Below are positions 1 to 64,000 of a stretch of DNA of 64,000 nt, piece after piece; position 1 is the first letter of the stretch, and every line of letters begins with the position of its first letter. Both the position numbers and the translations under genes were made by a program. The notes under the pieces are model-generated. The model was given only the letters and a program-made list of their open reading frames with translations, was not told where the DNA came from and searched no databases. This DNA is from Spirogloea muscicola (lineage: Eukaryota; Streptophyta; Zygnematophyceae; Spirogloeales; Spirogloeaceae): positions 366,988 through 430,987 of the forward strand of contig WELB01000018.1 of assembly GCA_009602725.1 (NCBI GenBank), in the 5' to 3' direction.

Positions 1-1809
1 ACGGCGGCGGAGGAGGCGGGCCGCGCGGCCGCCTGCGCGGGCTGCCCCAACCAGGAGGCCTGCGCCACCGCGCCCAAGGGGCCCGACCCAGGCCGGCGCC
101 GCCACCCCCCCCTCCTTCCTATTGCTGATTCGTTTATCTGGGCTGGCCACCCACAGCCATAGCCCTCTACTAGAGGATTCTTTCTCCTCATTGCTGACAG
201 TGGGGGTGCTGAGAGCGGCCTGCCTGCCTTAGCCTCTGGCTCCGCTAACATGGCCATGGACGCCCCTCTGCATGCACCTGTGCTGGCCTTCACAGCCGCT
301 CTCACAATATCAGTCGCTCTGCAGCTGACGCGCAGCTGACGCTTCTGCTGCTGCGTCGCCGGCGACGCACAGACCTGCAGGCGATTGCGGACCGCATGGC
401 TGCGGTGCGGCACAAGCTGCTGGTGCTGTCGGGCAAGGGCGGCGTCGGCAAGAGCACCTTCGCGGCGCAGCTGTCCTTTGCGCTGGCCGCCCGCGACAAG
501 CAGGTGAGAGCCAGCGTACCGCGCTGCCGCCGCCACCGCGTCGCCTGCTCAGTTGGCCAACTCGAAAGCGCCGAGGTTGAGCCCACGAGGTGGCGGCGTT
601 TGCGCAGGTCGGGCTGCTGGACATCGACATCTGCGGGCCGAGCGTGCCGCGCATGCTTGGGCTGGAGGGCGAGGAAATCCACCAAAGTGCTGCGGGCTGG
701 TCGCCCGTGTTCGTCGACGACAACCTCGGCGTCATGTCCATAGGCTTCATGCTGCCCGACCCAGACGAGGCCGTTGTCTGGCGGGGGCCCCGCAAGAATG
801 GCCTCATCAAGCAGGTCAGTCCTGCTGCCCAGGCAGTGGCCAGTGTTCCACCACCCTTCACATCGTCGTGGCTGTCAGCCAGCACTGACAATATTGCTGA
901 ACTATTGGATAGTCCATCGCAGAACTAATTTTCTACTTGTATCAAATCTATGTCAATGATGTAGGCTGTCATTCCAAAAAGCTAACTGGTGTTGTCTACT
1001 CTTCATGAATTATTTGGTGTTGGCCATTCGGATTTTTTTTGCGCAGTTCCTGAAGGACGTTGACTGGGGCGAGCTGGACTACCTGGTTGTTGATGCACCA
1101 CCTGGGACATCAGACGAGCACATCTCCATTGCACAGTACCTCAAGGCCACCGGCGTGGACGGCGCCATCATTGTCACCACACCGCAGGAGGTGGCGCTCA
1201 TTGATGTCCGTAAGGAGATCAACTTCTGTAAGAAGGTGGGCATCCCTGTGCTGGGCGTGGTGGAGAACATGGCTGGCCTGGAAATGCCGCTTGCCGCCTT
1301 CACCTTCCGTGAGCACCGCCTCGATGGCGAGGAGGGCGCCAATATCACCGAGCAAGTTCTTGCCGAGCTTCAGAAGGTGCATCACTTGGAGCTTCATGCC
1401 AGGCCAAAGTAACATCTACATGCTGTATCTTCGTGTTGCACCATTGTCTTAAGTCATCAGATAATGAGTGGTAGCGCTCATGTGCCTCGCGCCCCTTTCC
1501 TCGCTGCGGTGTGTACAGGTGGCACCACACCTCCTGGCAGGCGTAACGGCGACCACAGAGGTCTTCTATGCAGCCGCTGGCGGCGCAGAGGCCATGGCCC
1601 GTCGCATGTGCGTTCCGTTCCTTGGCCGAGTGCCCCTGGACCCTGCGCTGAGCCGCGCCGCCGAGGAGGGCCGCCCCTGCTTCGCTGTCAGTGCGGAGGG
1701 GCCAGGGATGTCGACACCTAGTGCTGCTGCACTGCAGCGGATAATCAAGCGGCTCCTTACTGCAATTGAGGGCATCGCACCAATGACAAACAGGACCTTA
1801 GCACATTAG
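1..1809 (+). CDS. NBP35: NBP35/NUBP1-type cytosolic Fe-S cluster assembly P-loop NTPase (5' partial)
   Basis: Mrp/NBP35 family scaffold that assembles 4Fe-4S clusters for cytosolic and nuclear apoproteins (CIA pathway). Exon 1 is cut by the window edge and encodes the N-terminal cluster motif ([10 protein letters not shown], about 34-66). Later exons are about 381-503, 608-814, 1047-1376 and 1519-1809, all phase 0 with GT-AG borders. Visible motifs are the deviant Walker [57 protein letters not shown] and [11 protein letters not shown]. The CPxC found after VVENM in animal and yeast proteins is absent: [13 protein letters not shown] follows instead, as I recall for land-plant NBP35. The exon 1 donor is unclear because no GT lies within about 100 bp, and intron 1 holds a LINE-tail hairpin. 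Family is certain; exon 1 end is not. Confidence 0.93.
120..215 (+). repeat. LINE-tail hairpin repeat in NBP35 intron 1
   Basis: GGGCTGGCC-ACCCA-CAGCC followed by CCCTCTACT and a TTTCTCC block matches the copy near 23030-23090 and, more loosely, all other hairpin tails in the window. It sits between exon 1 and exon 2 of NBP35. The copy is decayed and its limits are approximate. Confidence 0.6.
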
Positions 1810-2482
1810 CTGGGCTTCCGACAATTTTGGCGTGGCCGCCTCGTCGCCTGTTTTGGCCTGCTCGAGCAACTTGTACAGACCCGAAGCTCCTCAGGGCCAG
1901 ATACCCAGCACTCATCTTAGGAAGGCAGTGGTAGCTGCTGTGTCTCTTGCTAGGCATTCACTGCACAAGGATCTGTGCTCCAGCTTTGGCCCATCAACCT
2001 GCTTCTGTTCCCTTGAGCTGTGTTGCCCATGTGGAAATACAAGAGGCATAAGTGCTAGTTCCGTGTAATTCCAACACTGTTCTCTCTGAGTCACCCTCCA
2101 GGGTTCCTTAGACAAAAGTAGTACCGTTGTCCAGCTACCTTTCTTCAGGATAGACCACAGCCTTGTTGTATCAACCATTGACAACATAGCAGCAGTTGGT
2201 GTCATGCTCTGAATATGTCTTGTACAATGACAGCATGAGAGCTTCCACTTGTTGAGGCCCAAGCCTCACCGGGACATAATTTTTGTTGTTGTAATTGACC
2301 CTGAGGTAGACAAGTCTATTGTCTTAATACAGGCAAGACGATATCTCACATTTACTTCACTGAGGCTGCATAAGCTCTCCCAGATCTGTGTTTGTAGAGT
2401 GTGCACTCAAGAATGAATCTGTGAAGTAGCAGTCAATTGACTGGCCACGCGTAAGCAAGTTGCTGTTGGGGCACAAGCGCGC
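1810..2482. other. Convergent intergenic region, no gene seen
   Basis: This stretch lies between the NBP35 stop codon and the 3' end of the minus-strand gene that follows. I see only short ORFs without recognisable content. It must hold the 3' UTRs of both genes. No repeat of the families found elsewhere in the window is evident. Confidence 0.5.
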
Positions 2483-5098
2483 TCACACCTGGGTTTGTTT
2501 ATTAGGAGCACGCTCCAAAGATGGCAATCTGACGCTCTCAAGACCGCCCCCCATAGCTCCAAGCGGATGCACATCAGCATCGCCACCTGCCACCGCTGGC
2601 GCAAGTGCGAGGCCGCACTTCCCGTGGCTCAGGGCATAGAAGACCCTGCACACAGAATATGCTGGATACGACTGCCATGAGCTCAAAGACCATCAGATAG
2701 GACATTGAACAACCAAATAACAACACAAAAAGAAGACAATATGGGACAAGCAAGTGCGCCGAAGTCAGGCTGTGCATACTGACCGCTCCAGATCCTTGAA
2801 GCGCGGTGCACGGATAGACATGGGCACACGCAGCCACCTATCATCACGTGGGCCTAGCAGGCCACTGACATCCTGGCTGGCAAGAATCTGCATGACAGTG
2901 TGCGGCACATGGCCACATTCAGTGGAGCCTCAACAATGCTAACCTCAAGGACCAGCTTGTCCTTATCGGGAGAAGACCTTGTTGACACTTCATCAGCAGC
3001 TAATTCACCGGCAAGTGGGTAACCAGCCTTGACTCAGTGGCAACTGTGTCACTGTACATTGTCATCGGTGGAGACAGACAGGGCTTCTCCTTGCCAGCCT
3101 GCCACAGACTGAAGCATGCAAGCGGGCATAGGGGCACTGGCCTCCTTCCAGAGGCGCACGTCCCCCGAGTAGAAGAGCAAGTCGGCGCAGCGCACCTCCT
3201 CCTTCCACTCCCTCAGCTTCTGCTCGGCATGACAGACGCAGTTCAAGCAAAGTAGCCACAGATACGGCCTCAAAAATCGTTGACATTGTGTCAAGGTTGA
3301 CAAGAACTGCTCACTTGCAGGCAGACACAGGTGAAGTCTTGCCAGGGAAGTCTTGGATATATGTGCACGCTAGTCAAGCTGGGCACTTCAATAAGCTGAG
3401 GACTGCTTGCCTCTGCGATCCGATGAACAAACCGCCGTGCCTCCTGTACACGCAGGCCGCCGCCTGCGGACATGCGGCCAGCGCTCCCGCCCTGCCTCAA
3501 GTGCTTCAGCTGCGATTTGCCCTGCTTTGCTCGGATGGTGTATGCCGTCACGACCTGTCCAACCATTTCGTGGCATTGATCAGTTTTGACAGCTGCTGGA
3601 CGCTTCTTTGCTGTTATTCATCACCTGCCTAAGCTGCCAGTCAACCACATTCCGGTAGAGTGCTTGGCACCAACAATATGCATGGAATGACTTTGTCCAG
3701 CTTTGAGGCTCACAGTGTATAGAGAACATCTAGTAGAAGTAAGAAGTACATATAAGGTTTGAAGTAGCGCTGCGTGCGGCGGGAGCATGAAGCCTTGATG
3801 AAGGTAGAATAGATGCGACAAATACAAATATTCTCCTGAATAGAGATGGCTCAGGGAGGCGCTAGCGCGCTGTGGACCTTGTGTGCAACCAGCTGGCCAT
3901 CAGAGAAAGTGCCAAGGGCTGCTGAGTCGGCCGCGAGAAGGACAAGGAGGTGCCGCAGCGGCTGGCCGCTGGCTCGCGCACGCCTCTCCTGCAGGTCCGC
4001 TAGGAACCTGCCCACATTACTTGCAAGCGGAGAGGGAGTCAGACTGTGGTCTCCAGCATATTGAAGACCACAGGTTCTCAATCTCCAAAGTGCATATGGA
4101 GGCTATCATTGTAGAGGCTAACATGTTATGGCTTTGGGCACAAGAGGAAGTACTCGCCCGGGTTGGCCGCAGCGTGGGGCAGCGGCTGGATCCTTGGCAG
4201 GTGGAACTCAAACCGCATCCGTTGTGGTATAGGCAGCGCTCCGGTGCTCGGCGGAAAAGCCTGGCAGCACGAGGGCGACCGCAAGCACCTTGTGCTTCCA
4301 TCTAAGTGTGGGTTTTGACTGTAAACGAGGTCAATATTGGATTCCGGACTGCTGCTAAGATAGAGGGCTTCAGGGTTGTCGTTCTTAGGGGCAGTCATGC
4401 CCGTATCATATGCAACAGATTAATTATATCCAGTTAGCAATTTATTAACCAGATTGTTATTTATTGTCATTCTCTGCGCGTACCTCCACGAAGGCCCCCG
4501 CTTCAGCGACGAGGCTGTCGGCGCCGCGCTCGCGCAGCACGGCGTACAGGGCGTCGCCCGTGTCCCGCCACGAGAAGCGGCGCCACCGGCCTCCTCCTCT
4601 CACGCTGCCGCCAGCGGCAACCCCATCGCCGCCATCCTCATCCTCATCCTCCGCCTCCCAGCAGCCGGGGCTCTCCCGTGAGCCTCCTCCATGCTCAACG
4701 CTGCCTGTGGCCGGGGCTCCGAGGCGGCCATGGAAGCTGTTGACAGCGTCCGCATGAAGCGCAGTCCCTCTGCTCCCCCGAGCGCCATTGTGCGTGGATG
4801 TCTCAGCCTCGGCTGCTGAGCTCGACCACTCGCCTTGTGGCCGCTCCAGCAGCGGCAGCGGGTTCGACGTCAGCCAGGCCCCAAAGCCTCCGCCAGCCGG
4901 CTCGCCGCCGCCGCGCGGGGCCGGCGACGGCGGCGTGTGGCGCCGCCACCGGGCAAAAGACTGAGGAGCTATATGTAGCAGACACTGATCTTGCTGCAAA
5001 TGTGCCTTTTTCCCCAACAGCTCGTCGATTTTCAAGCTTCGTCGTTGCCACCACCGTCTCCAAAATGAGCTCTCCACCTTTCTGGGCTTGCATGTCAA
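2483..5098 (-). CDS. Unrecognised multi-exon gene
   Basis: Several minus-strand open blocks look like exons of one gene. From the 5' end they are: about 5098-4490, with a low-complexity acidic stretch (AEDEDEDGGDG) then RRFSWRDTGDALYAVLRERG before a possible GTACGC donor; about 4260-4150 (MRFEFHLPRIQPLPH); about 4030-3890 (GRFLADLQERRARASGQPLR, then LLVLLAADSAALGTFSDGQL); about 3530-3400 (GGLRVQEARRFVHRIAEASS); about 3250-3050 (LREWKEEVRCADLLFYSGDV); about 2900-2760 (ILASQDVSGLLGPRDDRWLR); and a last exon ending at the stop at 2483 (ALSHGKCGLALAPAVAGGDA). I do not recognise the family and cannot confirm that all blocks join. The start at 5098 is only the first in-frame ATG. Two genes are possible. 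Confidence 0.4.
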
Positions 5099-5519
5099 CC
5101 TCCTCTCTATCTTCTAGGGGGCTGGCTCGTCACAGCTACCGCCCTTCACAAGAAGCAGCGTCTTTCAGTGACCGCATCATTCACGAGCTCATCAACGAAC
5201 TCGACTTGAGCGGCTTGCTTACTCTGCGGCGCCATCTTGCCCAAGCTCGTAGGTCAACCTCCTCTTCTGCACCAGCCATTGCCAGCGTTCCACAGCAGTT
5301 GTCCTTGGCGTCAAAGCCCACGAAGCATCAGCGCACGTCATTCCATGGTTGATATCAGATCTTCATGCACCTCTGTATCGCTCAAGGAGACCTACTTGCA
5401 CATCTGAGCATGAAATGTTGCACAAAGTCCCAGACACTTTTTGCCAGTGGTATATAAGATGCTCTTGAAGCATGCAAGGAAAGTGATCGCAGGATACATG
5501 AAGTATAGTCTCATGCTGT

Positions 5520-5625
5520 TGGCGCCTTTCGGCCCTTTCGGACCTTGTAATTCCCTCTGGGCTGGCCTCTCTCAGCCATTGCCATAAATAAATTGGAAGT
5601 GCTATTCCCTTTTTCCTAAGGCTCC
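5520..5625 (+). repeat. LINE-tail hairpin repeat (variant with GGCGCCTTTCGGCCC lead)
   Basis: GGCGCCTTTCGGCCCTTTCG leads into GGGCTGGCC-TCTCT-CAGCC, then a short AT-rich stretch and GGAAGTGCT. The same order occurs at 9556-9660 (the duplicated copy) and at 24520-24620. In the TFIIA locus it lies in the intron ahead of the first recognisable TFIIA exon. Confidence 0.65.
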
Positions 5626-5663
5626 TAGCCGTTGCGAGATTCGAAGCTACATCCGCTTACAGC

Positions 5664-8111
5664 CCATTGACGCCGCCGCAGCCGCCGTCGCCGCCGCCAT
5701 GGACGACGTTGCCGCCGCCGGCCCCGCCGCCGCCGCCGGCGGCCGCAGCTTCGCGGGGCACGACCTCAACGTGCCGTACCACGCCGGCGCCGGCGCCATC
5801 GCCGCAGTCAGCTGGGCAGCCCAGTCTCAGCGGCCGCTGTGACCATCAATGCCATGCGCTGAGTCGCCGACGCCATGGCTCGCGGCGGGCTGCGGCAGTC
5901 CGCCATTGGCCATGTGCACATTGGGCAGGCTGCTGGGCGGTCGAGTGCCCCTCTCTCATGGCTTGTCTCCGCTTTCTGGCCTTGGCCTCAGCTGGGCGGT
6001 GGCGGCGGCGGCGGCAGCGGCGGCGGCGGCGGAGGCTGCGGCGTCAAGCGGGAGCCAGTGGTGTATCAGTACGCGCTCGACGACGACGACGACGTCAACA
6101 ACAGCCGGCGCGCGGTCGTGAAGCGCGATGGCCGCCCGGAGCCTTTCATGGTGAGGGGCGCCTGCCAGCCTCGCCGGCTCGCAGCACCATGTTGCTGTCG
6201 CAGTCGCTGCCGCTCTGCCAACAGGAGCGTGGCGCGGGCCGTCGTGGCCCCGTCCATGACCCCGCGCCTCGCCTGCCGCGTCTCTAGCGGCCCGCCAGTT
6301 GGGCCGCGCAGGCCGGGGGGCGAGAAGGTACTCCCTCGGCAAAGACGGGGTCACGCTGCTCGCAGACTTCCACGTGCTTTCTGCGTCTCTCTGCGTCCTG
6401 TGGCAATGGCAATGGCACGCCACTTTTTTTTCTGGCGGGGTGCGCTTCTGCAGTTAGTCTGAAGCCTCTTGGCTGGCTGAGGCGGCTCGGCAGGTCACAG
6501 AGCGACAACGGGAAGTGGCGCGGCAGCGATTGCGGCCAACGGGGTCACGCAGGTGGGTGCCGTTCACAAGAGCTGCACACAGCAGTCCGTTGTTGTCATG
6601 AGCTCCCATCAGCAGGTCCATTCAAGTCCGCAAAAGCAGATAGAACTAGATAGATTGAGAATTTGTCACCTTCAATTAGATAATTGAAGCTGGGAACCTT
6701 CTCTTTGGCACATCCTAGTATCATGTGTCACGAAGCGCGGCTGTTAGCTTACATATATATTGTTCGGGTGGTTGTTGTTGAGTACTTCTTATCAATGGTG
6801 AGTACTGCTCACTCTAACTCATCTAGGGCCCTGCTCGCTGGTCTGCTCCTGGCCTCAGGATCTTCTCGACTCAGCGGAGCGCAAGCGAAAGAGGGAGGCT
6901 GGGGAGGCAGCGCCATCTCAGGCCGCTGCCACCGCCAACCTCTCGCGGCCCGGCTGGCAGGCGCTAGGCCACTTGCCATCCACCACTACAGACATCATGC
7001 GCATCAGTGGCGGCACTTCCAACGAGCAACCAGTGGACGAAGAGTATGACGAGGTACTGACAACACTCGGTTGCTCAGCATGGACAAGATTGAAAACTGC
7101 TTTATGCTGCTTGTAGTGAAAGTCTGGTCAGTATGTTTGACTGAATTGATTATCTCATTAAAAGTCTGCCCGGGTGTTTCTGACAGGGACCCGACGAGGA
7201 CTACAACGAGCCGAGCCCGAAGCAGAAGAAGGTTTGCACGTGCACAGCCATTTTCTCAAGTTGCCGAAAAGCTCAATACTGGAACTGCGGCAGGGTGAGG
7301 TGCAAGGAAAGCGAATTGCCTGATTATCTCCTTTGCTGAGACTGCCACTTTGGGCCTGGCCTTTGCAGGCACTCCTGAAGAAGTAGCAATTGCCGCAGAC
7401 GGCGGCAACAGCAGAGTAGTCGAGGCATCTGACGACTCGGAGCCGCCGTTAGGGGAGGATGACGACGAGGACGACCTGGAGGATGGGCCAGAGGGCGAGG
7501 AGGAGCCGACAACTGACCACCTGGTTTTGGCGCAATTTGACAAGGTCCGAATGATCAATGCCCCGCATGCTGGCCCCAAGAGTAGCATCAGGGCAATCTG
7601 GATGGTCAACTTGAGCAACTTGTGGAGCTGACTTGGCGCTGCAATGCTCAGGTGTCAAGAGCCAAAACCAAGCCGAACAAGTGGAGATGCACGCTCAAGG
7701 ACGGCATCATGAACCTCAATGGCAAAGATATCCTCTTTGTCCAGGTAAGAGGCAAGGCCCTTATTCTGCATATCATAGTACGTCATAGGTGCTGCCACTG
7801 CGTTAAGTAGCCAACAAAGGCATGTGGGCACTGTGGTGTGCCGCATCGGTACCACCGAAGCTGGGTGGCCAAGCACCAGATGCCTACAGAATCTGCACAG
7901 ATGATTGTTAGTGCCACTTGCAGGTTCGGCACAGTATGTGAGTACAAAATATCATACTCGGGCTCGATCTCTTATCTTGTACACTGCCCTTCAGGCCCAG
8001 GGAGAATTCGCGTGGGCAGCCTGGTGGCGAGCAAGCAAGTGCAACTCCCTTCACCAGCAAAACATTCTTCAGGCCTCTGCTGGCCACACTGCGAATTCGT
8101 TGGCCACCTGA
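5664..8111 (+). pseudogene. TFIIA large subunit (TFIIA-L/GTF2A1/TOA1), broken duplicate
   Basis: Exons match the intact copy at 9362-12014: an Ala-rich exon with HDLNVPYHAGAG, a Gly-run plus VKREPVVYQYALDDDDD exon, an Arg/Lys-rich exon ending IMRISGGTSNEQPVDEEYDE, the acidic region (EDDDEDDLEDGPEGEEEPTT) and the core NKWRCTLKDGIMNLNGKDIL. Three faults show. No first exon or promoter lies upstream. A 5-bp tandem duplication (CCGAG at about 7211-7215) lengthens the PDEDYNEP exon from 40 to 45 nt, so the next exon is read out of frame to an early stop. The last exon reads GEFAWAAWW and runs to 8111 instead of ending GEFEF-stop. I infer a non-functional copy unless splicing differs from the intact gene. 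Confidence 0.8.
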
Positions 8112-9018
8112 ACTTCTTCCGGCCTTTCCTCCTTCCGCTGTTGGCCCTTCTAGCCTTCCCGTGTTCCTCCTGGACTACCAGCTCTTTGCGGCAGCTTCCC
8201 AGCAGCATCAGGAGCTTGTTGTGAAAGGCGCGTCGCTCAGGCAGCAGGGCTGCAATGGGGAGTTCTTTGTTCACAAGTGCCTCTAGCTGTATCGCATTCT
8301 GGTAGAATTGAGACTGCAGCCAGAGGCCTCGCTGGCAGTGGCCTACCAGGCCTCCGGGCGGGTCTGCAAAGATTGGTGGACAAATGTATGATCCACATAG
8401 ATATCAACAAAGTTGCTACGCACCTCCTTATGGGCCGCCCCATCGAGCTGCCATTGCCCAGCTGCAACGATGCCGTGGCTCTTCAGAGACGGCGTCCGTC
8501 GTACAATCGACGCCAAGGCTGGCGTGGTCGCTCGACTCGCATTGACTGCGAGGTGGAACCCCAGTGGTAGCTGCTGGACAGGCCCTGCCATCCTGCAATT
8601 TGATCAATGTGAGCAGCGGGAGAGAATACCGGAGTGGCGTGCGAGGGGTGTGTGCCTACTAAAGCAAGACAGAGACTCCTGGCAGTCAGACGCCGTGCAG
8701 CTAATGTCCTTGACCATACCCGCCTGGCTCGCAGTCTCCTGTGTCGAAGTACAAGGCCCATGTCGAGAAACTGCAAACTCCAGGGTTGGGGTGTGACACC
8801 TCACGGTCAGGTACTGCTGACCTCTCTGGGCAGCTGCGCTTCTGCTCCTCGCAGCTGGACTCTTGAGCCAGGACGTGAGATATTCCTTGGGAAGGCTGCT
8901 CCTCCTCTTGCAGGGCTGCTTGGGTCCTGAACCTACAGAGGCCAGCACTCGAGTCCAGCAGCACGAGCTTGTGCCATGTTCACAGGCACGCCGAGGGCTT
9001 GTGGTAGGCCCCCAAGTG
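8112..9018. other. Duplicated region downstream of the TFIIA pseudogene, no confident gene
   Basis: Homologous to about 12015-13089. Minus-strand open stretches are partly shared by both copies, for instance AHKEVRSNF...IYVDH...RPEAWQATASEA at 8343-8591 and GISHVLAQESS...EEQKR at 8701-8964. They shift frame between copies and have no clear splice pattern. They could be decayed coding sequence or chance ORFs in recently duplicated DNA. Confidence 0.4.
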
Positions 9019-9165
9019 GCTACTGAGTGATTTGCAGCTGCTTTCTTCCTTTGTGTGCTTTGTTTTCTTAGCGCTTCCTCTGGCCTTCTTCTCGTACTTT
9101 GTTCATTCTTTTTTGGGCTGGCTTTTCCAGCCCCTATCCTCAATGGGCGAGCCCTTCCCTAAGTG
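9019..9165 (+). mobile_element. LINE 3' tail, severely 5'-truncated
   Basis: Begins GCTACTGAGTGA, matching the last codons (GY-stop) and 3' UTR of the LINE. It continues through TGTGTGCTTTG...TTAGCGCTTCC to the hairpin GGGCTGGCTTTTCCAGCCCC and ends at ...AATGGGCGAGCCC. It abuts the exact right end of the left duplication copy. Related complete tails lie at 28550-28720 (minus) and 53175-53370 (minus). Confidence 0.8.
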
Positions 9166-9179
9166 ACCTGAGCCGACGT

Positions 9180-9361
9180 AGCGGGCCGGATGGTTGCCAC
9201 GGTTAGCCGGTGGCTCCCGGAGGAATTTCCTCGGGAGCGGTTGCGGCCGCGTCGGGATTTCCTCCGGGTAGGCGACCAAAGCCCCCTATATAAACAGCGG
9301 GGCCCTCCATTCCTGGCGCCCCCCGCCAGCCAGCCGCTGCCGCGGCGCCAGCGCGACGGCC
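9180..9361 (+). promoter_or_regulatory. GC-rich promoter with TATA box for the intact TFIIA gene
   Basis: CCTATATAAACAGC at about 9289-9302 is a clear TATA box in an otherwise GC-rich stretch. The first downstream ATG is at 9362, in context CGGCCATGGCG. It also contains the near-inverted pair CGGAGGAATTTCCTCGGGAG / GGGATTTCCTCCGGG. No equivalent lies upstream of the left TFIIA copy. Confidence 0.6.
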
Positions 9362-12014
9362 ATGGCGGCCCGCGGCGGCGGCGGCNATCAGATCTTCATG
9401 CACCTCTGTATCGCTCAAGGAGACCTACTTGCACATCTGAGCATGAAATGTTGCACAAAGTCCCAGACACTTTTTGCCAGTGGTATATAAGATGCTCTTG
9501 AAGCATGCAAGGAAAGTGATCGCAGGATACATGAAGTATAGTCTCATGCTGTTGGCGCCTTTCGGCCCTTTCGGACCTTGTAATTCCCTCTGGGCTGGCC
9601 TCTCTCAGCCATTGCCATAAATAAATTGGAAGTGCTATTCCCTTTTTCCTAAGGCTCCTAGCCGTTGCGAGATTCGAAGCTACATCCGCTTACAGCCCAT
9701 TGACGCCGCCGCAGCCGCCGTCGCCGCCGCCATGGACGCCGCGGCCGCCGCCGGCCCCGCCGCCGCCGCCAGCGGCCGCAACTTCGCGGGGCACGACCTC
9801 AACGTGCCGTACCACGCCGGCGCCGGCGCCATCGCTGCGGTCAGCGGGGCAGCCCTTTCTCAGCGACCGCAGTGACCATTGACGCCATGCGCTGAGTCGC
9901 CGACGCCATGGCTCGCGGCGCCCTGCGGCAGTCCGCCATTGGCAATGCGCAATTTTTGCAGGCTGCTGGGTGGTCGAGTGCCGCTCTCTCAGATGGGTTG
10001 TCGCCGCTTTCCTGGCCTTGGCCTCAGCTGGGCGGTGGCGGCGGTGGCGGAGGCGGCGCCGGCGGCGCCGGCGGCGTCAAGCGGGAGCCGGTAGTGTATC
10101 AGTACGCGCTCGACGACGACGACGACGTCGACGACGGCCGGCGCGCAGCCGTGAAGCGCGATGGCCGCCCGGAGCCTTTCATGGTGAGGGGCGCCTGCCC
10201 GCCTCGCCGGCTCGCAGCACCATGTCACTGCCGCTGTCGCTGCTCTGCCAGCAGGAGCATGGCGCGGCCCGTCGTGGCCCCGTCCATGACTCTGTGTTCG
10301 CCTTGCTGCGTCTGCAGCGGCCGGCCAGTTGGGCCACACAGTCTGGGGGGCGAGAAGGTACTCCCTCAGCAAAGACGGGGTCACAGACTTCCATGTGCTT
10401 TCTGTCTCTCTCTGTGTCCTGTGGCAATGCCGATTGCACGTCACTGCTTTGCTGGCGGGGTGTGCTCCTGCAGTCGTCTGAAGCCTCTTGGCTGGTTGGG
10501 CGGCTCGGCAGGTCACAGAGTGACGACAGATTGCGGCGCGGCGGCGACTGCGGCCAACGGGGTCACGCAGGTGGGTGCCGTCCACAAGAGCTGCACACAG
10601 CAGTCCGTTGTTGTGATGAGCTCGCCTCAGCGGGTCCATTCAAGTCCGCAAAAGCAGAAAGGGATTGCATGAAAATGTGCAACTTTCAGTAAATAATCGA
10701 AGCTGGGAACCTTCTCTTTGGCACATCCTAGTCTTTGTGCCATGAAACGCGGCTGTTAGCTTGTGTACCTATTGTTGAGGTGATTGTTGTGAAGCTGAAT
10801 ACTGCTCATTAAAACTCAAGGGCTCTGCTTGGTGGTCTGCTCCTGGCCTCAGGATCTTCTCGACTCAGCGAAGCGCAAGCGAAAGAGGGAGGGTGGGGAG
10901 GCAGCACCATCTCAGGCCGCTGCCACTGCCAACCTCTCGCGGCCCGGCTGGCAGGCGCTAGGCCAGTTGGCGTCCACCACTACAGACATCATGCGCATCA
11001 ATGGCGGCACTTCCGACGAGCCACCGGTGGACGAAGAGTATGACGAGGTACTAGGACGCTCTTTTGCTCAGCATGGACAACACTGGACTTTTGCTTTATG
11101 TTGCTTGTAACCAGACTTAATAAAAGCTTGGTCAATTATTTGACTATATTGATCATCTCATCAAAGTCCGCCGGGGTGTTTCTGACAGGGACCCGATGAG
11201 GACTACAACGAGCCCGAACCAGAAGAAAGTATGCACGTGCACAGCCATTCTCTCAATTTGCCAAAAAGCTCATAACTGGAACTACGGCAGGGTGAGGTGC
11301 AAAGAAAGCTGATTGCCGTATATCTCCCTTGCTGAGACTACCACTTTGGGCCTGGTCTCTGCAGACGCTCCTGAAGAAGTAGCAGTTGCCGCAGACGGCG
11401 GCAGCAGCGGAGTAGTTGAGGCGTCTGACGACTCGGAGCCGCCGCTAGGGGAGGATGACGACGAGGACGACCTGGAGGATGGGCCAGAGGGCGAGGAGGA
11501 GCCGACAACTGACCACCTGGTTTTGGCGCAATTTGACAAGGTCCGCATGGTCAATGCCTTGCATGCTGGCCAAGAGTAGCACCAGGCAATCTGGATAATC
11601 AACTTGAGCAACTAGTGGAGCTGACTTGGTGCTGCAATGCACAGGTGTCAAGAGCCAAAAATAAGTGGAGATGCACCCTCAAGGACGGCGTCATGAACCT
11701 CAATGGCAAAGATATCTTGTTTGTCAAGGTAAGAGGCAAGGCCCTTATTGTGCATATCATTGTACGTCATAGGTGCTGCCACTGCGATGAGTAGCCAATG
11801 AAGGCATGTGGGCACTGTAGTGTGCCGCATTGGCACAAAAGAAGCTAGGTAGCCAAGCACCAGATGCCTACAGGATCTGCACAGGATCTGCGAGTACCTG
11901 TCAGTGCCACTTGCAGGTCCGGCACAGTATGTGACGATCTATACCACATCACATTCGGGCTGGTCTCTTATGTTGAGCACTACTCTTCAGGCCCAGGGAG
12001 AATTCGAGTTTTGA
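9362..12014 (+). CDS. TFIIA large subunit (TFIIA-L), intact copy with gap in exon 1
   Basis: General transcription factor IIA alpha/beta precursor, which stabilises TBP on the TATA box. Exon 1 starts MAARGGGG (9362) and runs into the single N at 9386, so the N-terminal helical domain is not seen. Later exons: about 9704-9838 (PIDAAAA...HDLNVPYHAGAGAIAA), 10030-10182 (LGGGG...VVYQYALDDDDD...RPEPFM), one or two uncertain Ala/Ser-rich exons, 10851-11047 (KRKREGGEAAPSQAA...EEYDE), a 40-nt exon at 11189 (GPDEDYNEPEPEE), the acidic exon ending DHLVLAQFDK, the core VSRAKNKWRCTLKDGVMNLN then GKDILFVK, and the last exon AQGEFEF-stop at 11991-12014. The C-terminal half is colinear with plant TFIIA-L, phases agree across the last five exons, and the family is secure. 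The 5' part is inferred from position. Confidence 0.85.
9386..9386. other. Single ambiguous base (N) at a duplication edge
   Basis: The lone N directly separates the MAARGGGG exon from the sequence homologous to 5352 onward. It may stand for an unresolved gap of any length that removed the rest of TFIIA exon 1. It may also mark a misjoin. Confidence 0.8.
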
Positions 12015-13089
12015 GCAGCCTGGTGGCGAGCAAGCAAGTGCATCTCCTCTCACCGGCACAACATTCTTTAGGCCTCTGCTGGCCACACTGCACATTTGTT
12101 GGCCACCTGAACCTCTTCCGGCCTTCTCTCCACCCGCTGTTGGCCCTTCTAGCCTTCCCGTGTTCCTCCTGGACTACCAGCTCTGCTGCGGCACCGGCCC
12201 AGCAGCGTCAGGAGCTTGTGGTGATCACCTTGAAGGGCGCATTGCTCAGACAACAGGCTGCAATTGAGATTTCTTGTGTTCACAGAGTGCCTCTGGCTAT
12301 ATCGCTGCACTTGAGATTTCTTTGTTCACAGAGTGCCTCTAGCTATATCGCTTTCTGGTAGTATTGAGACAACAGCCAGAGGCCTCGCTGGCTGTGGCCT
12401 GCCAGGCCTCCGGGCGACTCTGCAATGATCTGTGGACCAATGAGTGATCCACATAAATTTTATCAAAATTGCTACGCACCTCCTTATGGGCCGGCCCATC
12501 GAGCTGCCATTGCCCAATGATGCCGTGGCTCGTCAGAGTGGGCGTCCGTCCTATAAACAACGCCGAGTTTGGCGTGGTTCTGCCTGCACGCCAGCCTGTG
12601 TCGCTTGATCCCACAACTGCGAGGTGTTATCCCAGTAGTTGCTGCTGGACATGCCCTGCCATCCTGCAAAAGTGTCAATGTGAGCAGGGGGAGAGAGTGC
12701 GGGGTTGGGGTGTGAGGGGGGGCGCCTGCAGCAATACAGAGACTCCTGGCAGCCAGACGCCGTCCAGCGAATGTCCTTGGCCATAGCCGCCAGGCTCGCA
12801 GTCTCCTGTAGTGAAGTGCACCGTCCGTGTCAAGAGATTGCAAATTTCAAAGTTGGGGTGTGATACCTCATGGTCAGGTCCTGCTGAAATCTCTGGGCAG
12901 CTACTGCGCTTCTGCTCCTCGCGGCTGGACTCCTGAGCTAGGACTTGAGATATTCCTCGGGCCGGCTGCTCCTCCTCTTGCCGGGCTGCTTGGGTCCTGC
13001 ACACTGGCAGGGCCAGCGCTCGAGGCCAGCAGCACGGGCTTGTGCCATGTTCGCAGGCAAGCCGAGGGCTTGTGGGAGGTCCTCAAGTG
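9387..13089. repeat. Segmental duplication, right copy
   Basis: Counterpart of 5352-9018. Homology ends at CCTCAAGTG (13089), seven bases inside the 3' end of the lysine-rich ORF on the minus strand. It includes a private tandem duplication of about 48 bp at 12262-12355 (TTCACAGAGTGCCTCTGGCT twice) that the left copy lacks. Confidence 0.85.
12015..13082. other. Region between convergent TFIIA and the lysine-rich gene, no confident gene
   Basis: Lies between the TFIIA stop and the stop codon of the minus-strand gene at 13083. Minus-strand open stretches such as 12339-12614 and 12675-13004 resemble those in the left copy but shift frame between copies, so I do not call a gene. It may hold 3' UTRs of both neighbours. 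Confidence 0.4.
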
Positions 13090-13724
13090 CGCTTCTGCTT
13101 GGGTCTTTCTGCTGCGAAGCCGTTAGACTTTGGGCCTTCCTTCTTTTGCTTACTCCGCTTCTGCTTCTCCTTCTCCACTTTCACTGTCAGTGCGGCAGGT
13201 GTGCTGCCTGCTGTTGATTGCCCTGGCAGCTGCCGCACCTCAGGCGACCTCTTCTCCCACTCCTCCGACCTCTTTGGCCGCTTCTTCCCTTTCACCTTGA
13301 CGTCTGCCGTCGTGGGCAGCCCCTCCTTCCCATGTCCTTCCCGTCCCTCAGGTCCGTTCGCGGCTGCAGCCTCCAGCTCCTGACTTCTGCGCTTCTTCAC
13401 CTTCTCCCGCGGCACTGCTGGTGGGTCTGCCCTCTCCGCCCTCTTCTTGCTCTTGCTCTTACTCGCCGCCGACGCCACTGGCTCCTCCAACGCCTTAGCA
13501 AGCGGCATTGCGGCGCCGCAAACGCCACTGTCGCCGCCGCTGGCGACGGCGCGCATGGCCGCGGACATGGTGGCGAGGTGGGCGCGCACGCCGGCGGCCT
13601 CCAGCAGCGCGGCGTCCGCGCGCGCCAGGAAGGCGGCGAGGTAGTCCGCGGCGTCGGCGAAGGTGCAGTCGCGGCGCGCCAGCACGGCCCCGCGCACGCG
13701 GAAGCTCTGCGCCATGGCGTCCAC
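13083..13724 (-). CDS. Lysine-rich protein of unknown function, 213 aa, single exon
   Basis: One open frame from MDAMAQSFRVRG to ERPKQKRT-stop. Residues 1 to about 75 form an Ala-rich, probably helical domain (FADAADYLAAFLARADAALL, then AGVRAHLATMSAAMRAVA). The rest is basic and low in complexity, with repeated KKR/KRSK patches typical of nuclear or nucleolar proteins (VKGKKRPKRSEEWEKRSPEV; KEKQKRSKQKKEG). It is divergent from SEC10 with about 200 bp between start codons. Telo-box-like repeats in that gap fit a nuclear or ribosome-biogenesis protein, but that is inference. I do not recognise the family. Confidence 0.7.
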   Translation of the reverse strand: MDAMAQSFRVRGAVLARRDCTFADAADYLAAFLARADAALLEAAGVRAHLATMSAAMRAVASGGDSGVCGAAMPLAKALEEPVASAASKSKSKKRAERADPPAVPREKVKKRRSQELEAAAANGPEGREGHGKEGLPTTADVKVKGKKRPKRSEEWEKRSPEVRQLPGQSTAGSTPAALTVKVEKEKQKRSKQKKEGPKSNGFAAERPKQKRT

Positions 13725-13927
13725 AGCTGTGCCGGCGCGCCACTGGGGTCCCGCGGCTCGAACCCTGAACCCCTGAAATGATAAGTGGCCCTGGCAAACA
13801 GTAACGCAGTAAGTGACTATGGCTAATTTAACCTAACCCTCCCTAACCTAACCTGACCCGAAAGCCCACCACCTCGCCCTCGGACCGCGCGGAGCGGCGG
13901 GGAACGCGGCGGGGAGGGCGGCGCACG
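13725..13927. promoter_or_regulatory. Bidirectional promoter with telo-box-like repeats
   Basis: The 203 bp between the divergent start codons of the lysine-rich gene and SEC10 contain a cluster at about 13828-13858 (ACCTAACCCTCCCTAACCTA). It resembles the plant telo-box AAACCCTA, a promoter element of ribosomal-protein and cell-cycle genes. No TATA box is evident. Confidence 0.5.
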
Positions 13928-16900
13928 ATGCGCGACTTCCTGCACGCGCAGCAGCCGCCGCCGCCGCCGCGCGGCCGCGTCGCCNNNNNNNNNNNNNNNN
14001 NNNNNNNNNNNNNNNNNNNNNNNNNNNNNNNNNNNNNNNNNNNNNNNNNNNNNNNNNNNNNNNNNNNNNNNNNNNNNNNNNNNNNNNNNNNNNNNNNNNN
14101 NNNNNNNNNNNNNNNNNNNNNNNNNNNNNNNNNNNNNNNNNNNNNNNNNNNNNNNNNNNNNNNNNNNNNNNNNNNNGGCGGCGGCGGCGCCGCCGGCGGC
14201 TGGGCCGGCCCGCCGGGCCCGTCCTTCGCCGAGGTCGAGCGCCTGCTCCCCGTCTTCAGGGACGTCCGGCGCGACTTGCTGCGCATCGGCGAGCAGGTGA
14301 GAGCCGCGTCAGCCTCAGAGGGACCAGTCCTGGTCGTGGCGAGTGAACGAACGTCGCCGGCCCACTATTCGGGCCGAGCAGGCCGGTAGTGGCCTGCAGC
14401 AGACGGCGGCCGCAGCGGCGGCACACAATGCCGGCGTCGTAACCAGACGGCCGAAGGGCTTTCCAGTCTACACAAACCACAACCGCATCTGGCCATCCGT
14501 CGCCCTCAAAACCTAGAATGCGACAGACAGGAGCACTGGGGTCCGCGGGGCCGAATGTGAGCGCCGACTGATGCCTGAGCGCTTGACCTGTTGGCCTGCT
14601 GTCGAGGCGACGCGCGGGGCGCCTCTCCACCAGAAGTTGGGTGGCAGGTCTTGCGCAGAGTGACGCTCACGGCTGGCGACGCGGCACATGGCACATGCAG
14701 GTGGACCACAGCCTGTCGAAGCTGCAGAGCGAGGTGTCGGCGCAGGACTACGAGCACAAGAAGACGCTGACTGAGGTGCCCGTCCACGCTTTGTCGCGCC
14801 CTTTGCCAGACTCCCGGCGTGTTTGCTGCTATGCCCACTCTTCATCTCCAATTCTTTACTGGCAGTACGTGGATTTGTGAGAATGTGTGCAGCTCGAAAA
14901 GGGCGTGGACGTCCTCTTTCACAGCTTTGGACGCCTGGACACGCGCATCTCTGGGGTCAGCCAAACAGCTGCCCGCATTGGGGATCACTTGCAGGTGCAA
15001 TGCTGTACCGTATGATGTGCAACAAGTCTCCAAACAAGGGAATGCTAGTCATTTGCTCAAGAATGAGCTCGGCCTGCAGAGGTATTTCAAGCAAGAAGTG
15101 CTTGCGTGCAAGGAGCCTGCACTGAGGCTTGACAAGCAGATTGCTAAAGTATGGGTCTGAATCGATGTTCCAGAGTGCTGATTCTGAGAGGGAGGCAGCA
15201 TGCCAGCTGATAGAGTCCATCAAGGTACGCCACTGGTGTGACTGGCACTTCTCTTCGAGCAGGGAGCTTCCTCTTCAGTGGCAGCTCGCACGCAGATCAC
15301 AATGTGTTATTCTGCTCCTGCCCTGTCGGCGACCTCTGCTTTGATATTGCCACTAGGATGCCATTCTTCTGCATGACTTGCGTACCAATAATTCCTGCAC
15401 ACGCTACACTTGGCACTGCGCTTTGTCTCAGTATCTCATGGACTTCAACAACAGCCCTGGCGACCTCCTCCGGCTGGCCCCAGTATTTTCTGACGACAAG
15501 CGAGTTGCAGAGGCGGCAGCACTTGCTCAAAAACTCAGTACTTCGCCATGCGCCTCCAGCCCTTGGACTGGTGCATGTCATATCAGCTGCCTTTTCTCAA
15601 GCTGCAGCTTTGGGATGCACACTTAGATTGGGTGTCATTCTTCATCCAGGATCTTTTGCCGAAGAGGATTCAACAAGTCTACGGCTGGCTGGGGAAGGGC
15701 GAGTGAAAGGTGTTGCAGTCGCCAGCCCAGGCTTGGAAGTTGCAGTTGGAAACTTGCAGGACTACTGCAACGGTAAGCTATGTTGCTAGTCGATGTGGTC
15801 TGTACCGTGTCTGACAAGATTCTTTTCTTGCAAGAAGGGTCCTGCTTGCATCCCCTTGCACTCCTGAATTAGCAATCACAGTCAGTGTCAAGAGGCTCAT
15901 GATAAGTATTCACGGCAACCTGCAGAGTTGGAGAACCGGTTGCTTGCGAAGTTTGATGCTGCCTCACAGAGGCGGGAATTGGCCACAATGGCACAGTGTG
16001 CCAAGATCCTAAATCAGGTCGGCCAGCTGTCTCTGACATGAGCAGGCATCATGGAGAAGTGCTCATAGTGTCTGCTATGGCGAATTCATTCACCTTGCAC
16101 TCACTGTGCACACTGCAATGCAGCTCACTTTGGGTGCAACAGCGTCCAGGTTCACTGGGTTTTGAGTTAAGATTTACTTGCATTCTTTCTGAAGTGCAGT
16201 TCAATAGAGGAACCAGTGCTATGCATAGATATGTAGCTTCCAGGCCGATGTTCATGGACTTTGACATCGTCAACAGTGACTATCGAATGGCCATTGGAGA
16301 TACAGTAGGAGCGGCAAATGCTGGCTTTCACAATCCTGCCAGGGGCTTGTCAACCTTGTACAAAGAGATTGTAGGTGAGCAGAAATATTGGGTCATCTTG
16401 ACCACAGAAGTTGGTGAAGAGGTGTTCAGGACAGGGTTCCTTGTTTGGGTTTCCTTGTACTCCATTTTGTTAGTAGGATAACTCATAAGCTCTCAAAGCT
16501 TCTGATGTTTGTGCAGATACGGTGAAAAAGGAAGCAACTACAGTTGCTGCAGTATTCCCATCACCAGATATTGTCATGTCCCTGCTCGTCTCACGTATTC
16601 TGGAGCAGAGAATATACAATGTCTTGGACAAAATGCTCCCTGACTACCAACAGCAGGAGGCGGAGAGCTTTGATTTCCTGACAGTGAGTACCAAAGCTAG
16701 TGCCCTTGCTGTGAATCCATTGAGTGGCACTGAGGAGGATCTCATGCATTGAGTTAGTGCGGTGGTCAAGAAGCAATACGTCACATGCATTTTGAACGTC
16801 TACTTGATGGGGTTTGGTTAGATTGGAATGAGTTGCAATGGGTTGGGCTGGATTGTATTGGATTTCATTACCTTCACGTAGAGTGGTTCGTACTGAGTAG

Positions 16901-19900
16901 TGTTACTGAATGTGTCACGCTGTCGGTACGACGGGTAGAAAATGTTGTGGCGAGCAACAGCATGCAAGCTCCCTGGCATGACTGGTGTTATGTTGTATTT
17001 CTGTTATGCAGTACCTGCGAACACTTGCAGCTGCTTATGAGAGGACTCAGGAGTTGGCTAGGGAGCTGAACAGCCTTGGATGCGGCGAGCTGGACGTAGA
17101 AGGTCCTTACTTGCGTGCCCTCATGATTTGATTTTGTGGTACATTGGTAGAAAGTAGATAACTGACATGGCCAAGGGAGGCTCTCGTTCGACATGTGAAG
17201 GTCTTGCCGAGTCCTTATTCTCAAGCCACCTGAAGACCTATCATCAACGAGAACTCAACTCCTTGCAGCAGCTGTTTGATTTGAAGGTATGAGGCCATGT
17301 ACTACCTTATTGCCGACCAGGCTGTCATGAACGTGCCAGCATGTATTCACTTTGTAAGCAGTAGTCAATATTGCACAAGGGTTTGATTGGACCACTAGTT
17401 GACGTTGTTGTAAGGTCCTCTTGTACAATCGTGCTACTGTGAAAGCAGAACATGGAACTGAAGGCCGAAGCGCTGCACGGCGGAAGCCTGATCAGGGGAG
17501 CCAGGGCAAGGGGCGGCCTAGGCCCTGCGGGCCTGAGCTCGGGAGCGCAGCCCGCTCTGTCGGTGGGAGTTGTGAGCGAGTTTGTGAGGTGGAACGAGGA
17601 GGCTGTTGCAAGGAGCCTACTGCTCATACACGAGGTTGATGCCCCCCCTTAGGGTCATCCAGGCAGGAGCCATGGCAGCACATTGAGCAAGCGCTGTAGT
17701 CTGCTATCACGTTGAAACGTGAAGGCTATCAGCATCACCCACCTTGAGACTTGCCTTGAGGCATGATGCTGGTGACTGTATTTGACCACCAGCCTTACAC
17801 TTATCTGTTTGTACAGCCTACTGCCCTGGCAGACAGTGTAGAGATAGTCTTTGGCACACTCCTTGATCAGGTGAGGACTGCTGCCTTTGCAGTGCTTGGA
17901 TGTACCTCACACTCACTGGACTGCCCTTGTGAAAGTCATAGAATCAGACTGATGCAGCTCCGTGAAGGCATTTGCTGCATGAAGAGTCCTAGCTACCAAC
18001 TATTTTACTGCTTGAATATGGTGTAATGATGTGCAAACTGCGTGGCCTTTCTTGCAGTGAGCCTGGCAGGGGTCTTGCTTCGCCCTGTCTCACTTACTGA
18101 CAGAATGTGGCTTTCCCTCCTCAAGCTTAGGTGAGGGAGTACACTACGGCTGGCCTGCAGGCTGCTGAACAAGAGCTTCACCAAGCAGCAATCCAGAGGG
18201 ACAAGTTTACTCTGGGGACGAGCGTCAGTTGGCGCGTGCAGGCAGCAGCTATTGCCGCGGTAATGCCCGTACTTGCTTGCCACTAAGTGACAATTGAGTG
18301 CTCACTCAGTTCGAGGCAGGAGTACTAATAGTGCACCTTGTCAATGTGCGGCATGTTACCTAGGACTGGCTGGTACTCAACCCAAGTGGGGTTTTCACAG
18401 CTTGAGACACTTGCCTGTCTTGAGCTGAGCATGGGTGTCTTGACAGGCGAGAATGCGCTGCTGATACACGTATTATTTGCAGTGGGTCCCAGGCTCGGAG
18501 GGACTTCATATACTTACTCGTGCTTCCAGTCATATATGACTCTGTTAGTAGCATGACTGATCTGCTCTGTCCATGTTTTGTGTAATAGGCTGAAGGTGCT
18601 GCAGCGGCTGGAGAGAATAGTGTTCGAGCATTCATGATGGCCGTCCACCGAGCCACTACCATCGTGAGCATGGTACAGCAGGTTGGTTGTTCTGCTCTTG
18701 CAACATGTCGTTGAGGGGACCTTGCTTTGCTTTTCGGTCAGTGGTGAATTGTCCTTACAGATTGCTTATGGTCTACTTTGCATACACAACGTTGCTGTGC
18801 ATCATGAAGTCAAAGTCCATGCTTCATCTTTGCATTGATGGCAAATAACTGAAGCTCCCTGAATATTACAGTTCTGTGCAGTACTGCTATTACCACTCTG
18901 ATTACCACTTGCTGAAATAAGTCAGCAAGTGGTAAGTCTCTAATACTACGTCGTCATGGGTTGCATTGACATGTTCTGATAGCATTTACATCCCTCTTTG
19001 CATGATCGTGTTCGTAAAACAGCACTTTACGAACACGATAGCGAGGCATCTCATCGCCAAACCAGGAGCACATGCCACCTGCATTGAAGAGATGGGGCTA
19101 AGCATGGCTGATGCTGAGCAGGGTGCTCTAAGAGGCCTGCAGCTCTGTGTTGATACAATTGTTGCCGAGGTGAAAACTTCAGCCTAGCTCCATGTTCACT
19201 ACAAAAAGTCCATGAGATCAGACTCACGCTGAGCTCATCACAACAAGAGCTAGGAGATGTACACAGTTTTACCCTTCAGAATGTTACACACCTGAATCAT
19301 GAATTCATGGTGCAATTTCTTGACAATTAGCCTCTCAATCTAGGGGGTTTCAGGTGGACAGACTACTACAGACTGAGCAAAAAGTGGCCGAATTCAAACC
19401 CCCTGAGGATGGGAACATACCTGATCATCGTCCCACCAAGGCCTGCTCAGCGTCAGTAGACAAGCCGTGCTGGATTGCTTCTTTTGGTGCAGTGACTTGT
19501 CGGGTTTCTGCATAGCAGAGTTCGGATTGACAAGCTGCTGCTGGTGCTACTACCCGCTTTTTCTGATCTTGTGATGTGATGGATTGTTGTTCCTTGAGCT
19601 CTTTGAGGTATCGACAGATCTCGTTGCTGTGAGAGTCTTGTCATACTTTTGGTGATTGTTGTCTTCTTGTCAATGAAAATCTGGGCTGACAGATGGTCAG
19701 GTCATGTTCCACTGCAGAGTTGTTGCTTACGTGGGGAGAACTTTGGATGTTGGCCAGGGATCACTTGAGGGGCCTAACAAGCTAGCCTTCATGGCAGAAG
19801 TGGTATTGTCATTTTTGGACTTGCCATATCATACCTGGTTTTGTCGTACGTTCATCCAGCAGACGGCCTCCTTCATCAAAGTTTTTGTCGTCCGAGTGAA

Positions 19901-21101
19901 TGTCTGTAGATGAAGCCAGGACTCTCTCTTCGTTGCTAATATCATGATATTGCTGTTTGTTTTCTTAGCTTGTGCATGAAGCTGAGTGTCTCCACCTCTT
20001 TGCCTTCTGTCCTGCATTTCAGGGTGATCGATTACACAAATGTATCATCGCACATATCCAGCGATTTACATTCAGCCCAAGGTACATCTCCTGTCTTGAC
20101 TGTTGACAAGTGGTAAATATGAGCATGCCTGCGCACCTCCAGTAACTGATGATGTCAAGGGTGTGAGAGGATACTGTGCTGCTTGATGAGGATCAATATT
20201 TGCTAGCGATTCCCAACTTCAGATAGGATCTCTGGAAGTGCACTTAACATTGTGCTATGAAAGAGGTTTGCAACTATGGCACATGTATGTCCTATCCTTC
20301 AGCATCAGTGCTTGCTCTTTCTGCAGTGGAGGTTTGAGACTGAAGAGAGATGTGACAGAGTACACGGAGCTTGTGCGGTCATTCAAGGCCCCCCAAATTG
20401 ACGAGAAGTTTGAAACCCTTGGCCAGTACGTACTATTTTCACTTGGTCTTATGTATCTCCATTTATCTCCTTGTGGGCATCTTACCTTGCAAATCACAAT
20501 CAACATATGAAGAATGATCCTTCAAAGGCAAGCACAGTAGGTCTAAGTCCTAACAGGAGCACCTGCTGCTATTTTTGTCCAAGAGTACCCACGTTGATAT
20601 CATCAAGGAGTAGCCACGTAAAGCCTGGCAGACTCTCTGCTTGGTCTGGTTGTGACTACCTACAGCAGATGTCTAGAGTCCTTCCCTTTGCTGCTCTTAG
20701 GTTTGGTGACCAAGCACGTTCTGGTGCTTTACTAATAGATCACATAAGAGTTGCAGGCTCGTGAACTTGTTCATCGTGGCCCCTGAAAGCTTGCCCATGC
20801 TCCTTGAAGGAAGCCGCATCGACCCTAAGGATGCTGCTCGGTAAAAGTTTTAGGAATAGTTAGTGATTCCTTAACGATGATGGCTCTTTTGTTCCCCATA
20901 TATATTTCGCCTCAGGTAATGTCATTGCTGCATATTGTTGGTATTGTATGTCTCAGATTGCAGGAATGTGTTACTTGTCGCCCTTGCTTGCCTCAGCTCT
21001 TTGAGACTACCAATCTTATTTTGTGCAGGTATATGCCACTCAGGGAGGACTACAAAAGTGCCAAAATTGCGAATCTATTTGCAGCCTTAATTGCTGAATA
21101 A
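13928..21101 (+). CDS. SEC10: Exocyst complex component SEC10/EXOC5
   Basis: Subunit of the exocyst, which tethers secretory vesicles at the plasma membrane. Exon 1 (13928-14296) contains a 192-nt N gap and ends FAEVERLLPVFRDVRRDLLR plus IGEQ. Clear exons follow: 14701-14775 (VDHSLSKLQSEVSAQDYEHK), 14893-14994 (HSFGRLDTRISGVSQTAARI), about 15174-15225, 15431-15538 (LMDFNNSPGDLLRLAPVFSD), 15929-16017 (ENRLLAKFDAASQRRELATM), 16200-16374 (RPMFMDFDIVNSDYRMA), 16517-16683 (FPSPDIVMSLLVSRILEQRI), about 17012-17101, 17230-17287, about 17453-17632, 18134-18260, 18589-18680, 19023-19170, 19354-19450, 19712-19800, 20023-20080, 20328-20426, 20757-20840, and a last exon from about 21030 to the stop at 21101 (LREDYKSAKIANLFAALI). 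Order and motifs match the Sec10 core. Some small exon borders are approximate. Confidence 0.9.
13985..14176. other. Assembly gap of 192 N inside SEC10 exon 1
   Basis: The run of N lies between a CCG repeat encoding PPPPPRGRVA and a GGC repeat encoding GGGGAAGG. A GC-rich coding microsatellite is the likely cause. The true length is unknown, but the reading frame continues across it as given. Confidence 0.95.
18902..18935. repeat. Perfect 14-bp inverted repeat, 6-nt loop, in a SEC10 intron
   Basis: TTACCACTTGCTGA, loop AATAAG, TCAGCAAGTGGTAA. The stem is perfect and lies in an intron between SEC10 exons. Confidence 0.85.
19005..19039. repeat. Perfect 14-bp inverted repeat across a SEC10 intron/exon border
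   Basis: ATCGTGTTCGTAAA, loop ACAGCAC, TTTACGAACACGAT. The right arm is coding (exon HFTNTIARH starts at 19023), while the left arm is the intron end. The AG acceptor sits in the loop. Confidence 0.85.
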
Positions 21102-22016
21102 ATGAAAAGTGGCTCATAATAGTCACTCTGTTTTCATGCCATCTCACACTTCTGCTGCTTGCGTGGGCTGTCAGGGCATTGATGCAGTATGTAGCGTATC
21201 GAGTGATTGGCTGGCCTAAATTGCATGATGTCATGCCGAATGCTCTTCAAGCATCGATAACGTCACTTCAAGTTCATACCAAATTGTCAGCCCACAAGAA
21301 CGATCGGTGCTAGTCCATCTTGAGTAACAACTAAAATGCCCACAGTCTTCCGCTGATCAGAACATTGTCGGCTAGGGAGACGAGCAGCATACATTGTCAA
21401 TGTGGCAGCAGGAGGGTACACATGAAATACTTTCACAGCACGTGAGTATGTCGGCATACTCACGTGCCAGCACATCGTGGTCCAGCTTCTGGCCGCTCGA
21501 TTTGTGGCAGGAAGCACCATCCATGCACTTAACATATGTAGCCGCATCGAGCTCACAGAAGCTGGATGTCTGTGAGCCTAAAAGTTTGGGGCTGTAGGCA
21601 TGCTGCATGTGTACAGAGTGAGACTGGAGCCCAAGGGACTGTCAGTGCTATCCTCTGCCGGTGGCTTATTCATGTCGATCTGAAAGTAAGGCTGAGCTGG
21701 TTGCCTGCATGATCTTTCATGATTCATATTTCTGTGGCGTGATTGAGCTATGGAAAACCTTTTTCTGCTCAAGTTCATATTGGAGTGCTCAACAAAACCA
21801 TTTTACATCGGCCAGAAGAATGTAAACAAGGGTCAACACCTATACGCAATGCCTACACTCGGAAAATCATGATATGCTTAAGGAGGGATCAGATCAGAAA
21901 CGTCACTGTTACTACCTAAGTTTTCAACCATTGGTGGGTGCGCAACAGGAGCGGTGTGATGCGACCTCAGAACGAATGCTGGAGCCAACCGCCATGGTTG
22001 GATTGACCACTAAGTA
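21102..22016. other. Intergenic region after SEC10, no gene seen
   Basis: No ORF here shows recognisable protein features. It contains a perfect inverted repeat at 21438-21467 (listed separately) and otherwise unique-looking sequence. Confidence 0.5.
21438..21467. repeat. Perfect 13-bp inverted repeat with tetraloop TCGG
   Basis: GCACGTGAGTATG, TCGG, CATACTCACGTGC. Each arm contains the G-box core CACGTG. It is in intergenic DNA downstream of SEC10. Confidence 0.85.
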
Positions 22017-22410
22017 CAGTAAAACCTGTCTAAGCTTATGCGGTCGGTTGGGGAGATTTGTATAACGATGCACAGGTTATAGCGATAAACAGGGTACTGC
22101 GTAACCCCTGACCCCTAGGGTGAGGGGTTAGGGGTAGGGTTAAGGGTTAGGGGGTTAAGTGTTTAGCGTGACGTCACGTGACACAGGTCGCACGGTTGGT
22201 CGCACGGCCGTCGCACGGCCGTCGCACGACAGTCGCACGGTCGCACGCCGTCGCACGGTATAGGTATAAGCTTATATTTGAGAAAAACATATAAAGTATG
22301 GAAGTAGAGAGGATATAAGCTTACGCCACTAAACCGACTCGGTTGGCCAGAATTTGATAACCTTAGACGGGATATAAGCTTATGGAGGATAAGCTTAGAC
22401 AGGTTTACTG
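22017..22410. mobile_element. 394-bp MITE with about 25-bp terminal inverted repeats and TA target duplication
   Basis: The left end CAGTAAAACCTGTCTAAGC and the inverse of the right end (CAGTAAACCTGTCTAAGC) match apart from one extra A, and both continue into TTAT. TA flanks both sides (22015-22016 and 22411-22412), as for Tc1/mariner and pogo/Tigger-type elements; the CAGTAAAACC start resembles pogo/Tigger ends. Several subterminal ATAAGCTTA motifs occur near both ends. The middle has telomere-like GGGTTA runs (about 22110-22155) and a tandem CGCACGG array (about 22190-22258). No transposase is encoded, so it is non-autonomous. Confidence 0.85.
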
Positions 22411-22699
22411 TAGATTGGCGGTCCCTGAGAAGGGCCCATCAGCTTGACCGTTGGCTGAATCCTGGCCCGTGCATAACGCCTACAGCCATTCAACGTGCAA
22501 CGAGGGAAGCCCTTCAGAAACGGCAACTCGACCACCCAGGAGAGGGGCGGCAGCAGAAGCGGTGGCGAGGTGACTGCGGAACAAAGCGCTGGAGCCTATT
22601 CTTCATCGTCGGATAGATTCCTGGGTGTAGTGACTGGTCCAGAGAAGGCCAATCAGCTCAGCTGTCGGCTGAAACCTTGCCTGACTGACAACGTTAGAA

Positions 22700-23080
22700 A
22701 CCGCTGTGACGGGCACTCAGAGGAAGGCGGCCCGAGCCAAGCAGTCCGCGGGGAGCAGGCTGACTTCAACGCAGCAGGATCTCTCACTCAGGTGTATCGC
22801 ATGAGCCTGTCAGTCTCGCTGCAGCGGTCAATGGCTTGCGCGTTGCATCTGCGTGCCACTTGCGCACTGGCTGCAGCCTCTGGCTCTGGCCAGGGGACTC
22901 ACTACCAAAAGACTTGTTTCTCCGACCTGCGGCTGCTCAACAGAATCTACTGAGTGCTTCGTAGCTACTTGAATCACTGTGTGCTTTAGAGCTTTCTCTG
23001 GCCCCTCAGAACTTTGTTCATTCTTTTTTCTGGGCTGGCCTCTCACAGCCACCGCCCTCTACTGGAAGCTTCATTTCTCC
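22700..23080 (+). mobile_element. LINE 3' fragment with tail
   Basis: The frame at about 22745-22953 encodes the C-terminal module shared by all LINE copies here: FNAAGSLTQVYRMSLSVSLQ, then RSMACALHLRATCALAAASG and SDLRLL-stop region. The 3' UTR follows with TGTGTGCTTTAGAGCTTTC, GGGCTGGCC-TCTCA-CAGCC and CCCTCTACTGGAAGC. Upstream at about 22422-22475 and 22630-22690 is a roughly 50-bp direct repeat (GAGAAGG...CATCAGCT...TTGGCTGAA type) of unclear origin. Confidence 0.75.
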
Positions 23081-24330
23081 ATGACGCTTCCAGCAGTCCG
23101 CTTGGCAAGTTTCGTCATCTTGCTGAGATCCACCCTGCGCCCGCGCCACGCTTAGGATGGGCGTTAAGCCCTGGGCAGGAGCAGCTGTTAGTGAACCTTT
23201 CGCTGGTTCCACGTGAAAATTCGTGAGGATTTGCCGTGAGCATTGTGATGCTGCATGTTGTAAGTCACACCCCATAGAATCAAAGACTTAATCCAGAAGA
23301 CCAACCTTCAAATTCAGTCGGTCAAGGCTGAGGCCTGCTTATATCGGACTTCTTGTCAGAAAGTCGCTGATTCTGTACCAACGTCGTTGTCTTGTGTTCG
23401 AGGGCACTGCATCATTGCATGAGTCTACGCTCTTGCCTTTGTTGCTTACGACGCCAAACCTTAGCTACACAGTTGGGCTTGTTTGAAAGCTGGGCCCGAC
23501 TGACTAGCAGCCTATCTTCAGACGGTCTCTCTGATGTTGGTCACTGAGCACGATCTCAAAGAAATGTTGTTTTCTGTCATGATTGGATGCAAAAGCCAAC
23601 GAGCCGCCAGCACTCGCGTACGACTGCTTGTTCATCAGCTAGATCGCATCTCTCGAATTCAAATTCAGTTGAGGCCGAGGAGATTCACAAGGAGCTGCAT
23701 TTGGTGGACCAAACCCAGCTTCCTGCTGGACATGCCCCTGGCAGAGTTGGTCCTGACATCATCACGCACAAGGGCAGAGCCTGCCAACATAGCCGTGATT
23801 TACAGTACAAAGAAATGCTTCAGTAGAGGGCAATGGCTGTGAATGGCCAGCCCAGAATAAGGATAAAAAAGGTTCGAAGTTCAAAGTTCGAAGGGATACT
23901 CATGGTGGCTACGGTAGAAAACGGTCCTCCCTCATCCAGCATCTGGCCCGGCTGATTGACGCGCGTCGTCGCCATAGAACAGCCCAGCTGCTAAGTTGAT
24001 GTAAAACCACGCAACTCGTAGGCACCCCTCGACACCTCAGGAGGCGACTTCGGTTGGGCCATAAGCTGGCACGCGCCAGGGGTGCACTCGGGCACACTGC
24101 ACGGCGGGGGAAGCATCCCCTGCAATCTAACGGTGCCGCGTGGTGGCAGCAGCATCGGCCACCGAAGCGCCCACATGGTGCCCGCGCCGGACGCCCGGTC
24201 AACGCTGGGGGAGCCGAGTCAGCCGGTATGGACCAGGGTTGCGCTGGCGAAAGTCAAAAGAAGGTCAAAGTACCTGCCTGCGACAGCTTGCTGGCCCGGG
24301 GCCCGGTTGGGACCGGCCTATCGGGAGCCA
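23081..24330. other. Intergenic region, no gene recognised
   Basis: Only short ORFs. Near 23866-23890 there is a small tandem motif (GGTTCGAAGTTCAAAGTTCG). The GC-rich part at 23900-24330 has overlapping ORFs on both strands, which I read as composition effects. Confidence 0.45.
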
Positions 24331-24335
24331 GGGGA

Positions 24336-24490
24336 AGAAAAGGGCGCGCCCAGTGAGGATAGGGGCTGGGAAAGCCAGCCCGAAAAAGAATAACAACGTA
24401 CGAGAAGGGGGCCAGGGGAAGCGCTAAGAAAGACAAGCACACAAAGAAACAAAGCAGCTACGTGACACTCAGTAATCCCTGAGGGGGGAC
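24336..24490 (-). mobile_element. LINE 3' tail, severely 5'-truncated
   Basis: Read on the minus strand: GGGATTACTGAGTGTCACGT, TTTGTGTGCTTGTCTTTCTT, AGCGCTTCC, then hairpin GGGCTGGCTTTCCCAGCCCC and CTGGGCGCGCCC. It matches tails at 28550-28720 and 53230-53370. Confidence 0.75.
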
Positions 24491-24494
24491 AGCG

Positions 24495-24625
24495 CCAAGA
24501 CGGCTGATCGTGGCGAGGACTCCACTGATCATGGCGCCTTTCGGCCCTTTGGACCTCGTTCAATTTTTCTGGGCTGGCTTTTCACAGCCCCCAGCCCCCC
24601 TTGGAAGAGCTCCACTTCTCACTGC
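24495..24625 (+). repeat. LINE-tail hairpin repeat, GGCGCCTTTCGGCCC variant
   Basis: GCGCCTTTCGGCCCTTTGGA leads into GGGCTGGCTTTTCACAGCCC and CTTGGAAGAGCTCCACTTC. It lies back to back with the minus-strand tail at 24336-24490 and just upstream of the pectinesterase gene. Confidence 0.65.
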
Positions 24626-24870
24626 CGCCGCACGTCGCCATCCAGAGCTGCGCCGAGGCATCACCGCGTGCACGGCGCTGGCCCACGAGGCCTTTGCTCT
24701 CGCCTCGCGGGCTGTCACTGCAAAGTGGATATTGACGTCTTCCCAACGTTTTAGCCGCTTTTGGTGAACCGGCGCAGCTGTCGCCAGCCGTTGTTGCTTG
24801 ATCCAACCGCTGAAGGTGGAAGCGTTGTGGTGGGCTGGGGCCTGCTTGTGATTGGACCCGCTTCTCTAGC

Positions 24871-27784
24871 ATGCACATGCATCTGGGCTTGTCTGCGACA
24901 TTCAGCAAGGACGTATATGGCAACCGCTGCTTCACCAGCTGCAAGAGCAGCTTGCTCGTTATACTCTTCGTGCTCGATGCTGCCGCTGGCGGCGCCGATT
25001 CGGTGACGCGGGGCCACCACCCTCCCAAGGTGGAAGCTGATCGACATCACAATACACAACCTACACATGCAGTCAGTACCGGTGCACAGTACGTGGTGGC
25101 AAAGGACGGATCAGGAACACACACAAGCGTACAAGAAGCCATCAATGCAGTCCCTGCTAACAGCCCCTCGGAGGTGGTGATCGTCCTCAAGCCAGGCACG
25201 TACCGGTGAGTACGGATTTACGCTTTCTTAACGGCGAGCACGTGCAGCAACACTGCAGCATGGCCTTGCATGAACTGCACAATAAAGTGTGTTGCCTCAT
25301 CTTCGACTTCGAAATTGTGCACAAGCTGACTTGACGAAATTTCTCAATAGTGGCTGTTCTCCATGTTCTCGCAGCATGTGTACTGCAATACATCCAGCAC
25401 CCGGTTAACCGTTTGGCTTTTGCTCTGCAGCGAGAAGGTGCACATACCTAGTAGTACGCCTTTCATAACACTGCGGGGATCGGACGCATTTACCACCACT
25501 ATTGTCTACAGTGACTGGGCCGGTATGCCCATCGGAAGTGGCAAAGTACTTGGGACATTTCTGTCCTGTACAGTGTGTGTCGATGCAGCTCATTTTACTG
25601 CTTATCAAATAACATTTCAGGTTTGGCCTGAGGAGGATATACTTCTCACTCAATATATTGTAGATCAAAGCAAGATATCGCAACAGCTTCACCGTTGTTG
25701 GCATGGCTATGGTATCAGGAATAGTGCTTCACTTAATCATTAGTGCTCAGTACCGCTTCATTTTCATCTTTCAAAATATGACAGGGTACTGAGACTTTCA
25801 TGTTTTTTTTTTAACATTGATGAAGAACGATCACCGTCCAGCACCGCCCTCTGATAAAACTCATCAGGCAGTGGCTTTTCGCATCAGTGGAGATTTGGCT
25901 GCTTTCTACAATTGCCGTTTCCTGGGATGGCAAGACACTCTCAGTGATCATCAAGTATGTGTCGACTTGCAGTCCACTTGTAAGAGCGTTAGTGGGTAGA
26001 AAATAGTACTGCCATTCTGAGTTTGACAAGATTCTGCAGAAGGAAAGGATGCATGCCAAGATCAGAAGCTGGCCTCCTGCCTAACCACGTGTACCCTCTG
26101 ATGGGACAATCTCAAGACCTCCGATTGACAGTGAATTGCATGACAGGAAGATTTATCTTATATTTTGATAGTACATGCATCAGGCGCACAATAGGCCGTC
26201 TTTCTTCTATCTACTCTTAGCTGCTTGACAACGATCTAGCTTACTGATGCATTGGTGTCATCCTGGAGACCAGGGGCGTCATTACTTCCGATATTGTTAC
26301 TTCGCGGGCTCTGTCGACTTCATCTTCGGAAATGGCACGAGTATATACGAGGTTCGTATATGCCATGTGAACAGCCAACAAGCTTGAGGTGCTCTGCTGT
26401 TACTGCTGATTTCATAGACTTAAGTTACTATTGCCTTTGAGTAGGCAATAGTAAGTCTTCTAGAAGCCACTTTGACGTTCTTAGAAGTCAGCTGGGGGCT
26501 GCACTTATGCTGCACCTGAGTAGATTTTTATCCGCTAAGTGCATCTGTCTAATGCCAAGTTGCACAGCTACTACTAGCTCACTCCAATGAATGGCTGCAC
26601 CGTGATGGTGATGGTTTGGCCGCCTAGTAGGCCTCACTTGAGAATGTGATGAAGGTCGTAGCGCATATACAGACAGTTGCAGAGAACATCCAAAGGCGCT
26701 CTACAGAACACAATACTGAGCCTGAAATTGCATGCTTCTGAATTTAGTCAGGCATGTGTGCACTACATTGCGATTCTGCCTTCACTCATGAGTGTGTGCA
26801 GTACATTATGCAGGAATGCACGCTGTATGCCCGAGCACAGGGTGCCTACACTGCTCAAGCTCGGAGTGCCCTCTCACAAGCGACAGGCTTCGTCTTCCTC
26901 CGCTGCAATGTCACAGGAGTCTCGCAGGTTCCATCATGACTTTTCAAAAATTTCTATGTCCCTGCTGTTGTTTAAACAGAAGGTCTGATTTTGCACGTAA
27001 ATGAGCCAGCAAGCAGACAGCAACAGGCAAGGCGCCACACATGGTGAGGGGATCATAGCGTGCTGAGAAGCTGTGCGATCAAGGTCTTCCTTAGGGATCT
27101 GACAATCATCTGCCATGCCTGTCATTGTTGCATGAAATTGGACTCACTGTGCACCATGCCTGCTCTACTTGCAGGCACTTCTGGGGAGGGCATGGGGTGC
27201 TGCAGCACGTATCATCTTTGCCTATTCGTTTTTAGACGACACAATTGCTTCAGGAACCTGGGGAACAGTTGGTTTGCGTGTCAAACAGGCGAAGTCGTCG
27301 ACGATGATCAAGGTTTGGTAATTCCATACTTTGGTGCTGAGGCAGCAAAAGTATTGACTGTCACTGTTAAGCATGCGTCCAGCTTTCCAGGTATTCATAT
27401 AATCAAGCACTGGTGTTGCCTGTCCTATGTGCAAGTTTGGTCATCTAAGAGTGCAGCATTAATTTCAGCTTTTAAATTTCAGCTTTGCAGCTGTTTGCCA
27501 AATAAGAAACAGGCCACTGCTGATCCCCTTCTCCTCTCATTGGCACGCAGCATGCGTGCTGGGGGCCTGGAGCTGTCAATGTGGACAACATGATCGGAAC
27601 ATATCAGAAACCTGCAGAACTTAGTAACTTGATGTCTTATTCTTTCGTTGATGCCTCGCTTTGGCTCACCTTTGACACAAGCAGTGGCGCCAAGAATGCC
27701 TACCCATTGCCACCATCAACCAACTATACAAGGCCTCCAGCGTCTTTACAGGTTCCCCTTGCTCCCGTGTCTATGGTCATCTAG
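24871..27784 (+). CDS. Pectinesterase (pectin methylesterase, CE8 family)
   Basis: Hydrolyses methyl esters of cell-wall homogalacturonan and acts outside the cell. The chosen start MHMHLGL (24871) puts a hydrophobic stretch ([16 protein letters not shown], about residues 28-43) near the N-terminus, fitting a signal peptide or anchor. Exons: 24871-25205 ([20 protein letters not shown]), 25431-25618 ([20 protein letters not shown]), 25826-25954 ([20 protein letters not shown] then LGWQDTL), 26274-26351 ([20 protein letters not shown]), 26814-26927 ([18 protein letters not shown]), from 27177 ([20 protein letters not shown]), and a last exon to 27784 ([17 protein letters not shown]). The catalytic signatures [21 protein letters not shown] and LGRAWG are all present. 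Some phases need cDNA, but the enzyme call is firm. Confidence 0.92.
26425..26454. repeat. Perfect 12-bp inverted repeat, 6-nt loop, in a pectinesterase intron
   Basis: TTACTATTGCCT, loop TTGAGT, AGGCAATAGTAA. It is the fourth short perfect foldback of this kind in the window. Confidence 0.85.
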
Positions 27785-28549
27785 CTAGCCCGCTCCTACT
27801 GTCAAGGGACACAATGCATGATACAGTGATTTACTGGTGCTTTCATCAGGTCATTATTTGAAAGGATATTCTTACTAGAGACTGTAAAGAAATTATTGTC
27901 ATCAGCTTTTGCTTGTCATTCTTACATGTTCACGCGCATTGACTTCTCATTTTTGTGTAAGCCATACGTTTGCTTACATTGGCTACTATGCAGTAAATAT
28001 TATTTGTCCAAGTGGATGATGGCAAAATGACGTTGTCTGAGAAAGGCACCCACCTGCCTGCAAAACAGCACCTTATTTTGCCGCCTGCCTGCATGCTCGT
28101 ATAAGGTGATCTAAAGAGATTATCTCGCATTTTGTCAACTAATGTAGTCTTGGACTTCGAGGAACGTTGAGTGGACTACTCCAATTGCAGGCTCTGCAAG
28201 AGCCGTTGTCTTCACTGTCAAAGAGACGGGGTGTGTACCTGACAAGAGTAGCCCATGTTTGTAGTACTGAGGACGGGGGCACCTCTTGCAAGTAATTCAG
28301 GACTGATGACCATCAACACTGGCTGGACAAGGCTCGTCAGTGACTTCTGACGGGCATTGATGGGTAGTCAACGAGGGAACGTCGGTATGTTGGTGGTGGC
28401 CGACCGATGAAATGTCACTGATAGACCGTCGTTAGCCGCCGACAGGTCATGACAGATCGTTGACGGGAAGCTGTCGGTGCCATACATCTCACACGGCCGG
28501 TAGGGCAAGAATGTGGGAGACCTGCAGTCTTCGGGCTATGAAGGGGGAG
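27785..28549. other. Intergenic region, no gene seen
   Basis: No ORF with recognisable features. Contains a possible pectinesterase 3' UTR and, at about 28340-28480, loosely repeated GACGGG/GTCGTTGACGG-like motifs. Confidence 0.45.
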
Positions 28550-28800
28550 TCTGAGATGAAAGAAAAAAGAAGAAAGGGCTCGCCCATTGAGGAGAGGGGC
28601 TGGAAAAGCCAGCCCAAAAAAGAATGTGCAAAGTACGAGAAGGGGGCCCAGGGGAAGCGCTAAGAAAAACAAGCACACAGAGAAACAAAGCAGCTACGAA
28701 TCACACTCAGTAATCCCTGCTAAGCAGCCGCAGATCAGAGGTGCTAGGCTCCTGAAAAGGGTGGCACTTTTGCACCCACCTCGGACCCCTGGACATTGCT
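28550..28800 (-). mobile_element. LINE 3' fragment with tail
   Basis: On the minus strand the last codons STSDLRLLSRDY-stop (stop at 28707) match the C-terminus of the other LINE copies. The 3' UTR follows with GCTGCTTTGTTTCTCTGTGT, AGCGCTTCC, hairpin GGGCTGGCTTTTCCAGCCCC and ATGGGCGAGCCC. The 5' limit of homology is uncertain (28750-28800). Confidence 0.75.
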
Positions 28801-29515
28801 CCTGCCGATTCGTTGCTTAATGACCGACCGTTGCAGCCCCCATCCCAATCCTGTCCGACTTTCCTGCTCGGCGGGCAGCCTGGGTTTGGCGATCCGCCCG
28901 CATTTTTGGTACAGTGTTGTCCTAGAAGAAGTCCTAGAGGCAAGCACTGGGGAACACTCCAGTGGTTTGGAGGTCGTGGGGCACAACGAAGCCGCCGAAG
29001 GTGAGGCGGCCGTCTGCCTTGGCGAGGCGGTGCCGTGCGGAGGGCGCCACTGGGAAAATGCGTGTATATTAAGAGATGGGGAGGCCATGTGTGGCCAAGT
29101 ACAAAGGCAAGCACATTGGACAAATGTACGTCACCTGCTGCAGGAAAGGGGCGGGAAGCCGTCAGGCGGTGGTTTCAGCCAGCTGGGTGCAGCAGCTAGC
29201 TGCCTTGACGTGCCCGTTGCGCAAGCGGACGTCTCGCTTCGAACGGGGAACACGTCTCCCAGAGCTAGTAGCGGTGGCCCTACGCCTATCCCTCCCGTCT
29301 CCAGAGCCTCCCCCCGCCCAGTGGCAAACGACTGATACTAGCGGTGTTTTTGCCCCTCTGAGCCCAGTGCTTCAATCTATTCGTTTTTGGCCCCATTTGG
29401 CCCTGAACAGCGCGTACTTGCTCGGCTCGGCCTCCCTAACCATATTAAGCGCACCGCGCGCCATCTCGTTTGTGGTACCAGCTGCCTGGTCAGCCGCTCC
29501 CCGCCTCGCCACCCG

Positions 29516-29546
<31 letters not shown>

Positions 29547-29941
29547 TCGCGGGTCCCGACGCGCCCTGCGACGTGCTTCTGAGGCTCGGCGGCGCGACGC
29601 CTCGTCGGCGCTCACACCGTTGGCGCTGGGCCGCTTCTGCCCTCGTTGGCTCGGCGGAGCACTGAGCTTTGGCCCTCTCGCGGCACCTCGGCTGACAAAC
29701 CCGCCTGCGGCGGCAGCAGGCTGCGGACTTGCAGCCTGCGGTGATGACGGCCGCGGCGGCAGCTTACACGTAGGTCCGGTTAGTGCCAGCGCACGGGACT
29801 CGGGTGGGCGTCGATCAGAGAGGCCTGGGCGCAAGTGAGGGGCACTTGCAAGAGACGCTGCACGGGGAGCATGAGAGCAGGGCCACCGGCGGTGGCAGTG
29901 GCGGCGTCGGCGGCTACAGCGACGGCGCCGAAGTCGACACA
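28801..29941. other. Region upstream of the OPA3 gene, GC-rich, no confident gene
   Basis: Long overlapping ORFs on both strands are compositional. A (CCG)n run at about 29517-29546 and further CCG-rich sequence to 29750 probably form the promoter and 5' UTR of the OPA3 gene. No TATA box was identified. Confidence 0.45.
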
Positions 29942-31288
29942 ATGATTCTGCCCTTTGCGAAGCTTGGGACACTGTTACTGCGAACCTTGAGCAAGCCGCT
30001 GGCCACGCAGGTGAAGCGCCGCGCTGCTAGCCATCCCAAGTTCCGGGAAGCCATCGTCAACTTCGCGCAGGCACGTCAAGGCCCCTCCCCTTGGCTTGCT
30101 CCCACTCGTCTTCAATACTACAGCCATGCGACTCTACAAGTTGGCAACTCAACTCAGGCCTGGCACCTCATTGTTTGGATGAAGCTGAGTTGAAGCAACA
30201 AGGGAACGTGCTGAACAGAGGGGCCACATTCAATGGGCCTCTAGTGCCTCTTGAGTGCTTGTGATTTGGCTTTTGTTTGAGCCTTGGCACCGCTGACCAG
30301 TAATTGCGTACATACTGTCTCGTCATGATACCTGCGTGCATGGCAGCAACTTAGATCTTCTTATGGCATGGTGGTTTTTCTGCTCATACCTAGGCAATTG
30401 CACACTCTGCACACTTGCACGCCCTAATATTTCAGTAAGTTGATCTTTTGTGCACCTGCAGGGTTATCACAAGCTTAATGTCAGCTTGCAAAGGCAGCTC
30501 TATGGCGTGACATCCGACATAGCAGTCAAGCCCCTGAACGAGGAAGCGGCTGTGTCCACTGCCGCAGACCTAGTTGGAGAGCTGATTATCTTCTCGGTAT
30601 TGCACCATGCCCAGCCAGGTTCATTTTGCAAAAGTGGCAGAGCATATCTGCTCAAGCAGATGTGTTGAATCTGAAGGGATTTAGGATGCAAATTGCTAGG
30701 GCAACATGTTGGAGTGGGCAGGCTATGCTGACCTAGGAGGATAGCACACCCGCTAGCCTCTCTCCACAATGCATTCTCAACACGTCTGCATATATCTGCA
30801 CCTTGGCGTGCACTCACAGGTGGGGACGAGCGTGGTCATATTTGAAGTCTCAAGAAGTGCCATCTCTGAGTCAAGAAAAGAGGAGGCTCGCCGACAAGAG
30901 CGTGAGGTGTGCGCAATGATGTGCTAAGTGCAAGTTTCATATTAGCTGCAAAAGAAGAATAGTGGTTACAATAGGTCCCAGTCCTGTCTAAGAACCAGTT
31001 TCCATCAAGACACACAACACACTATCACACATTCAGTGATTTGAGAAGCGACGTCATTGCATCCTTCAAATGCAGGCATTGAAAGCCAAGGATGCAGAGC
31101 TGGAGCGGCAGGTGGCAACATTGAAGCAGCGCATGGAGGCCATCGAGACCTCCTTGAAGGGCCGGGGTTTATCTGGGTGGTTGCACTTACCTGGCACCAA
31201 CCCCAGTGCCAGCAGCAGCGGAGCACCTGACTTCAACCCTCAGCAAGACAATGCTGCTGCCCAAGCAAAAGCCAATACGTCCTTTTGA
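29942..31288 (+). CDS. OPA3: OPA3-family protein
   Basis: OPA3-like proteins are small eukaryotic mitochondrial proteins of uncertain molecular role. Start MILPFAKLGTLLLRTLSKPL (29942). Exons are 29942-30070, 30462-30596, 30820-30906 and 31076-31288, all phase 0. Family motifs: SKPLATQVKRRAASHPKFRE, then NFAQ, YHKLNVSLQRQLYG, VKPLNEEAAVSTAADLVGEL, VVIFEVSRSAISESRKEEAR, and a C-terminal coiled coil KAKDAELERQVATLKQRMEA. The total is about 187 aa, near the usual size. Intron 1 has a GC donor (CAG/GCACGT): using the next GT at position 5 of that stretch breaks the frame. The 3' half is duplicated in inverse orientation at 51.8-53.1 kb. Confidence 0.88.
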
Positions 31289-31740
31289 TGGTTCTTGACT
31301 TTAAGACGTGGTCAGCTGAGGGTCAGTGGAATGCAACATTCTACACCTTTGCTGCACAAGCCATGACTTGTGCGCGTCCATTCTACAATGAACTGTATTG
31401 GAATGTAAAGAATTTATTGGTCAAGCGGCTCATGAAGCCAGCACCTTTACTGCATATGGCAAAGGTTCTGTAATCTGTACCGCTCCTCCAAATGGAACCT
31501 ATAGTCTGCAACTTCAGCCTCATATGATGGATGAAGAAGTCACACACTTTACATATGCACACTGCACTTTGAGCATAACAGCTTGGCAGTGTAATGTGCC
31601 CTAGGTGTCAGATGATTAGAGCAAGCGCTTACTATGTTGGGCAGAACGGTTGTGAAGGCTATCGAAGTGGGTAGATATTGGTAGATGGTGCACTTGACAA
31701 GGTACGTCTCCGGACAAGGACCTCAGCAACCTCAAGTGGG
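31289..31740. other. OPA3 downstream region, no gene called
   Basis: An ORF starting MVLDFKTWSAEGQWN follows three bases after the OPA3 stop, but it is not kept open in the inverted copy. I regard it as 3' UTR or non-coding. Confidence 0.45.

Positions 31741-31743
<3 letters not shown>

Positions 31744-31773
<30 letters not shown>
31744..31773. repeat. Poly-G tract of 30 G
   Basis: Thirty consecutive G residues. The paralogous position in the inverted copy (about 51368-51386) has only an interrupted run of C, so the tract expanded in this copy or is a sequencing artefact. It has quadruplex-forming potential. Confidence 0.9.
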
Positions 31774-31774
<1 letters not shown>

Positions 31775-32104
31775 GCGGAGTGGGTGCGCGGCAGTCGGCT
31801 CAAGATTGTCTAGAAGCGGAGGTGTCTTCTATAACAAGCGAAACGGCGCGAGGTGTCTTTGATGGGCGGAGAGCCGACTCGATCGAGCCAAGTAAGCGGC
31901 GATTGCCAGGGAAGCAGCCAACGGTTTGCGGCGACCTGGGCAACCAGAGTCGACAGAATGGGGAGTCCACCGTCAGTGTGCGGGGTGGCGGGAGTCAACG
32001 GGGTCGCGACCCTGCCCGCCCGCGGCCGCAGCCCGCCTCCACACGCTGGTGGGGTATATACACCCGGCCGCCCCCGGCTGGACCCGGCTACCGGGTCAAA
32101 GAAA

Positions 32105-32245
32105 GAAAGAAGTGGCACTCCCAATGGGGGCAAGGACTACGACATCAGCCAGGGGAAAACGTTTAGCAGCTACGAAGGGGCCTGAAGAAGCTATGGCAGA
32201 ACGGGGGGAGGATGGACCACTCAGTAGTTACGAGTGAGGTCAACG
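32105..32245 (-). repeat. LINE tail, decayed
   Basis: Minus-strand copy of the ACTCGTAACTACTGAGTGGT-CCATCCTCCCCC type tail, with the hairpin largely destroyed and the GGGAGTGCCACTTCTTTC block kept at 32105-32125. Compare 50285-50440 and 53960-54150. Confidence 0.6.
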
Positions 32246-32279
32246 GGGCGCCTTGGGCCCGCTTAGCCGGCCCCCCTAC

Positions 32280-34200
32280 CTGGAAAAAATGAATGCGGCT
32301 GCTGATATGAAAGAATCGGCTGTGAAATGCCAGCCAGATGCATACAGGTGTTCATGACGGAGCCAAAGGCTAGGCAGACAGGGCGCCCTCAATACCCCCG
32401 TGTCAGCAGTAGGAAGTCAGATGAGCTGAGGGGAGGAAGAGCAACCCCGCTGCGCAAGCCAGAGGCTGCTGCAAGGTCGCGACCAGCGCGGCGGTGCAAA
32501 GCAAGCGCTTGGGAGCGCTGCAGGGACATAGACAATCGCATACGGTAGCAGGACACCAGACTCAAAGGCACCGAGCCACCGGGAAGGGCAGCACCCTGCT
32601 CCCGGCGCCGCTGGTCAGCTTGAGAGGCCAGCAGCGAAAGTAACGAGGACCACCGACCCCCGTAACACCCATGGATGTCCATGGCCAGGGGGTAAAAGGT
32701 ATCACCCGCCGGGTGGTCCTTGTACTTGTGCAGCTTCTTCCGTTCGGCTACCTTCACAGCGTAGCCGGTCTCAGAAGTAATGGGGCCCTTCGTCCGGAAG
32801 GGAGAGAAGGCGCGCGGGGCGCATGAATTGAAAGGGAGGCCAATTCAAGCCAATACAAGCCGGAAGCTGTCGGTGAGGACAACGTCCATAAGGAGCCGCT
32901 TGCCACCTCCCAGGGGGACGCCGACCAGATCGACACGCCTCGTCCGAGGGACCCCATTGCGGAGGAGGATGGGCATCACCCCAGTGCTCTCCAACGCCAC
33001 TTGATAACCTGCCTCCTTGAAGATGCCATACATGGCGTCACGTAGGAGGTTGTGGGAGCCCGTGCGCTTACTGCCTTTGGCACACCTGAGCATGTGGTTA
33101 CCCATGAGCAATGCATCATGCTCAATAAGCCCACATTCACATTGGGTCACCCCTGCCAAGCACAGGGATGGCAAGCCAAGACGGCGGCGCATAGCATCGC
33201 AAAAGAAAGCATTCTCCATCTGCAAGCCCGCATGCAAAGGCAAAGCGCGGAGCCACTCAGACGCTCCCAGAGACGAAACAGATAGGAGCCGAGCCTGGCC
33301 TCGAGCATCTCCTTGGAGGAGACTCCGGTGATGCTCCAGTGGTTGCTCGTCTGCAGCACGGGTAAACCGCGATTGAGCCTTGACATCAGAAACGTCAGCG
33401 CAGGCAGCAAAACTAACAGGCTCAATTACCAGAGGCGGGTATGCGGCAAAGAGGTCCTGTTGGCATGCTTTGAGAGTCACTTGGAAAGGCAGACTCCCCT
33501 GAACCACGGTACTGATGTGAGGCGCCAACACACGTTGTTGCCCAAGGAGGAATCGTCCAGATATGGACGAAGCCACCTGGGCCCAGCAGCCAAGGTACGC
33601 TGGTCTGCACAAGCGGACCAAGGGGCGACAACCAAGCCCACCGAGACGGATGGGCAGCGTACATTGCACCAGTGCTACTGGGGACTGCTCTAGGAGTGGG
33701 TGAGCAATCATGTCAGTTAGGCATCGTTGGAGCTTGACATCTATGGATGCATAGACTCCATCCATGGTAATCGAAGGTAGGACCGTTCTTAAGAGGTAAC
33801 ACGGCCGCTGTGCCACACTCCTGGTCAAAATGGCCACTGCCAACTGAGAGTCCCCGAGGGTGGGGAGCTCTGGCAGGACCTGCATATATCCTTGGAGACG
33901 AGCAAGGACAGCACCCTCCAAGAAAGACGGGTCCCCTACAGGCACTCCCAAGATCTTCAAACCGCCCTCTGGTGTCTGACAAGATGTAGGCAACGAGGGA
34001 AGGAGGGACCAGGCAGAGCACTTGGCAGTACTTAACCCAAGCCCGATGAGCTGGAGCTGGTGTTGAAGCGTGCCAAAAGCTCGCAGCACCTCCTCTGGGG
34101 GGCCGAGGAGCGTAATATCATCCGCGTAACTCGGGAGGAGAACGGGGGGGGGGGGGGAGCGCCCCGACGGGGCTACCGTGCCCAGGCCCCCGCCATTTGT
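32280..34200 (-). mobile_element. Non-LTR retrotransposon (LINE), 5'-truncated, with RT and restriction-like endonuclease region
   Basis: A long minus-strand frame (34491-32845) carries the RT catalytic motif SYADDITLLGPPEEV (about 34130), a thumb-like region (GGLKILGVPVGDPSFLEG; ILTRSVAQRPCYLLRTVLPS; IRLGGLGCRPLVRLC), a CxC...HxxxC cluster (CECGLIEHDALLMGNHMLRC) and RRVDLVGVP...RLLMDVVLTD, which looks like a PD-(D/E)xK restriction-like endonuclease. A second frame (32757-32389) continues with the C-terminal module (MDIHGCYGGRWSSLLSLLAS ... RMRLSMSLQRS) to a stop at 32389, then a hairpin GGCTGGCATTTCACAGCC at about 32320. The N-terminal RT motifs are missing. A roughly 60-bp repeat shared with 34205-34265 interrupts the ORF at about 32785-32856. 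Confidence 0.85.
32785..32856 (-). repeat. Roughly 60-bp repeat inserted in the LINE ORF
   Basis: GAGAAGGCGCGCGGGGCGCA...GAAAGGGAGGCCAATTCAAG here matches 34205-34265 (GAGAAGGCGCGCGGTGCGCA...GAAAGGGAGGCCAATCCAAG), same orientation. In the related LINE at 49.6 kb this place is uninterrupted coding sequence, so the block is an insertion here. Confidence 0.65.
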
Positions 34201-34204
34201 AAAG

Positions 34205-34362
34205 CCCCAATGGCGAGAGAAGGCGCGCGGTGCGCATGAAGTGAAAGGGAGGCCAATCCAAGATAAGACATTGTGACGGGCAGAGTGTAGCGCATTACAC
34301 CAAGGAAGCCCCATGCTAAAAAAGCGGAGGGCTTTGGAAAAGCCAGCCCCAAAAGAGCGGAC
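34205..34362 (-). repeat. Roughly 60-bp repeat followed by a LINE-tail hairpin
   Basis: Second copy of the GAGAAGGCGCGCGG...AAAGGGAGGCCAA block, then a minus-strand hairpin at about 34331-34355 (AAGCCAGCCCC...). A comparable hairpin, with the same flanking CCTCGATGCCCGTTCCGCGC, lies at 54363-54425 ahead of the second A2M gene. Confidence 0.6.
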
Positions 34363-34547
34363 CAGGCCCTCGATGCCCGTTCCGCGCCAGGCCCCTCGTG
34401 GCAAGGCAAGACCCCCGTGCCCACTCCCACGGTACAGATCGACCCGGCCTCTGCCTGCCTGCTGATCGTGGTGGCTGCCCCGCCCCGCCACGGGCGCGGC
34501 GGCGGCGAGCTCGCCGCCGCGGGCAGCCTCGGTGCGCCGCTGCGACC

Positions 34548-37500
34548 ATGGCGTCGCGCCGTCGCTCTCCCATCGGCTGGCCGGGTGAGCCTCGCCGTCG
34601 AGTGCGGCCTGCCGTGTGAGGATGCTGATGTCGGCTTGGGCCCGGGAGGCCAGCTCCGTCGTGCAAGCAGCCAGACTGCAGCTGCGCTCCAGTCGCCTGC
34701 TGCGTTGTCATGACCGTTGAAGCTTGGAGCGAGGAGCGAAGTGAATGCCACTGTGACCACCGACGCTTCACAGTGACAGCACACTCGCTGTTGCACACCT
34801 GCTGTAGCTGCTGCCTGGTGCATTGCCGCCGTAGAGCCGCTACGTCAGCTTCGTCCTTTTCCGCCGAGTGCCCAAGTCAATTGAGCTTCCCCTAACGTCT
34901 CTCAGGCCATGCAGGGGCTGGTGGTGGTGCTGCTGCAGGCCTGTACTTCCTAGTTGTTGTCTGCTGCACTCGTCCTGGAGCTGGTAACACAGTAACCCAA
35001 GCCACTCTGCGCCGGCAACTTGCCTTGTGGCTTGACTGAGCGTGCCGTGATGCTGCAGAGTCATCTGCCCTTCTGAGCTGCTGAGATGAAGCAAGGGCAT
35101 AGGATATGCCAGCCCATGCATGCTATTTTACAGACTGTGCTGCTACTTTGCGCAGCTGAAGCACCTGCACCTGTTTTAGCTTGTTCACAAATGTGTCCCC
35201 CTGCTTCCTGCCTGCTGCTACAGGCTTGCTCCCTTTCAGGATAGTGTCAATTGAGCCAGCACCAATGGACGACATGCCACAACCAGAACTCGATGGGTTG
35301 ACACCGATTACTGTGAGTCATTGCGCGTGTTTCACACAATCTATCCTGGAAGGGTGGTGTATCTGGGTAACAGATTCGCATCAGGGCATCTGCTTGCAGT
35401 AAACAGATGCGTAGCAACTGCTCCATTTCGAATGCCTGCAGCCAACTCAGTCATGATGAGTGCAGATGACCTTCACAAGGGCTGCCCTAGCACTGGGTGC
35501 CGACCATGGCAGTAGCGGAGGTCAACAGCCTTTTGTTCTTTCTGAGCCAATTCCTGGCAAATATCACTGGTCGGCCACATCCCTAACAACTTGCAGAATC
35601 AGTGCTGGGTCCATATATGTCTTCGTGTGATGCACGTATGTTGCTGCTCACCCAGAAGCTTCAGATTGTCAGATTCCTTTGTTCCATTGAAGCCACTTTT
35701 TCAACCTTGCGCGACTGAATGTCATGTCTTTGTCCACTCCTCAGAAACGCTTCACTCGCTTGATGCAGGGTCTCTACCTCAGTATACAGATTTGACCCTG
35801 ATGAAACCTGGCCTCCTGATCTGACCATCGCACTGAATCTTTGTCGTAACTACACCTCTTTTGACGGTTATCAGTGAGTTCCCTGCTCAGGCCTCGGATC
35901 CACATTGCTGCAGATTCTGAATACTTAGGCATGACTCGCCTGATCCAGCTTCTGTAAGAATGCGTGATGGCAATTGAATGGTCAGGCAACATGTGACTGC
36001 AGGCTTGATACTGTTGATGGCAACTGAATGGTCAGGCAACATGTGACTGCAGGCTGGATACCGTTGGATTGTGGGACCACAAGCTGATACTCCACACAAG
36101 GCCCTTGAATATCAGTGTGGCCACTGTTCTATCCACCAGTGCCACCAACTTCACAGTACGCAGTGCATGAAGATTTGTAAAACTGGGTGACGTACTGACT
36201 TGTATGACATACTTCATGTGTAGTATCATAACATATGCCCTCAACCTCCCTTGGCCAAGCTGCAACTCGATTGTGTGCATCATGCTGCTAGGATTCTACT
36301 TTTGCAGGGTGGCATGTGGTCAAGCCAGCAGTGCTACAGCGGCCATCATGAGGAACTGTCAGCCACTCATGAAGTGCCCCCTGATGGAAGGTATCATATC
36401 ATCCTCCCTCTGCATTGCAAGCGCAGCCCTCTCACGGAGACATCCCTTGAGTTCACAAGGAACACGTTAGTGTCCATCTCCCGCACTCAAGAGGCTGCAT
36501 GTGGTCTGGATGTTCCCCGGTGTTCTCCTGTCCTTTTATAATCAAATGGCTGCTTGTCTGCAGACTTGTCCTCACGTTCTCAAGCGCTGTCAACATTGCA
36601 CGGGTGCAGGAGGCTTTAAGGGTATGGTTTCAGCCCTCAGCCAAGAAGTGTGGCGTCTAGCTTCCACCTGCAATGACGTGACCGGAGCTGCTAGACTGTG
36701 CAGGTCTGGTAGCTTATGTAGCAATAGTTGCTCTGGAGGACCCCACCTATCTCTGATTTGTAGCAATGTCTACCACTGCCAGATATTGCCCACTTCTGGG
36801 GCTGCTACGAATCATTTTGTAATCAACGTCACAAGGTGGCAAGATCCGCCAGATTGGCTAGCTTCGCCATGGAAGACATACAGTATGATGCAGAAACAAT
36901 CCGGTCATGGGTGGTCCTCTCAGGACCATAGGCCCCATCAATATGAATGATTGGTTGTGATTGTGCAGCTGACATCAAGCTCTGTAAGAGGTGCATTACA
37001 GTGGGGGTCAAAATACATTCTGACCTTTGCAGAGGGTGCAAGGCTTCACCCACTCGGAGGACCAATGAGCACCCCCTTCTCTGTCAAGATCACAGGACTC
37101 TGCAGATTCTTTATCCCACTTCGTAAGGAGACAAAGCCGCTCTTTCATATCAGCAGCCATCACTCCTTTTCAATGAAGATGCGACATCATATGAGCAATT
37201 ACAACACATTTTTGTAAGTAGTAACTCAATCTGTTGCAATTGTCATGTCAGCTTCCATCTCAAATTGAGGGTGCACTGCATGTCATCATTGAATGGAACA
37301 TTTGCTGACATGTTTTGTCGGCATTGGTTTGTTTTTGCTAATTTTGCTATCGTGAGTGCATCAGCTATCGTCGCCTTGTGCTCAACCTCCCACGTGGACT
37401 ATGGACAAATGTGACAAGGAGGGCATTGAGGGAAGCTTTTGTTGTGCAAGAGGTGACGGGAAAGGGAACTCATGGCATACCACTGCCTATCAGCGTGTCA

Positions 37501-40500
37501 CGCTTATCAGCAAGCTCCCTTTGTATTCACACTCCGCTGGAATGCGGGCGCAAATATGTGAGCATGCATTGTTTGGTTGAGCTTAAGAGCTACTGTTTGT
37601 CCTGTATCCGTTTAACGCTCCCATCACCATTGAGCGTATGCCACACCAGTGTGTCAGCCTCACCAGTGTCATCGATGTTGCATCTTGACCAGACTCATCA
37701 TATTACTGCTATTGCATCCTAGCTGATCTTCGCATGATCTGCATGACAGATACTCTTTGTCCGAAACATGAGTCTTGTCGTAGATGGATATGGGCAGCCT
37801 TTGGAGAGTTCAAGTGTCATCTTCAACATGGGCAATGCATCTCTGCTCTTCACAGATGCATCCAATCCGTAGTTCGCCTGGAGCGGTTATGGTATTACAA
37901 GTCATCCTTGTTCTGCTACGATGATTGGCAGAGCACCAGATTGCCCCTGCTTACACAAGCCAGTATAGTATCATCAGATGTTGGCAGGCTGCTGTCAGAG
38001 CCCGGAGAGTCCTGACGTGATGTGCATTTGCAGTGGCAGAATATGGAACTTTGTTGGAGGAGGGAACAGGTTGGGATGGTACTTGGCCCATCTTCACCCA
38101 AGGGCCTGTAACGTCTTGTGCAACAAGGTCTGATCATGCCACTGCACAGAGCTGCGCTGTTGCTGCTACTCTGCCTTCACAGGGTCAATGCAGAATGTTT
38201 CAGAGCAATTCTTGCACTGAAGATTTTGCAGCAGCACCAAGGAGCAGCTAACATCTGACACATCTCTCAGCTTGCTGTCTGTGAGAGCTTGGAATATCGC
38301 GAGTGCCATAAGCACATTAAGGAAGTGGAGCCTAGACCCTGGCCTCCTTGAGTGGCTGACAACGGGAGCCTCAAGACGTCCTCCTGACTTTTCTGTGAGC
38401 ACCTTGTTGTTGAGCATCCTACTTTTGCTTTTCCTTCAGGGGTAATTTACCCTCAATCCTTCACCATAAGGTCACGTTGTATAATCTGCTCCTTTCTCTA
38501 CAGGATGCCTCTGAAAATGTCTTACAGTAGGAATTTGTTTGTCTTTTGGCAGGTTGACCTTCTTTCTGAGGAGGCAATGCAAATAACACCTGTCAATGCT
38601 ACTAGGCTCCTCGGGACTTCAGGGTGCCTATTCTTTCTCCAACCATTCTTTCTCCAACTACCATAGTGCAACTTCAGATGAATTCTCCTACAGTGATTCG
38701 TGCTGCAAGATGTCACCAATGCAGGACTTTGAAGGGACTACAAAGTACAGGCCCCAAAGTATATGAGCAATAATCACAGGGCATGTAACTGAGTCAAGTC
38801 ACACTTTACTTGGGCAGAGTCTCCACATTACAGATGCATTATAAGGAGGATGGATGAAGCATGTCATGACTGTTCTCACAGTTGCCAAGCGCAGGCTTTT
38901 TACGTTGCAGATGCTAGAGCAGGATGTAGAGGAGGAGACTTTGGTAGATAACAGACTTCGCACGATAGGGGAGACAGGCCTCGGGGTTTCATACTTCTTT
39001 GAGGACCTGAGTCTCCACTTTTGGATGGTTGATCTCAAGACAGGGAGCCCCATCGAGGGAGCGCAAGTTCACTTGATAAAGGTTAACAGCTGCTTTACAC
39101 ATCCAAGTCTCGGTGCCTCTTTACCCTTGATGCTGTCTGCTCTACTACATTATTACCAATTTACTATGCTGTAGCATGTACATCCCAGCTTGAAATGGGC
39201 TATGGTCAATACTATGCATAAGTAGAGAATGCCTTCGATCATATCTCCACATTATGTGAGCTAAAATGACCAGCACATAACCAATTCCTCTCTATTCTAT
39301 ACAGACACACGCCAAGTAGTGTACATAAGCACGCAGGTGTTTGGTCCCTAAGCTTGTCATTTTGATATGCTATCTACCTACATCATGCACAGTAATGGTG
39401 CCATGCGTTCATCACGGTTGCAGCACAATCCATGGGAGCGCGAGAGAGGGAAACACGTGTCCTTCACAGGGAGCACAGATGAGAAGGGGCTGGCATCGCT
39501 CAAGCTACTGGAGTGCTGCGAGTCGAGTTATCTTGCTTTCATTCTGCATGATACAAAGGCCATCCACCTGTCAATGCCATACCAGTTTCTTGACCAGCAT
39601 GACGAAACAGACCGTCATACAGCCGTTCTGATACTAGATCGACTCATGTACTATGCGAATGAGAGCCTGCAGGTGAAAGGGTATGTGCGCCAAGTGAAGC
39701 ATTCTGAGGTGCGAATGCATTGCTCTCTGATTTGATATGAGTATGCCCTGTACACAAACTGATATTGACTGCAGTATTCTGTTGGCATCTTGCATCTGTA
39801 ATTGCAGGATAGAGGTGTAAGTCAGACTCCCATGAGATTTGTGGCTAGGCACGCTATGACATGGTACTATGTGGCGGAGTCGACTTGACTGAGCAAGTGA
39901 GCTTTTACGTGTCTATGTTGTGATCCTCAGCTGCAGCTTTCATCCTTGACGGCGAATTTCTATCTAAGAGTGAGGGTATCAACCACCTTCAAAAAGCATC
40001 CAGTTGTTCTTGATCCAACTTATGGAAGCTTCTCAGCGGAGATTCACATACCAGCCGGCACCATGCCTGGCTCATACGAGGTGGAGCTTGTTATGACAAC
40101 CGCGGCAACGGCCATGGAGCCCTCCATGCAGCCTGCAATGTGGGGAGAGCCACATTATTCACGTGAAGATGTTGAAAAAGAGATGAGGGGTAGTGACTCT
40201 CAAGTAGATGACAGTCTTGGCTCCTCCTGGCGTACTGTAGCATACGAGCAGCGCGTGGGCATTATGACAGGAGCAACAGCAGTGCTGCAGGCAGGGCAAG
40301 ACCCAAGCTCGCTGTACGACCATCAATTGGTGACACTGACTTCAACAGATGTCTGTGTACTTGGAGAGCAAGCACCTGTTGTGACGCTTGACCTCGTTGC
40401 GGATCAAGTAGTGGCAAGGCCTGGAAAGTGTCTGAGTTTCACTGCAAAGATAAGAACCTACACAGGTGCACCTGTGGTGGGTGCTATGATTCAGATAAGT

Positions 40501-43500
40501 TGGGAAGTGACAACAGCTCCTAGCTCTCAAGATGACACTGCAATGGATGACAGGCCTTTGGTCGCTTTCATGGAAGGGGATTGTGCTGCTAAGGAAAGCG
40601 AAAACAAGACCTCAACCAACCCAGGTTCCACCTCCATGGCTTCCACGTCAGAGGGATTGGCCGTTTTCAGGCTGCATATAGGTAGCCAAGAGCCACAACA
40701 ATCTCTTTGGCTGACAGCAAAATTTGTGGGCCCTAGCAAGGAGATGGTTGTCAGGCAACTGTACATACCCATAGCCAAGAGCGATCTCAGTCTCAGACTC
40801 CTGCTCACACAGAGTCTCCCTTTGCCTGGGCAACACTTTGGTGAGAACACGAGCTATATGTCCGCTGCTCATAACTTAGAGGCAGGCAGAAGGTGCAATC
40901 CATGATATGGCATCACATGAAAGTGAAGAACGTCTGAACTTACATTGCATGTATGTTGCGTGACTGTCACCAAGGATGTCACACTCACCAGCATTGCTCA
41001 TTCACTACCTTCCATGCAGGTGTTCAAGTGCTTCTGGAAAGAGTGTTGAGAGATCGACCCCTATTTATTGAAGATTTGTACTCACCAGTGGTCAAACTGA
41101 CATTGCTGGTCAACCAGACAAGCAAGAATGGCATGTCGCAAATGAAGGAAGTCTCTACTTGCCTCACCAATGCAACAATTCTGGATCCAAGTAGCAAGCT
41201 ACAAGAATCTGGTCATCATCATGCAGGTTCCTTGTGCAGCTTCCAGATGCGCAAGATGGCCCATTATCTTCTGAAAGGGTGCCTCAATGATGCATCTGGC
41301 ATTGAAATATGCAGTGCCCTTCCACTAGGGTCTTCCAAGCAGGTGAATACATAATAATGAATAGGTGGGTAGTCTTGCATAGATGTTTTTACACCTTGAC
41401 ATTGACATATAAGGATGTTCTGAGTATTGTTGCTGCAGCACTTACAGTCACACAACCTTGTTTTCTGCAGCAATGGAAAGACTGCCCTTTGTCCAGGCAT
41501 GGGCGTTTCGTAAGCACACTGGACAAAGAGGAATACAGTACGGGAGACACAGCGGTGGTCTCCTTCGATACACCATATACGAATGCTTGGGCCCTGGCAA
41601 TGTGGGGACCAACTCATGGACGTCAGATGAAGACCTTCAAGCTGGATGGATTGCCAAGAACCTTAATTTCTATCATAATTGGAGATGAGTGTAGTAAAGG
41701 CTGTGCACTGCAAATTGTAAGTACTTGCAGTCTTCTATTGGTGGCTAAGTTGCAGAAATGGTCTTGGCTGACCTTTGGCTTGAAGATTACATGATCTCTG
41801 ATAAGCTGTGCTTGCTCCTGTGTGTGGTAGCTTGTAGCAGTTCCTCGACAAGTATCCACACTGTTATCAAAGAGATTGGCAGCTATCCCTTCCAGTGCAA
41901 CGTTCGACATCAATGCTCCCACCACCCACAGCATGTTCTTGATACTGCCCATCCAGCAGATAGATGGAGCATTGGAAATTGACTTGGTTGGTCCTTGAGA
42001 CTCTGGTCATATTGCACAGGCACACGGTTTGTTGCTAAATGAGAAGCATGATTGTTCCGCTTTAGTAAACAGGTCCTTATACCAGATTGCAGGAAATATT
42101 TAAAATTTGACCAGTAGCTTTATGCTCGTGCAAGCATGCGCAGGCTGTTCCTGAAGCAGCACTTCCGTTGGACACTGAAGTGACAGTGGACATTGGCATA
42201 TCTTGCCGTGGCTTGCCAGAATCCGATGTTGAACTGACGGTTGTCGCCGTGGACAAAGCCACTTTGGGAATGGCACAATTCCCCTTGGCATCATTCAAGG
42301 AGAAATTCGACACAGCAAGTGTCAGCAACGACGGAATGCATGGAGCGCTGGTGGTGTCGACACAGGAACGCCTGCTGGCGCCTAAGTACCTCCAGACTGT
42401 CGTCAAGAAATTTGAGCAGCTGAAGAAACTTGAACCTGGGCTTCGGTATGTACACAGCTTGTTACCTCGTCAAATAGGTCCTACTACTGCTTGAATCTTG
42501 CAGATGATTTGTGTCTACTCTGAATCAACCACCGAAACCTGCTAATGCTGGGGACCTAGCTGTGCTCAATGAAAAGAAGGCTTACAGAAAGGAGCAATTG
42601 ATACTAACTTGTCTGGAGACTTGGAATTGTCTTTCACAGTATTCAAGACCTCTACAGAGAAAAGAATCCGTTGGAGCCCTTCAGAGCTGATTCCTGCCAC
42701 AAGTAATTCATTGACATGGATGTAAACGAGGCCTTGATGCAATTTACTTCCAGCCTTTCTGATGAGACAGGTTTGGTCTGAATTGAAATCTATAAGGCGA
42801 ATCTGCACTGGATTGGCTTGCCTGGGCTGTTATGAGTGGCTGCCACAGTAGGTTTGACTTTCAGCACATGACGGGCATGGCTTAAGGACAGAGTAGTAGA
42901 CACCTGTCACCAAAAGCTCAACCTTGCCTTGTTTCAATATGAGCAGCTGACTTGACGAGGAGCCCCGATACTTTCAGTGTAGCTGATGCAATTTTCAAGC
43001 GTGAGAAGCCTGCCAAGTGGGCAGCGGTGAAGACGTGTCGTCTCACCAATGCCATCACACTCGTTCAGGACGAGCATGATGATGTCCTCTTCAGAAGGAG
43101 AACACACTTTAATCCCACGCTACTTTTTGCAACCCAGGTCGTTTCTGACAAGCTTGGCAAGGTAAGCAAGGCATGACCAATATTCCAGCGTGCGTCAATT
43201 TGCTGCACACTTGTGATCTAGCAATTGCTCTGGGAGGCAAAAACATATCAACGATCTGGCCATCAATAATACGTAAATAGCTCACTCTTTGATTGCAGGT
43301 GGCTCTTACGTTCCAGCTACCTGCCAATGTGCGTTCACTAGCTATTCATGCCTATGCAGCTACCAAAGACCACAGGTTTGCTTCTGCAGAGGCACAGATG
43401 GTAGTGAGAAGATCAATATTGGTTCGAGCTTCTGCCCCCAAATTGGTCAGGCTTGGAGACACATTTGAGGCAGGAGTCATTGTCAGATTGGACTGCTATA

Positions 43501-46500
43501 CACCAAAGAAGGGTATCAATGTGTCCATAGTGTTGACATCAAGCGGGGTAAGCACTGTGGGTGACACTACAACAATAAACATAATGGGGTCAGCAACAGA
43601 AGAGGTAATCAACTGCAGTACTTGTACAGTTGCAGAGCCCCATATCTGAAGTTACTCGGAAAGCACAAGGAAGGCTTAGTATGTCCTCAAAATCTTATCT
43701 GTTGACATGCACTTGACATGTAGAGACTGATTTGTGTGAATATGAGACTCAGAGCAAGGCTTCAACAGTTGTGTTGAGAAGCCCATGCTTGCAGAGCTGG
43801 CTAGCTACTCATCACTTCAGTCCTCAACGTTTGACAACCATTGGCTGCCTCATGCAGGCCTTGTTCCATTTCTCCGCACATGCTGTTGGTGTCGCTGTTT
43901 TACACTTCAAGGCTGTTGTGGGGAACGAGGTCGAGGATCAAGTCGAAGCAAAAGTGCAGGTGGAAGCTTTGCATGAGATTGTGATGCTCTCGTCCAGCTT
44001 CGTACTGTCAGCTGGCGAGGAAGGCGTGGAGATCCCACCAGCTCTTCCAGACTGTGAAAAGCTGATTATCTGAGCAGGGTAGTATTCGCCTGACCCAGAT
44101 ATCACCTGAGTTGAGAGGCAATTGAGCCGTTCGATTAGGTGTTTACATTGGTGTACTCCATAATTCGGGAAGAATACATTACAGCAGCATAATCATGTTG
44201 ATGTGACAACCTCTTTTCTTTCAGGATTGGGAGGCAGCCAGCCATAGACGCAATCGCCCAGATCTTAGATATACACGCCCCTGTTCAAGATTGCATCTCC
44301 CATGAGTGGCTCATCGCTAAGCTGGCAGCTTCACTGTCTACGTCTGAGTACCTTCAAGGAAGTTCTCTGCTTCAGCTTGATGTACCTGAAGAAACATCCA
44401 GCAACCTCAGTGACTTGGTTGCAAGTGGTACGTACTTACATGCCTTCTTGTTGCTACAAGCATAACTTGGTCGCGATGGGTATCGTCCTGCACTCCAAGA
44501 GCCGAAGCAACTTGGCTGGAATGGTTCTGGCAAACATGTGACTTCCTTAATGTGCTGCAAATTGCTCCCTTTAACCAGGTTCGCTCTGTTGGAGCTCCAG
44601 TCCTTGTGATGTGGGCTTTCAAGCTGTTGCCCTCTTCTTGCTGAGGCTGTTGGAACAATTGAACTGCCCCTTGCTGAGCCCGTCGCTCATTGAGTACCTG
44701 CAACGGAAGTGGCACGAGGGTCTCGTCCAGAGGTTGGCATCCTGTCACGAAGTCCAAGGCACCATGCGGATACCGCTTCTAGCTGAGGCGCGTCTTGCCC
44801 TCGGCACGTCCTGGGTGTCCAGAAGGCGCAGAGACAGAAGTCTCCGGAGAGATCTTGGCATGAGCCGTCTTCTTCAGCATGTGTCCCAGCTCTCAAATTT
44901 CCACAAAGCAGCACTAGGTCTTACTTTGTCAGCGTCCTTGGACAACTTCTACTCATCACTTTGGGCTTCAGAGCTAGCAAATATCATCACATCATTGCGA
45001 GCTGCCGTGAGAATCCAAGGCAGCACTGCATACATTACCGAGGGGTCCAACCAGCCTGCCTCCAGATCTGCAAATGCCATGGCGCTACTACTTTTCACCA
45101 AGGCAAATCTGTTATTTGTGCTTCGAGCTCCGTGCATGTTGAAGTCATGCACTGAACCCACCAAGTTCGAAGCATCCTACAGTAGCTGCTTAGTGCTGCT
45201 CTCTCTGATCAGGGTCTCTGAACAGCGTTTGTGATGTTGTCAATCCGGTGATTGCTTACTCAGGAAGTCCAATAAGTTGATTTCGTATCCAATCTTCTTT
45301 TCATTCTTATGGAAGACATTGTTCCTGTGGCTCAGAATGACTGCTCAAGTTGAGAGCCACCTAACGAACACTTTTTTGCTGCAGCTCAATGGCACGGGAG
45401 TCACAGAAGAGAAACTGGCAAATCACCTTTCTGCATATAGCTCCTTGGGAGGCCAGAATCTGGGAATTTACTCCGTCAGCCCTAGGGAGGCTGCCTTGTG
45501 CATTATAGCACTTGCGCAGTACGACCGATCGAAGGGCAGTGTGAACAACGATCTTCAGCTTGAGGCTGCTGTTGGGAAGAAGAAGTTACTGACGGCCTCC
45601 TTCAGGCTTGGAGGGAGCTCACGTCTGGTACACAGATCTTTCTCCTTTGAGGAGGTTGGCTCAGCCAGGCCAAGCATAAAATATCAGGCCACTGGCAAGG
45701 GAGAGGTATGATCCCACTGTGCCGCTTCCTGTACATTGATGGAATGTTCAAGCTGACATCATCATGCCACCTTTTAAGCCCCTGCAGAGTCAGCATCATT
45801 CATGCCTACTGTGCGTGCAGGTATCTGTCACAACCACAGTCAGCTATGTGCCGCTGAGAGTCATTACCTTCCCTCTTTTCCGTGGGCTGGATGTAAGACG
45901 GGTGATTCAGAGGGTAGATGTCTCAACAGGTGAAACCCTTTTAGAGGATCTTACCTGGGTGAGTGAAGTAGCAGCAGTTCTCCAAGAAGCTCTAAGAACA
46001 CTCCATCTGGTTGAAGCATTGTAGTCATGCTTAAGGTGCACAGCTTGTCAGACACCCAAGATGTGCTGCTTCTCCTCAGGTGTCCGCCAGCCCTCATAGC
46101 AGTGCATCAACCACCGGATTCGTCCATGACTGCAGGTGGAGGTCGGCTCAGTTGTACAAGTCACTCTCCAAATGACTACCCTTGACGATATTGAAGGTCT
46201 GCAGCTGGTCGACAAGCTGCCTGGAGGTTGTGAACCTCTTTCCTATCATGGTGCCTCTGACGCACCAGACCGCCTTTCTGGCTCCTATACTAAGTAAGTG
46301 CACACATGTCCTACTTAATCTGCAGCAGATGTGGAAGTCGCTCTTAACAGATCTTGTAGAGAATTTTCTTTCCAGCGTGCAAGATGGATGTCTTCAATTC
46401 ATACAGCAATTCGATGGCTACCTACATTCACGAGCTTCTGAGCACTCAATCAACGGGGTATGCAATAAGTAAGCTCATGCCCATACGTCAAGCTTATGCA

Positions 46501-47271
46501 GGGGAGTCTCTACGTCGTGGTATGACGAGCAACAGATGACTATGTCTGCAGTTCGGGTGTCTAGTGGCTTTCTCAAGGCAGGCACATACACATACAGTTA
46601 CAAGGCAGTAGCCACCACCATTGGCATTTTCTCGCTTTTACCATGCCAGGCATCTGTCAAAGGCCAACCAGAGGTCATGGGCCTTGCCCCAGGCGGCCAG
46701 TTCTGGATAGTGCCTATGCTGACTCGTCCAAGCTCTCCTCCAAAGAGCAGGCTGTTTCTTGTACCTTATCTCTGCCCCCACGGCTGCAGGTCGAGGTTCC
46801 TTCCTTCAACTCAAGCTGGCTGCCAGCACTTGCATTTCAGGGATGCAATAAGGCCTCTGGTTTGTTGCTTCTAAGCACTGCTCCTTTTATCAGCGACTTG
46901 CAGAAAGCACATCCTGCGCAGAGCGTTAATAGTGGCTGCCCGTGTCCTACTGCTGTGACTGGTGCAGTGGCCACGGAGTCTGCAACGGGCTCACCAACAA
47001 ATGCATCTGCGATAAGTTCTTCCAGGGTGCAGATTGTGCCACCCTTCAAAAGCCCAGTTTGATGATGCGGTTGCTCACACGGGACAACCTGGGTATGAGT
47101 GGCTTCAAAGAAGGAAGTCATGACGACGAAATATACCACTTCATGTACTTCTCCTCTGGCGTGGTGGTCATGCTTGCGGCCTACTTGTTCTACAAGGGGA
47201 CAAAGCGTGCTTGCCATATTTGGCACAAGCGAATTGCCTTACACTCACAAAGGACTCGTACCCTGCGGTGA
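34548..47271 (+). CDS. Bacterial-type alpha-2-macroglobulin with EGF-like module and C-terminal membrane anchor (copy 1)
   Basis: Large multi-exon surface protein of macroglobulin (MG) domains. Early exons are tentative: MASRRRSPIGWPG (34548-34584) and a hydrophobic MQGLVVVLLQA (about 34913). Solid exons begin near 35240-35312, 35783-35873 and 36053-36155 (join QLDTVGLWDHKLILHTRPLN). Later landmarks: TLVLTFSSAVNIARVQEALR, WGSKYILTFAEGARLHPLGG, MVDLKTGSPIEGAQVHLIK, LDRLMYYANESLQVKGYVRQ, FSAEIHIPAGTMPGSYEVEL, LDKEEYSTGDTAVVSFDTPY, VELTVVAVDKATLGMAQFPL (42.2 kb), FNPTLLFATQVVSDKLGK and RLGDTFEAGVIVR (43.4 kb), helical domain (44.2-45.6 kb), FPLFRGLDVRRVIQRVDVST, LQLVDKLPGGCEP, KAGTYTYSYKAVATTIGIFS. 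The end is EGF-like CSGHGVCNGLTNKCICDKFF, a helix FMYFSSGVVVMLAAYLFY and a basic tail. No CGEQ-like thioester is seen; PVQDCISHEWL occupies the likely place. Confidence 0.85.
35965..36062 (+). repeat. Tandem duplication of about 50 bp at an A2M splice acceptor
   Basis: TGGTCAGGCAACATGTGACT-GCAG-GCT(T/G)GATAC occurs twice in a row in copy 1 and once in copy 2 (about 56340-56372). The real exon follows the second unit, since only that unit continues in frame into LDTVGLWDHK. Confidence 0.8.
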
Positions 47272-48470
47272 ATGTGTTGCTTCTCAGCGTGCTCACCTAC
47301 TTGAAGCTGCAAGGTTGTTGGTAGGCGTATACACCACACAAGGTGCTAGAGACTCCATATTCTAGCATAGTGCTATGCAAACAACAGTCTCTTGGAGGCG
47401 TATGCAGAACTCGTCATTATGATCAGCCTTGATAACAAGAAAGTGGCATACAGACGGTGAGGTGATGTCATGTTGCAGACCTACATAGGGTGCAAGAGTG
47501 ATATCCATGTTCGTCATTTTTGACTTACCTGCCTGCCGAAGTATCCCTTCGACCAGTGCAGATTGCAGACTTCAAAAACTGTAAGTCATACTACAATACT
47601 TGCACACTGATATGCAGCAGCGAATCAAGTGTCGCAGCTTGCCAGGATTTTCAGAGCGGCCTCCATGATGCTTCATTGTGGACTAGAGCAGGACAAGCAA
47701 TATACTTGCACACTGATACAGCAGCTTCTCAAGTGTCGCAGCTTGCCGGGTTTTATCGATTGGCCACCATGAAGCTTCATAGTGGAGTGGAGCTGGACAA
47801 GCAGGAGACCCAGTTGGCGGTTGCAAGTAAGGCTGCAAGTCGGGTGTAATCCTTTCTCCTCTGTGGCCAGGTTTTCAGAATCCAGTCAAGACGGAGGCAG
47901 TCTGCTGGTCCCGTGGAGAAGGACAGATGGCCAGCTAGCTGTCAGGAGTGAGGAAGTCGAGAAGCGGCGCCAGCAGGAGCTGTCCGGGCCAGGTGAAGTA
48001 GCACAGTCTCAGGAGTTGCCAGCTCTTGAACGCGACCTTGAGGGCTCGGTGGCTGAGAATTTAGACCGGCTTGTGGTCGCGTTAAAACAAGAGCTCCTCG
48101 GTGGCAAGCACTGGCCGCTTGTTGCTGCTAGGAAAGTAAAAAAGTGCGGCCAAATTGACTGGTGGCTGGGAGAGCGACACCAATTGGCCGCCGGGGTTAC
48201 CAACTGCCCGGGGGGAAAGTGGTGATCCAAGACGGGGCGCAAAAGGCTTCTGCCTCGCATGGCTCCCCCCTCGGACGCCACCCCCCCTATTTCGCAATTC
48301 CCTCCTCGGTTATGTTGCACCGATCGCACGTCAGAGCGGGCCTATATTGACGCGACAATGACCCATGCAATGGGCTTTCCAATGGCCATGCGTGGCTGGG
48401 CTTGGAGAAGGCAGCACCGCCACGATCCTCGCGAGGTTCAGATTGGGCAATCCGTAGATCGTTTACACAC
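47272..48470. other. Region between A2M copy 1 and a LINE, no gene called
   Basis: Contains an imperfect tandem repeat (47600-47806) and short ORFs. The stretch 47870-48240 has an open plus frame (SGPGEVAQSQELPALERDLE; VVALKQELLGGKHWPL) that I cannot assign. It could be further degraded LINE sequence. Confidence 0.4.
47600..47806 (+). repeat. Imperfect tandem repeat, two units of about 100 bp
   Basis: ACTTGCACACTGATA...CAAGTGTCGCAGCTTGCC...CATGATGCTTCATTGTGGA...GAGCAGGACAAGCA is followed by a second unit with the same order of blocks ending GAGCTGGACAAGCAGGAG. Divergence between units is substantial. Confidence 0.75.
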
Positions 48471-50440
48471 TGTTCGGAGGCTGGTGCTTCTGTGCCGAGG
48501 CTGGTGCTTCGGCGTCCCCCTAGGCGCACCTGCCTTTGTGACGGAGCAGCTGCAGGCGCGGCTGCAGGAACACCTCCGGCCGGCGGACCGTCTTCACACG
48601 CTGCAGGACATGTAGCTGGCGACCGCTATGCTGACACGATGCATGGCACAGCGGCCACACTATCTGGCCCGCACCATCCCTCCCTCATTGGCGGTGAAGG
48701 CAGCGTATTCGGCATTTGACTCTGGCATCCTGGCGTCCGCGGCCACCCTCGTGCAGCACCCCGCGCTCCTTTCCTCACCAGCTGCGCAGCTGCAGGCTAG
48801 CATGCCGGCCAGCCGCGGCGGCTTGGGATGCCGCTCAGTTGCCCGCGCCTGTGAGGCGGCCCACATGGGCAGCTGGGCTCACGTTGCAGCTCCCATGGGC
48901 CAGAGATTCATCGTCCACGGCCAGCGCGCCCTGGAGCGGGCGGCAGCTGAAGTGGAGAGCGGCCAGCTGCGCTTCCAGGTTGCCCTCCGCTCTGCCCGCG
49001 ACGGGCTCTTGGCGGTCCACCCCAACATGTCGGAGCAGGCCGTCCCATTCATCCACCTCGCCCACACCCCTGACCTGCGTGCCCAGGCACGCCACACGGC
49101 GATGGTTGAAAAAGCGGCCTCTGACCAGGGTGGTGGAGCTTCTCCCTCCGTCTGACCTTCGCGGGCGCGCTCGGCTCCTTTCAGCCTCCTCCCCTGGGGC
49201 GGCGGCGTGGTCATCAGCGCTCCCACTCAACGCGGCGCTCACCATGCCCGATGAGGTCTTTCGGACGGCGGTCCACCGGCTCTTGGGCCTCCCCCCTCCC
49301 TGCCTCGTGGGCGTCACTCAGTGCGAGTGCGGTGCCCGTCACGCCGACCTGCGGAGCTGGCTGCGCATATGCTCCATTGCGCGCACGGGGGCGAGCGGAC
49401 CGGCTCCCACGACCTCCTGCGAGATGGCATGCAGTGGGTGTTCATGGAGGCGGGCTTCAAGATGGCTGTGGAAAACACCTCAATAATGCCCATCCAGCTG
49501 GGCGCGGACGGCCAGCCCCATACTCGCCGCGCCGACCTGGTCGCCATCCCGCCCGGCGGCGGTCCCCGCATCATCGCCAATGTGGTGACAACTGACTGCG
49601 TTGACTCCGCCAAACCCACCAGATTGGCGTCGATTGCAGGGCACGCGGTCGGCCTGGCGGCCCGGGGCAAGGAGCGCGAATACGCGGATCACCCTGCTGC
49701 TGATGAATTCGCGGCCCTGGCGATAGATGTTCACGGGACTTTCGGCAGCCGCTGGCTGGATCTCCTCCAGCGGCTTGCCCGTCAGGCCATTGACCGGCGG
49801 CCGGGTCAGCCAGGGGCGATGCCCGGCTTCAACGCCGCTAGTTCGCTCGCCCAGGTATTCCGAATGCGCCTGGCGGTATCGTATCAACGGTCCCTTGCCT
49901 ACACCGTCCACACGCGTGCGGGCTATGGCCGCCGCCTCTGAAATCGGCGGAGTGCCTCTTTCCGATCACCCACCTGCCGACGAGTTCGTCCCCTTGGCGG
50001 TGGACGTGCACGGGGCTCTTGGGTCCCAGTGGCTTGACCTGTTGGCTAGGCTTGCGCGGCGGGCTGTGTCCCGCCTACGCGGCGAGCCAGCCGACTTCAA
50101 CGCCGCGGGCTCGTGGGCGCAGGTATATCGGATGCGCCTCTCTGTATCCCTGCAGCGGTCCATGGCCCACGCTCTGCATCTGCGAGCTGGCCGTGCTCTC
50201 GCTGCGGGCTCTGGCTTTCGTCAGGGTGATAGCTTCCCGGCAGCTAGTCTGTCGGATCTGAGGCTCCTCACTCGTACTTATTGAGTGATCCATCCTCCCC
50301 CTGGTTTACCATAGCATCCTCAGGCCCCTTTGTAGCTGCTCACCGCTCTTAGGCCCCTCTGAACCTTTGTGAATTCTTTTTGGGCTGGCTTTTCGCAGCC
50401 CTTGCCCCCATTGGGAGTGCCACTTCTTCTTCTTTTCTTC
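48470..50440 (+). mobile_element. LINE, 5'-truncated, with a duplicated C-terminal module
   Basis: Homologous to the LINE at 32.3-34.2 kb in the opposite orientation. The frame at 48628-49155 matches its thumb region (LTRCMAQRPHYLARTIPPSL; SRGGLGCRSVARACEAAHMG). After frame changes come the CxC cluster, then GGERTGSHDLLRDGMQWVFM, RRADLVAIPPGGGPRIIANV and VTTD. The RT YADD motif is missing (truncated). The C-terminal module occurs twice in a row: AADEFAALAIDVHGTFGSRW ... RSLAYTVHTRAG (49690-49925) and PADEFVPLAVDVHGALGSQW ... LSDLRLLTRTY-stop (49965-50284). The 3' UTR with hairpin GGGCTGGCTTTTCGCAGCCC and ATTGGGAGTGCCACTTC ends near 50440. The second module may be a separate, shorter copy inserted in the first. 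Confidence 0.82.
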
Positions 50441-50875
50441 CAGGGACCCAGTTTCTCTGACCTGAGGCTGCACTTTCTTTCTGAGGCTGCTAGAAAGAAT
50501 AGAAAGCTAAGCAGGGGTCACTGAGTGCTTCGTTTAGGGTACATTCGTAGCTGCTTAGTTTCTTGTGCTAGTTTTTCTCAGTGCTTCCCCTGGCCCCTTC
50601 GTGGGCTGGCTTTGCCAGCCCCTCTTCTCTATTGGCGAGCCCTTTCTTCGTGGGTATTGAGCTTCCCTAGTGTGATGTTGCGTTTGGTAGATTAGTCCTT
50701 CTTCTTCTCTCATTGTCCATTCTTTATGGGCTGGCTTTGCCAGCCCCTTTTCTCTATGGGCGAGCCCTTTCTCTTTCTTTGGCATCTCTTTCTTTGGCTT
50801 TGGACATTGTCCATTCTTTTTGGGCTGGCTTTGCCAGCCCCTCTTCTCTATGGGCGAGCCCTTTCTTCTCTCACA
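50380..50875 (+). repeat. Array of four LINE-tail hairpins in head-to-tail order
   Basis: Hairpins at about 50382-50403, 50610-50632, 50727-50749 and 50819-50842. The last three share GGGCTGGCTTTGCCAGCCCC plus (T)CTTCTCTAT(T)GGGCGAGCCC and are spaced 92-117 bp apart. Each is preceded by a CATTCTTT- or CTTCGT-like lead. Confidence 0.85.
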
Positions 50876-51843
50876 GCCAGAGTCAACTTTGGAAGCGCTG
50901 TTCTTGTGGGGGGCATGGGCACTGGAGCACCGGCGTGTCGCTTTCCCTCCGCACGGGGGGCCTGGCTAACCGGGTGCACCCCACCCCCTTTGACCCCGGT
51001 TAGCCGGGTCCAAGCCCGGGTGCACCCCCGACCCCTTTTGACCCGGTTAGCCGGGTCCAGCGAGGAGACGGCCGGGTGGATATTCCCCACCAGCGTGTGG
51101 AGGCGGGCTGCTGCCCCGCGGGCGGGCGGGGTCGCGAGCCCGCTGACTCCCTCGTCCCCGCCATTGGCAGTTGACCAGCCATCCCGTCGACTCTGGATGC
51201 TCCCAGGACGCCGCAGACCGTTGGCTGCCTCCCTGGCAATCGCCGCTCACTTGGCTCGATCGAGTCGGCTCTCGGCCCATCAATGGGCTCGCGCGTTTCG
51301 CTTGCCATCATAGACACCTTCGCGCTTCCAGCCAATCTTGAGCCGACTGCTGCGCGCCCACCCCGCTCCACCCCCCCCTCCCCACTTGAGGTTGCTGAGG
51401 TCCTCGTCCAAGTCGTACCTTTTCAAGTGCACCATCTACCTATATTTACGCACTCTGGTAGCCTTCTCAAGCGCTTTGCCAAACATTATCTCTGTTTATC
51501 TGACACCCAGGGTACATCACTACAAAGCTGTCATGCTCGAAGTGCGGAGTGCAGATCCAAAGTGTGTGACTTCTTTCATGCATCGTATGAGGCTGAAGTT
51601 GCAGAGTTTAGGTTCCTTCTGGAGGGTTACCCAGATGAGCGGTACAGATTACAGCACCTTTGCCAAATGCAGCAAAAGTGCTGGCTTCATGAGCCGCTTA
51701 CCCAATAAATTCTCCTACATTCCAATACAGTTCCTCTTGCAATGTGCACACAAGTCATGGCTTGTGGTGCCTGTGCAGCAAAGGTGTGTGTAAAACGTTG
51801 CATTCCATTGACCCTCAGCTGATCACGTCTGTGCATCAAGAAC

Positions 51844-53090
51844 CATCAAAAGGCTGTGTTGGCTTTCGCTTGGGCAGCATTGTCTTGCTGAGGGTTGATG
51901 TAACGTCCCTGTCCCTAATCACACAGTTAGGGTCAGAACGTCCTGTTTGGCTTTCGGACACAGGGTGTTTTGGAGACAACCCCCTTACAGAATGGAACGC
52001 CAGCGAACACAGCGCACACGTACGCGCACATAGCGCAGCGGAAGTCTTACCCTGAGGCACCGCCGGAAGGCGGCGACCCGACCGAGGGTCAGCAGCTGTC
52101 CCCGCAAGGGGCACGGCCATGGTACTTACAGAGAGCCGGCGAGGCCCGCAGCGACGAGCTGCGGCGACGGGCTGGGCAGCAGGCGGCAGCAGCAGAGCTG
52201 TGGCGGCGGCTGCGGCAGCAGGCAGCAGCAGGGCTGTGCCTCTCTTCGCGTCACGGGGCCGACTGAGGAGTCTGGCCTCGGCCTGCTGCTGATAAGCGTT
52301 CCATCTGTCCATTCTTTTCTGGGCTGGCTTTGCTAGCCACTCTTTTCCTAAGGGCGAGCCATCTCTCCATCTGCCACCCCTCTCCCGAGGGTGTGACGAG
52401 GGTTGCCCCAAGGTCCTCCTCCGGAGGGGCGGGCCTGACGAACGGCGATACGAATCCAGAGGACTGGCGCGTGCTGCGCGTGGCGCGTGCCGCGCGTGGC
52501 GCGTGCCGAACGGGCCCAGGGTTTCAGCCCATACTTGGCTACACGTAGTGGAGCGAGGTTACCCGGACCGTGGGACTCTCAAACGGTAGATACGATACGA
52601 TCATGTAAGGTTACCGGTACCGTTGGCACGCTCAAACGGAGGGAACTTTACAGTTGAAGTCAGGTGCTCCGCTGCTTCTTGTACTGGGGTTGGTGGCAGG
52701 TAAGTGCAACCACCCAGATATACCCCCGGCCCTTTAAGGAGGTCTCGATGGCCTCCATGCGCTGCTTCATTGTCGCCACCTGCCGCTCCAGCTCTGCATC
52801 CTTGGTTTTCAATGCCGGCATTCGAGAGATGCAATGAAGTTGCTTCTCAAGTTCATGTGATGTGTGGTAGTGTGTTCTGTGTCATGGTGGAAAGTGTTCC
52901 TTAGTCAGGACTGGGACCTACTGTAGCCACTGTTCTTCCGTTGCAGCCTTGTATGAAATTTGCACTCAGCACATGATTGCGCACAACTCGCGTTCTTGTC
53001 GGTGAGTCTCCTCTTTTCTTGACTCAGAGATGGCAATTCTTGAGACTTCATATATGACCACGCTCGTCCACACCTGTGAGTGCAAGCCAA
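51844..53090 (-). pseudogene. OPA3 3'-half duplicate (exons 3-4), interrupted
   Basis: Minus strand: exon 3 equivalent at about 52985-53071 (SVVIYEVSRIAISESRKEET) and exon 4 equivalent at about 52660-52815 (KDAELERQVATMKQRMEAIE), with the last codons (about 51845-51898) beyond a 754-bp insertion. Exons 1-2, with the SKPL and KPLNEEA motifs, are missing. It cannot encode a whole OPA3 protein. Confidence 0.85.
51899..52652. mobile_element. LTR-like insertion (possible solo LTR) with 5-bp target duplication
   Basis: 754 bp starting TGTAACGTCCCT and ending AACTTTACA (TG...CA), flanked by GTTGA on both sides (51894-51898 and 52653-52657). The OPA3 gene at about 31233 gives the unoccupied site with one GTTGA (on the complementary strand), so the insertion followed the duplication. 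The TGTAACGTCCC start is common in Ty3/Gypsy LTRs. No internal coding region is present. A LINE-tail hairpin (about 52310-52365) is nested inside. The ends are also partly inverted repeats (TGTAA.GT.CCCT), so a small DNA transposon is an alternative. Confidence 0.65.
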
Positions 53091-53162
53091 GGTGCAGATA
53101 TGTGCAGACGTTGTGAGGATGCATTTTGTAGAGAGCTACCGAGTGTGCTATCATCCTAGGTC

Positions 53163-53840
53163 TACAGAGAAAGTCCATAAAGAACAGGGGCTGGCAAAGC
53201 CAGCCCAAAAAGAATGGACAATGTCCAAAGCCAAAGAAAGAAGAAGAAAGTGCTCGCCCATTGAGAATAGGGGCTGGAACAACCAGCCCGAAAAAGAATG
53301 AACAGAGTACGAGAAGGGGGCCAGGGGAAGCGCTAAGTAACAGAAACAAAGCTGCTACGAGACACTCAGTAACCCCTGCTAAGCAGCCGCAGATCAGAGA
53401 TGCTGGGCTCCTGGAAGTGGGTCCCCTGGCCAGAGCCAGAGGCAGCAGCGAGGGCTCTGCCGGCACGAAGGTGCAGCGCCCGGGCCATGGACCTCTGCAG
53501 CGAGAAGGCCAGGCACATTCGATACACTTGCGCCAGCGACCCGGCTGCAGGGAAGTCAACCGGCTCCCCATGGAAGCGCCGGGCGATGGTGTGGCGGGCG
53601 AGCTGGGTGAGCAGCTCGAGCCACCGAGCGCCCAGCGCCCCATGTGTGTCGATGGCCAACGGGAAGAACTCGTCTTCCCGCGGATGATCCGCGTACTTCA
53701 GCTCTTTGGCCCGAGCAGCGCAGGCGACCGCATACCCAGCCGTGGTGGCACATTTGGCTGGGTGTGAGCGGTCATAGGCATCAGTAGTCACCACGTCCAG
53801 GAGAAGACGTGGCCCGCCGGCCTGTCGGGTGGCCACCAGG
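53163..53840 (-). mobile_element. LINE 3' fragment with two tail hairpins
   Basis: The minus-strand frame 53836-53366 encodes RLLLDVVTTD, then EDEFFPLAIDTHGALGARWL, SLAQVYRMCLAFSLQRSMAR and SISDLRLLSRGY-stop. The 3' UTR (AGCGCTTCC...GTACTCTGTTCATTC) leads to hairpin GGGCTGG-TTGTT-CCAGCCCC at about 53266 and a second hairpin at about 53187-53210 (GGGCTGGCTTTGCCAGCCCC). The two are in tandem, like the plus-strand array at 50.4-50.9 kb. Confidence 0.85.
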
Positions 53841-53959
53841 TCTACACGCCTGGCATGGAGACCGTCGGCCGAGGAGTCGGAAAAAGACTACACTACAAAA
53901 CACAAGACAATGCAGAGGGAAGCTCAGTACCTGCGAGTGAGCAACATCAGGTCCGAGTA

Positions 53960-54345
53960 GCTCGCTCGGAAAGAAGAAGAAGTGGCACTCCCAATGGGGG
54001 CAAGGGCTGCGAAAAGCCAGCCCAAAAAGAATTCACAAAGGATCAGAGGGGCCTAAGAGCGGTGAGCAGCTACAAAGGGGCCTGAGGATGCAATGGTAAA
54101 ACAGGGGGAGGATGGATCACTCAATAAGTACGAGTGAGGAGCCTCAGATCCGACAGACTAGCTGCCGGGAAGCTATCACCCTGACGAAAGCCAGAGCCCG
54201 CAGCGAGAGCACGGCCAGCTCGCAGATGCAGAGCGTGGGCCATGGACCGCTGCAGGGATACAGAGAGGCGCATCCGATATACCTGAGCCCACGAGCCCGC
54301 GGCGTTGAAGTCGGCTGGCTCGCCGCGTCTGCGGGACACAGCCCA
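53960..54345 (-). mobile_element. LINE 3' fragment with tail
   Basis: Minus strand: SRRRGEPADFNAAGSWAQVY ... LSDLRLLTRTY-stop at 54121, then a tail with hairpin GGGCTGGCTTTTCGCAGCCC (about 54006-54030) and ATTGGGAGTGCCACTTC. It is almost the same sequence as 50070-50440, so both come from a recent active subfamily. Confidence 0.85.
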
Positions 54346-54437
54346 CGCTAAAAGAAGAACAGGGCGGAGGGCTGTGAAAAGCCAGTCCAGAACGGACCAA
54401 GGTCCTCGATGCCCGTTCCGCGCCAGGCCCCTCCTCA

Positions 54438-54600
54438 CTCGTACTTATTGAGTGATCCATCCTCCCCCTGTTTTACCATTGCATCCTCAGGCCCCTTTGT
54501 AGCTGCTCACCGCTCTTAGGCCCCTCTGAACCTTTGTGCATTCTTTTTGGGCTGGCTTTCGCAGCCTTGCCCCCATTGGGAGTGCCACTTCTTTCAGTCC
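54438..54600 (+). mobile_element. LINE tail insertion upstream of A2M copy 2
   Basis: Begins CTCACTCGTACTTATTGAGT (last codons plus stop of the LINE) and ends at the GGGAGTGCCACTTCTTTC block after hairpin GGGCTGGCTTTCGCAGCC. A2M copy 1 lacks it: there CAGGCCCCTCGTGGCAAGGC is continuous (about 34389-34408). With the minus-strand copy at 53960-54150 it forms an inverted pair. Confidence 0.85.
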
Positions 54601-54780
54601 TCCTGGAAAAGGCAAGACCCCCTCGACCACCCCCACGATACAGACCGACCCGGCCGCTGCCTGCCTCCTGATCGTGGTGGCTGCCCCGCCCCGCCACGGG
54701 CGCGGCGGCCGCGAGCTCGCCGCCGCTCGCCGCTGCAGCCTCGGTGCGCCGCTGCGCTCGCCGCTGTGCGGCAGACGACC

Positions 54781-55885
54781 ATGGCGTCGCGCCGTCGTTC
54801 TCCCACCGGCTGGCCGGGTGAGCCCCATTGCCAAGTGCGGCCTGCCGTGTGAGAGCGCTCGTTTCGCCTTGGGCCCGGGAGGCCAGCTCCGTCGTGCAAG
54901 CAGCCGGACTGCAGCTGCGCTCCAGTCGCCTGCTGCATTGTCAATGAAATCCCGTTGGAGCTTAGAGCGAGGAGCGAAGTGAATGCCACTGTGAACACCG
55001 ACGCTCCGCAGTGACAGCACACTCGCTGTTGCGCACTTGCTGTAGACGCTGCCTGGTGTATTGCCGCCATAGAGCCGCTACGTCAGTCCTTTTCCGCCGA
55101 GTGCTTAAGTTGGCAATTGAGCTTCTCCTGACTTCTCGTGGGCCATGCAGGGGCTGGTGGCGCTGCTGCTGCAGGCCTGTACTTTCTGATTGTTGTCAGC
55201 TGCACTCGTCCTGGAGCTGGTAACGCAGTGACCCAAGCGTCTCTGCGTCGACAGAAGCCTTGTAGCTTGACTGAGCGTGCCGTGGTGCTGCAGAGTCATC
55301 TGCCCTTCTGAGCTGCTGAAATGAAGCAAGGGCATAGGATATGCCAGCCCATGCACGCTGCTTTACAGACTGTGTTGCTACTTTGCTCAGCTGAAGCACC
55401 TGCAGCTGTTTCAGCCTGTTCTCAAGTGTGTCCCCCTGCCTCCTGCCTGCTGCTACAGGCTTGCTCCCTTTCAGGATACTGTCAATTGAGCCAGCACCAA
55501 TGAAGGACATGTCACAACCTGAACTCGATGGGTTGACACCGATTACTGTGAGTCATTGCGCGTGTTTCACACAATTATCCTGGAAGGGTAGTGTATCTTG
55601 CTGAGGCTCTTATGATGAGATTGCCATATTCTCATGTCAAGCAGGAGTTCTCCAGTACTCTCAGCTCAATGGTTGAGGTGACAGATTCGTATCAGGTCAT
55701 CTGTTTGCAGCAAACAGATGCGTAGCACCTGCTCCATTTCGAATGCCTGCAGCCAACTCAGTCATGATGAGTGCAGATGACCTTCACAAGGGCTGCCCTA
55801 GCACTGGGTGCCGACCATGGCAGTAGCGGAGGTCAACAACCTTTTGTTCTTTCTGAGCCAATTCCTGGCAAATACCACTGGTCAG

Positions 55886-55945
<60 letters not shown>

Positions 55946-58900
55946 CCCTCCCAACTTGCAGCATCAGTGCTGGGTCCACAGATGTCTTCGTGTGGTGCAC
56001 GTATGTTGCTGCTGGCCGAGATGCTTCAGATTGTCAGATTCCTTTGTACGATCAAAGCCACTTTTGCAACCTTGCGACTGACTGTCATGTCTTTGTCCAC
56101 TCCTCAGAATCACTTTACCCGCTTGATGCAGGGTCTCTACCTCAGTATACAGATTTGACCCTGATGAAACCTGGCCTCCTGATCTGACCATCGCACTGAA
56201 TCTTTGTCGTAACTACACCTCTTTTGACGGTTATGAGTGAGTGAACTGCTCAGGCCTCGGATCCACTTTGCTGCAAATTCTGAGTACTTAGGCATGACTC
56301 ACCTGATCTAGCTTCTGTGAGAATGCGTGATGGCAACTGAATGGTCAGGCAACATGTTACTGCAGGCTGGATACTGTTGGGTTGTGGGACCACAAGCTGA
56401 TACTTCACACAAGGCCCTTGGATATCAGTGTGGCCACTGTTCTATCCACCAGTGCCACCAACTTCACAGTATGCAGTGCATGAAGAATCAAATTGGTTGA
56501 CATACTGACTTGTATGACGTATTATATGTGTGATATATGTAACATATGCCCTCAACCTCCGTGCGCCAAGCTGCACCTCGATTGTGTGCATCGTGCTGCT
56601 CCCCTTCTGCAGGGTGGCATGTGGTCAAGCCAGCAATGCCACAACGGCCATCATGAGGAAGTGTCAGCCACTCATGAAGTGCCCCCTGATGGAAGGTATC
56701 AAGTCATCCTGCCTCTGCCTTGCAAGCGCAGCCCTCTCGCGGCAACATCCCTTGACTTCACAAGGATCAAGTTTGTGTCCATCTCCCGCACTCAAGAGAT
56801 TGCATTTGGTCTGGATTGTTCCCCAACGTTCTCCTGTCTTTCAATAATCGATTGGCTGCTTTGCTGCAGACTTGTCCTCACGTTCTCAAGCGCTGTCAAC
56901 ATTGCACGGGTGCAGGAGGCCTTAAGGGTATGGAATCAGCCCTCAGCCAAGAAGTGAGGCGTCTAGGTTCCACCTGCAATGACGTGACCAGAGCTGCTAG
57001 ATTGTGCAGGTCTGGTAACTTACGTAACAGTAGTTGCTCTGGAAGGGCCCCACCTGTTCTGATTTGCAGCAATATCGACCACTGCGCTCATGCCAGATAT
57101 CGGCCACTTCTGGGGCTGCTACGAATCATTTTGTAATCAACGTCACAAGGTGGCAAGATCCGCCAGATTGGCTAGCTTCGCCATGGCAGACATACAGAAT
57201 GTTGCAGAGAGAAGCCGATTATGGGTGGTCCTCTCAGGACCATTGGCCCCATCAATATGAAAATGGGGCTGTGATTGTGCAGCTGACATCAAGCTCTGTA
57301 AAAGGTGCATTACAGTGGGGGTCAGAGTACATTCTGACCTTTGCAGAGGGTGCAAGGCTTCACCCACTCGGAGGACCAATGAGCACCCCCTTTACTGTCA
57401 AGATCACAGGACTCTGCAGATTCTTTATCCCGCTTCCAAAGGAGACAAGGCAGCTCAGTGATATCAGCGGCCGTTACTCGTTTTCAAGGAAGATAAGACG
57501 ACGTCTGAGCGGTTACAACACAGTCTTGTAAGGAGTAACTCAGTCTGTCGCAAATTTTATGTCAGCTTAAATTTTACACTGAGTGTGGCACTGCATGTCA
57601 TCGGTTATGGGAACGTTTGCTGACATGGTAGTCTGCATTGGGGTTGATTTGCTGATTTTGCTATATTGTGAGTGCATCAGCTATCGTCGCCTTGTGCTCA
57701 ACCTCCCACATGGACTAGGGACAGCTGTGACAAGGAGGGCATTGAGGGAAGCTTTTGTTGTGCAAGAAGTGACAGGAAAGGGGACTCATGGCATGCCACT
57801 GCCTATCAACGTGTCACGCTTATCAGCAGGCTCCCTCTGTATTCACACTCCGTTGGAATGCGGGCGCAAATATGTGAGCATGAATTGTCTGATTGACCCA
57901 AAGAGCTTATCTTTGTCCAGTACTCCTGTCTAAGGCGTCCATCACCATTGAGCGAATGCCACACCAGCGTGTGTGCCACACCAGTGTCATTGATGTTGCA
58001 TCTTAATCAAACTCATCATACTACTGCTATTGCATCCTAGCTGATCTTCGGCTGATCTGCATGACAGAAACTCTTCGTCCGAAACACGAGCCTTGTAGTA
58101 GATGGATACGGGCAACCTTTGGAGAGTTCAAGTATCATCTTCAACATGGGCAATGCATCTCGGCTCTTCAGAGATGCTGCATTCAATCCGCTTTTCTCCT
58201 GGGGCGGTTATGGTATTACGAGTCATCTTTGTCCTGCTACGATGATTGGCAGAGCACCAGATTGCCCCCTGCTTACAGAAGCCAGTATAGTATCATCAGA
58301 TGTTGGCGGGCTGCTGTCAGAACCCGGAGAGTCCTGACGTGATGTGCATTTGCAGTGGCAGAACAGGGAGCTTTGTTGGAGGAGGGAACAGGTTGGGATG
58401 GTACTTGGCCCATCTGCACCCAAAGGCCTGAAGAGTTTCGTGCAACAAGGTCTCTTCATGCCACTAGGAGCTGCGCTGTTGCTGCTACTGTGCCTTCACA
58501 GGGTCTATGCAGAAACCATTAGAGCAATTCTTGGACTAAAAATTTCAGCAGCATCAAGGAGCAGCTACCATCTGACACATATCCCAGCTTGCTGTCTGTG
58601 AGAGCTTGGAATATCGAGAGTAACATAAGCCCACTAAGGAAGTGGAGCCTAGATCCTGGCCCTCTTGACTGGCACACGATGGGAGCCTCAAGACGTCCTC
58701 CTGAACTGTCTGTGAGCACCTTCTTGTTGAGCATCTTAATTTTGCTTTTCTTTTAGGGGCAATCCACCCTCAACCATTCGACATAAGGTCACGTTTCATG
58801 TAAATTTGCTCCTTTCTTTACAGAATGCCTCTGGAAATGTCTTACAGTGGCTGTTTGTCTTTTGGCAGGTTGACCTCATGTCTGAGGAGGCAATGCAAAT

Positions 58901-61900
58901 AACACCTGACAATGCTAGTAGGCTCCTCGGGACTTCAGGGTGCCTTCTCTTCCTCCAACTACTGCTGCTACCATTGTGCAACATCATAGAAACATCTTCA
59001 CAACACCCGTGCTGCAAGATGTTACCAATGCAGGACTTTGAAGGGACTACAAAGCACAGGCCCCAAAAATCATTCGAGCAATAACTACAGGGCATGTACC
59101 TGAATCAAGTCACACTATACTTGGGCAAGCTCTCCACATTACAGATGCATCATGAGGAGGATGGATAACGCATGTCATGACTATTCTCACAGTTGTCTGA
59201 CTATTCTCACAGTTGTCAAGTGCAGGCTTTTTACATTGCAAATGCTAGAGCAGGACATAGAGTTGGAGAGTATGAAAGATAACAGACTTCGCACGATAGG
59301 GGAGACAGGCCTTGGGGCTTCATACTTCCTTGAGGATTGGGACGTTCACTTTTGGGTGGTTGATCTCAAGACAGGGAGCCCCGTTAGGGGAGCGCAAGTC
59401 CACTTAATAAAGGTCAATAGCTGCCTTACACATCCAAGCCTCGGTGCCTCTTTACCCTTAACGCTGTCTACTCTACCACATGATTATCATTTCATAATGC
59501 TGTAGCATGTATAACCCAACTTGAGATTGGGCTATAGCCAAGACTATGTTTACCTAGAGAATGCCGTCAATCATTAATTCCACATTGTGTGAGGCCTGAT
59601 GACCAGCAAACAGTCAACTGCTCTCTACTTTAAACAGAAACCCGCCAAGGAGTGCAAATGAGCAGGTAGTGCTTTTCCCTAAGCTTGTCATTCTAATATG
59701 CAACCTACCTACATCAAGCACAGTGATGGTTCCATGGGTTCATAACGGTTGCAGCACAATCCGTGGAATTACAACAGAGGAAAGAACATGTCCACAAGGA
59801 GCACAGATGAGGAGGGGCTGGCAACCTTCAAGCTACCGGAGTGCTCCGAGTCGATTTATCTTGCTTACATTCTGCATGATATGAAGGCCATCACCCTATC
59901 AATCCACCTATCAATGCCGTACCAGTTTCTTGACCAGCATAACGAAACAGGCCATCATACAGCCGTTCTGATACCAGATCGACGCACGTACTATGCGAAT
60001 GAGAGCTTAATGGTGAAAGGGTATGTGCGCCAAGTGAAGCATTCTGAGGTGCGATTGCAATAGCCTCTGATTACGCATGAGTAGGCCCTGTACATCGATT
60101 GATATTATCTGCAGTACTCTGTTGGTAACTTGCATCTGCAATTGCAGGATGGTGGTGTAAGTCAGCGTCCATGAGTTTGTGGCTAGGCAAGCTATGACAT
60201 TGTACTATGCGGCGGAGTCGACTTGACTGAGCAATTTTGCAAGTGAGCTTTTACGTGTCTGTGTTGTGATCCTCAGCTGCAGCTTTCATCCTTGACGGCG
60301 AATTTGTATCTAAGAGTGAGGGTATCAACCACCTTCAAAAAGCATCCAGTTGTTCTTGATCCAACTTATGGAAGCTTCTCAGCGGAGATGCACATACCAG
60401 CTGGCACCATGCCTGGCTCATACGAGGTGGAGCTTGTTATGACAACCGCGGCAACGGCCATGGAGCCCTCCATGCAGCCTGCAACGCCAGAGCCACAATA
60501 TGTACGTGAAGATGTTGAAGAAGAGATGAGGGGTAGTGATTCTCAAGAAGATGACAGTCTTCGCTCCTCCTGGCGTACTGTAGCATATGAGCAGCGCATG
60601 GGCAATATGACAGGAGCAACAGCAGTGCTGCAGGCAGCGGAAGACTCAAGCTTGCTTGATGAACATCTATTGGTGACACTGACCACAACAGTATTCCATG
60701 TACTTGAAGAGCAAGCACCTGTTGTGACGCTTGACCTCGTTGCGGATCAAGTTGTGGCAATGCCTGGAGAGTGTCGGAGTTTCACTGCAAAGATAAGGAC
60801 CTACACAGGTGCACCTGTGGCGGGTGCAATGATCCAAGTTAGTTGGGAAGTGACAACAGCTCCTAGCTCCCAACAAGACACTGCAATGGAGGACAGGCCT
60901 TTGATCTTTTTCATGGAAGGGGATTGTGCTGCTGAGGAAAGTGAAAACAAGACCTCAGCCAACCCTGGTTCCACCTCCATTGCTTCCACGGCAGAGGGAT
61001 TGGCCGTCTTCAGGCTGCACATAGTTAGCCAAGAGTTCACACAACAATATGTTTGGCTGGCAGCAAAAGTTGTGGGCCCTAGTGGGGAGATGGTTTTCAG
61101 GCAACTGTACATACCCGTAGCCAAGAGCGAACTCACTCTCAACCTACTGCTCACACAGAGTTTCCCTTTGCCTGGGCAACACTTTGGTGAGAACACAAGC
61201 TATATATCCGCTGGTCATGGCTTAGAGGGAGGCCGTAGGTGCAATCCATGATATGGCATCACATGACTATGCAGAACGTCTGGACGTTCATTTTATGTAT
61301 GATGCAGGCATGTCACCAAGGATGCCACAATCACCAGCATTGCTCACTCACTACCCTCCATGCAGGTGTTCAAGTGCTTTTAAGAAGAGCATTGACAGAT
61401 CGACCCCTAATGGTTGAAGATGTATACTCACCAGTGGTTATATTGACGTTGCTGGTCAATCGGACAAGCAAGAATGGCATGTCGCAAATGAAGGAAGTCT
61501 CTACTTGCCTCACCAATGCAACGACTCTGGATCCAAGTAGCAAGCTACAAAAATCTGGTCATCATTATGCAGGTTCCTTGTGCAGCTTTCAGATGCGCAA
61601 GATGGCCCAGTATCTTCTGAGAGGTTGCCTCAATGATGCATCTGGCGTTGAGATATGCAGTGCCCTTCAACTAGGGTCTTCCAAGCAGGTGAATACATAG
61701 TAATGAGTGGGTGGGTAATCTAGCATAGATGTTATTACACCTTGATATTGACATAAAAGGATATGTTCTGGCTTACTAGCTGCAGCACTTACAGTCACAC
61801 ATCCTTCCTATTGCAGCAATGGAAAGACTGCCCTTTGTCCAGGCATGGCCGTTTCATAAGCACACTGGACAAAGAGGAATACAGTATGGGAGACACAGCG

Positions 61901-64000
61901 GTGGTCTCCTTCGATACACCATACATAAATGCTTGGGCCCTGGCAATGTGGGGACCAACGCATGGACGTCAGATGAAGACCTTCCAGCTGCATGGATTTC
62001 CAAGAACCTCAATTTCTATCTCAATTGGAGATGAGTGCAGAAAAGGCTGTGCACTGCAGATTGTAAGTTCTGGCAGCCTTCTATCGCTTGCTAAGTTGCA
62101 GAAACGGGCTTGCCTGACCTCTGGCTTGAAGATGACATGATCTCTGATAAGCTGTGCTTGCTCCTGTGTGTGGTAGCTTGTAGCAGTTCCTCGACAAAAA
62201 TCCACACTATTATCCAACAGATTGGCAACTATCCCTTCCAGTGCAACATTTGACATCAATGCTCCCACCACCCACAGCATGTTCTTGATACTACCCATCC
62301 GGCAGATAGATGGAGCGTTGGAGATCGACTTGGTTAGTCCTTGTGACTCTGGTCATGTTGCACAGGCACGGTTTGATACGAAACGAGAAGCATGATAATT
62401 CCGCTCCAGTGAACAAGTCCTTATTCCAAACTGCAGAGATATCTTAGATAATTAACCAGTAGCTTTTTGGTGCAAGCATGCGCAGTCTGTTCCTGAAGGA
62501 GCACTTCTGCCGGACACTGCAGTGACAGTGGACATTGGCATAGCTTGCCGTGGCCTACCAGAATCTGATGTTGAACTGACGGTTGTCGCTGTGGACAAAG
62601 CCACTTTGGGAACGGCACAATTCCCCTTGGCATCATTTCAGGAGATACTTGACACAGCAAGTGTCAGCAACGGCGGAATGTATGAAGCGCTGGTGGTGTC
62701 AACACAGGAACACCTGCTGGCGCCTAAGTATCTCCAGACTGTCGTCCAGAAATTTGAGCAGCTGAAGAAACTTGAACCTGGGCTTGTGTATGTGCACAGC
62801 TTGTTACCTCGTCAAATAGGGCCTACTACTGCGTGGGATTGCAGATGATTTGTGTCTACTCTGAAGTAATCGTCAAAAACCTGCTGATGCTGGGGACCTA
62901 GCTGTGCTCAATGAAAAGAAGGCTTACAGGAAGGAGTAATTGATACTAACTTTGAGACTTGGACTTGTCTTTCACAGTGTTCAAGACCTCTGCCGTGGAA
63001 ACAATCTGTTGGAACCCTTCAGAGCTAATTTCTACGACAAGAGAGTCATTGACATGGATGTAAACGAGGCCTTGATGCAATTTACTTCCAGCCTTTCTGA
63101 CGAGACAGGTTTGGTCTGAACTGAAATCTAAAATCGGCGAATCTGCACTGCTTTGGCGTGCCTGGGCTGTTTTGAGTGGCTGCCACTATAAATTTGACTT
63201 TCACCACATGACGGGTATGGCTCAAAGGACAGAGTGGTAGACATTTGTCACCAAAAGCTCAACCTTGCCTTGTTTCAATAGGAGCAGCTGACTTGACGAG
63301 GAGCCGCGATACTTTCAGTGTAGCTGCCACAGCGGTGAAGACGTATCCTCTCACCGATGCCATCACACTCGTTCAGGACGGGCATGATGATGTCCTCTTC
63401 AGAAGGAGAACACACTTCAATCCCACGCTACTCTTTGCAACCCAGGTCGTTTCTGACAAGCTTGGCAAGGTAAGCAAGGCATGACCAATATTCCAGCGTG
63501 CGTCAATTTGCTGCACACATGTGGTCTAGCAATTGCTCTGGAAGGCACAAACAAATCAACGATCTGGCAATCAATAACCTATATATAGCTCACTCTTCGA
63601 TTGCAGGTGGCTGTCACCTTCCAGCTACCTGCCAATGTGCGTTCGCTAGCTATTCATGCCTATGCAGCTACCAAAGACCACAGGTTTGCTTCTGCAGAGG
63701 CACAGTTGGTCGTGAGAAGATCAATCTCACTTCGAGCTTCTGCCCCCAAACTGGTCAGGCTTGGAGACGTTTTTGAGGCAGGAGTAAATGTTAGATTGGA
63801 CAATTATACACCACAGAAAGGTATTAACGTGTCCATAGTGTTGACAACGAGCGGGGTAAGCACTGTGGGTGATACTCCAACAATCAAGTACATCCTGGGG
63901 CCAGCAACAGGAGAGGTAATAGTTGCAGTGCTTGTCTAGGTGCACAGCCCCATCCGAAGTTGCACGAAGAGCACAAATGCTTTTAGTATGTCCTCATAAT
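54781..64000 (+). CDS. Bacterial-type alpha-2-macroglobulin, copy 2 (3' partial)
   Basis: Tandem paralogue of the gene at 34.5-47.3 kb with the same exon order, cut by the window edge. Landmarks: MASRRRSPTGWPG (54781), MQGLVALLLQA (about 55147), ILSIEPAPMKDMSQPELDGL (55470), YRFDPDETWPPDLTIALNLC (56146), LVLTFSSAVNIARVQEALRV (56870), WGSEYILTFAEGARLHPLGG (57320), VVDLKTGSPVRGAQVHLIK (59350), RRTYYANESLMVKGYVRQ (59980), FSAEMHIPAGTMPGSYEVEL (60380), LDKEEYSMGDTAVVSFDTPY (61865), VELTVVAVDKATLGTAQFPL (62570), FNPTLLFATQVVSDKLGK (63417) and VRLGDVFEAGVNVRLDNYTP (63758). Substitutions are scattered and the main exons stay open, so both genes look functional. It differs from copy 1 by a CA repeat, a tail insertion upstream and a small in-frame difference near TPEPQYVREDVEEEM. 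The thioester region lies outside the window. Confidence 0.83.
55886..55944. repeat. (CA)n microsatellite, about 29 units, in an A2M copy 2 intron
   Basis: Uninterrupted CA dinucleotides directly after the exon SGGQQPFVLSEPIPGKYH. At the same place copy 1 has only GGTCGGCCACATCCCTAAC, so the array expanded after the gene duplication. Confidence 0.95.
59178..59219 (+). repeat. 20-bp tandem duplication in A2M copy 2
   Basis: TGACTATTCTCACAGTTGTC occurs twice in a row. Copy 1 has one unit (about 38868-38885). It sits at the splice acceptor before the exon CRLFTLQMLEQD. Confidence 0.85.

What the first reader, a model, noticed from the sequence alone, without database searches (positions are those of the whole stretch)
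34548..64000. Tandem pair of bacterial-type alpha-2-macroglobulins in a green-lineage genome, one with EGF-like module and membrane anchor
Both genes encode long MG-domain proteins. The motifs (VTD/VVDLKTGSPV-type domain, DR..YYANES..VKG, VVAVDKATL, LP.GCEP, AGTYTYSY) resemble bacterial A2M lipoproteins more than animal A2M. Copy 1 replaces the bacterial lipobox/periplasmic design with a C-terminal EGF-like domain and a transmembrane helix with a basic cytosolic tail, so it should be a type I surface protein. I know of no characterised algal equivalent. A bacterial origin followed by gain of many introns is my inference.
Basis: partly seen in the sequence, partly recalled or inferred. Interest (0 to 1): 0.85.

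Follow-up and report, generated by a model that had tools for sequence, protein, structure and literature searches.

The report
Bacterial-type macroglobulin pair in eukaryotic DNA
A eukaryotic, possibly algal, genome carries two neighbouring, intron-rich copies of a large protein of the protease-trap family best known from bacteria; one copy ends in an EGF-like module and a likely membrane anchor, has lost the family's reactive bond, and may be damaged by a premature stop.

Summary
The genes are real. Copy 1, spliced by hand (16 exons, 38911-47271), hits Pfam bMG3 (weak), MG2, A2M, full-length bMG10 and EGF_2 in order and matches a bacterial A2M profile collinearly to its last position (257.6 bits; 200 shuffles and the reversal at most 3.3). 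Copy 2 (exons 1-8, then the window ends) keeps frame and nearly all splice sites; dN/dS 0.58. 'Bacterial-type A2M' stands; so do the EGF and a modest membrane helix in copy 1.

Corrections: (1) LPGGCEP is bMG10, not a thioester; copy 1 has no CxEQ and the protective Met-Tyr is replaced, so any trapping is thioester-independent. (2) In my model an in-frame TGA (44071-44073) interrupts copy 1: it may be decaying. (3) Copy 2's C-terminus is outside the window. (4) Lineage, bacterial donor and intron gain are untested. (5) A second tandem pair nearby (TFIIA) has the same identity (87.6%), so unmerged haplotypes are possible. Bacterial-type A2M sequence was already reported in a Dictyostelium protein.

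The parts
38911..39081 (+). copy 1 exon 1 of the model (bMG3 start); true 5' limit probably upstream, N-terminal exons unresolved
39424..39708 (+). copy 1 exon 2 (bMG3 end, MG2 start: DRLMYYANESLQVKGYVR)
39937..40840 (+). copy 1 exon 3 (MG2 end and following MG region)
   Evidence: AlphaFold of this exon with 2 rows was uninformative, pLDDT 29
41020..41342 (+). copy 1 exon 4
   Evidence: bacterial profile positions 901-982 span exons 4-5
41471..41716 (+). copy 1 exon 5 (LDKEEYSTGDTAVVSF)
42144..42445 (+). copy 1 exon 6 (VVAVDKATL and first part of the bait-like segment)
42978..43161 (+). copy 1 exon 7 (bait-like segment end and A2M domain start); net 33 bases longer than in copy 2
43299..43604 (+). 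copy 1 exon 8 (A2M domain PF00207)
43858..44078 (+). copy 1 exon 9, with in-frame TGA at 44071-44073
44225..44427 (+). copy 1 exon 10, start of the TED; place of the bacterial C-x-E-Q thioester, here without C-x-E-Q
44579..45102 (+). copy 1 exon 11 (TED), GC donor
45385..45705 (+). copy 1 exon 12 (TED end)
45821..45958 (+). copy 1 exon 13
46136..46293 (+). copy 1 exon 14 (bMG10, LPGGCEP)
46502..46789 (+). copy 1 exon 15 (bMG10 end, start of the EGF module)
46968..47271 (+). copy 1 exon 16 (rest of EGF, likely membrane helix, basic tail, stop)
46773..47037 (+). EGF-like module CPHGCSGHGVCNGLTNKCICDKFFQGADC (split by the last intron)
   Evidence: EGF_2 3.3e-5, above cut-off
47137..47193 (+). hydrophobic stretch HFMYFSSGVVVMLAAYLFY, likely transmembrane helix
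   Evidence: Kyte-Doolittle maximum 1.51, GES 1.66
59242..63915 (+). copy 2 exons 1-8 (59242-59412, 59755-60048, 60283-61186, 61366-61688, 61817-62062, 62486-62787, 63319-63469, 63607-63915); the rest lies beyond the window
   Evidence: bacterial profile 145.4 bits
36969..38642 (+). candidate N-terminal coding segments of copy 1 (36969-37121, 37369-37557, 37756-37899, 38553-38642), unproved; in-frame TAG at 37870-37872, where copy 2 is open
   Evidence: no significant profile hit
34394..64000 (+). direct duplication: unit starting at 34394 (copy 1) and 54599 (copy 2), with repeats and retroelement-like ORFs (so called by eye) between

Best explanation
A direct duplication of an intron-rich eukaryotic gene for a bacterial-type alpha-2-macroglobulin (COG2373/YfhM-like). 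The protein is a chain of MG domains, a lysine/arginine-rich bait-like segment, a TED without the thioester, a bacterial-type C-terminal MG10 domain, then (copy 1) an EGF-like module, a membrane helix and a short basic tail. Most likely working: a surface-tethered, thioester-independent macroglobulin, in which cleavage of the bait-like segment changes the shape and hampers or senses an extracellular protease without a covalent link. Shown: domains, order, loss in copy 1 of the thioester motif and of the protective Met-Tyr, constraint on exons 1-8 averaged over both copies. Inferred: secretion, surface location, bait function. Copy 1 as assembled may no longer make the full protein (in-frame TGA); copy 2 may be the working one.
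For: Pfam hits in family order; collinear match to the bacterial profile in 4 segments reaching its end, 200 shuffles and the reversal at most 3.3 bits; exon, splice-site and frame conservation and dN/dS 0.58, Fisher p 1.1e-4, introns diverging like synonymous sites (JC 0.141 versus dS 0.146); no C-x-E-Q in spliced copy 1 nor in three frames of 43801-44800; Met-Tyr replaced by Lys-Gly in bMG10, residues described as thioester-protecting in PMC4498604 (passages seen); model of TED exon 11 mostly helical, pLDDT 69.5, its four best Foldseek matches, none significant, are complement C5; EGF and hydrophobic stretch.
Against: In-frame TGA at 44071-44073 and possibly a TAG at 37870-37872 in copy 1; no signal peptide shown; no N-terminal exon found by profile; NxS/T sequons only mildly above shuffles (7 versus 4.8; 9 versus 3.8); the bait exons are not the fastest evolving between copies (exons 6-7 pN 0.077 and 0.053, exons 1-2 0.130 and 0.116); no phmmer hit in the PDB at E <= 0.01; membrane helix only modestly hydrophobic; Foldseek lists transcobalamin and a lanthipeptide synthetase at ranks 5 and 6 with higher TM-scores (0.62, 0.68) than the C5 chains (0.31-0.49), so it shows a general helical fold, not membership; all 16 rows of the bacterial profile were found by likeness to copy 1, so its score is somewhat flattered. 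Protease inhibition was not tested.
Confidence: 0.45

Rival explanations
1. Copy 1 is a pseudogene of a once working gene (and perhaps the pair is on its way out).
For: In-frame TGA 44071-44073 at the phase-consistent canonical junction of exons 9 and 10; possible TAG 37870-37872 where copy 2 is open; dN/dS 0.58 is only moderate.
Against: Exons 10-16 after the TGA are otherwise open with consistent splice phases; net exon length differences between the copies are multiples of 3; a non-consensus GC donor before the TGA, or a sequence error, would also explain it.
Confidence: 0.35
2. The 'tandem pair' is one locus: two diverged haplotypes or subgenomes laid end to end by the assembler.
For: A second direct duplication in the same window (5354-9025 and 9387-13097, 87.6% identical in its longer part) has the same divergence as the A2M pair (87.7%), and a single N stands at 9386, exactly before its second copy.
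Against: No N lies between the A2M copies; upstream of 34394 and 54599 the self-comparison lists no long collinear match, only inverted or scattered repeats; about 14% neutral divergence would be very high for alleles (recalled).
Confidence: 0.25
3. A membrane-anchored structural or adhesion protein built from MG domains, with no protease-trap function.
For: Thioester motif and Met-Tyr lost; EGF-like module and anchor.
Against: Overall A2M architecture incl. bMG10 is kept, exons 1-8 under some constraint.
Confidence: 0.3
4. Bacterial contamination or a chance match of low-complexity ORFs.
For: The only relatives found are bacterial, but only prokaryotic, plasmid and viral collections could be searched.
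Against: 15 introns; eukaryotic genes in the same window; shuffled and reversed sequence scores 3.3 bits at most.
Confidence: 0.02

Closest known systems
Bacterial alpha-2-macroglobulin, E. coli YfhM (ECAM) / Salmonella SaA2M
   Same: bMG3 (weak in copy 1), MG2, A2M domain, TED and bMG10 in the same order; collinear match to a bacterial profile to its last position, on which YfhM, not among its rows, scores 605.9 bits.
   Different: No C-x-E-Q, no protective Met-Tyr; 15 introns; C-terminal EGF and hydrophobic stretch; N-terminus and lipobox not seen.
Bacterial A2Ms without C-x-E-Q (here Rhizobium L002, L015, L017, L019 and Eremiobacterota L016; MagD/YfaS-type recalled)
   Same: C-x-E-Q absent (5 of 22 bacterial rows).
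   Different: Rhizobium L002 keeps Ser-Thr-Glu-Gln and Met-Tyr; the window's copy 1 keeps neither; EGF and anchor.
Dictyostelium DdiCPRas2 (PMC2430557, passages seen)
   Same: A eukaryotic protein with a region homologous to bacterial COG2373 A2Ms.
   Different: Carries an inserted cpRAS GTPase domain; no EGF/anchor mentioned in the passages seen.
A2Ms of Mamiellales green algae (PMC9156758, passages and one methods section seen)
   Same: A2M family in green algae, judged authentic by those authors.
   Different: Found with an animal CD109-like query and thought by them to come from metazoa; the window's copy 1 has the bacterial bMG10 ending.
CD109 (membrane-linked animal A2M)
   Same: A2M fold tied to a membrane at its C-terminus (recalled).
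   Different: Best bacterial-profile stretch of CD109 chains ends at position 1683 of 1849, before bMG10; CD109 is GPI-linked and bears a thioester (recalled).
CAGE complex (PMC12485934 preprint, abstract and passages seen)
   Same: Large protein with beta-sandwich domains in microbes incl. green algae; two of its domains have A2M as top structural hit.
   Different: [quoted passage not shown] the window's copy 1 has sequence-level A2M, MG2 and bMG10 hits.

Membership tests
A2M superfamily | A2M domain (PF00207) and MG2 domain above gathering score | tested here: met
   36.4 bits (cut-off 21) and 36.7 (32.8)
A2M superfamily, inhibitory thioester class | C-x-E-Q thioester at the TED | tested here: not met
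   Copy 1: no C-x-E-Q in the spliced protein nor in three frames of 43801-44800; 17 of 22 bacterial rows have it. Copy 2 ends before this exon: untested
Bacterial A2M (COG2373/YfhM type) | bMG10 as C-terminal MG domain | tested here: met
   Copy 1: 6.9e-16, profile 1-131 of 131. Copy 2: beyond the window
Bacterial A2M (COG2373/YfhM type) | bMG3 before MG2 | tested here: inconclusive
   7.5e-4, 19.9 bits, below cut-off 34.9; supported by the collinear profile match from position 465
Bacterial A2M (COG2373/YfhM type) | Lipobox at the N-terminus | tested here: inconclusive
   N-terminal exons not resolved
Animal A2M / C3 / CD109 | A2M_recep or TED_complement domains | tested here: not met
   No such match listed at E <= 1 for copy 1
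Animal A2M / C3 / CD109 | Place inside the animal clade in a tree | not testable with these tools
   No collection of animal sequences to fetch from; the tree holds bacteria and the two copies only
Type I membrane protein | Signal peptide plus C-terminal transmembrane helix | tested here: inconclusive
   Helix 1.51 Kyte-Doolittle, 1.66 GES; signal peptide not shown
EGF-like domain proteins | EGF_2 above gathering score | tested here: met
   24.6 bits, cut-off 22.1

The most novel reading that the evidence does not exclude
A eukaryotic, possibly algal, lineage has turned a bacterial-type macroglobulin into a duplicated family of surface receptors: EGF module and anchor gained, covalent chemistry discarded, so that cleavage of the bait-like segment by a foreign protease is sensed or blocked at the cell surface. 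It would be an independent counterpart of the animal TEP/CD109 branch.
Probability: 0.15. Interest if true: 0.72.

Novelty: new variant of a known kind. Interest (0 to 1): 0.45.

Why it matters
A2Ms are the stock from which complement and animal protease traps derive (recalled). The bacterial form is said to be thought of as a horizontal gift from animals (PMC9156758, passage seen); the reverse or old inheritance are also conceivable. An intron-rich, bacterial-type member in a eukaryote, with a membrane-anchored architecture and no thioester, is a data point for that question and a candidate for extracellular protease control outside animals. Its weight depends on whether the gene is intact and on its lineage, which remain open.

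Tried and rejected
LPGGCEP as thioester: rejected, it lies in bMG10. Avoiding the TGA by another canonical donor/acceptor pair around exons 9 and 10: by my reading of the printed frames, not an exhaustive script, the pairs I tried either break the phase or cut off the conserved end of exon 9; a non-consensus GC donor remains possible. Selenocysteine reading: no Rfam hit of any family in the window at gathering scores, so no SECIS support. Resolving N-terminal exons by profile: fragments upstream of exon 1 gave E 0.09 at best, and a home-made spliced profile search found only parts of exons 1 and 2 in copy 1 and part of exon 1 in copy 2. phmmer against the PDB found nothing at E <= 0.01 and an early one-exon search one irrelevant hit at E 0.97. 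Two scans of viral contigs: 5 and 75 pattern matches, 0 relatives, so no support for a virus as carrier. Phage tblastn with one exon gave three hits at E 0.7. NCBIfam gave one irrelevant hit at E 0.12. The tree (quick method, long-branch warnings) does not resolve a donor; one bacterial row (L008, 929 aa) was left out of it for length. AlphaFold of exon 3 failed (pLDDT 29). Paper searches for algal, oomycete or protist A2Ms; no description of a bacterial-type A2M with EGF and anchor was seen in these listings, and the library holds open-licence papers only.
Full report
What was checked. The window is not in the prokaryote collection. Fragments of eukaryotic genes surround the finding: NUBP/Nbp35 near 0.2-1.8 kb, TFIIA alpha/beta twice, both below cut-off, Sec10 and, near its cut-off, pectinesterase. 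With 15 introns in the gene itself, this is a eukaryotic locus. Nothing found here proves the green lineage; the pectinesterase fits it but does not settle it.

Gene structure. Comparing the two halves gives 87.7% identity over 7,058 aligned columns in the main block, introns included. From three-frame displays I joined 16 exons of copy 1: 15 introns, 14 GT-AG and one GC-AG, all in phase. Of the 8 exons that copy 2 shows before the window ends, 8 of 8 donors and 7 of 8 acceptors are kept, and net length differences are 9, 33 and 3 bases in three exons and 0 in five. The acceptor of exon 1 is not kept in copy 2, so the real exon 1 probably starts upstream. Over 892 codons dS is 0.146, dN 0.0845 and dN/dS 0.58 (15 codons with gaps skipped), while introns diverge by 0.141; the excess of synonymous change is significant (Fisher p 1.1e-4). 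This averages both copies' histories and cannot say that both work today.

Domains. Single exons already hit A2M (9.5e-8), bMG10 (2.5e-5, just below cut-off) and EGF_2. The spliced protein, split at the in-frame stop, gives bMG3 7.5e-4 and A2M_BRD 0.027 (both below cut-off), MG2 5.5e-9, A2M 4.9e-9, bMG10 6.9e-16 over its whole length and EGF_2 3.3e-5. A profile of 16 bacterial proteins scores copy 1 at 257.6 bits in four collinear segments from position 465 to the end at 1857. Of 200 shuffles and the reversal, 62 of 201 got any listed score, 3.3 bits at most; copy 2 scores 145.4, and E. coli YfhM, which is not in the profile, 605.9. All 16 profile rows were found by likeness to copy 1, so the score is somewhat flattered; the Pfam hits are not. 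In the PDB the best stretch of the human A2M, A2ML1, CD109, TEP1 and complement chains shown ends at position 1730 of 1849 or earlier, short of bMG10 (60 of 77 rows shown, second stretches not shown). The bacterial type is therefore well supported. An AlphaFold model of TED exon 11 with 11 bacterial rows is helical with a hairpin (pLDDT 69.5); its four best Foldseek matches are complement C5 chains (E 0.3-0.9), followed by transcobalamin and a lanthipeptide synthetase with higher TM-scores; none is significant.

The thioester is missing. 17 of 22 bacterial rows bear C-x-E-Q, 5 do not. In copy 1 there is no C-x-E-Q, in the spliced protein or in three frames of 43801-44800; the only two C-x-x-Q lie elsewhere, before the A2M domain. 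The region reads IHAPVQDCISHEW, and three alignments place it somewhat differently (by eye, by MAFFT, by hmmalign), but none gives a Cys three residues before a Gln. The Met-Tyr of the C-terminal domain, which PMC4498604 describes as part of the thioester's protective pocket (passages), is Lys-Gly. Covalent capture is thus very unlikely for copy 1; copy 2 ends before this exon and is untested.

The stop. In exon 9 a TGA stands at 44071-44073, five bases before the end of the exon in my model. The donor and acceptor phases on both sides agree when it is read through. It would cut copy 1 before the TED, EGF and anchor. A second possible stop (TAG 37870-37872) lies in an N-terminal segment that I could not prove to be an exon; copy 2 is open there. 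Sequence error, an odd GC donor or true decay are all possible. No Rfam family, hence no SECIS, was found in the window at gathering scores.

C-terminus. The last two exons join to an EGF-like module CPHGCSGHGVCNGLTNKCICDKFFQGADC, followed after 33 residues by a hydrophobic stretch (Kyte-Doolittle 1.51, GES 1.66, the best of the modelled protein) and a tail with 8 K/R and no D/E. This is a plausible type I anchor. No signal peptide could be shown, as the N-terminal exons remain unresolved.

The bait-like segment, from the start of VDKATL to the start of RRRTHF, is 104 residues in copy 1 and 93 in copy 2. It differs by a net 11 residues but is not the fastest evolving part by substitutions: exons 6-7 have pN 0.077 and 0.053, exons 1-2 have 0.130 and 0.116. 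Bait function rests on position alone.

Origin. One scan of the GTDB-species genome collection gave 20 relatives among 158 pattern matches, 21-33% identical in their best segments, and plasmids gave 7 records. In a tree of 24 rows (quick method, with long-branch warnings) the two copies form one clade on a branch of 3 changes per column in an unresolved fork. With no animal or protist rows, neither the direction of transfer nor intron gain can be tested. Dictyostelium DdiCPRas2 already shows COG2373-like sequence in a eukaryote (PMC2430557, passages), so the class is not new to eukaryotes. A2Ms of Mamiellales are reported as authentic but of likely metazoan origin (PMC9156758).

Tandem or assembly. 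A second direct duplication (5354-9025 and 9387-13097) has 87.6% identity in its longer part, with a single N at 9386. The equal divergence hints that diverged haplotypes may have been laid side by side, though no N lies between the A2M copies and no long collinear match between their upstream flanks is listed.

Verdict. A genuine, bacterial-type A2M gene pair in a eukaryotic genome, with an unusual EGF-anchor ending and no thioester in copy 1: a new variant of a known kind. Integrity of copy 1, lineage, origin and function are open.

Noticed in passing
5354-9025 and 9387-13097: A second direct duplication (87.6% over 2,985 columns, then 82%) with weak TFIIA alpha/beta fragments in both copies; a single N stands at 9386, just before the second copy.
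   Followed up: partly
32857-34662 (-) and 48616-49938 (+): Long ORFs that look retroelement-like by eye, without Pfam hits at E <= 0.001, with inverted partial repeats between and around the A2M copies.
   Followed up: partly
35965-36066: A 50-base unit present twice in copy 1 and once in copy 2, upstream of the gene.
   Followed up: no
38136-38219 (copy 1) and the matching place in copy 2: An ATG-led hydrophobic peptide (MPLHRAALLLLLCLHRVNAE) that looks like a signal peptide, in a region I could not place in the gene model.
   Followed up: partly
L002, L015, L016, L017, L019: Bacterial A2Ms (Rhizobium, Eremiobacterota) without C-x-E-Q: L002 and L017 read SerThrGluGln, L016 has neither Cys nor Gln there; L015 and L019 were not looked at residue by residue.
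   Followed up: partly
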